This document shows positions 1 to 26,816 of a stretch of DNA of 26,816 nt, one piece after another. The translations under genes were made by a program, and so were the position numbers. Where the stretch lies: the IMG/VR virus record IMGVR_UViG_3300009466_000016, positions 1 through 26,816 of that record; one strand, written 5' to 3'. The DNA comes from a virus. The notes below the pieces were generated by a model, which ran no database searches, was not told the DNA's origin, and was given only the letters and a program-made list of their open reading frames with translations. Each line of letters opens with the position of its first letter. Position 1 is the first letter of the stretch.

Positions 1-1
1 G

Positions 2-205
2 AAAGCCTTGATCCCGATGCTCGTTGGCTTGAGCTTTGTGAGCGCCTGTCAGCCTGTCACTGACGCGGCTCTGTGGTCGGACGTGGCAAAGCGCCCGCCA
101 AACGCAAAAATAGGGACGGTCAAGGCTATTGCTGCCGACCGCCCCTTTGCTGATTGGGTGCTCTATATGGACCGCGCTTGCGACCAGTTTGGCTGTCCTG
201 AGTAA
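2..205 (+). CDS. Small lipoprotein, 5' end cut by window edge
   Basis: The frame is open from the first bases of the window and ends at a stop at 203-205, so the true start may lie upstream. A TTG at 8 is the only visible start-like codon before an ATG at 17, and a lysine codon precedes it, which suits the n-region of a signal peptide. A hydrophobic stretch ends in the lipobox V-S-A-C, so the protein should be lipidated and anchored in the envelope after Sec export. The mature part is only about 50 residues and has two further cysteines near the C-terminus. A short phage lipoprotein at the end of a transcription unit could be an Rz1-like outer-membrane spanin, but it is not notably proline-rich and no partner is visible, so that role is only a guess. 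A strong terminator follows. Confidence 0.55.
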   Translation, partial: KALIPMLVGLSFVSACQPVTDAALWSDVAKRPPNAKIGTVKAIAADRPFADWVLYMDRACDQFGCPE

Positions 206-264
206 TTGCCTCAAGGGAGGTGATCCGTGCGGGCGGAACCCGCAGCGTACCCCATACGCGAGAA

Positions 265-295
265 CCCCGGCAGCGCCTCAACTGCCGGGGTTTTT
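265..295 (+). terminator. Rho-independent terminator
   Basis: A perfect 9-bp GC-rich stem, CCCCGGCAG (265-273) with CTGCCGGGG (282-290), has an 8-base loop and is followed by TTTTT (291-295). It lies between the rightward lipoprotein gene and the leftward gene ending at 297, so it can separate two converging units. Read leftward, the stem is followed only by TTCTC, so termination is expected mainly for rightward transcription. Confidence 0.9.
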
Positions 296-296
296 G

Positions 297-695
297 CTAT
301 TCTGCGTCCTTCTGGGCGAGGGCGCGGAGGGCGGCACAAAGACCGCGCAACAGAATTGCAGGGTGCGCTTCGATTTTCATCGCGTCTGACATTTCGGCAA
401 GTGGCTTGGCCGTGATGTCCGACATGGCATCCAACAACACCCGCGCGGCCTCCTGCACAGTCACAGGCTCAAGGGCCGCGAGTATGCGGGCTTCGTAATC
501 AGCTTGCGCTGCGGCTTTGGCGGTTTCTTCGCTACCATGCTCCCCACATTTTGCGTATGGCTTTCCAGCAAAGCAGACAAACCAGAAATCGTCTTTGCCT
601 GACCAGTCCTCCCGGACGACAAGATAGTTTCCAAATGGCGTTTCGGCGTATCCCTTTGAGGTCCACACCAGCGGCTTTACGCGCGGCTTATCCAT
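297..695 (-). CDS. Conserved-type phage hypothetical protein, 132 aa
   Basis: This is the last gene of the leftward early cluster. The longer reading frame extends further upstream, but the start MDKPRVKPLVW is chosen because its ATG (695-693) overlaps the stop of the upstream gene by 8 bp, as expected for translational coupling. The N-terminal half (about residues 1-60) has the pattern KPLVW...GNYLVVREDW...FWFVCFAGK...KCGEHGSEETAKAAAQADYEA. Small phage proteins of unknown function with a PLVW N-terminus and a compact beta-alpha domain are common in phage early regions. The C-terminal half is alanine- and leucine-rich and probably helical. No enzymatic motif, signal peptide or membrane segment is visible. 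Function unknown. Confidence 0.75.
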   Translation of the reverse strand: MDKPRVKPLVWTSKGYAETPFGNYLVVREDWSGKDDFWFVCFAGKPYAKCGEHGSEETAKAAAQADYEARILAALEPVTVQEAARVLLDAMSDITAKPLAEMSDAMKIEAHPAILLRGLCAALRALAQKDAE

Positions 696-942
696 TGTCT
701 GCGTCCTTTGTGATGAGGGCGAGGATTTCAGCGTCCAAGCTATGTCCCGCACGACTAACGATGTGCGCCGCCTCCCGCAGCGCTTCCTCCCGCGCCGTGG
801 CGACCTGAACGTCGGACACGTCTTTGCGGATGTACTCAATAGCCGGTTCGCTGCAATACTTCGGACTGCCAAAGCATCTTGTGTGCTGCCCTTCACCTTC
901 TGCGTCTGAATCTAACCAAACCCGTTTAGGTGCTTCCGTCAT
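688..942 (-). CDS. Conserved-type phage hypothetical protein, 84 aa
   Basis: A leftward gene whose ATG (942-940) overlaps the stop of an upstream 26-codon frame as ATGA, and whose stop lies 8 bp inside the next gene. A purine-rich GAGAGGATAAAG ends about 4-5 bases before the start and can act as ribosome binding site. The N-terminal part (KRVWLDSDAEGEG...TRCFG...IEYIRKD) resembles short phage proteins that open with a (K/R)-(I/V)-W strand and carry an EYIR(A/K)D segment. The C-terminal part is a predicted helix. Function unknown; probably an accessory early protein. Confidence 0.72.
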   Translation of the reverse strand: MTEAPKRVWLDSDAEGEGQHTRCFGSPKYCSEPAIEYIRKDVSDVQVATAREEALREAAHIVSRAGHSLDAEILALITKDADNG

Positions 943-1019
943 TTCTTTATCCTCTCAACTTGCGCCGCAAGCGCGGCGGCTATTATTGCGTGCAGGGTGG
1001 CGCGGGCGGTGTGGGTCAT
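939..1019 (-). CDS. Tiny overlapping ORF, 26 aa
   Basis: A 26-codon frame starts with ATG at 1019-1017 inside the stop of the upstream gene (ATGA) and ends with TGA at 941-939 inside the start of the downstream gene (ATGA). It fills exactly the gap between two credible genes, which argues that it is translated, at least as a coupling bridge. The peptide begins MTHTARATLH, has an alanine-rich hydrophobic centre and ends VERIKK, so it could form a short amphipathic or membrane-associated helix. With so few residues a non-functional coupling ORF cannot be excluded. Confidence 0.5.
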   Translation of the reverse strand: MTHTARATLHAIIAAALAAQVERIKK

Positions 1020-1231
1020 AGTCCAGCGTTCCTTTCCATTGCCGCATGGGCCTTGTCATCATCCGCCATTTCCTGCATGGCGGCGGTTTCCTCGTCATTG
1101 GCGCGGGCGCACTGGTCGCAAGCCCACTTGTTGCGTTCGTACTGAACGAGGTCGTCCTCGCTGAAATCGCACTCGCAATAGTCGCAGCGGAATGTCTCAT
1201 CGAATGCGGGCGGGTAGAGCCAAGAACCCAT
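1016..1231 (-). CDS. Small CxxC-CxxC zinc-ribbon-like protein, 71 aa
   Basis: The protein starts MGSWLYPPAF and contains CDYC and, about 20 residues later, CDQC. These paired CxxC motifs could hold one zinc ion. An extra Cys sits just after the first pair (CDYCECDF). The C-terminal third is acidic and helical. The ATG at 1231 is preferred over upstream in-frame GTG codons because it overlaps the stop of the preceding 31-codon gene as TGATG, and the other end overlaps the next small ORF as ATGA. A role in protein or nucleic-acid binding is plausible for a zinc ribbon but is not shown by the sequence. Confidence 0.68.
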   Translation of the reverse strand: MGSWLYPPAFDETFRCDYCECDFSEDDLVQYERNKWACDQCARANDEETAAMQEMADDDKAHAAMERNAGL

Positions 1232-1326
1232 CACATCCACCCCGCGCCATGAGCCACATACAGCGCCGCGACATAGGCGGCGAATAGGCAGGTTGCGCCG
1301 ATCAGGTCTTCAAGAAACTCACGCAT
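1231..1326 (-). CDS. Tiny hydrophobic protein, 31 aa
   Basis: The frame begins at ATG 1326-1324, 8 bp inside the end of the preceding gene, with GAGGATGATCTCG just upstream as a ribosome site. It ends at 1231 where its TGA shares one base with the next ATG. The peptide starts MREFLEDLIG and continues into about 18 hydrophobic residues rich in Ala, Leu, Val and Tyr, long enough for one membrane helix. Tight overlap on both sides supports translation. It may be a small inner-membrane peptide; no function can be assigned. Confidence 0.55.
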   Translation of the reverse strand: MREFLEDLIGATCLFAAYVAALYVAHGAGWM

Positions 1327-1498
1327 CGAGATCATCCTCCATGTTGATAGCATCGGCGATAGCCTGAGCCTTTTCGGGCGTTTTGGTGAACACGTAGAAA
1401 TTCATTCCGTCAGCTTCAATTGCCGCCCAATACGTGCCGTTGCTGCCCTCGACTTTCGCCTTGTTCGGGCGGTGAAGTGATACGCTTATCGTTGCCAT
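1319..1498 (-). CDS. Small hypothetical protein, 59 aa
   Basis: The ATG at 1498-1496 is preceded by the strong ribosome site GAGAAGGAAAAGAC. The product starts MATISVSLHRPNK and contains NGTYWAAIEADGMNFYVFTKTPEKAQAIADAIN, which looks like a compact beta-beta-alpha fold. It ends with an acidic tail. The stop overlaps the next gene by 8 bp. It is probably real given the good ribosome site, regular codon use and coupling. I do not recognise a family. Confidence 0.68.
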   Translation of the reverse strand: MATISVSLHRPNKAKVEGSNGTYWAAIEADGMNFYVFTKTPEKAQAIADAINMEDDLDA

Positions 1499-1596
1499 GT
1501 CTTTTCCTTCTCTGAATTTACGCGCCAGGCGGCTTACACTGGTCCGGCCAAGGTCAGATGCGCCCGACGATAACCGCGTTCATCGCGGCTATGGGG

Positions 1597-1872
1597 TCAC
1601 GCTCGCTTCTGGATGGCGTACAGCCATTTCCGCACGGCGTGTTGGTTTCCGTTGCAAGGCTCTTCGGGCCATTGCACGAGCGCACCTTTGCGGCTGGTGG
1701 CAACGGCATGGGCCAGATTGTTGACTTCGCTAGGCGCGGTGCTGGGCTGCTCATGGCGGTAAATCAGCATCTTGCCGGGTGCCATCGCAGCGAATGTGTC
1801 GCTGAGGCTGGCGGGCCAGCTTTCTTTGCTCTTTGGGCGTTTCCAGAATTGTATGCGGTCGGCGTGTTTCAT
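1597..1872 (-). CDS. Hypothetical protein, 91 aa
   Basis: The ATG at 1872-1870 follows TTTTGAGGCTCAT, which contains a GAGG ribosome site at normal spacing, and the gene begins 7 bases after the stop of the preceding small gene. The product opens MKHADRIQFWKRPKSKESW, basic and aromatic, and contains GKMLIYRHEQ and a tryptophan- and lysine-rich C-terminus (RKWLYAIQKR). There is no signal peptide, membrane segment or recognised motif. A basic, partly helical protein could contact nucleic acid, but that is only inference. A 98-bp stretch with no credible gene separates it from the next gene downstream. Confidence 0.65.
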   Translation of the reverse strand: MKHADRIQFWKRPKSKESWPASLSDTFAAMAPGKMLIYRHEQPSTAPSEVNNLAHAVATSRKGALVQWPEEPCNGNQHAVRKWLYAIQKRA

Positions 1873-1879
1873 ATGAGCC

Positions 1880-1999
1880 TCAAAAGTCAGGTTCCCCGCG
1901 CACGATCCGAATAGGTCCGGTTGGCGCGGGCTTGGGTTTCGGTTGGCGCGGCAGCACCCCGATCATGTCGAGGTGCTGGGCTAGGGTGGCGGGGATCAT
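1880..1999 (-). CDS. Tiny proline-rich protein, 39 aa
   Basis: The ATG (1999-1997) overlaps the stop of the preceding 68-residue gene as ATGA, and the stop (1882-1880) lies 7 bases before the next start. The peptide begins MIPATLAQHLDMIGVL and then has a proline-lysine stretch (RQPKPKPAPTGPIRIVR). Its placement without a gap between two credible genes is the main evidence. Function unknown. Confidence 0.52.
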   Translation of the reverse strand: MIPATLAQHLDMIGVLPRQPKPKPAPTGPIRIVRGEPDF

Positions 2000-2202
2000 G
2001 CGTAATTGTGGCGCTGCATGAACGCGCGTTCTTGCTTCAAGTCGTGATAATCAGCGATTGCTGCGGCGTGAACATACTCAAGACGCGGCTGATGATCGTG
2101 CTTTCCGGCGATGATTGCATCCGCCAGCTTGTCGCGGGCCTGATCCATGCGCATCAGCGCGATTTCCATATCAGCGGCGTTTTGTGCAAGCGTTCTGGTC
2201 AT
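1996..2202 (-). CDS. Small helical hypothetical protein, 68 aa
   Basis: The ATG at 2202-2200 is preceded by ATAGGAGATACGACA, with GGAG at suitable spacing. The product (MTRTLAQNAADMEIALMRMDQ...KLADAIIAGKH...YVHAAAIADYHDLKQERAFM) is almost wholly helical with heptad-like spacing, so a short helical hairpin or coiled coil is likely. Its stop forms an ATGA overlap with the next small gene. It belongs to the leftward early cluster. Function unknown. Confidence 0.66.
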   Translation of the reverse strand: MTRTLAQNAADMEIALMRMDQARDKLADAIIAGKHDHQPRLEYVHAAAIADYHDLKQERAFMQRHNYA

Positions 2203-2247
2203 TGTCGTATCTCCTATCTGGTGGCGGGGCCGAAGCCCCAGGTTGCG

Positions 2248-2385
2248 TTAGGCGGCGACGATGCGGATTTCGTTTGCCGCATAGAACATCGCCCAGCTTT
2301 CAACATAGGCGGCGCACTGCTCGTATGTGCCGTTGCTATCGGTCGGAACCCAAGCGCCGCGAGATTTGATCTGAACCTTGAACAT
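2248..2385 (-). CDS. First gene of the leftward early cluster, 45 aa
   Basis: The start MFKVQIKSRGAW (ATG 2385-2383) is chosen over upstream in-frame starts because GCAAGGAAGACGACA gives a clear ribosome site at the right distance, and the upstream part of the frame reads as a shadow. The product contains GAWVPTDSNGTYEQCAAYVESWAMFYA and ends in a short strand (NEIRIVAA), compatible with a beta-alpha-beta mini-domain. It is the gene nearest the divergent control region. Function unknown; no close relative recognised. Confidence 0.6.
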   Translation of the reverse strand: MFKVQIKSRGAWVPTDSNGTYEQCAAYVESWAMFYAANEIRIVAA

Positions 2386-2423
2386 TGTCGTCTTCCTTGC
2401 TGGTGGCGCGGTGGCCGGTTGCG

Positions 2424-2514
2424 ATAGGTACAAACTACGCGGCAAAAACAGGACGCGCAACAGAAAAGATGGGGTTGCGTATGTATTTTGTATGTGCATA
2501 GGTAGTAACCTATG
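2424..2514. promoter_or_regulatory. Divergent early control region with ATAGGTA operator candidates
   Basis: This stretch separates the leftward tiny-gene cluster from the rightward replication operon. At 2497-2514 lies a perfect dyad, CATAGGT-AGTA-ACCTATG, whose right arm contains the start codon of the ribbon-helix-helix gene. A second copy of ATAGGTA lies at 2424-2430, followed by a degenerate second arm (ACTACG). The two ATAGGTA copies are 74 bp apart, close to seven helical turns. No -35/-10 pair fits the consensus well on either strand, so promoter positions are not assigned. The arrangement suits autoregulation and coordinated control of both divergent units by the adjacent regulator; this is inference. 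Confidence 0.5.
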
Positions 2515-2679
2515 AAAACAAATGTGACATTTCGGGCTAGGACCGAAGACCTTGACCGCTGGCGCGAGGCGCTTGCGAGAGAGGACAAACGACTATCCGA
2601 TATTTGCCGCGCGGCGCTAAACCGCTTCGCTGATCGGGTGGAGGCGAAACACCAAACGGAAGGGAAAAACCATGACTGA
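2512..2679 (+). CDS. Ribbon-helix-helix (Arc/MetJ-like) small regulator, 55 aa
   Basis: The ATG at 2512 lies inside an 18-bp palindrome. The product begins MKTNVTFRARTEDLDRW, which fits the beta-strand of a ribbon-helix-helix fold (alternating VTFRAR) followed by helix A (about residues 11-24), a turn, and helix B (RLSDICRAALNRFAD, about 28-41). Length and layout match Arc-like DNA-binding proteins, which act as dimers or tetramers on short palindromes. The stop overlaps the next gene by 8 bp, so it leads the recombination operon. It may be the early-region repressor and could shut off its own translation start by binding the overlapping dyad at the DNA level. A copy-number or antitoxin-type regulator is an alternative. 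Confidence 0.6.
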   Translation: MKTNVTFRARTEDLDRWREALAREDKRLSDICRAALNRFADRVEAKHQTEGKNHD

Positions 2680-3181
2680 CCACAGGGACCACGGACTAAA
2701 CAGGCAGGCCGTTGCGGCGGCTGAATTGCTGGCCGCACTTGGCGATGATGCGCAAGACGACGATCTTGCACATGACATGATCGAGGGCGAAACCGACTTT
2801 TTTGAAGCGGTTGAACGCGTCTTGTCGGAGATTGACGAATGCGAAATTTTAACCGCAGGCATCAAGGATATGCAGAAGCGGCTATCTGACCGCTTGGCGC
2901 GAGTATCTGGCAGGGCTGACCGCCTTCGCGGACTAATTGACCAAGCGTTCCAAATGGCTGAGATCAAGAGCCACAAATTCGCAAGCGCGACAATCTCGGC
3001 AAAGGCAATTCCGCGCAAACTGATCGTAACCGATGAAAGCCAAATTCCGGCGCGTTTTTACGAGCCGCAGCCGCCCAAGCTGGACCGCAAAGCGCTACTT
3101 GACGCAATCAAGGCGGGCGAGGCCGTTCCCGGCGCTGACATGAGCAACGGCGGCACCACAATTCAGATCAGGAGAACATGA
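2672..3181 (+). CDS. Gp157-like phage protein, 169 aa
   Basis: An acidic, helical N-terminal half (DDEAQ-type segments, then a long helix with LSEIDECEILTAGIKDMQKR and LARVSGRADRLRGLIDQAF) is followed by a C-terminal beta region with VTDESQIPARFYEPQPPKLD, RKALLDAIKAGEAVPGA and a final strand TTIQIRR. This order matches the siphovirus Gp157 family, named for a streptococcal phage protein linked to phage resistance and often encoded beside phage recombination genes. Its biochemical role is not established. It starts inside the regulator gene (8-bp overlap) and ends one base before the Bet gene, so it probably works with the annealing protein. Confidence 0.8.
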   Translation: MTDHRDHGLNRQAVAAAELLAALGDDAQDDDLAHDMIEGETDFFEAVERVLSEIDECEILTAGIKDMQKRLSDRLARVSGRADRLRGLIDQAFQMAEIKSHKFASATISAKAIPRKLIVTDESQIPARFYEPQPPKLDRKALLDAIKAGEAVPGADMSNGGTTIQIRRT

Positions 3182-3182
3182 C

Positions 3183-4082
3183 ATGGGATTGCCAGATTTT
3201 ACCCCGGCGCAATTGACGACGATCAAAAACACCGTCGCCAAAGACACCAACAATCTTGAATTTGACCTGTTTATGAACGCGGCGCGGTCCTATGGGCTGG
3301 ACCCGTTTCGCAAACAGATCAGCGCGATTGTTTTCAACAAGGACAATGCGCAAAAGAGGCAAATGGCAATCATCGTCGGGCGCGACGGACTTCGATCCAT
3401 TGCCGCGCGTTGCGGCGATTACCGTCCTGCGTCTGGACCGGCGAACATCGTCTATGACGAAAGTGCAAAGAGCAAAACAAATCCAAAGGGCATCGTTTCG
3501 GTTGGCGTGACGCTCTACAAACAAGACAACAAAGGGACTTGGCATCCGGTATATGGCGAGGCGTTTTGGGATGAATTTGCGCCGGTCAAAGACGAGTGGG
3601 CTTGGGATGAGCAAGAGCGCAAGCGCAAGCCAACAGGGGAGCAGACCGTGGATGGCAATTGGGCAAAAATGCCAATCGTGATGCTCACAAAGTGCGCTGA
3701 GGGGCAGGCTTTGCGGGCGGGCTGGCCGGATCAATTCGGCAATCTCTATGCAGAAGAAGAAATGGCCGCACATACCATGAAGGACGTGACGCCATCCGAG
3801 GCAATCGAGCAAGAGGCAGCGCATCGACGGGAACAGGTGATCGGCGGGCGCGGCCTAATGATGAATATGGATGGAACGGGCGCATTGCAGCGAATACCAA
3901 TTGGCGAGGTCGCAGATCGGTGCATTGAGTTTATCGGGGCGTCGGATGCTGAAACGGTTTACAGGTGGAGCATTCAGAACCGTGAGCCTTTGCGCGAGTT
4001 TTGGGCGACATCGCCAAATGACGCGCTAGAGGTCAAAAAGCAGATCGAGGCCAAGACCGCCAATCTGAACTTGGCGTCATGA
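3183..4082 (+). CDS. bet: Bet-like single-strand annealing recombinase, 299 aa
   Basis: The start follows GGAG with 8-base spacing. The first about 200 residues match the Bet/Red-beta family: FMNAARSYGLDPFRKQISA, then AIIVGRDGLRSIAARCGDY, the VTLYKQD...VYGEAFWDEF region, and the family-typical MLTKCAEGQALRAGWPDQFGNLYAEEEM. Members bind single-stranded DNA and pair complementary strands during phage recombination and replication. The C-terminal about 90 residues are more variable and end in a helix suited to partner contacts. Its stop overlaps the NinB-like gene (ATGA). No exonuclease gene is visible beside it, which is unusual because Red-beta proteins normally work with one. Confidence 0.92.
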   Translation: MGLPDFTPAQLTTIKNTVAKDTNNLEFDLFMNAARSYGLDPFRKQISAIVFNKDNAQKRQMAIIVGRDGLRSIAARCGDYRPASGPANIVYDESAKSKTNPKGIVSVGVTLYKQDNKGTWHPVYGEAFWDEFAPVKDEWAWDEQERKRKPTGEQTVDGNWAKMPIVMLTKCAEGQALRAGWPDQFGNLYAEEEMAAHTMKDVTPSEAIEQEAAHRREQVIGGRGLMMNMDGTGALQRIPIGEVADRCIEFIGASDAETVYRWSIQNREPLREFWATSPNDALEVKKQIEAKTANLNLAS

Positions 4083-4531
4083 AAACGATCCGCGTCTTAA
4101 CCGAACACGAGGCGCAGAAGGTGGCCGGTATGATTACCGGCCTCCCCCTGCCCTTCACCATCACCATCGGCGATGGAGACAAGCGCACGTTGTCTCAGAA
4201 TGCGCTGGTCCACAAATGGTATGGGCAAATCGCGCAACACCTTGGCGACATGACAGCGGCCCAGGTCAAAGGCCAGTGCCATGTGGCGTACGGCGTCCCG
4301 ATCCGCAGGCGTGATCCGATATGGTCGCGGGTGTGGGAACGGATGTTCAATGGCCTGACATACGAGCAACAATGCTTTTTGTTTGAGCGCGGCATTCTGG
4401 CGATGACGCGCGAAATGAGCGTCAAGGAACTGACCGAATACATGGACGCCGTGCAAGGACACTACCGGGCGCAGGGCGTCCCGCTGATCGATCCTGAGGC
4501 GATGAAATATGAGAACGAGGTGACGGAATGA
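4079..4531 (+). CDS. NinB-like recombination protein, 150 aa
   Basis: An N-terminal strand region with FTITIGDGDKRTLSQNALVHKWYGQIAQHLGD resembles the lambda NinB/Orf pattern (basic residue, then SLDQN-like, then a helix with an aromatic). It is followed by VPIRRRDPIWSRVWERM, GLTYEQQCFLFERG and MSVKELTEYMDAVQGHYRAQGV. NinB/Orf proteins bind single-stranded DNA and help load recombinases in place of RecFOR. Its place between Bet and nuclease genes fits this. The gene is ATGA-coupled at both ends. The relationship is distant, so 'NinB-like' is a family-level call. Confidence 0.65.
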   Translation: MKTIRVLTEHEAQKVAGMITGLPLPFTITIGDGDKRTLSQNALVHKWYGQIAQHLGDMTAAQVKGQCHVAYGVPIRRRDPIWSRVWERMFNGLTYEQQCFLFERGILAMTREMSVKELTEYMDAVQGHYRAQGVPLIDPEAMKYENEVTE

Positions 4532-4878
4532 ACCTGACAGGCAAACAACCCGCTCTAAAGCCCGCCAAAGCCAAGCCGAACCCGGCCTATCTCGCAAAGG
4601 TCAGAGCCTTGCCTTGCATCATTTGCACCAGCTACGGCTTGCCACAGCGCAGCCCGACGCAAGCGCACCACGTCATTCACGAGCGCGGGTCATTCCGAAA
4701 GGTTCCCGACACCATGACAATCCCGCTTTGCGAGGGGCATCATCAAGGCTTGATGGACACCAGCAAAATTGCACTTCACCAGCAGCCAAGCCGCTGGAAA
4801 CGCGAGTACGGGCCAGATCATACCTACGTCGCAATCACGCAAGACATGATTGATCGAATGGAGGCGAACACGATATGA
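4528..4878 (+). CDS. HNH-type nuclease, DUF968/Ref-like, 116 aa
   Basis: The protein carries PCIIC near residue 30, then THHVI-like AHHVIHERGS, and later IPLCEGHHQGLMD, the arrangement of a zinc-supported beta-beta-alpha-metal HNH nuclease. The C-terminal part has KREYGPDHTY. DUF968 and the P1 Ref protein share this layout; Ref cuts DNA in RecA-dependent fashion at displaced loops. In a recombination operon such a nuclease probably processes joint molecules. It is ATGA-coupled to the NinB-like gene and to the next small gene. It lies far from the terminase genes, so it is not the usual cos-packaging HNH. Confidence 0.75.
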   Translation: MNLTGKQPALKPAKAKPNPAYLAKVRALPCIICTSYGLPQRSPTQAHHVIHERGSFRKVPDTMTIPLCEGHHQGLMDTSKIALHQQPSRWKREYGPDHTYVAITQDMIDRMEANTI

Positions 4879-5045
4879 CCGACGATCTACGCAAAACCCG
4901 CGCCGCTATCGCGCGACAGGACCATGAGCGCCTTGCACAACGCGCAGAGAGGGCCAAGGGCCGCGAGGGCGTAACTGCCCTACGTCAACGGGTCAAGACC
5001 GCGCTGCACGAGCGCATGAGGGCAGAACTGGAGGCCAGCCGATGA
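4875..5045 (+). CDS. Small basic coiled-coil protein, 56 aa
   Basis: A 56-codon gene fits exactly between its neighbours with ATGA overlaps at both ends (start 4875-4877, stop 5043-5045). It begins MTDDLRKTRAAIARQD and is rich in Arg, Ala and Glu with heptad-like spacing throughout, so it should be one long charged helix or coiled coil. Its position between an HNH nuclease and a Holliday junction resolvase suggests an accessory DNA-binding or partner role; nothing in the sequence proves it. Confidence 0.7.
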   Translation: MTDDLRKTRAAIARQDHERLAQRAERAKGREGVTALRQRVKTALHERMRAELEASR

Positions 5046-5443
5046 AGACAATTACCGCGCGACTGCCGTTCCCGTCGCAAATCCTAAACCCAAACGCGCG
5101 ACCGCATCAGCTACGCCTAGCGGCTGAGAAGAAGAAATATCGTGAGGCTTGCGGATGGGAACTAAAGGCTTTTGGCGTCAACAGGTTTAAAGCCGACACG
5201 ATTCACCTGCACATCGAGTTTACCCCGCCGAACGACCGACGCCGCGACCGCGACAATCTCATTGCAGCGTTCAAGGCTGGCCAGGATGCTATCTCAGACG
5301 CGCTGGGCGTGGACGATAGCGCCTTTCACGTCACCTACGCGCCAATACAGCCCGCCGATGCTCGCAAGCGCGGCTTCGTGGTGGTGACAATCTCGGACAC
5401 GCCGCCGGTGGCCTATTTGCCGATTGAGGGCACCGTAGAATGA
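5042..5443 (+). CDS. rusA: RusA-like Holliday junction resolvase, 133 aa
   Basis: The protein has the RusA layout: an N-terminal strand with LPFPSQILNPNAR, a helix with KKKYREACGWE, then the strand HLHIEFTPP followed by DRRRDRDNLIAAFKAGQDAISDALGVDD. Asp69, Asp71 and Asp91 or Asp92 fit the three catalytic aspartates of E. coli RusA (D70, D72, D91), which bind the metal for symmetric cleavage of four-way junctions. It would resolve branched replication or recombination intermediates before packaging. It is ATGA-coupled to the gene upstream and followed by a hairpin. Confidence 0.88.
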   Translation: MKTITARLPFPSQILNPNARPHQLRLAAEKKKYREACGWELKAFGVNRFKADTIHLHIEFTPPNDRRRDRDNLIAAFKAGQDAISDALGVDDSAFHVTYAPIQPADARKRGFVVVTISDTPPVAYLPIEGTVE

Positions 5444-5447
5444 CAAA

Positions 5448-5482
5448 CGGCCCGCGCCGATCTGGCGGGGCCGCTTGCTTTT
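5448..5482 (+). terminator. Imperfect terminator or attenuator hairpin
   Basis: CGGCCC (5448-5453) pairs with GGGCCG (5468-5473), with inner GCC/GGC pairs around a short loop and a small asymmetric bulge. CTTGCTTTT follows instead of a clean T-run. It lies just after the resolvase stop, so it probably gives partial termination or protects the upstream mRNA before the replication genes. The rest of the 139-bp gap holds overlapping inverted repeats (5506-5512 with 5544-5550, and 5513-5518 with 5547-5552). Confidence 0.5.
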
Positions 5483-5582
5483 CCGCTGGTTAGACGGTAG
5501 GAAAGACGCATCGAACGCTGGGTCATTTGTAGCGCATTGTGGTGATGCGTTCAATACCCGGCCCCAAGGAGAAAGGGGCGTA

Positions 5583-6416
5583 ATGAGCCAAAATCCTTAC
5601 GTTCAATTTTATACGTCCGATTTTTTGGGCGGCACAAGTGGCATGACAGCCGCTTGCAAGGGCGTATACATCACACTTCTTTGCCAAATGTATGAAGCGG
5701 AAAGGCCGCTTGGGCAGTCTTGGGATATGTTGGCGCGTCGATGTGGATGCACGTTGCCAGCGTTCAAAAGGGCAATTTCAGACCTTGTGGATGATGGCAA
5801 AATTACCATTACGGATGATGGCATCTGGTCGCCAAAGTGCGAAAAGCACATCGCGCTACGCCGTGAACGGCAGAATAGCGCGTCGTCCGCTGCAAAAAAG
5901 CGATGGGAAAAAACACAGCAAAAACAAGACGCGGGCAATGCGGATGGAGTAAAGGCGCAATGCCAACCAGAACCAGAACCAGAACCATATATTAAACAGG
6001 ATACTAACGTATCCTTGTCGGTTTCTACCGAAACGACGCATCACGCAAATGATCTTTCTCAAGCTGTTTCGAGATACAACGACGCGGCGGCAAAGGCTGG
6101 ATGGCCGCAGGTTCAAAAATTGACACCGAACCGCTCTAAGCAACTTCGATCACGTCTAAAGGATTGTGGCGGAATGGACGGATGGGAAACAGCATTGCGA
6201 AAAGCGTTTGCAAGCGACTTTTGCCGAGGGCGAACGCCAAAACCTTGGGCCGGTTTCGGCTTTGATTGGCTGGTGAAGGCCAGCAACTTCACCAAGCTAA
6301 TGGAGGGCAATTATGACAACCGAACTGACAACCCGACCGCAGGAGCGGGCGCGTTCCGTCAACAGCCAACTTCGCTCGCTAGCCTCGTCGCACGGCGTCG
6401 ATCTGAGCAGCGGTAA
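5583..6416 (+). CDS. DUF1376 replication-initiation-like protein, 277 aa
   Basis: The start MSQNPYVQFYTSDFLGG is chosen for the strong site AAGGAGAAAGGGG upstream. The first about 90 residues match DUF1376: an aromatic FYTSDF opening, a GMTAACKGVYITLLCQMYEAERPL helix and a winged-helix-like segment with LARRCGCTLPAFKRAISDLVDDGKI. A basic RERQNSASSAAKKRWEK stretch and an acidic-proline linker (PEPEPEP) follow. The C-terminal part (LTPNRSKQLRSRLKDCGG...PKPWAGFGFDWLVKASNFTKLMEGNYDNR) is typical of phage replication initiators of the DUF1376 and lambda-O context. It probably binds the phage origin and recruits a helicase loader. The last 104 bases overlap the next gene in another frame. Confidence 0.82.
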   Translation: MSQNPYVQFYTSDFLGGTSGMTAACKGVYITLLCQMYEAERPLGQSWDMLARRCGCTLPAFKRAISDLVDDGKITITDDGIWSPKCEKHIALRRERQNSASSAAKKRWEKTQQKQDAGNADGVKAQCQPEPEPEPYIKQDTNVSLSVSTETTHHANDLSQAVSRYNDAAAKAGWPQVQKLTPNRSKQLRSRLKDCGGMDGWETALRKAFASDFCRGRTPKPWAGFGFDWLVKASNFTKLMEGNYDNRTDNPTAGAGAFRQQPTSLASLVARRRSEQR

Positions 6417-6915
6417 GAGGCTTGTCGGACGCTATGACGAATACGGCGCTTACATCGGTAGCGACCTTGTGCCTGACGTGGTGAAAGCGGGCGGCACACC
6501 GGAGCAACGGCAGACGGTGGCCGATGCGATTGCAGAGACCATGCGCCCAGCGCCGCGCGACACCATCGAGGCATGGATTGCAGAACTGTCGGTCATTGCG
6601 CCTTCACGGCAAGACGACGAGATGACCGCTATGCTACGTCTTGAGGCATACGGGCGGCGGCTGGCGGGGTATCCTGGCGACATGGTGCAGCAAGTGCTAC
6701 TCGGGCGCACATGGCGCTTTTTCCCTAGCTGGCACGAACTGCAACAACAGCTAGAACCTATGGTCAGAGAGCGCGAGGCTATGCGGGCGGCTTGCCTTCG
6801 GAAGGCATACAATCCCGCGTCTAAGGTAAAGCCGGAGCGCGTTAGCGCAGGGCGGGCGTCTGAGATTATGGCTGAGGCGGGTTTTAGGCCCAAGACATTC
6901 GGCGGCGACAAGTGA
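6313..6915 (+). CDS. Replication-module protein, possible helicase-loader-region partner, 200 aa
   Basis: The ATG at 6313 has a strong site GGAGGG about 6 bases upstream, although it lies 104 bp inside the preceding gene. No later ATG or good GTG/TTG with a ribosome site is visible before residue 50. The protein has an N-terminal region with RARSVNSQLRSLASSHGVDLSSG, a middle helical domain (WIAELSVIAPSRQDDEMTAMLRLEAYGRRLAGYPGDMVQQVLLG) and RFFPSWHELQQQLEPMVREREAMRAA. Similar proteins with a YP-D-hV...FFP-W-EL pattern sit behind DUF1376 genes in phages. A role in loading the host helicase is an inference from position. No ATPase motif is present. Confidence 0.7.
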   Translation: MTTELTTRPQERARSVNSQLRSLASSHGVDLSSGKRLVGRYDEYGAYIGSDLVPDVVKAGGTPEQRQTVADAIAETMRPAPRDTIEAWIAELSVIAPSRQDDEMTAMLRLEAYGRRLAGYPGDMVQQVLLGRTWRFFPSWHELQQQLEPMVREREAMRAACLRKAYNPASKVKPERVSAGRASEIMAEAGFRPKTFGGDK

Positions 6916-6938
6916 CCTATTTTCCCAAGGGAGAGTTT

Positions 6939-7238
6939 TTGACCGACAAGCGACCGCTTGCCCGCGTCGTTGATGCTGTGAGCAAATCAACCGGCGTGAC
7001 CATCGCCGAGATCATGGGGCCGCGACGTGATCGGCACATCATTCGGGCGCGGTTTGCAGCGATGGCAATCGCGCGGGATTACCTACACCTGTCCTATCCG
7101 CAGATCGGACGCGAGTTTAACCGCGATCACACATCGGTCATCAATGCCATGCGCCGCGTGGACGTGCTATGTGACGACCGCGACCTGAACGACCTAGAAG
7201 CAATCGCTCGACAGGCGGGCATCATCGAAGGAGACTAA
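6939..7238 (+). CDS. Stand-alone DnaA domain IV-like DNA-binding protein, 99 aa
   Basis: The core VVDAVSKSTGVTIAEIMGPRRDRHIIRARFAAMAIARDYLHLSYPQIGREFNRDHTSVINAMRRV matches the C-terminal DNA-binding domain of DnaA, including the signature GREF-RDHTSVINA that recognises DnaA boxes. The AAA+ ATPase domain is absent. A TTG at 6939 preceded by AAGGGAGAG is the preferred start; a GTG at 6912 that overlaps the upstream stop as GTGA is the alternative and would add 9 residues. The protein could bind DnaA boxes in the phage or host origin, either to recruit or to block initiation. Stand-alone DnaA-IV-like proteins occur in alphaproteobacteria and their phages. Confidence 0.85.
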   Translation: MTDKRPLARVVDAVSKSTGVTIAEIMGPRRDRHIIRARFAAMAIARDYLHLSYPQIGREFNRDHTSVINAMRRVDVLCDDRDLNDLEAIARQAGIIEGD

Positions 7239-7239
7239 A

Positions 7240-7482
7240 ATGGTAGATCGAGTTACAGCCGAAGAACTGCGGCAATTCGTGGAGCGGATCGAAGCGCTCG
7301 AAACCGAAAAGCAAGAGGCCGCAGAGGCGCAAAAGGAGGTTTACGCCGAGGCCAAGGGCCGGGGCTATGACAGCGCGGTACTGCGCAAGGTGGTGGCGCG
7401 GCGCAAGCGCAACCGAGACGAACTGGCCGAAGAAGAGGCCGTTTTGGAACTGTATGAAGCTGCAATCGAAGGGAAAGCATGA
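7240..7482 (+). CDS. gapR: GapR family (DUF2312) nucleoid-associated protein, 80 aa
   Basis: The sequence reads [53 protein letters not shown] and ends [14 protein letters not shown], covering the whole DUF2312 domain at its usual length of about 80 residues. Caulobacter GapR is a dimeric or tetrameric clamp that encircles overtwisted DNA ahead of forks and stimulates gyrase and topoisomerase IV. A phage copy next to DnaA-IV and SSB genes probably supports phage fork progress or redirects host topology enzymes; this is inference. It starts one base after the DnaA-like gene and overlaps the SSB start. Confidence 0.9.
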
Positions 7483-7919
7483 TGGCCGGATCAGTCAACA
7501 AAGTAATCATCGTGGGCAATCTGGGCCGAGATCCAGAGGTGCGCACGTTCCAGAATGGCGGCAAAGTCTGCAATTTGCGCATCGCCACCTCGGAGACATG
7601 GAAGCAAGACGGCGAACGCAAGGAGCGCACCGAATGGCATAGCGTGGCGATCTTTTCGGAACCGCTTGCCCGCATTGCAGAGCAATACCTTAGGAAAGGG
7701 TCAAAGGTCTATATCGAAGGCCAGCTTGAAACCCGCAAGTGGCAAGATCAAAGCGGACAAGACCGATACGCGACCGAAGTCACGTTACGCCCATATCGCG
7801 GCGAACTCACTTTGCTTGATGGCCCAAGCGGCGGATCGGGGCAGCGTCAAGACAGCTACCAAGCGCCGCAGGAGCAGGCTTCGGCATCGCAGGGCTTTGA
7901 CGACGAGATCCCCTTCTGA
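7479..7919 (+). CDS. ssb: Single-stranded DNA-binding protein, 146 aa
   Basis: The OB-fold domain is clear: [20 protein letters not shown], then [63 protein letters not shown] glutamine- and serine-rich linker leads to the acidic tip DDEIPF, which in bacterial SSBs binds replication and repair partners. Two tandem ATGs (7479 and 7482) are possible starts; the second gives the more usual [18 protein letters not shown] upstream serves as ribosome site, and the start overlaps the GapR stop. It would coat phage single strands and work with Bet. Confidence 0.95.
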
Positions 7920-7920
7920 C

Positions 7921-7961
7921 TTTGCAATTTTGCACCGGACTTTGCAACTTTGCAACTTGCA
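7921..7961. repeat. TTTGCA box array in the gap after ssb
   Basis: TTTGCA occurs at 7921, 7929, 7941 and 7949, with a shortened TTGCA at 7957. Within pairs the spacing is exactly 8 bp. The same 8-bp-spaced boxes occur in the two structural-gene promoters at 18887 and 24028, but here no TATA-type -10 lies 17 bp downstream. The 119 bp up to the next gene hold no other clear signal apart from a short GGTAG-C-CTACC dyad at 7977-7987. It may be an operator cluster or an iteron-like site beside the replication genes. Confidence 0.7.
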
Positions 7962-8080
7962 CCGTCCGAGGCATTTGGTAGCCTACCCAAGCGCGGCCAC
8001 GGCAGACCGGTGGCTGTCGGAAGCTGATCCTCCCTTCGGCGGGCCGCGCATCAACATCAAAACCAAACAGGAAAGATGAC

Positions 8081-8320
8081 ATGACACAGAACATCAGAAG
8101 CCCGCAAAAAAGCCGCAAGGGTGAAGAAATTGGCGGCGGATACTTTGTTTTTCGGCGCGGCAAGGGAACCGGGCGCGTTAGGCCAAGCCCATGGCCTTTT
8201 GAGCATCCAACAATTTGCTCCGCAAAGCGCGAAGCTGACAAGCTGGCGGCAATGCAGCCGGGTTATCAATTCGACGTGCTGCAAGTTTGCTATAGCGCTT
8301 GCGCGGAGGTTGTGGAATGA
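8081..8320 (+). CDS. Small hypothetical protein, 79 aa
   Basis: The ATG at 8081 follows AACAGGAAAGATGAC, a usable ribosome site. The product is basic (MTQNIRSPQKSRKGEEIGGG), then has YFVFRRGKGTGRVRPSPWPFEHPT and a C-terminal helix with KREADKLAAMQPGYQFDVLQV. The YFVFRRGK segment followed by ADKLAAMQPGY-FDV looks like one small alpha-beta domain. It is the first gene after the TTTGCA array and is ATGA-coupled to the HD gene. Function unknown. Confidence 0.7.
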   Translation: MTQNIRSPQKSRKGEEIGGGYFVFRRGKGTGRVRPSPWPFEHPTICSAKREADKLAAMQPGYQFDVLQVCYSACAEVVE

Positions 8321-8772
8321 CCAGACACCTTGAACGCATCTTTCACGCTGGCCTCACAACCCGATGGCACACAAACCCTTGGCTTGCGCAGACATGCGAC
8401 AGGATCGACGGGCATCAAGCCCGCGTTGCCCGCATCATCCTGGCGCTTTGGCCAGATGCATCGCGCGAATTGCTCATTGCCGCGCTAACCCACGACGACG
8501 GTGAGTATATTACCGGCGACATTCCGGCGACCTTTTTCAAAACCTACAACCAGCGAGCTTATGAGGCCGCAGCATACATCACCATTTGGGGCGACAAATT
8601 CCCGCGCCTGCCCGATGGGGACGCGGATAAGCTGCACTTCGCAGACAAGCTGGACGCCTATCAATGGGCGTATCACCATGCGCCGCATATCATGGGCAAG
8701 CCTGAGTGGTGCGAGGCATGGGCGCATATTGAGGAAATGGCCGCGTGGCTTGGCGTGGAGGTGGGCGAGTGA
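8317..8772 (+). CDS. HD-domain phosphohydrolase, YfbR-like, 151 aa
   Basis: The start MTRHLERIFHAG is chosen for its ATGA overlap with the preceding gene. The HD metal site is visible: H33 (DGHQARVAR), H59-D60 with E63 (THDDGE), D68 (TGDIP) and D110 (FADKLDA). This matches YfbR-type 5'-deoxynucleotidases, which remove phosphate from deoxynucleoside monophosphates. A phage copy would alter dNMP pools for replication or help make or exclude modified nucleotides. An upstream RWHTNPW motif is also typical of phage members. It is GTGA-coupled to the helicase gene. Confidence 0.82.
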   Translation: MTRHLERIFHAGLTTRWHTNPWLAQTCDRIDGHQARVARIILALWPDASRELLIAALTHDDGEYITGDIPATFFKTYNQRAYEAAAYITIWGDKFPRLPDGDADKLHFADKLDAYQWAYHHAPHIMGKPEWCEAWAHIEEMAAWLGVEVGE

Positions 8773-10154
8773 GTTTGCAGGAGTATCGTCAATTCATCGC
8801 ATCGCGGGCAGTGGCGCAGACCATGCAGGGCTTTGCACCCAAGCCGATTAACGAAATGGCAAAGCAACACCAGATTGCAGCGTTGGACTTTTCGTTAAAC
8901 CGTGGCAAGAGCGCCGGGTTTTTGGACACCGGGCTTGGCAAGTCATTCATCGAACTGGAATGGGCGCGGCAGGTAGCGGAGGAAAGCCAAAAGCCAGTGC
9001 TAATCCTGACACCGCTGGCCGTTGCTGGTCAGATGGTCCGAGAGGGCGTCAAGTTTGGCATCGAAGCGCGGCAGATACGCGAACAGCACGAGGTTGGCGC
9101 TGGCGTCATGGTGGCGAACTACGAGCGGTTGCCAAAGCTAGACCCAGCGTCGTTTGGTGGCGTGGTCCTGGACGAGAGCAGTATTCTCAAGTCGTTTGCG
9201 GGTCGAACGCGCAATCTGTTGATGGAGGCTTTTGACGGTCTGGATTACAAACTGGCCGCGACCGCTACGCCATCGCCAAACGACCATATGGAACTTGGCA
9301 ACCATGCCGAATTTCTAGGCGTGATGCGTCAGCAGGAAATGCTGTCAAAGTGGTTTATCAACGACACCAGCACTGCATCGCAGGAATGGCGGCTGAAAGG
9401 CCACGCGCAAGAGGACTTTTGGTCTTGGGTGGCGTCGTGGTCGCGCTGCGCAACGCTGCCAAGCGATCTTGGCGGTGACGACACGGGCTATGTCTTGCCT
9501 GAGATTGATCGGCGCTTGCATCATGTTGAAGCTGACCGCATGGCGGATGCTGAGCAGGATATGCTGTTTCGCATTCCAGAACTGAGCGCGACCAGCTTCC
9601 ACAAGGAAAAGCGCCTTACAATGAAGGACCGATGCGAAAAGGCGGCGGAACTGGCGAACCACGATAGGCCGGTGACGGTCTGGTGTGAGACAAACGAGGA
9701 AAGCGCATTGCTCACTTCGATGATTGACGGGGCCGTTGAGGTTCGCGGCGATCAAAAGCCGGAGGAAAAGGAGGCGCGGCTTTTGGGCTTTGCCGATGGG
9801 CAGTACCGGGCAATCGTGACAAAGCCAAAACTTGCGGGCTTTGGGGTAAATTGGCAGCATTGCGCCCATGCTGTTTTTGCGTCAATCTCGTTCTCATACG
9901 AGCAACACTATCAGGCGGTGCGGCGGTCGCATCGCTTCGGTCAAAAGGAGCAGGTACGCAACGATATCGTGATTGCCGATACTGAGGCCGCTATCTGGCG
10001 GGCCATTCACGGCAAGGCTGAGAAGCACGAAGAAATGAAGCGCCGCATGTCAGACGCTATGCGCCGCGCACAATCTGAAACACAAACCCGCGTGAAATAT
10101 GACCGTCCTCTGGACCTCGCATTTCCGCACTGGATCAAGGAAGAAACAGCATGA
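8769..10154 (+). CDS. SNF2/SSL2-type DEAD/DEAH helicase, 461 aa
   Basis: A GTG start at 8769 is chosen because it overlaps the HD gene stop as GTGA. Superfamily 2 motifs appear in order: Q-like HQIAALDF, Walker A DTGLGKS (53-59), motif Ia LILTPLAVAGQM, Walker B variant LDESS (about 134-138, DES instead of DEAH), motif III TATPSPN (about 165-171) and C-terminal QAVRRSHRFGQ (about 382-392) with the arginine fingers. The size is near the minimal two-RecA-domain translocase. Between the lobes lies an insert with a Trp-rich WSWVASWSRC segment. It is directly followed by a DNA methyltransferase, suggesting a shared job on phage DNA. Confidence 0.9.
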   Translation: MSLQEYRQFIASRAVAQTMQGFAPKPINEMAKQHQIAALDFSLNRGKSAGFLDTGLGKSFIELEWARQVAEESQKPVLILTPLAVAGQMVREGVKFGIEARQIREQHEVGAGVMVANYERLPKLDPASFGGVVLDESSILKSFAGRTRNLLMEAFDGLDYKLAATATPSPNDHMELGNHAEFLGVMRQQEMLSKWFINDTSTASQEWRLKGHAQEDFWSWVASWSRCATLPSDLGGDDTGYVLPEIDRRLHHVEADRMADAEQDMLFRIPELSATSFHKEKRLTMKDRCEKAAELANHDRPVTVWCETNEESALLTSMIDGAVEVRGDQKPEEKEARLLGFADGQYRAIVTKPKLAGFGVNWQHCAHAVFASISFSYEQHYQAVRRSHRFGQKEQVRNDIVIADTEAAIWRAIHGKAEKHEEMKRRMSDAMRRAQSETQTRVKYDRPLDLAFPHWIKEETA

Positions 10155-11281
10155 CAAAGCAACCGGAATATCAAGGCAACGGATGGGCCATCCATAACAG
10201 CGATTGCATCGAGGGGATGCACGCTATGCCGCAAAACAGCGTTGATTGCGCGATCTTTTCCCCGCCGTTTGGCGATCTGTTTGTCTACTCAGACAGTGAG
10301 CGCGACCTTGGCAATGCTGGCGAGGGCAATGCGTTTATGGAGCAATATCGCTTCTTTGCTGAAGCGCTGACGCGCGTTCTTCGTCCTGGTCGGATTGCAT
10401 GTGTTCACTGCACTGACCTGCCCATGCGCAAGGGCAAGCACGGCGCTATCGGCTTGCAAGACTTCTCTGGCGATCTTATCCGCGCCCATAGCGCGGCGGG
10501 TTTGGTATATCATGGCCGCGCGACGATCTGGAAAGATCCGGTAGTCGAGATGCAGCGCACCAAGGCTATCGGATTGCTCTACAAGCAGATTCGCAAAGAC
10601 AGCGCCATGAACCGCGTCGGAATGCCGGATTACATGCTGTTTTTTCGCAAGGACGCACCAAACGAGCGGCCGATTGCACATGCGGCACCGGAGACCGGAA
10701 CAACGTCAAAAATCACAGGATGGTCATGTGGCGATTGCGATAATGTAGTTAGCGGGGATGCAAGGCCTGCTGAGGATCATTGCTGCGGATTTGGGTGGGA
10801 GCCAGTTTATGAGCGCGTACCAGTCGTATCCAAAGAGGCTTTGCGCATCGCAAAGGAATGGCTTGACGACCTGACACGCCAAGGGCTTTGCGCAGGAACC
10901 CCGCCGGATGAAGTGCTGGCCGAACTTATCAAGGACGCTGAGTTTGACGTGATGGAGTGGCAGCGGGTCGCAAGCCCGGTCTGGATGGATATTCAACAGG
11001 GCAACGTCCTGCGCAATTACCGTGATGCCAAAGGGGCCAATGACGAAAAGCACGTTTGCCCGCTACAGCTTGACGTGATCCGCAAGTGCCTTCGCCTATA
11101 CACCCGTCCTGGCGATGTTGTGATGGACCCGTTCAACGGCATCGGATCGACTGGATATGAGGCCGTCAAGGCGCGGCGCAAGTATATCGGTTTTGAGTTG
11201 AAGCCGGAATACGCAGCGCAGGCTAACAAGAACATGCAGGAAGCCGAACAGCGCGGCGCAGACCTCTTTGCAGCGGAGTAA
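10151..11281 (+). CDS. Beta-class DNA methyltransferase (N4-C or N6-A), 376 aa
   Basis: Motif IV is SPPF at residues 37-40 (AIFSPPFGDLF) and the AdoMet site motif I is DPFNGIGSTGYEA near residue 326, so the order IV...X-I marks the beta class. SPP(F/Y) is more usual for N4-cytosine enzymes and DPPY for N6-adenine, but this does not settle the base. A Cys-rich insert (CGDC near 194 and a CC pair about 20 residues on) may be a small zinc knuckle in the target-recognition region. It is ATGA-coupled to the helicase. No restriction endonuclease is visible, so a solitary methylase that protects phage DNA or marks it for regulation is likely. Confidence 0.9.
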   Translation: MTKQPEYQGNGWAIHNSDCIEGMHAMPQNSVDCAIFSPPFGDLFVYSDSERDLGNAGEGNAFMEQYRFFAEALTRVLRPGRIACVHCTDLPMRKGKHGAIGLQDFSGDLIRAHSAAGLVYHGRATIWKDPVVEMQRTKAIGLLYKQIRKDSAMNRVGMPDYMLFFRKDAPNERPIAHAAPETGTTSKITGWSCGDCDNVVSGDARPAEDHCCGFGWEPVYERVPVVSKEALRIAKEWLDDLTRQGLCAGTPPDEVLAELIKDAEFDVMEWQRVASPVWMDIQQGNVLRNYRDAKGANDEKHVCPLQLDVIRKCLRLYTRPGDVVMDPFNGIGSTGYEAVKARRKYIGFELKPEYAAQANKNMQEAEQRGADLFAAE

Positions 11282-11284
11282 CTC

Positions 11285-11902
11285 ATGACCATCTCATTCC
11301 TCCAAACAGCCCGCTACAACGCACAACCCCGCCTTGCCCATCTTGACGATGGGCAGGCAAAGCCAACGCCGCAATTTGACAGCTTGGACGACTTGATTGC
11401 AGCGATGCACAAGGACGCTGCAAAGACCCGCAAAATCCTTGGATCAAAGGAGCATCGGGATATTGCCCAAGACCCGACGCCGGAAGGCGATATTCTGGAC
11501 GCAATCGCGGCAAACCCAGGCATCACAGGTGCAGAAATCGCGGCGCAAGTCGGTAAATCGCGCAGCAACATCGCGGCGCGGCTTTGCAGCATGGAGGCGC
11601 GTGGCCAATGCCGGACCGAAAAGGAACTAATCGACGGGTGCTGGCGAAAGCGCTTTTACCCCGTTGCAAACCCGCCCAAGGCAAAAAACGGCAGACCGGC
11701 CAGAAAAAGCCCGGTGCGCGACAAGGTGATTGCCTTCATCCGGTCCAACCCAGGATGCACAACGCCGCAGCTGTCCGATTACATGAAGTGCAGCAACAAG
11801 ATGGGCGCGGCACACATCGCTGAAACGCGAAAGGCGGTCAAGATCACGTCAAAGCGGATCGGTGGCAATAACACGCCGATGGCGCATTGGGTGCAGGAAT
11901 GA
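11285..11902 (+). CDS. Protein with two winged-helix-like domains, 205 aa
   Basis: After an N-terminal region of about 60 residues with no recognised motif, DILDAIAANPGITGAEIAAQVGKSRSNIAARLCSMEARGQC fits a winged helix-turn-helix. A linker with NGRPARKSPVR leads to a second copy-like unit, VIAFIRSNPGCTTPQLSDYMKCSNKMGAAHI. Both share an I-NPG-TT/GAE pattern, so they may have arisen by duplication. Tandem HTH domains suggest DNA binding, and the position before the late genes makes it a candidate regulator of middle or late promoters. No sensor domain is visible. The ATG at 11285 is three bases after the methylase stop. Confidence 0.68.
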   Translation: MTISFLQTARYNAQPRLAHLDDGQAKPTPQFDSLDDLIAAMHKDAAKTRKILGSKEHRDIAQDPTPEGDILDAIAANPGITGAEIAAQVGKSRSNIAARLCSMEARGQCRTEKELIDGCWRKRFYPVANPPKAKNGRPARKSPVRDKVIAFIRSNPGCTTPQLSDYMKCSNKMGAAHIAETRKAVKITSKRIGGNNTPMAHWVQE

Positions 11903-12102
11903 CCGACCGAACAACCCGCATAATCCGCAGCGCAATTCCCGGCGAGAGCAGCAGCGCCTATGGCTATGTCGCACTGGTGACCATGCCGCGAGCGCCGTGG
12001 GAGGAACATCTAAGCAAAGACGACGCATGGCGGCAAGCCCGTGATCTTGGCGTATATGTCAGGACGGATCACAGGGAACCGAAAAGGAAGGTGACGAGAT
12101 GA
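11899..12102 (+). CDS. Small hypothetical protein, 67 aa
   Basis: The start MTDRTTRIIRSAIPGE overlaps the preceding stop (ATGA), and the stop overlaps the next start (ATGA). The protein has a central strand YGYVALVTMPRAPWEEHL, a DDAWRQARDLGVYV helix-strand, and a basic C-terminal tail (REPKRKV). It looks like a small alpha-beta domain. Coupling to both neighbours supports expression. No family recognised. Confidence 0.65.
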   Translation: MTDRTTRIIRSAIPGESSSAYGYVALVTMPRAPWEEHLSKDDAWRQARDLGVYVRTDHREPKRKVTR

Positions 12103-12242
12103 GCATTGACATCAAGGACGCCACTATCGAGGCGCTGAAAGCCGAAAACGCGCGATTGCAGCGCGAAGTGGACAGGCTTGCAGAGGCATGGCGGGCGGTC
12201 AAATCTGAAATCGACAAATTGCCGAAAGAGGTAGACACATGA
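12099..12242 (+). CDS. Short leucine-zipper-like protein, 47 aa
   Basis: A 47-codon frame is linked by ATGA to both neighbours. The peptide begins MSIDIKDATIEALKAENARL and continues with QREVDRLAEAWRAVKSEIDKL. Leu or Ile recurs at heptad positions, so a single parallel coiled coil is likely, with a short charged tail. It could be a dimerisation or anti-activator peptide; such short zippers are frequent in phage early operons but have few assigned roles. Confidence 0.65.
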   Translation: MSIDIKDATIEALKAENARLQREVDRLAEAWRAVKSEIDKLPKEVDT

Positions 12243-12580
12243 GGGCCGCAATCGTCGCCATGCTTATGGCATCGGCAGCACATGCAGAACCAGAAACGCT
12301 GACGAATGGATCATTCGGAGGCGACACGGCATCGCTGCATATGGATGGCGCTTACTCTGGCGTCTTGAGCTACCACAACAGCGAAATGCAATCGTCGGCA
12401 ACAGGCACATGGCCTATCGCAAGTGATGTCGTAACATGCAGCATCACCATAATTGCCAAGGGCGCGGCACCTGAGACCGCATCGGTAGAATGTGGCGATG
12501 GATGGATTGTCGAGCCTGAGACCGCAGACGTGCCTGATGGGCAAGGCTTTGACTTTGTGTTGATGTATCAGGCATATTGA
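12239..12580 (+). CDS. Small exported protein with Sec signal peptide, 113 aa
   Basis: The protein begins with a classic signal peptide, M-R then AAIVAMLMASAAHA, with a probable signal peptidase I cut after A-H-A at residue 16. The mature part of about 97 residues is beta-rich and acidic, with Cys67 and Cys85 placed to form a periplasmic disulfide. There is no lipobox. It is the last gene of its operon and ATGA-coupled upstream. A phage-encoded periplasmic protein could act in superinfection exclusion, in envelope change, or as a lysogenic conversion factor; the sequence does not say which. Confidence 0.7.
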   Translation: MRAAIVAMLMASAAHAEPETLTNGSFGGDTASLHMDGAYSGVLSYHNSEMQSSATGTWPIASDVVTCSITIIAKGAAPETASVECGDGWIVEPETADVPDGQGFDFVLMYQAY

Positions 12581-12712
12581 ACACGCAAGCCCAGCGGGCG
12601 GTGGCGCGGTGGTCGCAATGTCATGGAACATAGTAACCGCAAACACCCGCAGCATCGGCGCGGTCCCAAGGCGACCTTTTCCTGCCGCGTGACGGTGCAT
12701 TTTTTGAAATTA

Positions 12713-12745
12713 GGTGTTTACACACCGGACAGAATGTCCTATATA
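12713..12745 (+). promoter_or_regulatory. Sigma70-like promoter with two nested dyads
   Basis: -35 TTTACA (12717-12722), a 17-bp spacer, and -10 TATATA (12740-12745) form a strong match to the housekeeping consensus. Two dyads lie side by side over it: GGTGT-TTAC-ACACC (12713-12726) covers the -35, and GGACA-GAA-TGTCC (12727-12739) fills the rest of the spacer. It would start transcription near 12752, about 37 bases before the gene at 12789. The 132 bp between the previous gene and this site show only a weak CCG/CGG hairpin before TTTTTT (about 12683-12706). Confidence 0.75.
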
Positions 12746-12788
12746 TGGGGCATAGGGCAATGAAGCCCGCTCAATAGGAGATAGACAG

Positions 12789-13073
12789 ATGACAAACGAA
12801 ACCCTCACCAACGAACACAAGGCCGCAGTACTCAAAATTGAAGAAATGGCTTCGAAAATCATTTGCGAAATGAACCAAGACTTTCGGTTTTGTGTGGAAG
12901 CTGATGAAGCATCCATCGCGTCCGCAGCGTCTTCTGTGAAGAATCTGTTTTCAGAAACCGGCGAAATAAAAGCAAACTACGCGACTGGAAACGAAGCCTC
13001 GATTCTTGCTGCATCATTCCTGCGCCGCGCGGAAAAAGCACTTGGAAATATCAAGTCATTTGAGGGGATGTAA
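12789..13073 (+). CDS. Hypothetical helical protein, 94 aa
   Basis: The ATG at 12789 follows AATAGGAGATAGACAG, a good ribosome site, and is the first gene behind the promoter at 12713-12745. The product is mostly helical and acidic (MTNETLTNEHKAAVLKIEEM, then ASIASAASSVKNLFSETGE and LRRAEKALGNIKSFEGM), with two cysteines in the N-terminal half. It is AT-richer than the neighbouring genes. No motif, signal peptide or membrane segment is seen. As the first product of a tightly regulated promoter it may be a small host-takeover or regulatory protein; this is only inference. Confidence 0.68.
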   Translation: MTNETLTNEHKAAVLKIEEMASKIICEMNQDFRFCVEADEASIASAASSVKNLFSETGEIKANYATGNEASILAASFLRRAEKALGNIKSFEGM

Positions 13074-13074
13074 A

Positions 13075-13284
13075 ATGACAAACTACAAGATCGGCTATTA
13101 CGTTGAAACAGCAGAGGGCAAAGCCTTTGTGTGTTTAAAGGTTCTGCGTGCAGAGTTTGATACAGAAGCGGAGGCGATGGTAAGGCGCATGGGTGAAAAC
13201 GGTAAGCCGGTTGACTTGGACGGAAACCAACTGAATGGTCTTTACATCCGTCGCAGCGGCGTTGAGTGGTTTGCGGGGTATTAA
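13075..13284 (+). CDS. Small hypothetical protein, 69 aa
   Basis: The start MTNYKIGYYVETAEG is chosen because GAGGGGATGTAAA gives a ribosome site and it begins two bases after the previous stop. The product has alternating strands (KIGYYVETAEGKAFVCLKVL), a helix with FDTEAEAMVRRM, and a C-terminal LYIRRSGVEWFAGY. A single alpha-beta domain is likely. It shares an operon with the gene before it and with the XRE-like gene after it. No family recognised. Confidence 0.65.
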   Translation: MTNYKIGYYVETAEGKAFVCLKVLRAEFDTEAEAMVRRMGENGKPVDLDGNQLNGLYIRRSGVEWFAGY

Positions 13285-13291
13285 GCGCACA

Positions 13292-13480
13292 ATGACACCC
13301 GAACAATTCCGCACATCGCGCAACAACCTGGGCCTTAGTCAACGTCAGTTGGCTGAGGTCTGGTCTATGGGTGCCAATGGAGAGCGCACCATAAGGCGAT
13401 GGGAGCAGGGAGACACGCCGGTTAACCCGGTGGCGGCTTACTGTATCCAGATGATGTTAGACCAGTCTGGCAAATGTTAG
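13292..13480 (+). CDS. XRE-like helix-turn-helix regulator, 62 aa
   Basis: The start MTPEQFRTSRNNLGLSQRQL is chosen because the family begins at this motif. It fits the first helices of a Cro/C1-type fold, and RTIRRWEQGDTPVNPVAAYC the recognition helix and following turn, as in the many small phage proteins of the pattern F-xxR-LGLSQ...R-WE-G. A 7-residue SMGANGE insert lies between the HTH helices, a common variant. Two of the three ATGTTAGAC copies at 13454-13493 overlap or follow its end, so they may be its operators. It sits just before the terminase genes, so it may control late transcription. Confidence 0.75.
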   Translation: MTPEQFRTSRNNLGLSQRQLAEVWSMGANGERTIRRWEQGDTPVNPVAAYCIQMMLDQSGKC

Positions 13481-13493
13481 ACGGATGTTAGAC
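13454..13493. repeat. Three ATGTTAGAC direct repeats
   Basis: ATGTTAGAC occurs at 13454-13462, 13474-13482 and 13485-13493. The last two form an 11-bp tandem, ATGTTAGACGG. The first copy is inside the XRE-like gene and the second covers its TAG stop. They lie about 110 bp before terS. Direct repeats here could be operator sites for the regulator or a recognition site for the small terminase. Confidence 0.6.
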
Positions 13494-13523
13494 GGGCAAC
13501 CGCAATCATGGTAAGGTGAACAC

Positions 13524-13604
13524 ATGACACTAGATCAATTCGCAATCATCGCACTCACGGCGCAGGCAGTTGTTCCTGTGCTGATCGTATGGGGGATGGG
13601 GTGA
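13524..13604 (+). CDS. Tiny membrane peptide, 26 aa
   Basis: A 26-codon ORF starts at ATG 13524 behind GGTAAGGTGAACAC and ends in TGA at 13602-13604, overlapping the GTG start of terS as GTGA. It begins MTLDQFAIIALTAQAVVPVL and is hydrophobic for about 20 residues, long enough for one membrane span. Coupling to terS supports translation. It may only serve to deliver ribosomes to terS, or be a small membrane protein. Confidence 0.5.
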   Translation: MTLDQFAIIALTAQAVVPVLIVWGMG

Positions 13605-14005
13605 GTAAGGTAGGCAGGCCAAGTCAATACACGCCCAAAATCGTCAAGGCGGCGTGGGAGTACGCCAACGGCGGATGGATTGCAGCGGGGGACAAAGTGC
13701 CTTCCGTTGCGGGATTGGCGTGTGTAATCGGCATAAGGCGAGAGACTTGTCACGCTTGGGCATCGGACCCTGAGAACGAATTTTCTAACATCCTCAAGGT
13801 GATTGCCGAAAAGCAGGAGCGCGAATTGGTCAACAATGGCCTTACAGGCGACTTCGTGGCACCTATCACCAAGATGATGCTGACCAAACACGGCTACTCT
13901 GATCGGGTGGAGCAAGACCACACCAGCAGCGACGGCAGCATGTCACCGCAAAAGCCGGTGGATGAAAAGCTGGTTGCCGCGCTTGTGCAAAAGCTGACAG
14001 AGTAA
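13601..14005 (+). CDS. terS: Terminase small subunit, P22 gp3-like, 134 aa
   Basis: The GTG at 13601 (VSKVGRPSQYTP, read as Met) is preferred: it overlaps the preceding stop as GTGA, and GGGGGAT lies upstream. An ATG at 13589 would add four residues. The protein has an N-terminal helix-turn-helix-like region (VPSVAGLACVIGIRRETCHAWASDP), a helical middle (ILKVIAEKQERELVNNGLTGDF) and TKMMLTKHGYSDRVEQDHTSSDG. These match small terminases that recognise the packaging site and assemble as rings to stimulate the large subunit. It is immediately followed by terL without a gap. Confidence 0.85.
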   Translation: MSKVGRPSQYTPKIVKAAWEYANGGWIAAGDKVPSVAGLACVIGIRRETCHAWASDPENEFSNILKVIAEKQERELVNNGLTGDFVAPITKMMLTKHGYSDRVEQDHTSSDGSMSPQKPVDEKLVAALVQKLTE

Positions 14006-15568
14006 ATGCCAATCAAGCCTATCGAATGGGAGGCGCTTTCGGAGGCTGAGCGATCCGCTCTAGTAGCAGCTGGTCAATCGTCACCACTTGCATTCACATC
14101 TCTTTGGTTCAACGTCACGCAAGGCGATAGCTTTCGGGCAAACTGGCATCACCACTATTACGATTGGGCCGCGCGTCAAATGCTGGACGGCAAAGCGCAC
14201 AATGTTGTTATCAACGTGGCACCGGGCGCAACCAAGACTGAATTTTGGTCAATCCACCTTCCGGCATATTGCTTAACCAAGTTTCCCCGCTTGCGGATAT
14301 TAAACGCCAGCTACTCGCGCGACCTTGTGACTGAAAACAGCGAAAGAACACGCGCCTTGATCCGGTCGGATGAATGGCAGGCGGCATATGGTCACGAGAT
14401 TGAAAAGGACAAGGCGGATAACTGGACGGTCACCCGCAACGGCAAGCGCATATTTCAAATGTTCAGCCGGTCAAATGGCGGGCAGATCACCGGCGCACGT
14501 GGCGGGTTCATGGGGAATGGGTTTTCCGGTTACGTTGGCGCGGATGACTGGGATAAGCCGGACGATATGTTTTCCGACGCCAAGCGCAAGAAGTCGCATG
14601 TTAGGCTGGTCAACACGCTTCGATCAAGGCGAGCCAAGAAGGACGACAAAAACCCTACGCCGATGCTGTTTATTCAACAGCGGTTGCATGTAGACGATAG
14701 CAGCGCGTTCATCCTTGGCGGGGGGATGGGACTTTCGGTCGATCTGCACATCACTATTCCGGCTTTGGTGGACCAAGATTACATCGACAACTTGCCAGAC
14801 GGCATACGGGAGCGCTGCGAGCGGGACGTTAAAAAGGGCGAGTGCGTCAACGGGCAATGGTCATTTTGGCCAGAGGCCGAAGGCGTCAGAAACCTAATCG
14901 CGCTACGGAATGCGAACCCGTACACATTCACAAGCCAATACATGCAGCACCCAGAGAGCCTTGACGGGGGGATATTTAGCTCTGACGACTTCGTTTATTT
15001 TGGCGATGATGATGGCGCAGACCTGCCGCATCCAAACCATTACGATTATCGAATTATCACGGTGGATACGGCGCAAAAAACAAACACGTGGAATGACTGG
15101 ACCGTTTTTGCGGAATGGGGCGTTACGCCAACGCACATCCACCGGCTATCCTATCAACGGGCAAAGATGAAGGCAGACCAACTTCGCCGTGACTTTGCCT
15201 CATTTGTAAAATCTGCGCATAACAAGAACAGCCCCAGGGCCGGTGTTTTGAGGGCGGTCTATGTTGAGGACAAATCAAGCGGGACCGGGTTAATTCAAGA
15301 AGTCGATGGCAAGCTGCCGATCCGCATCACTCCAGTGCAGCGAGACAAAGACAAGCTGACCCGCGCTATGGACGTTCAAGCCCATCATATTGCGAAAAAG
15401 GTCGCTTTGCCGTATGGTGAACCGGACAACTTCGAGTTTGTGAGCGAAGTCGCGGCATTTTCGCACGATGACAGCCACAAGCACGATGACCAAACGGACG
15501 TAATGATAGACGCCCTGTATCATGCGTTTGTGCAAGGCAGCAACGGGCAAGTATTCGGAGTGCTTTGA
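14006..15568 (+). CDS. terL: Terminase large subunit, 520 aa
   Basis: The N-terminal ATPase has a deviant Walker A, VAPGATKTE (about 71-79), and Walker B YVGADD (about 176-181). The C-terminal RNase H-like nuclease has Asp354 in ITVDTAQ, an acidic pair near 421-422 (YVEDKSSGTG) and acidic residues around 494-498 (DDQTD) followed by a helix. The length is usual for phage terminases. It pumps DNA into the prohead using ATP and cuts the concatemer at the end. It starts directly after the terS stop, and its TGA overlaps the portal ATG by one base. Confidence 0.95.
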   Translation: MPIKPIEWEALSEAERSALVAAGQSSPLAFTSLWFNVTQGDSFRANWHHHYYDWAARQMLDGKAHNVVINVAPGATKTEFWSIHLPAYCLTKFPRLRILNASYSRDLVTENSERTRALIRSDEWQAAYGHEIEKDKADNWTVTRNGKRIFQMFSRSNGGQITGARGGFMGNGFSGYVGADDWDKPDDMFSDAKRKKSHVRLVNTLRSRRAKKDDKNPTPMLFIQQRLHVDDSSAFILGGGMGLSVDLHITIPALVDQDYIDNLPDGIRERCERDVKKGECVNGQWSFWPEAEGVRNLIALRNANPYTFTSQYMQHPESLDGGIFSSDDFVYFGDDDGADLPHPNHYDYRIITVDTAQKTNTWNDWTVFAEWGVTPTHIHRLSYQRAKMKADQLRRDFASFVKSAHNKNSPRAGVLRAVYVEDKSSGTGLIQEVDGKLPIRITPVQRDKDKLTRAMDVQAHHIAKKVALPYGEPDNFEFVSEVAAFSHDDSHKHDDQTDVMIDALYHAFVQGSNGQVFGVL

Positions 15569-16797
15569 TGGTCTGGCCATTCACACGCAAGATTGAAGAA
15601 AAGGCGCACCCAGCAGGCAGCGCATTGATGATCGGCGGCGGGCCAGCCTGGGCGCGTAAAGACAAGTCGCAGCAATACATCACGGAAGGCTATCAGCTAA
15701 ACGTGATCGTTTACCGCGCAGTCAACGAGATCGTGCGGGCGGCAACGTCAATCAACACCGAACTTTACAACGGCGAAAGCGCGGTGGAGCAGCACCCGGT
15801 TCTGGACCTGTTGGCGCAACCGACACCCGGCGGCACATGGCAATCGTGGCTGACCGAAATTTTGGTCAATCGGATGCTCTTGGGCGAATATGCAGCGGCA
15901 GCTGACAACCCGCGACAGCCGACCGAAATATGGCCGCTCTTGCCGCTCAATATCGCAGTCGTTCCCGGCCCGTCCGGCCTTGCGCGGCAATACATCTACG
16001 AGGTCAACCGCAAGAAAACGTACTTCGACGTGGACCAGATCACCGGGCAGTCTGACCTGCTATTCGTCAAGACGTACAACCCTGCGGACTATTGGCGCGG
16101 GCAATCCCCGCTCATGGCGGCGGCAATCGCGGGCGATACGCACAACGCCGGAATGCGCTGGAACTATTCGCTGTTGAAGAACAGCGCACGGCCTAGCGGC
16201 TTGATCCGGTTCAAGTCGGGCTATCCATCCGGCGAAATGATTAACCGGATGCGCGAGTATTTCAAAGCGCGGATGCAAGGGGCTGAGAACGCGGGTGAAA
16301 TCCCGATGCTGGCCGACGACGCGGAATGGCAGCAGCTTTCGCAATCGGCACGCGACATGGATTTCAGCAACACGATGCGCGAGACGGCGAAATACGTCGC
16401 TGCGGCGCTTGGCGTTCCCCTGCCCCTGATCGACAACGACGCCAGCACGTTCAACAACCTGGAGCAGGCCAAGGAACGGCTCTACACCGATACCGTTATA
16501 CCGATCATGCGGGATGTTCTGGCATCGCTCAACACATGGCTCTTGCCGCGCTATGGCGACGGGCTGGAATTGCGGCTTGACCTCGACACCATCCCCGCTC
16601 TTGAGGCGCTGCGGGAGCGGATGTTCCAACGGGCAGTCACCGCATACCGCGAAGGGCTATTGACGCTACAAGAGGCGCGGACGCTTATGGGATACGAACC
16701 AGAGGCCGAAGGCGACTTCAAGCCAAGCGGCGGGGGCATGTTCGACATTCCGGCAGATGACATCAAGGCGCTGGCCTACGGTCTGGACCACGGATAA
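15568..16797 (+). CDS. Portal protein, HK97 gp3-like, 409 aa
   Basis: The ATG at 15568 (MVWPFTRKIEEK) shares its A with the terL stop; a TTG one codon earlier is less likely. Family marks include NVIVYRAVNEIVRAA near the N-terminus, a YNPADYWRGQSPLMAA segment, LLKNSARPSGLIRF, and the very typical STFNNLEQAKERLYTDTV before the stem helix. Portals form a dodecamer at one capsid vertex and are the channel and docking site for the terminase. The C-terminal MGYEPEAEGD part is usual. It overlaps the MuF gene by one base. Confidence 0.94.
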   Translation: MVWPFTRKIEEKAHPAGSALMIGGGPAWARKDKSQQYITEGYQLNVIVYRAVNEIVRAATSINTELYNGESAVEQHPVLDLLAQPTPGGTWQSWLTEILVNRMLLGEYAAAADNPRQPTEIWPLLPLNIAVVPGPSGLARQYIYEVNRKKTYFDVDQITGQSDLLFVKTYNPADYWRGQSPLMAAAIAGDTHNAGMRWNYSLLKNSARPSGLIRFKSGYPSGEMINRMREYFKARMQGAENAGEIPMLADDAEWQQLSQSARDMDFSNTMRETAKYVAAALGVPLPLIDNDASTFNNLEQAKERLYTDTVIPIMRDVLASLNTWLLPRYGDGLELRLDLDTIPALEALRERMFQRAVTAYREGLLTLQEARTLMGYEPEAEGDFKPSGGGMFDIPADDIKALAYGLDHG

Positions 16798-18605
16798 TGC
16801 CGCGCAAGCCCGCATTCATCAGCCATAGCCCGGAGCGCGAGGCCGCTATCCAGTCTCGATTGCTGGACGTACTCGAAGCGCGTTTTCGGCGGCGCATTGC
16901 GGCAGTCGTGGCGGATGAAAGCCGACGCTATCTCACGGCGTATCAGGATCTCGGATACATCCCTGCACCGTCCGATGACGACTTTGCCGCGTTCCGGGCG
17001 CTGTATCAGGAGATCGGACTGACCACGGCGCGGACGTTCGGGGCGCGGGTTATCACGCAGGGCAAGTCGCTAGGCTATGACCTAGAGTGCAAGCAGGAGG
17101 GCGGCTTTGCGGCGCTGTTTCGCGCGATTGCATCACTCTGGGTAAATCAAGAGGCGATCCGGCGGCGCATCACCAACGTGACCGAGACGACGCGGGCGCG
17201 GATCGTGTCAGAAGTCGCCAATGGGCAGCGCGAGGGGCTTGGCGTTGCCGAGATTGCCCGCGACATTAACAAGCGCGTTCCATCCATATCGCGGACGCGC
17301 GGGGCGCTGATCGGCAGGACCGAAACCCACGGAGCAGCCAACTTTGCTATGCACGAGACCGCCAAGTCCACCGGGCTGGAACTGGAAAAGGAATGGGTCA
17401 GCACTGAGGACGCGCGGACCCGGCGTTTCGCGGGCAAGAACCCGGCAGAATATGACCATGTGGCGATGCACGGTCAAAAGCGCGACATGGACGAGCCTTT
17501 TGCGATGCCGTGGATAGGTGGCGATCCGATTGCAATCATGTTTCCCGGCGAGGCGGGTAAGCCCGGCGCGGCAACTATCAACTGTCGTTGTGCTGTGATC
17601 CACCGCGTTAAGGGGCTTGACGATGATGCAGCGACTAGCGTTGCAGCACAATCTGCCGTTCAAGGGCGGCCCATGACAATGGAGCAGGCAATCGCTGCAA
17701 GGCCAATTCTTTCCAGCGCTTATGCGGGTTCACTTGATGCTGCGCCAGAACTGGCGGCTCGGTTTGTGGCAAAAGCGCCTGACATAAACGGGATGATTTC
17801 AGGAAAAAAAGGCGCATACGCAACGCACGATAGAAAAATATCAATGGGTCGACACGTTAAGGGAAGCCCTGAATATGCGCGAGTTTTTCGACATGAGTTT
17901 GGGCATACGGTTGACAGAGAACTTGGCGCGGTTGATGGGAAGCTGTTTAAGTCATTTGATGCAATTCAAGACCTTGCAAAAGACACGGCAGAGCTTGAGG
18001 CAGGGCGAACCGGCATGTTTATGGGAGATAGGGATGGGTCAGCACCGTTAAGAAAACGAGTGAGCGAAAATCTGTCAAAATACTCAGATGAAAGGGTTGC
18101 GCTCATCAAGGATGCTGACGTTAAGGGGTTTGCAAATGACGCAAGAGCAGTAATTGAGAACATGACCCCACTAAAATATGACGATGTTTTGAAATTGTAC
18201 GATGTGACGGACATAAGCCCAAACGTGGCTTTTGACTTTGCGGCAGCATGGAAGCAACGAGATGTCTATGAACTTTTGCATAAAATTGGTGTTACCTTAA
18301 AATCAAGGCCAACGCATAAGAGCGCATTCGCAGGTATGCAGGACACGTTTGAAGCCGGAACGGCTGGCAAAATAAGAATATCCTTTGGGCATGGGGAAAA
18401 GTATTACAAGGACAGGCTTCGGGCTGGGCCTAAACATAAAGAAGGCCGAAGAACCTTCGGCTACGGCTCGACGGCAGAGGCGTTCGCCAACTGGTTTGAG
18501 GCGTATGCAAGCCCAAACAAAGCAGATTATCAGATGTTTCAAATGCTATGGCCGAGAACTTCGCGGTCATTTGAAAAGATGTTGGAGGCATATGCAGATG
18601 GTTGA
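16797..18605 (+). CDS. MuF head morphogenesis protein fused to HEFGH zincin-like domain, 602 aa
   Basis: Residues 1 to about 275 form a MuF / SPP1 gp7-type minor head protein: long helices, then VAEIARDINKRVPSISRTRGALIGRTETHGAAN, EKEWVSTEDARTR, and the closing ATINCRC. MuF proteins bind the portal and can enter the host with the DNA. Residues about 290-602 are a different module with H366-E-F-G-H370, the HExxH zinc site, and downstream E561 (AEAFANWFEAY) as a likely third ligand, followed by LWPRTSRSFEKML as in lethal-factor-like zincins. This half is much AT-richer: 18121-18180 has 24 of 60 G+C against 39 of 60 at 16801-16860. A virion-borne peptidase injected into the host is inferred. ATG overlaps the portal stop. 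Confidence 0.85.
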   Translation: MPRKPAFISHSPEREAAIQSRLLDVLEARFRRRIAAVVADESRRYLTAYQDLGYIPAPSDDDFAAFRALYQEIGLTTARTFGARVITQGKSLGYDLECKQEGGFAALFRAIASLWVNQEAIRRRITNVTETTRARIVSEVANGQREGLGVAEIARDINKRVPSISRTRGALIGRTETHGAANFAMHETAKSTGLELEKEWVSTEDARTRRFAGKNPAEYDHVAMHGQKRDMDEPFAMPWIGGDPIAIMFPGEAGKPGAATINCRCAVIHRVKGLDDDAATSVAAQSAVQGRPMTMEQAIAARPILSSAYAGSLDAAPELAARFVAKAPDINGMISGKKGAYATHDRKISMGRHVKGSPEYARVFRHEFGHTVDRELGAVDGKLFKSFDAIQDLAKDTAELEAGRTGMFMGDRDGSAPLRKRVSENLSKYSDERVALIKDADVKGFANDARAVIENMTPLKYDDVLKLYDVTDISPNVAFDFAAAWKQRDVYELLHKIGVTLKSRPTHKSAFAGMQDTFEAGTAGKIRISFGHGEKYYKDRLRAGPKHKEGRRTFGYGSTAEAFANWFEAYASPNKADYQMFQMLWPRTSRSFEKMLEAYADG

Positions 18606-18792
18606 TGACGAAACCAAAGTCTTGATGGAGTATCAATCTAAATTCGGGGACTTGCCGGATAGCCGAAGGATGTCAGACGATGCGCTGAGGGATATTGTGG
18701 AGTTGTGTCAGATGGCGATTGATAGGGGTTCAAGGTTGACAAGAAACGATTTGAAGTTGTCGGGAGAGGTTCCGATTGACGCGCTGTCTTGA
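18598..18792 (+). CDS. Small acidic partner of the MuF peptidase, 64 aa
   Basis: The gene starts 8 bp inside the MuF gene. The ATG at 18598 has GGAGG 9 bases upstream; an ATG at 18592 is too close to it. The product starts MVDDETKVLMEYQSKFGDLP and contains MSDDALRDIVELCQMAIDRG, giving a short acidic helical protein. Placement right after the peptidase module, with the same move towards AT-richness, suits an immunity, chaperone or inhibitor role, as cognate small genes often follow polymorphic toxin domains. That role is inference. A strong terminator closes the unit. Confidence 0.7.
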   Translation: MVDDETKVLMEYQSKFGDLPDSRRMSDDALRDIVELCQMAIDRGSRLTRNDLKLSGEVPIDALS

Positions 18793-18845
18793 CGACTAAG
18801 GCGACACCGCCTAACCTACCATCACAAACTGACCTCCCTAAACTA

Positions 18846-18870
18846 GGCCGCCTTCGGGCGGTCTTTTTTT
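18846..18870 (+). terminator. Rho-independent terminator with TTCG loop
   Basis: GGCCGCC (18846-18852) pairs with GGCGGTC (18857-18863) around a TTCG tetraloop, with one G-U pair, and runs into seven T residues (18864-18870). It ends the terminase-portal-MuF unit. The capsid promoter starts 16 bp further on. Confidence 0.93.
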
Positions 18871-18886
18871 GTGCCATCGCCCATAC

Positions 18887-18924
18887 TTTGCAACTTTGCA
18901 AAGGTGTGTTATACAGTTTGCAAA
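18887..18924 (+). promoter_or_regulatory. TTTGCA-type promoter for the capsid operon
   Basis: -35-like TTTGCA (18887-18892), an exact 17-bp spacer and -10 TATACA (18910-18915). A palindrome TTTGCAAA lies in the spacer (18895-18902, within the perfect 10-bp dyad CTTTGCAAAG) and another at the expected start site (18917-18924), 22 bp apart. The layout is nearly the same at 24028-24064. Transcription should start near 18922 and read the protease and capsid genes. Confidence 0.8.
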
Positions 18925-18966
18925 GGCCGTCGTGAGACGTCCGAAGCCCTTAGATGGAGCCTTTAC

Positions 18967-19677
18967 ATGCTGCGAAGCTACTCGCGCAAAGACGGCGGCG
19001 AACCGCTCGAAATCAAGCTGGCGCACGGGCTGACGATCAAGTCCGAAGGCGAGAGCGACGACTATCTGACAATCTCAGGCTATGGGTCAGTCTTTGGCAA
19101 CCGCGACAACGGCGGTGATATTGTCATGCCCGGCGCTTTCAAAGAGTGCATCGCATCGGGTCGCAAACCCAAGATGCTTTGGCAGCATGACGCAAGCCAA
19201 CCCATCGGCGTTTGGGATGAAATGTCCGAGGACGAAAACGGCCTGAGGATGAAGGGCCGAGTTTCCAAGAGGGGCAAGGGCGGCGAGGTCGCGGACCTTA
19301 TCAAGATGGGCGCTATCGAAGGGCTTTCCATTGGATACCGCACCCAAGAGTACGAAATGGACCGCGAGAGCGGCAGTCGTAAGCTGACCAAGCTGGACCT
19401 TTGGGAAACCAGCGTCGTCACGTTCCCGATGAATGAATTGGCTGGCATCTACGCGATGAAGGCCGATGAGATTACAGAGCGCGACCTTGAACGCGCTTTC
19501 AAGAATATGGGCCACAGCAACCGCATGGCAAAAGCTATGGCGTGTGGCGCATGGAGGGCAAGGACCGACGTTCTACGGGATGTAGACGGGTCCGATCCTG
19601 AGCAGGCTCAACGGGACGTTGACGAACTCAAAGCACTCTTGACCGAAACACTGTCAAAAATGGAGGCTCACACATGA
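18967..19677 (+). CDS. HK97-family prohead protease, 236 aa
   Basis: The start MLRSYSRKDGGEPLEIK is chosen because GGAG lies 8 bases upstream and the start is downstream of the promoter; an earlier ATG at 18954 is out of frame and the longer in-frame extension crosses the operators. The assemblin-like core has YLTISGYGSVFGNRDNGGD, His74 in KMLWQHDASQPIG, Ser121 in IEGLSIGY and LDLWETSVVTFPMN (Glu147). His and Ser fit the catalytic pair of HK97 gp4. It cleaves capsid delta domains and itself during maturation. The C-terminal helical tail ends in a coiled region. It is ATGA-coupled to the capsid gene. Confidence 0.92.
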   Translation: MLRSYSRKDGGEPLEIKLAHGLTIKSEGESDDYLTISGYGSVFGNRDNGGDIVMPGAFKECIASGRKPKMLWQHDASQPIGVWDEMSEDENGLRMKGRVSKRGKGGEVADLIKMGAIEGLSIGYRTQEYEMDRESGSRKLTKLDLWETSVVTFPMNELAGIYAMKADEITERDLERAFKNMGHSNRMAKAMACGAWRARTDVLRDVDGSDPEQAQRDVDELKALLTETLSKMEAHT

Positions 19678-20900
19678 GCGATCTGGCAGAGATCAAAGGG
19701 CTTGTTGAGAAGATCAACCCGACCCTGACCGAGCTGCGCGGCGAAATCGACGCGCTGAAAGCATCGGCACCAACTGACGTTGTGACCGAAGAAAAGCACC
19801 AGCGCATGGCTGACGACATCACAGCCAAGCTGGCAGACATGCAGGCGAAGCAAGCCAAGCTGGAAGCGGCGATGAACCGTCCCGGCGCTGGCGAAGGCAA
19901 GGGCATGGACGGCGAACTTGAGCAGAAGCACAAGGACGCTTTCCGTCAATACATGGCAAACGGCACCCTGCCGGACGGCTTCAAGGCCGGGTCCGAGGGC
20001 ATCGAAGTCAAGGCCATGTCTACCGACGTGAACCCGGACGGCGGCTATCTGGTGCGCCCGGAACTGTCCAACACCATCATGACGCGCGTCTTTGAGACAT
20101 CCCCGGTTCGGCAGATTGCCAACGTGGAGCGCACCGGCGCGAAGTCCATCGACATCCTGATTGACGATCAGGAAGCGGCGGCGCGTTGGGTCGGCGAAGG
20201 CGCATCGGGCGGACAGACTGACACCCCGCAACTGGCGCAGAAGGTCATCGCGGCTCACAAGATCGAAGCTGACCCGCGCATGACGACTGAGATGATCGAG
20301 GACAGCTATCTCGACGTCGAAAGCTGGCTTGCTGGCAAGGTGGCAGACAAGTTTGCCCGCACTCAGAACACCGCTTTCGTTCTGGGCGATGGCATCGGCA
20401 AGCCTCGCGGTTTCCTGACATATGCGGCGGCTGCAACGGCTGGCACGTATGAGCGCAATGCAATCACTCAGATCAACATGGGTTCGGCGGCAGCGTTGAA
20501 CGCAGATGGCCTGATTGCGGTGCAGAACGCTCTGAAAGAAGAGTACCAGGCGGGCGCGGTTTTCGGCATGAAGCGCACCACGTTTGGCGCGGCGTTGCAG
20601 CTCAAGGGCAGCGACAACTATTTCTTCAGCCCGGTCCTTCTGCGTGACGGCCAAGCGTCCATTCAGCTTCTGGGCAAGCCCGTTTCCTTTATGGACGACA
20701 TGCCCGCAGTCGCTGCAAACGCTCTGTCCATTGTCTATGCGGACTTTGGTCGTTTCTACACCGTCCTCGACCGCGTGGGCTTGCAGGTTCTGCGTGACCC
20801 GTACACGAACAAGGGCTTCGTGACCTACTACACAACCCAGCGCGTAGGCGGCGACGTGACGTCGTTCGATGCGGCTGTGATCGGAAAGGTGGCAGCATAA
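19674..20900 (+). CDS. HK97-fold major capsid protein, 408 aa
   Basis: Residues 1 to about 110 form a charged coiled coil (delta or scaffolding domain) with the probable protease cut near residue 113, before STDVNPDGGYLVRPELSNTI. The rest follows the HK97 pattern: TSPVRQIANVERTGAKSIDI, EAAARWVGEGASGGQTDTPQL, an N-arm to spine helix with DVESWLAGKVADKFARTQN, and GDGIGKPRGFLTYAA. It builds the icosahedral shell. It sits directly after the protease and is followed by a TAATG-coupled structural gene. Confidence 0.95.
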   Translation: MSDLAEIKGLVEKINPTLTELRGEIDALKASAPTDVVTEEKHQRMADDITAKLADMQAKQAKLEAAMNRPGAGEGKGMDGELEQKHKDAFRQYMANGTLPDGFKAGSEGIEVKAMSTDVNPDGGYLVRPELSNTIMTRVFETSPVRQIANVERTGAKSIDILIDDQEAAARWVGEGASGGQTDTPQLAQKVIAAHKIEADPRMTTEMIEDSYLDVESWLAGKVADKFARTQNTAFVLGDGIGKPRGFLTYAAAATAGTYERNAITQINMGSAAALNADGLIAVQNALKEEYQAGAVFGMKRTTFGAALQLKGSDNYFFSPVLLRDGQASIQLLGKPVSFMDDMPAVAANALSIVYADFGRFYTVLDRVGLQVLRDPYTNKGFVTYYTTQRVGGDVTSFDAAVIGKVAA

Positions 20901-21349
20901 TGGCACAATTTGACATGCGCAATAACGCGGAGTTTGGGCTTGCCCTCTCCGCTACCCTGAGCGGGACAACCGCAGCGGCTGGCAAGTGGATCGACATGCA
21001 GGGCTGGGAGGCGCTGACATTCAGCGTTTCCACCGGCACTGTCACCGATGCAGGCACCACATCGGGCTTTTCGTTCGAGGTGCAGGAAAGCGACACGACC
21101 GCAGCGGCAGACGCCACGGCAGTCGCAGATGCTGACCTGATCGGCACCGAGGCCGCGCTGACCGTCACAAGCGACGACGCTGACGACACGCTGGTTGGAT
21201 CAATCGGCTACGTTGGCGGCAAGCGGTACGTTCGGATCGTGGCGACCGGGACAACCGGGACCGATGCAGCCGTTACCGTCCATGCCCGCAAGGACAAAGG
21301 CGCGATCATGGCAACGGCAACAATCGACGCCGGCACAGCCGCAACCTGA
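20900..21349 (+). CDS. Beta-rich capsid-associated protein, 149 aa
   Basis: The product opens MAQFDMRNNAEFGLALSATL and is rich in Thr, Ala and Asp with alternating strands: KWIDMQGWEALTFSVSTG, GFSFEVQESDTTA, SIGYVGGKRYVRIVATGTTG. Phage proteins with a W-D-QG...F-VQESDD...GY-G-KRYVR pattern are usual beside HK97-type capsid genes and are probably head decoration or structural proteins. The ATG shares one base with the capsid stop. No catalytic motif. A hairpin follows the stop. Confidence 0.78.
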   Translation: MAQFDMRNNAEFGLALSATLSGTTAAAGKWIDMQGWEALTFSVSTGTVTDAGTTSGFSFEVQESDTTAAADATAVADADLIGTEAALTVTSDDADDTLVGSIGYVGGKRYVRIVATGTTGTDAAVTVHARKDKGAIMATATIDAGTAAT

Positions 21350-21350
21350 T

Positions 21351-21386
21351 CTTAGCAGCGGGCCGCTACGGTGGCCCGTCACTAAG
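21351..21386 (+). other. Stem-loop between capsid-region genes
   Basis: CGGGCC (21359-21364) pairs with GGCCCG (21373-21378), and outer CTTAG (21351-21355) pairs with CTAAG (21382-21386) across a small internal loop. No T-run follows, so it is not a standard terminator. It may protect the capsid mRNA 3' end or lower read-through to downstream genes. Confidence 0.65.
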
Positions 21387-21400
21387 CGCAGGGGCAGCAC

Positions 21401-21979
21401 ATGACAAACATCAACTGGTCTGCACTTGTGGACGCCACTGAGGACAACAAGCGGGCGGCTGACATGCTGATCCGCACCGATGATGGCATAGAGCGGCGCA
21501 CCGGATACGATGGCGGCTGGCTCTACCTGCACGACAGCGTACACACATCCAGCAACAAACAATCCATCACAGCCGACACGCTCACGCATGTGACGATTGA
21601 CGGCTTGGCGGATGACAGCACAACCGACTTTCGCCGGGGCATTCCTCTGGACGTTTTCGGCAACAGCAGCACAATCCAGCCATTTGCGACCGGCGAAGTC
21701 TACAACATCAACTTGACATTTCGCATTAGCAAGAGCAGCAGCACGGCGACCTTTGCTGAAATCGACGTTGGCATTGGCGCGGATTACAGTACCATGATTG
21801 CGCGGGACCGGCGGTCACTGACCAAGGGCAGCGGCATTGAGGATTTTCTATTCTTCAACGGTACGCTGTTTGTCACTGAGCCTTTCGCGCGGTACGGGGC
21901 GCGGTTCTTTATCCAATGCTCCGAAGATGTTATGCTCTGGGACAAGGCTATCATGCTGCAAAGGACGCACAGCCCATGA
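21401..21979 (+). CDS. Beta-rich structural protein of unknown role, 192 aa
   Basis: The ATG follows AGGGGCAGC. The protein has a short acidic N-terminal helix, then IRTDDGIERRTGYDGGWLYLH and a run of strands up to EDVMLWDKAIMLQRTHSP. Tyr, Phe and Thr are common, and the strand periodicity suits a jelly-roll or sandwich domain like those of head fibres, decoration knobs or receptor-contact proteins. There is no enzymatic motif. Its place between capsid and connector genes argues for a virion part. ATGA overlap with the next gene. Confidence 0.65.
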   Translation: MTNINWSALVDATEDNKRAADMLIRTDDGIERRTGYDGGWLYLHDSVHTSSNKQSITADTLTHVTIDGLADDSTTDFRRGIPLDVFGNSSTIQPFATGEVYNINLTFRISKSSSTATFAEIDVGIGADYSTMIARDRRSLTKGSGIEDFLFFNGTLFVTEPFARYGARFFIQCSEDVMLWDKAIMLQRTHSP

Positions 21980-22173
21980 CGCGGATCAAGATTTTACGCA
22001 CGTTTCAAATCAGCCTTGACGGGCTAACCGTCCAAACTTGGGGGCCGGGAACTGAGCGCGACGTTGACGACGCAACGCTTGCAATCCTGATTGGCGAGGG
22101 CGCTTGCGAGATTGTGACCAAAGCGCACCTTGCGGCACCGGAAAACAAGACGCGCAAGCGGGGCCGGAAATGA
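21976..22173 (+). CDS. Small head-region protein, 65 aa
   Basis: The start MTRIKILRTFQISLDGLTVQ is set by the ATGA overlap with the gene before. The product has VQTWGPGTERDVDDATLAILIGEGACEIV and a very basic C-terminal tail (KTRKRGRK). This resembles small phage proteins that open with K-LRSF-VS-DG and contain an L-A-GVAE-type end, found in the head-tail region with unknown function. It is ATGA-coupled to the connector gene. Confidence 0.72.
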   Translation: MTRIKILRTFQISLDGLTVQTWGPGTERDVDDATLAILIGEGACEIVTKAHLAAPENKTRKRGRK

Positions 22174-22811
22174 GGTTCAACCGCAAGTCCGTTAACGTCA
22201 CAGCCTCGGATGACGATCCGGCCATTTCACTGGCGGCGATCAAGCCGTTCCTGCGGGTAGATGGTGATGTAGATGACGACATCATCACTGCCTACATTGC
22301 CACGGCGACGGAGGCGGTTAAGCAATACCTGCGGCGGGCGCTGTTGACCGAGACCTTCGTATTCAAGGCGGACGGCTTCACAGATGCTTACGGCGACGAC
22401 CGCCTTTTGTCGCTTGGGCCGGGCGTCCACACGGCATCCAGGCCCTATGTCCTGGGCGGCGGCGAAACGCTGGACCTGCCCTTTGCACCGGTGGCGTCAG
22501 TCACTAGCGTTGTGACCTATGACCGCGACAATATCAGCAGCACATTCAGCGCATCGCGCTATGGCGTGGATACAGAAAGTGGACGCATCTACCTGCAAGA
22601 AGGCGAGACGTGGCCTAGCAATCTGCGGGCGCAAGACGCGGTGCAAGTGACCTACGTCGCAGGCTATGGCTCAGGCAACATCCCCGCGCCTATCCTTGAG
22701 GCGATCCGGCTCTATGTGTCGTCGCTCTATGATGGGACATGCGCGGGCATCGACATGCAGATGAAGGCGCTGTTGGCTCCTTATCGGCGCATGGATGAAT
22801 TGGCATGGTGA
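22170..22811 (+). CDS. Head-tail connector, gp6 / phiE125 gp8-like, 213 aa
   Basis: The start MRFNRKSVNVTASDDDP is set by ATGA coupling. The helical segment ISLAAIKPFLRVDGDVDDDIITAYIATATEAVKQYLRRAL matches the gp6-type connector fold (a DxxIxxLIxAA-like helix). Then comes a beta region with LDLPFAPVASVTSVVTYD and YGVDTESGRIYL, as in the longer phiE125 gp8 variant, and a final helical LLAPYRRM. It forms a ring below the portal. Overlap of 7 bp with the next gene. Confidence 0.85.
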   Translation: MRFNRKSVNVTASDDDPAISLAAIKPFLRVDGDVDDDIITAYIATATEAVKQYLRRALLTETFVFKADGFTDAYGDDRLLSLGPGVHTASRPYVLGGGETLDLPFAPVASVTSVVTYDRDNISSTFSASRYGVDTESGRIYLQEGETWPSNLRAQDAVQVTYVAGYGSGNIPAPILEAIRLYVSSLYDGTCAGIDMQMKALLAPYRRMDELAW

Positions 22812-23161
22812 ATTGCTGCGCCACATCCAAATACAACGCGCGGCAGCTACGCGAGGCCGTGACGTTCCAGCGCGTGACCAACACGCAGGACGATTACGGC
22901 GCACGGGTGCAGACGTGGGCGGCGATCACGGACGCACCAACGCGAGCGATGGTTAAGCCAATGTCAGGCGGTGAGCGTTACGCATCGGCGCGGACTGAGG
23001 CCACATCAACGCATCGGATCGTGTGCAGGTACTTTGCCGACCTGACCGAAAAAGACCGCGTGGTGATCCGGGGCCGGGCGTACAACATCCGCTTCATTGC
23101 GAATGTGGACTTTGACGACCAATGGCTTGAAATCAGTGCAGAACTTGGGGCGGCGGTATGA
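22805..23161 (+). CDS. Head-tail adaptor / head closure protein, 118 aa
   Basis: The protein carries REAVTFQRVTNTQDDYGARVQTWAAI, then MSGGERYASARTEATSTHRIVCRYF, and KDRVVIRGRAYNIRFIANVDFDDQWLEISAE. This is the usual order of Phage_H_T_join proteins (SPP1 gp16 / HK97 connector class): a beta barrel that plugs the connector and joins the tail. An N-terminal Cys-Cys pair is unusual. It starts 7 bp inside the connector gene and is ATGA-coupled downstream. Confidence 0.87.
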   Translation: MVNCCATSKYNARQLREAVTFQRVTNTQDDYGARVQTWAAITDAPTRAMVKPMSGGERYASARTEATSTHRIVCRYFADLTEKDRVVIRGRAYNIRFIANVDFDDQWLEISAELGAAV

Positions 23162-23598
23162 GTAAAATATCCGTTGAGCTGGTTGGCAAAAAAAACATTG
23201 ACCGCGCCTTGGCGCAGGCGGCGGCGGATGTCAAAAGCGCCGTTGAAACCGCAGTCGTCGGCACGGCTCTTGAGTTGCGCGGCAATATCGTAACCAGCAT
23301 CGCGCGGGGGCCAGCATCGGGCCGGACGTATCAGAAGTACAACCCGCGCCGGGTCCACACGGCATCCGCACCGGGACAACCGCCAATGACTGACACCGGG
23401 CGGCTGGCGAACAACATCTATTTTGAGCGACTTGGGGCCACAACGGCGGCGGTGGGCAGCACATTGGCGTATGCGGTTTACCTTGAGTACGGAACGCCAA
23501 CAATCGCGGCGCGTCCGTTTTTCCGTCCGGCAGTCGAAGAAATCCGGCCTAAGTTTCTCAGGCGACTTGAGAAAGCCCTCGGAGACACATTGAGATGA
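23158..23598 (+). CDS. HK97 gp10-like tail-joining protein, 146 aa
   Basis: The N-terminal helix (NIDRALAQAAADVKSAVETAVVGTALELRGNIV) is followed by ASAPGQPPMTDTGRLANNIYF and AYAVYLEYGTPTIAARPFFRPAVEE, the hallmark of HK97 gp10-type proteins (GxPPxxxTGxLxxSI...YxxxxEfGT...RPFxxPA). Members act in head-tail joining or tail completion. It is ATGA-coupled on both sides. Confidence 0.92.
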   Translation: MSKISVELVGKKNIDRALAQAAADVKSAVETAVVGTALELRGNIVTSIARGPASGRTYQKYNPRRVHTASAPGQPPMTDTGRLANNIYFERLGATTAAVGSTLAYAVYLEYGTPTIAARPFFRPAVEEIRPKFLRRLEKALGDTLR

Positions 23599-24026
23599 AC
23601 TTTGCAGCCGTATCACAGGCCGTGCGGGCGCGACTGGCGGGCGATGCAACGCTGTCGGCGCTGGTGACGTATGTCGGATACGACAAGCCCCAAGACACGC
23701 AGCCGGAAAGCAGCATCCCGTTCCCTTACACCATCATCGAGGACGTGGCTGGAACGGCGTGGGACACCAAAACCAGCGAAGGCGGGAACCAGCTTATTCG
23801 AGTGACGACCTACGCGCGGCCGACCGACACGCGGAGCGCGGTGGACATCGCAGACGCGGCGGCTCAGGCGGCTTATGACGCGCTGCATAGGTTCGATCTG
23901 GTCATAGCGGGGGCGCACACTGTGAACTGTCTATTCGAGGAAAGCCCCGGCAACATTCCAGATCCCGATGGGTTTACTCGATACAGGCCGATGACATTCC
24001 GCATCGTCTATGAGGCGGGCGAGTAA
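23595..24026 (+). CDS. DUF3168 tail terminator / completion protein, 143 aa
   Basis: The helix NFAAVSQAVRARLAGDATLSALV leads to PFPYTIIEDV, GNQLIRVTTYARPTDTRSAVDIADAAAQAAYDALHR and FRIVYEAGE. This matches DUF3168 proteins, which cap the tail tube and set its junction with the head. The last gene of the capsid operon; its stop is two bases before the tail promoter motif. Confidence 0.88.
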   Translation: MNFAAVSQAVRARLAGDATLSALVTYVGYDKPQDTQPESSIPFPYTIIEDVAGTAWDTKTSEGGNQLIRVTTYARPTDTRSAVDIADAAAQAAYDALHRFDLVIAGAHTVNCLFEESPGNIPDPDGFTRYRPMTFRIVYEAGE

Positions 24027-24027
24027 C

Positions 24028-24064
24028 TTTGCAGTTTTGCAAAGGCGTGGTATAAGTTTGCAAA
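24028..24064 (+). promoter_or_regulatory. TTTGCA-type promoter for the tail operon
   Basis: -35-like TTTGCA (24028-24033), a 17-bp spacer and -10 TATAAG (24051-24056, five of six to consensus). Palindromes TTTGCAAA lie at 24036-24043 and 24057-24064, 21 bp apart. It is a close copy of the site at 18887-18924, including the 8-bp offset between first and second box. Transcription should begin near 24063, just ahead of the tail tube gene. Confidence 0.82.
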
Positions 24065-24084
24065 GCCAATGAAAGGGCAAAACG

Positions 24085-24483
24085 ATGACAGCAGAGAGCG
24101 GGCGCGATCTACGGATCAGCTACAATAGCGGCTCAGGCATGGCGGTGGTAGCGGGAGCGCGTACCGACAGCCTGACATTCAACAACGAGGCAATCGACAT
24201 CACCGACAAAGATGATGCGGGCGTCCGGACCTATCTGGACGACATCGGCGTCAAGAGCATGTCCCTGTCCTGCACGGGCGTTGCCAAGGCATCGACATTC
24301 GCAGCACTTGCGGCGGCGGCATCATCCGGCACGGCATTGCACGACTTTCAGGTCGAACTTGGCAGCTTCGCCACCTATTCGGGGTCGTTCTTCATCACGT
24401 CTTTTGAAGCGACGGGCGAACAGGCCGATACGATCACCTTCACAATGTCGCTGGAAAGCAGCGGCGCGATCACGGCGTCCTGA
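24085..24483 (+). CDS. Major tail tube protein, TP901-1-like, 132 aa
   Basis: The sequence opens GRDLRISYNSGSGMAVVAGARTDSLTFNNEAIDITDKDDAG and ends FFITSFEATGEQADTITFTMSLESSGAI, both typical of TP901-1-type tail tube proteins. It forms stacked hexameric rings around the tape measure. GAAAGGGC lies upstream as ribosome site. It has its own promoter, as expected for an abundant product, and its stop overlaps the chaperone start by one base. Confidence 0.92.
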   Translation: MTAESGRDLRISYNSGSGMAVVAGARTDSLTFNNEAIDITDKDDAGVRTYLDDIGVKSMSLSCTGVAKASTFAALAAAASSGTALHDFQVELGSFATYSGSFFITSFEATGEQADTITFTMSLESSGAITAS

Positions 24484-24863
24484 TGAGCGTTTTTCGTGAA
24501 GTCCGAATTGAGTTGGACGGGAAAGAATACTGGTTCACCCCGTCCAACAAATTCCTGCGCAGGATCGACGCTGGCCTAGCGCCTCAAACGCTGTTGGGCG
24601 TTGTCGGGACAATGGACGGCAAGAACGTGCCGCTCCCTGCCCTTGCCTACATCATTTCAGAGATGGTGCAGGAAGGCGGCGGCAATGTTGACGAGGACGA
24701 CGTTCTGGCATCGCTCTATGACGACCTGACCAACAACGGCGGGAACGGCATTGGTCCTCTTGTGCAGTGCATTGGCGATTGCATCACGCCACCGGGGCGA
24801 CCTGAAAAAAACTTACCAGCCCCGGCGCAAACCGGGGACAAGAAAAAGTCCCGACGCAAATAG
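24483..24863 (+). CDS. Tail assembly chaperone, G-like (unshifted), 126 aa
   Basis: The N-terminal part REVRIELDGKEYWFTPSNKFLRRIDAGLAPQTLLGVV has the usual opening of phage and gene-transfer-agent tail chaperones, followed by a small helical domain (ALAYIISEMVQ...DVLASLYDDL). Near its end it carries A AAA AAC in the correct frame. Without a shift, translation goes on for 14 codons beyond the slip codon into a basic tail (GDKKKSRRK) and stops. In lambda-like phages the G protein is made in large excess over the shifted form and coats the tape measure. Confidence 0.85.
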   Translation: MSVFREVRIELDGKEYWFTPSNKFLRRIDAGLAPQTLLGVVGTMDGKNVPLPALAYIISEMVQEGGGNVDEDDVLASLYDDLTNNGGNGIGPLVQCIGDCITPPGRPEKNLPAPAQTGDKKKSRRK

Positions 24864-25051
24864 ACTGGACTGGCATGTATGTCACGGCCAGAAGTTGGGG
24901 CATACAGCCAAGCGAGTTTTGGGCAATGACGATGGTTGAATGGTTCGCTGAGGCGCAGCTTCACCAGAAGCAAAACGAAGGTCAGAAGCCCGTCAAAGGC
25001 CATTTGTCAGACGCCGAGGTTGACCGCCTCAAGCTGTTGTTAGAGGACTGA
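24483..25051 (+). CDS. Tail assembly chaperone G-T fusion by -1 frameshift, about 189 aa
   Basis: Reading the zero frame through AAC at 24810-24812, then shifting back one base so that the next codon starts at 24812, gives about 79 further codons ending at TGA 25049-25051. The T part contains IDWTGMYVTARSWGIQPSEFWAMTMVEWFAEAQ and LSDAEVDRLKLLLED. The conserved-looking IDW segment lies upstream of the only ATG in that frame (24875), so independent initiation would lose it, which favours frameshifting. T would bind the tail tube and G the tape measure during tail assembly. Confidence 0.85.
24806..24837 (+). other. Programmed -1 ribosomal frameshift signal
   Basis: The slippery heptamer A-AAA-AAC (24806-24812) is in register with the chaperone frame (codons AAA at 24807 and AAC at 24810). 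Seven bases later a 6-bp GC stem, CCCCGG (24820-24825) with CCGGGG (24832-24837), provides a stimulating hairpin. Slippage by -1 leads into an open frame that runs to 25051. Confidence 0.88.
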
Positions 25052-25052
25052 T

Positions 25053-26816
25053 ATGGCGCTCCCAAAGCTACAGGTTCAAGTTACTGCGGATACCAAACAG
25101 GCCGAAGATGGTCTGAAAAAAGTATCAGGTGACATCGGACAGGTCGAAAAGGCGTCAACAAGGGCAGTTTCGGCGGTCAAGGCGTTTGCTGTCGGTCTTG
25201 CCAGCATTGCGACAGTTTCGGCTGTTTTCTCAAGGGCAGTTGCCGAAAGTCAGAAGTTTGAAACAACGATGTTTCGGATTGGCGCTGTCATTAAGGCGAC
25301 CGGAGGCGTAGCAGGACGCACCGCTGACGACCTTCGCAGCTTCGCCAGAGAACTTGCAATGAATACGCTGGAAAGCACTGAGGGCGTGCTTGAGGCGCAG
25401 CAGCGTTTGCTGACATTCCGCAAAGTCACTGGCGATGTATTCGACCGGACAATTCGCGTAGCGGCTGACCTTTCGGCTGTTCTGGGTCAGAACATGAGCA
25501 GTTCCGCCATTCAGTTGGGGCGGGCGCTAGAGGACCCGGTTACTGGACTGACTGCGCTAACACGCAGCGGAACAGTATTTACCGACCAGCAAAAGGAAAT
25601 GGTCAAGCAGTTGGTCGAAAGCGGCCAGCTACTAAAGGCGCAAACCTTCATTCTGGATGAACTAGAAGCGCAATATGGCGGCGCTGCGGTTGCGGCGGCG
25701 CAAGGCTATGCTGGTGCGCTAGATACTTTAGGCCAAAGGCTTCAAGAGTTTTTCCTTTCTATTGACGAAAACTTGGGGCTGACCAAGGCGCTTTCGGCAA
25801 TCTACCTGACAGCATCCGAGGCGCTGCGCGTCCTGACCGAAAACATGGGCCGATTGGTCACTTACATTGGCACGGCAATGGCGGCATCTGTTGCTTATGC
25901 GGCGTTTATGGCGCGGGGCTGGGTCGCGGCATTTGTCGCGGCAAGGGTGGCGACGTTTAGCCTTGCTGGGGCAATGGCATTCTTGCGCACGGCTCTAATC
26001 AGGACGGGCATCGGGGCCGTTGTCGTCTTGGCGGGCGAGGCGGTTTACCAATTCACCAGAATGACGCAAGCCGTTGGCTCTATCGGCGAAGCAATGGGCC
26101 TCTTGGGCGACGTTGCTGTTGAGGTATGGGGCCGCATCAAGGATGGCGCGGCAGCAATGGTCATGTCTATCAAGGCGACATTCCTGGAGATGGAAGGCTA
26201 TTTCTTGGGGTCAATTTCCCGCATGGCAATGAAGGCGTCCGACTTCTTCCTATCCATGTCAGAGGGCGTTGCTGGCATTCCCGGCATGGAAGGGCTTGCG
26301 GGCGGGCTTATGTCGGCATCCAACGCTTTCCTGCGCGGCGCGGCTGGCACATCCCAAGCCGGGCAAATGTCGCTTAATCAGGCTGGCGGCTTGCGGAATG
26401 AAGCGTCGGGCCTGTTTGGCGGGCTATCTGCACCGCTTGAGAGCGTCCAGAAGATCAAAGACCTACTCGGATCAATCAAGGATGAGCGCATCACCCTGCC
26501 TGATTTGTTGGGAGTGGCATCCGAGGAAGGCGAAGGCGGCAAGGGCGGAAAAAGCGCATCCGAAAAGCTGGATGAAGAACTGACCGCGCAAGAGGATCGC
26601 GTAAAGCAGCACTTTGACACGATCAAGGCGCTTGCTCAGGGCGGCTTGTCCGACAAGCTGGGCGCATGGGGCGATTACTTCGGCAACCTTGCATCGCTCA
26701 CCGGCATGAACAACAAGAAGCTGCTGCAGGCTCAGAAATCCTTTGCGGCGGCGCAGGCGCTGATTGACGCATGGGGCGCACACAACAAGGTTCTGAACGA
26801 TCCGACCTTGCCTTGG
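25053..26816 (+). CDS. Tail tape measure protein, 3' end beyond window
   Basis: The frame is open from ATG 25053 to the window end (588 codons). GAGGA upstream serves as ribosome site. The N-terminus has LQVQVTADTKQAEDGLKKVSGDIGQVEKA, then a TMP_2-like region with SRAVAESQKFETTMFRIGAVIKATGG, ADDLRSFARELA, DLSAVLGQNMSSSAIQLGRALEDPVTGLTAL, and GYAGALDTLGQRLQEFF, as in lambda gpH-type proteins. Hydrophobic segments follow (about residues 270-330). Near the edge AQALIDAWGAHNKVLNDPTLPW is the usual C-terminal mark, so the missing part may be short. It sets tail length and enters the cell envelope at ejection. Confidence 0.93.
   Translation, partial: MALPKLQVQVTADTKQAEDGLKKVSGDIGQVEKASTRAVSAVKAFAVGLASIATVSAVFSRAVAESQKFETTMFRIGAVIKATGGVAGRTADDLRSFARELAMNTLESTEGVLEAQQRLLTFRKVTGDVFDRTIRVAADLSAVLGQNMSSSAIQLGRALEDPVTGLTALTRSGTVFTDQQKEMVKQLVESGQLLKAQTFILDELEAQYGGAAVAAAQGYAGALDTLGQRLQEFFLSIDENLGLTKALSAIYLTASEALRVLTENMGRLVTYIGTAMAASVAYAAFMARGWVAAFVAARVATFSLAGAMAFLRTALIRTGIGAVVVLAGEAVYQFTRMTQAVGSIGEAMGLLGDVAVEVWGRIKDGAAAMVMSIKATFLEMEGYFLGSISRMAMKASDFFLSMSEGVAGIPGMEGLAGGLMSASNAFLRGAAGTSQAGQMSLNQAGGLRNEASGLFGGLSAPLESVQKIKDLLGSIKDERITLPDLLGVASEEGEGGKGGKSASEKLDEELTAQEDRVKQHFDTIKALAQGGLSDKLGAWGDYFGNLASLTGMNNKKLLQAQKSFAAAQALIDAWGAHNKVLNDPTLPW

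Follow-up and report, generated by a model that had tools for sequence, protein, structure and literature searches.

The sites of lambda CII are direct repeats of the form TTGC-N6-TTGC, located at the promoters P_RE, P_I and P_aQ. In T4 middle promoters, a single MotA box (WWWTGCTTtA), lying near -30 and 12 +/- 1 bp from the -10, replaces the -35, often together with TGn. The QBE of Q-dependent promoters sits between -35 and -10, and in phage 21 consists of direct repeats of TGAGCA with an 8-bp offset, contacted by Q at -21 and -13 (PMC6606751). Similarly, GafZ binds the Caulobacter GTA promoter between -35 and -10 (PMC11150451), and a number of phages of alphaproteobacteria are controlled by CtrA (PMC9437464). 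Little has been described of temporal control in virulent phages that probably infect alphaproteobacteria, and our literature search returned nothing on the TTTGCA box considered here.

In the stretch of viral DNA analysed (26,816 nucleotides of IMG/VR record IMGVR_UViG_3300009466_000016; hereafter the window), TTTGCA boxes form a real regulon across three sites. The initial annotation had claimed such boxes, with an 8-bp offset, at three intergenic sites, and this was borne out: the exact pair TTTGCA-N2-TTTGCA (TTTGCANNTTTGCA) occurs four times in the window, always on the + strand and exclusively within the sites named beforehand, compared with a mean of 0.037 and a maximum of 1 in dinucleotide shuffles (n=300), and the pattern read backwards is found zero times. 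Single TTTGCA boxes are not enriched in the window (34 found, 28.7 expected), and the signal thus resides in the spacing and not in the box itself. The first of the three sites comprises the following elements:

7921..7961, + strand: TTTGCA array, with exact boxes at 7921, 7929, 7941 and 7949 plus CTTGCA at 7956-7961
7957..7983, + strand: predicted middle promoter, TTGCAC (7957-7962), 15 bp, TAGCCT (7978-7983), with TG at 7975-7976

Five TTTGCA copies had been counted here; four are exact, but the supposed fifth is the degenerate CTTGCA, which follows 7 bp on. The array begins 2 bases past the SSB stop codon and has an 8-12-8 grammar (two 8-bp pairs, 20 bp between pairs), which also occurs in 15 IMG/VR stretches, mostly directly 3' of an SSB gene. 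Contrary to the earlier view that this site lacks a -10, an extended -10 is present at 7975-7983 in the window, and most relatives have one at constant distance: in 9 of the 11 distinct arrays, TG.TA lies 54-55 bp from where the array starts. The gene 3' of the array varies among relatives (helicase, winged-helix, others) and the array and the -10 stay constant. A decoy or iteron array, as had been considered, is unsupported; the site is rather a promoter-proximal array. It is missing from the relatives G002, G003, G007, G008 and G009, though the late promoters are retained there. The two late sites and their surroundings are as follows:

18845..18870, + strand: intrinsic terminator (8-bp stem, TTTTTT), directly 5' of the capsid promoter
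18887..18892, + strand: late promoter 1, box 1, TTTGCA at the -35 position
18895..18900, + strand: late promoter 1, box 2, TTTGCA, reading TTTGCAAA here, in the -35/-10 spacer
18907..18915, + strand: late promoter 1, extended -10, TGT-TATACA, predicted start near 18922
18917..18924, - strand: late promoter 1, box 3, TTTGCAAA, kept as inverted TGCAAA
18925..18942, + strand: leader RNA hairpin GGCCGUC-GUGA-GACGUCC, predicted 5' end of the capsid operon mRNA
18970-19677, + strand: head maturation protease (phrog_80, 2.4e-55), served by late promoter 1
19674-20900, + strand: major capsid protein (phrog_10, 3.9e-68), served by late promoter 1
24028..24033, + strand: late promoter 2, box 1
24036..24041, + strand: late promoter 2, box 2, reading TTTGCAAA here
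24048..24056, + strand: late promoter 2, extended -10, TGG-TATAAG, predicted start near 24063
24057..24064, - strand: late promoter 2, box 3, TTTGCAAA, inverted
24085..24483, + strand: major tail (tube) protein (phrog_1407, 1.8e-22), first gene past late promoter 2

As claimed, the two promoters are nearly identical (boxes at 18887/18895/18917 and 24028/24036/24057, TTTGCAAA copies 22 and 21 bp apart), with 17 bp separating box 1 from TATACA or TATAAG, and the genes downstream support their assignment to the capsid and tail tube operons. The TTTGCAAA palindromes are likewise found in the window, but relatives do not keep box 2 as a palindrome, and their box 3 persists as TGCAAA. A generic sigma-70 scan of the window did not list the box promoters since it demands T as the last base. 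A hairpin and T run like those of the intrinsic terminator occur in the relatives L098, L099 and L101. The leader RNA hairpin is an incidental find: among 13 distinct sequences it covaries (78/78 cells paired, two-sided changes in 3/6 pairs), and it has no match in Rfam.

Conservation of the sites extends past close relatives. A pattern search of IMG/VR returned 57 stretches as opposed to 3 for the reversed control; 26 of the 57 are without the late promoter and, being more AT-rich (GC 46% vs 56%), may be unrelated. Of 78 distinct regions preceding the protease, 36 carry the pair and TG.TA at fixed distance, and those that do not belong mostly to distant proteases. In G002 the late promoter likewise precedes the genes for the tail tube and the protease, whose products are 28% and 39% identical, respectively. 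In 47 non-redundant promoters (47/51 sites) the box pair lies 20 bp before the TG of the extended -10 (TGNTAT), and A follows TTTGC in 96% (box 1) and 87% (box 2) of cases. Loss of the box spacing in relatives, named by the initial annotation as evidence against its claim, was not seen; the spacing is kept. A downstream reverse box is present in 44/47 non-redundant sites, where TGCAAA begins 11-13 or 19-21 after TG and never at 14-18. These two positions are about one helical turn apart, and this phasing suggests that proteins contact each other on one face of the DNA, across the -10. In G009, L115 and L116, box 1 is replaced by TTGTCG at the -35 with 17 bp spacing, and boxes 2 and 3 are retained, suggesting that box 1 would double as the -35 and boxes 2 and 3 would act as operators.

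The box-bearing lineage consists of lytic, water-borne phages, probably with alphaproteobacterial hosts. The 13 records searched for an integrase contained none, and the strict late promoter was found in no bacterial genome of the searched collection and in no prophage; plasmids gave partial matches only. Array-type sites are present in the cultured Sulfitobacter podovirus phiGT1, whose array promoter has its predicted start downstream of 35446-35472. No pair at <=1 mismatch was found in the cultured relatives Pan4, S-LBS1, Mae-JY02, Paracoccus phage Shpa or EBPR podovirus 2, nor in the Sulfitobacter phages pCB2047-A, pCB2047-C and NYA-2014a, which are temperate and come from another strain.

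A box of fixed spacing in three promoters suggests that one regulator times replication-stage, shell and tail genes together. The best explanation of the whole, which we put forward tentatively, is that a single regulator would activate from the array and occlude the late promoters. TTTGCA (fuller form CTTTGCAA) would be the half-site recognised by a single sequence-specific transcription regulator, with the tandem pair, 8 bp apart, as its working unit. At the first site, two units would lie at about -70 to -37, immediately 5' of a weak extended -10 (TAGCCT); as this is the usual place of an activator, we infer that the regulator may turn on the middle operon, which would comprise helicase, methyltransferase and winged-helix protein and extend onward toward the terminase. 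At the late promoters, the unit would cover the -35 and the spacer, with the inverted box over the start and facing the same side of the helix, and the regulator might bridge the strong extended -10 and exclude RNA polymerase. Rising genome copies might titrate the regulator, or it might be removed, upon which head and tail genes would fire together. What we observe directly are the boxes with their spacing, their conservation and their placement in extended -10 promoters of host type; activation and repression are deduced from position.

We consider a phage-encoded regulator probable, and the leading candidate is the winged-helix protein from the operon that the array would drive. The initial annotation had proposed two candidates:

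11285..11902, + strand: tandem winged-helix protein (HTH_24, 9.6e-9; phrog_1687, 4e-11), in the operon 3' of the array
13292..13480, + strand: XRE-like protein (phrog_14076, 8.5e-9), the weaker candidate

The winged-helix protein is the better of the two, if unproven, since its gene belongs to the operon that the array would drive. Its gene lies 3' of the array in the window and in L198, L199, L202, L204, L205, L207, L208 and L210, in four of these records as the first gene. The structure model comprises two winged-helix domains (pLDDT 73) and matches winged-helix proteins (MarR type, ScpB), and says nothing on DNA specificity. Neither proposal held throughout: a profile search did not find the winged-helix family in box-bearing G007, G008 and phiGT1, and the XRE-like protein has no match in box-bearing G005 and G006. 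Furthermore, winged-helix members are only 18-47% identical to that of the window; the boxes hardly change. Other potential binders were rejected. DnaA domain IV was found only in the window, phiGT1 and the box-less G013; GapR, present in some box-bearing phages, is absent from G001-G003, G005 and G009; tblastn detected the MTase in neither G003 nor G008, both box-bearing; and the PhaR/AniA motif (YGCRNYGCR, PMC12542648) has its TGCA cores 1 bp apart, compared with 4 bp here. No DNA-binding protein common to all box-bearing phages was found, which leaves the puzzle of near-invariant operators without an evident conserved binder.

The near-constant distance between pair and -10 fits an activator touching RNA polymerase as well and counts against our preferred explanation, as do the late promoters that persist in relatives lacking the array and the patchy, divergent winged-helix family. 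The boxes might be where an activator or antiterminator acting through RNA polymerase is loaded, with late transcription requiring the factor, as for Q of lambda and phage 21, for AlpA or GafZ inside late promoters, or for T4 MotA at -30. The shared 8-bp offset of the phage 21 repeats, the core-promoter position of GafZ, the 20-bp spacing and the poor -35 match are all consistent with this possibility, a serious rival that we nevertheless consider less likely: Q family proteins (PF06530, PF03589) occur in 0/13 box-bearing records, the pair lies over the -35, some 10 bp upstream of where the phage 21 site is placed, no -10-like pause element past the start was recognised by eye, and Q sites have no counterpart of the box over the start. 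Another serious but less likely rival is that a host transcription factor binds the boxes and the phages thereby read the state of the host, as with CtrA sites elsewhere. The lack of a DNA-binding family common to all box-bearing phages, the sites in phiGT1 and the precedent of CtrA would agree with a host factor, but the strict late promoter appears in no bacterial genome of the collection, the three temperate phages of the other Sulfitobacter strain are without the pair, and the PhaR motif, the sole host motif compared, does not fit. Doubtful in our estimation is a reading in which the tandem unit activates the middle promoter, unit and phased inverted box hold or load RNA polymerase at the late promoters, and the factor is exchanged for unrelated proteins or host-supplied while the DNA grammar stays fixed; if true, it would constitute a new class of phage late-gene switch.

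That the first site is a non-transcriptional replication origin with iterons by SSB, the late sites merely sharing a popular -35, is highly improbable. The array does adjoin replication genes, its repeats are regularly spaced and the phage has a gene for a DnaA domain IV protein; however, a fixed extended -10 follows the array and both persist as the downstream gene varies, late boxes 2 and 3 are equally conserved without being -35 elements, and DnaA domain IV is absent from array-bearing G005 and G006. Chance, or shared descent without function, is negligible despite the unenriched single box, as the grammar is kept across genes of 28-39% protein identity and the 57 stretches against 3 and the 0.037 pairs expected already refute chance as the source of the spacing.

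The regulon offers precise predicted start points and operators, and with phiGT1 a cultured phage carrying array-type sites. Among described systems, the phage 21 QBE resembles it in its 6-bp repeat, its offset and its location in a late promoter serving structural genes; here, by contrast, the repeat is TTTGCA, the pair spans -35 to -22 and covers -35 and spacer, an inverted third box lies at the start, an array is found upstream and no Q family protein is present. The GafZ element likewise regulates from within the core promoter of a head-tail cluster, but is a GC-rich palindrome at one promoter, as opposed to the AT-rich boxes that lytic phages carry at three promoters. With T4 middle promoters the sites share a TTTGC-form box near -30; they differ from the single MotA box in their tandem pairs and inverted downstream box, and the base past TTTGC is A, not T. 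The TTGC direct repeats of lambda CII also surround the -35, with an offset of 10 bp instead of the 8 bp (TTGC-N4-TTGC) found in these lytic phages. Unlike the TTTGCA boxes, which have no known host regulator, clusters of CtrA sites carry a different box; both form regulons in promoters of probable alphaproteobacterial phages.

The complete IMG/VR record (26,816 bases) is a fragment of a siphovirus-like genome, and the genes near the three TTTGCA sites, named with Pfam and PHROGs, comprise RecT, SSB, a GapR-like protein, DnaA domain IV, a helicase-like protein, an N6/N4 methylase, small and large terminase, portal, MuF, head protease, HK97-type capsid and tail tube. The records of six relatives (G002, G003, G005, G007, G008, G009) measure 36-39 kb, several with terminal overlaps. 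The following features of the window are referred to:

6912-7482: phage-encoded DnaA domain IV protein, adjoining the GapR-like protein, directly before SSB and the box array
7975-7983: predicted extended -10 of the array, TG (7975-7976) and TAGCCT (7978-7983), the latter 15 bp 3' of TTGCAC
16797-18605: MuF protein, 602 aa versus about 244-283 aa in relatives
18845-18870: strong intrinsic terminator immediately 5' of the capsid promoter
18925-18942: short covarying hairpin, its loop GUGA, where the capsid operon mRNA is predicted to begin; in the same place in relatives

The extra C-terminal part of MuF carries an HEFGH motif, possibly that of a metallopeptidase. For the helicase and methylase (8745-11281), identity to the proteins of Pseudanabaena phage Pan4 is 81% and 68%; this phage lacks the boxes, and its record notes GTA-like head-tail genes.

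Singly, TTTGCA is not enriched in the window (34 copies versus 28.7 expected). Of the tandem pair TTTGCANNTTTGCA the + strand holds four copies (7921, 7941, 18887, 24028) and the other strand none, while dinucleotide shuffles of the window hold a mean of 0.037 pairs and at most one, which bears out the 8-bp offset of the boxes at the three sites described in the initial annotation. A survey anchored on genes rather than boxes looked for a pair within two mismatches followed by TG.TA 20 or 21 bp past the pair start. It found this arrangement in front of the head protease in 36 of 78 distinct regions, those without it mostly belonging to distant proteases, and in front of the tube gene in 13 of 45. 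Loss of the spacing in relatives, named at the outset as evidence against the regulon, was not seen in G002 and G003, where boxes, spacing and extended -10 are all kept although the tube protein shares only 28% identity with that of the window.

Across 47 non-redundant promoters, the C preceding box 1 is conserved at 94%, the bases of box 1 at 91-100% and of box 2 at 87-100% each, and the third-base T of TAT at 79%; the T-G of the extended -10 is at 100% by selection. The two bases 3' of box 2 are A in just 51% and 49%; since AA is not conserved, the palindromic form of box 2, stressed initially, is, as judged from these promoters, a local feature. The inverted box 3 near the predicted start is kept as TGCAAA, the sole orientation in four sites, with the opposite alone in none. 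It starts 11-13 bp past TG in 36 sites and 19-21 bp past it in 16 counts (some sites having both), never at 14-18 bp, and both clusters reappeared in an independent tabulation whose selection differed. Their step of 8-10 bp is close to one helical turn, the best indication that proteins on box 3 and on boxes 1 and 2 would have to face the same way. In three relatives (G009, L115, L116) box 1 is replaced by TTGTCG, 17 bp before TATAAC, and boxes 2 and 3 are kept, suggesting that box 1 also serves an ordinary promoter of host type as its -35, and that the regulator may hold the -10 through boxes 2 and 3; such a layout would favour occlusion of the late promoters.

Transcription from upstream probably ends at the terminator preceding the capsid promoter. 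The leader hairpin lies directly 3' of box 3, before a conserved CCCTTAGATGGAG; its pairing holds in 78 of 78 cells in 13 distinct sequences, with two-sided changes in three of six pairs, and falls to at most 63% when the partner is slid along the sequence. The hairpin occurs once per phage where found, its energy is unremarkable alone (z = -1.2), and its family is absent from Rfam at its thresholds.

An extended pattern, a pair with AA, then 8-20 bp and a further box, was found in 57 IMG/VR stretches, compared with three for its reverse; 31 carry the late promoter, and the remaining 26, without it and of higher AT content, may be unrelated. With exactly the same 8-12-8 spacing, the array is present in 15 IMG/VR stretches, most often a few bases 3' of the stop codon of an SSB 27-61% identical to that of the window, and is followed by a helicase, a winged-helix gene or a g12-like gene. 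The first site had been taken to lack a -10; counted from the array start, TG.TA nevertheless stands at 54-55 bp in 9 of the 11 distinct arrays. In the window the array thus lies at about -70 to -37 of a predicted promoter whose -10 is weak, where an activator would be expected to sit. Five relatives (G002, G003, G007, G008, G009) lack the array and keep the late promoters.

No DNA-binding protein common to all box-bearing records was found: DnaA domain IV, GapR, the phrog_1687 winged-helix protein, Ren-like phrog_142 and XRE are each missing from some. Of the regulators suggested initially, the 11285 protein, with two winged-helix domains in a predicted model, is strengthened in that most array phages carry its gene 3' of the array, four of them as the first gene there, and weakened, like XRE, by this patchy occurrence. 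G009 (two domains), G002/G003 (69 aa), G007 (93 aa), L197 and L201 have other winged-helix-like genes between the early genes and terminase, recognized by eye with weak or no profile match. Winged-helix relatives are 18-47% identical to the protein of the window, whereas the boxes vary little, which speaks against a simple one-to-one pairing; a host-encoded factor as binder thus keeps real weight, as it does from the want of a shared phage protein.

No integrase was found in 13 records. The strict late promoter matched twice in 84,980 bacterial and archaeal genomes, both times on contigs of such a phage, adjoining a protease or tube gene, in one Verrucomicrobiales MAG (bin_ak_oxhcr2.025); these contigs of a close relative (L192, L193; coverage about 135-139) are probably misbinned or derived from infection. 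The cultured Sulfitobacter phage phiGT1 (MT584811) is a podovirus whose head is unrelated; two of its intergenic gaps hold a pair, at 34379 and at 35446, accompanied in both cases by a third box at a distance of 13-14 bp. The second pair has TGTATAAG 3' of it, ahead of a ribosome site and of gene 57 (DUF7303). In the temperate sister phages of phiGT1 the pair is missing. The DUF7303 loci noted are 35536-35772 of L195 and 5189-5410 of L175: one gene is directly 3' of the phiGT1 box array, and G003 also encodes a DUF7303 protein upstream of its terminase. Among control genomes the GapR profile matched Caulobacter only, and GapR and phiGT1 together point to a putative alphaproteobacterial host.

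Beside the observed promoters, with their boxes, spacing and conservation, we propose a mechanism in which the regulator would activate from the array and occlude the late promoters, its titration acting as a timer. The boxes of MotA, CII and PhaR differ from TTTGCA in sequence or spacing. In its layout, a 6-bp direct repeat with an 8-bp offset, the pair matches the Q site of phage 21, but the position of the pair, the third box and the failure to find Q families in the records searched do not fit.
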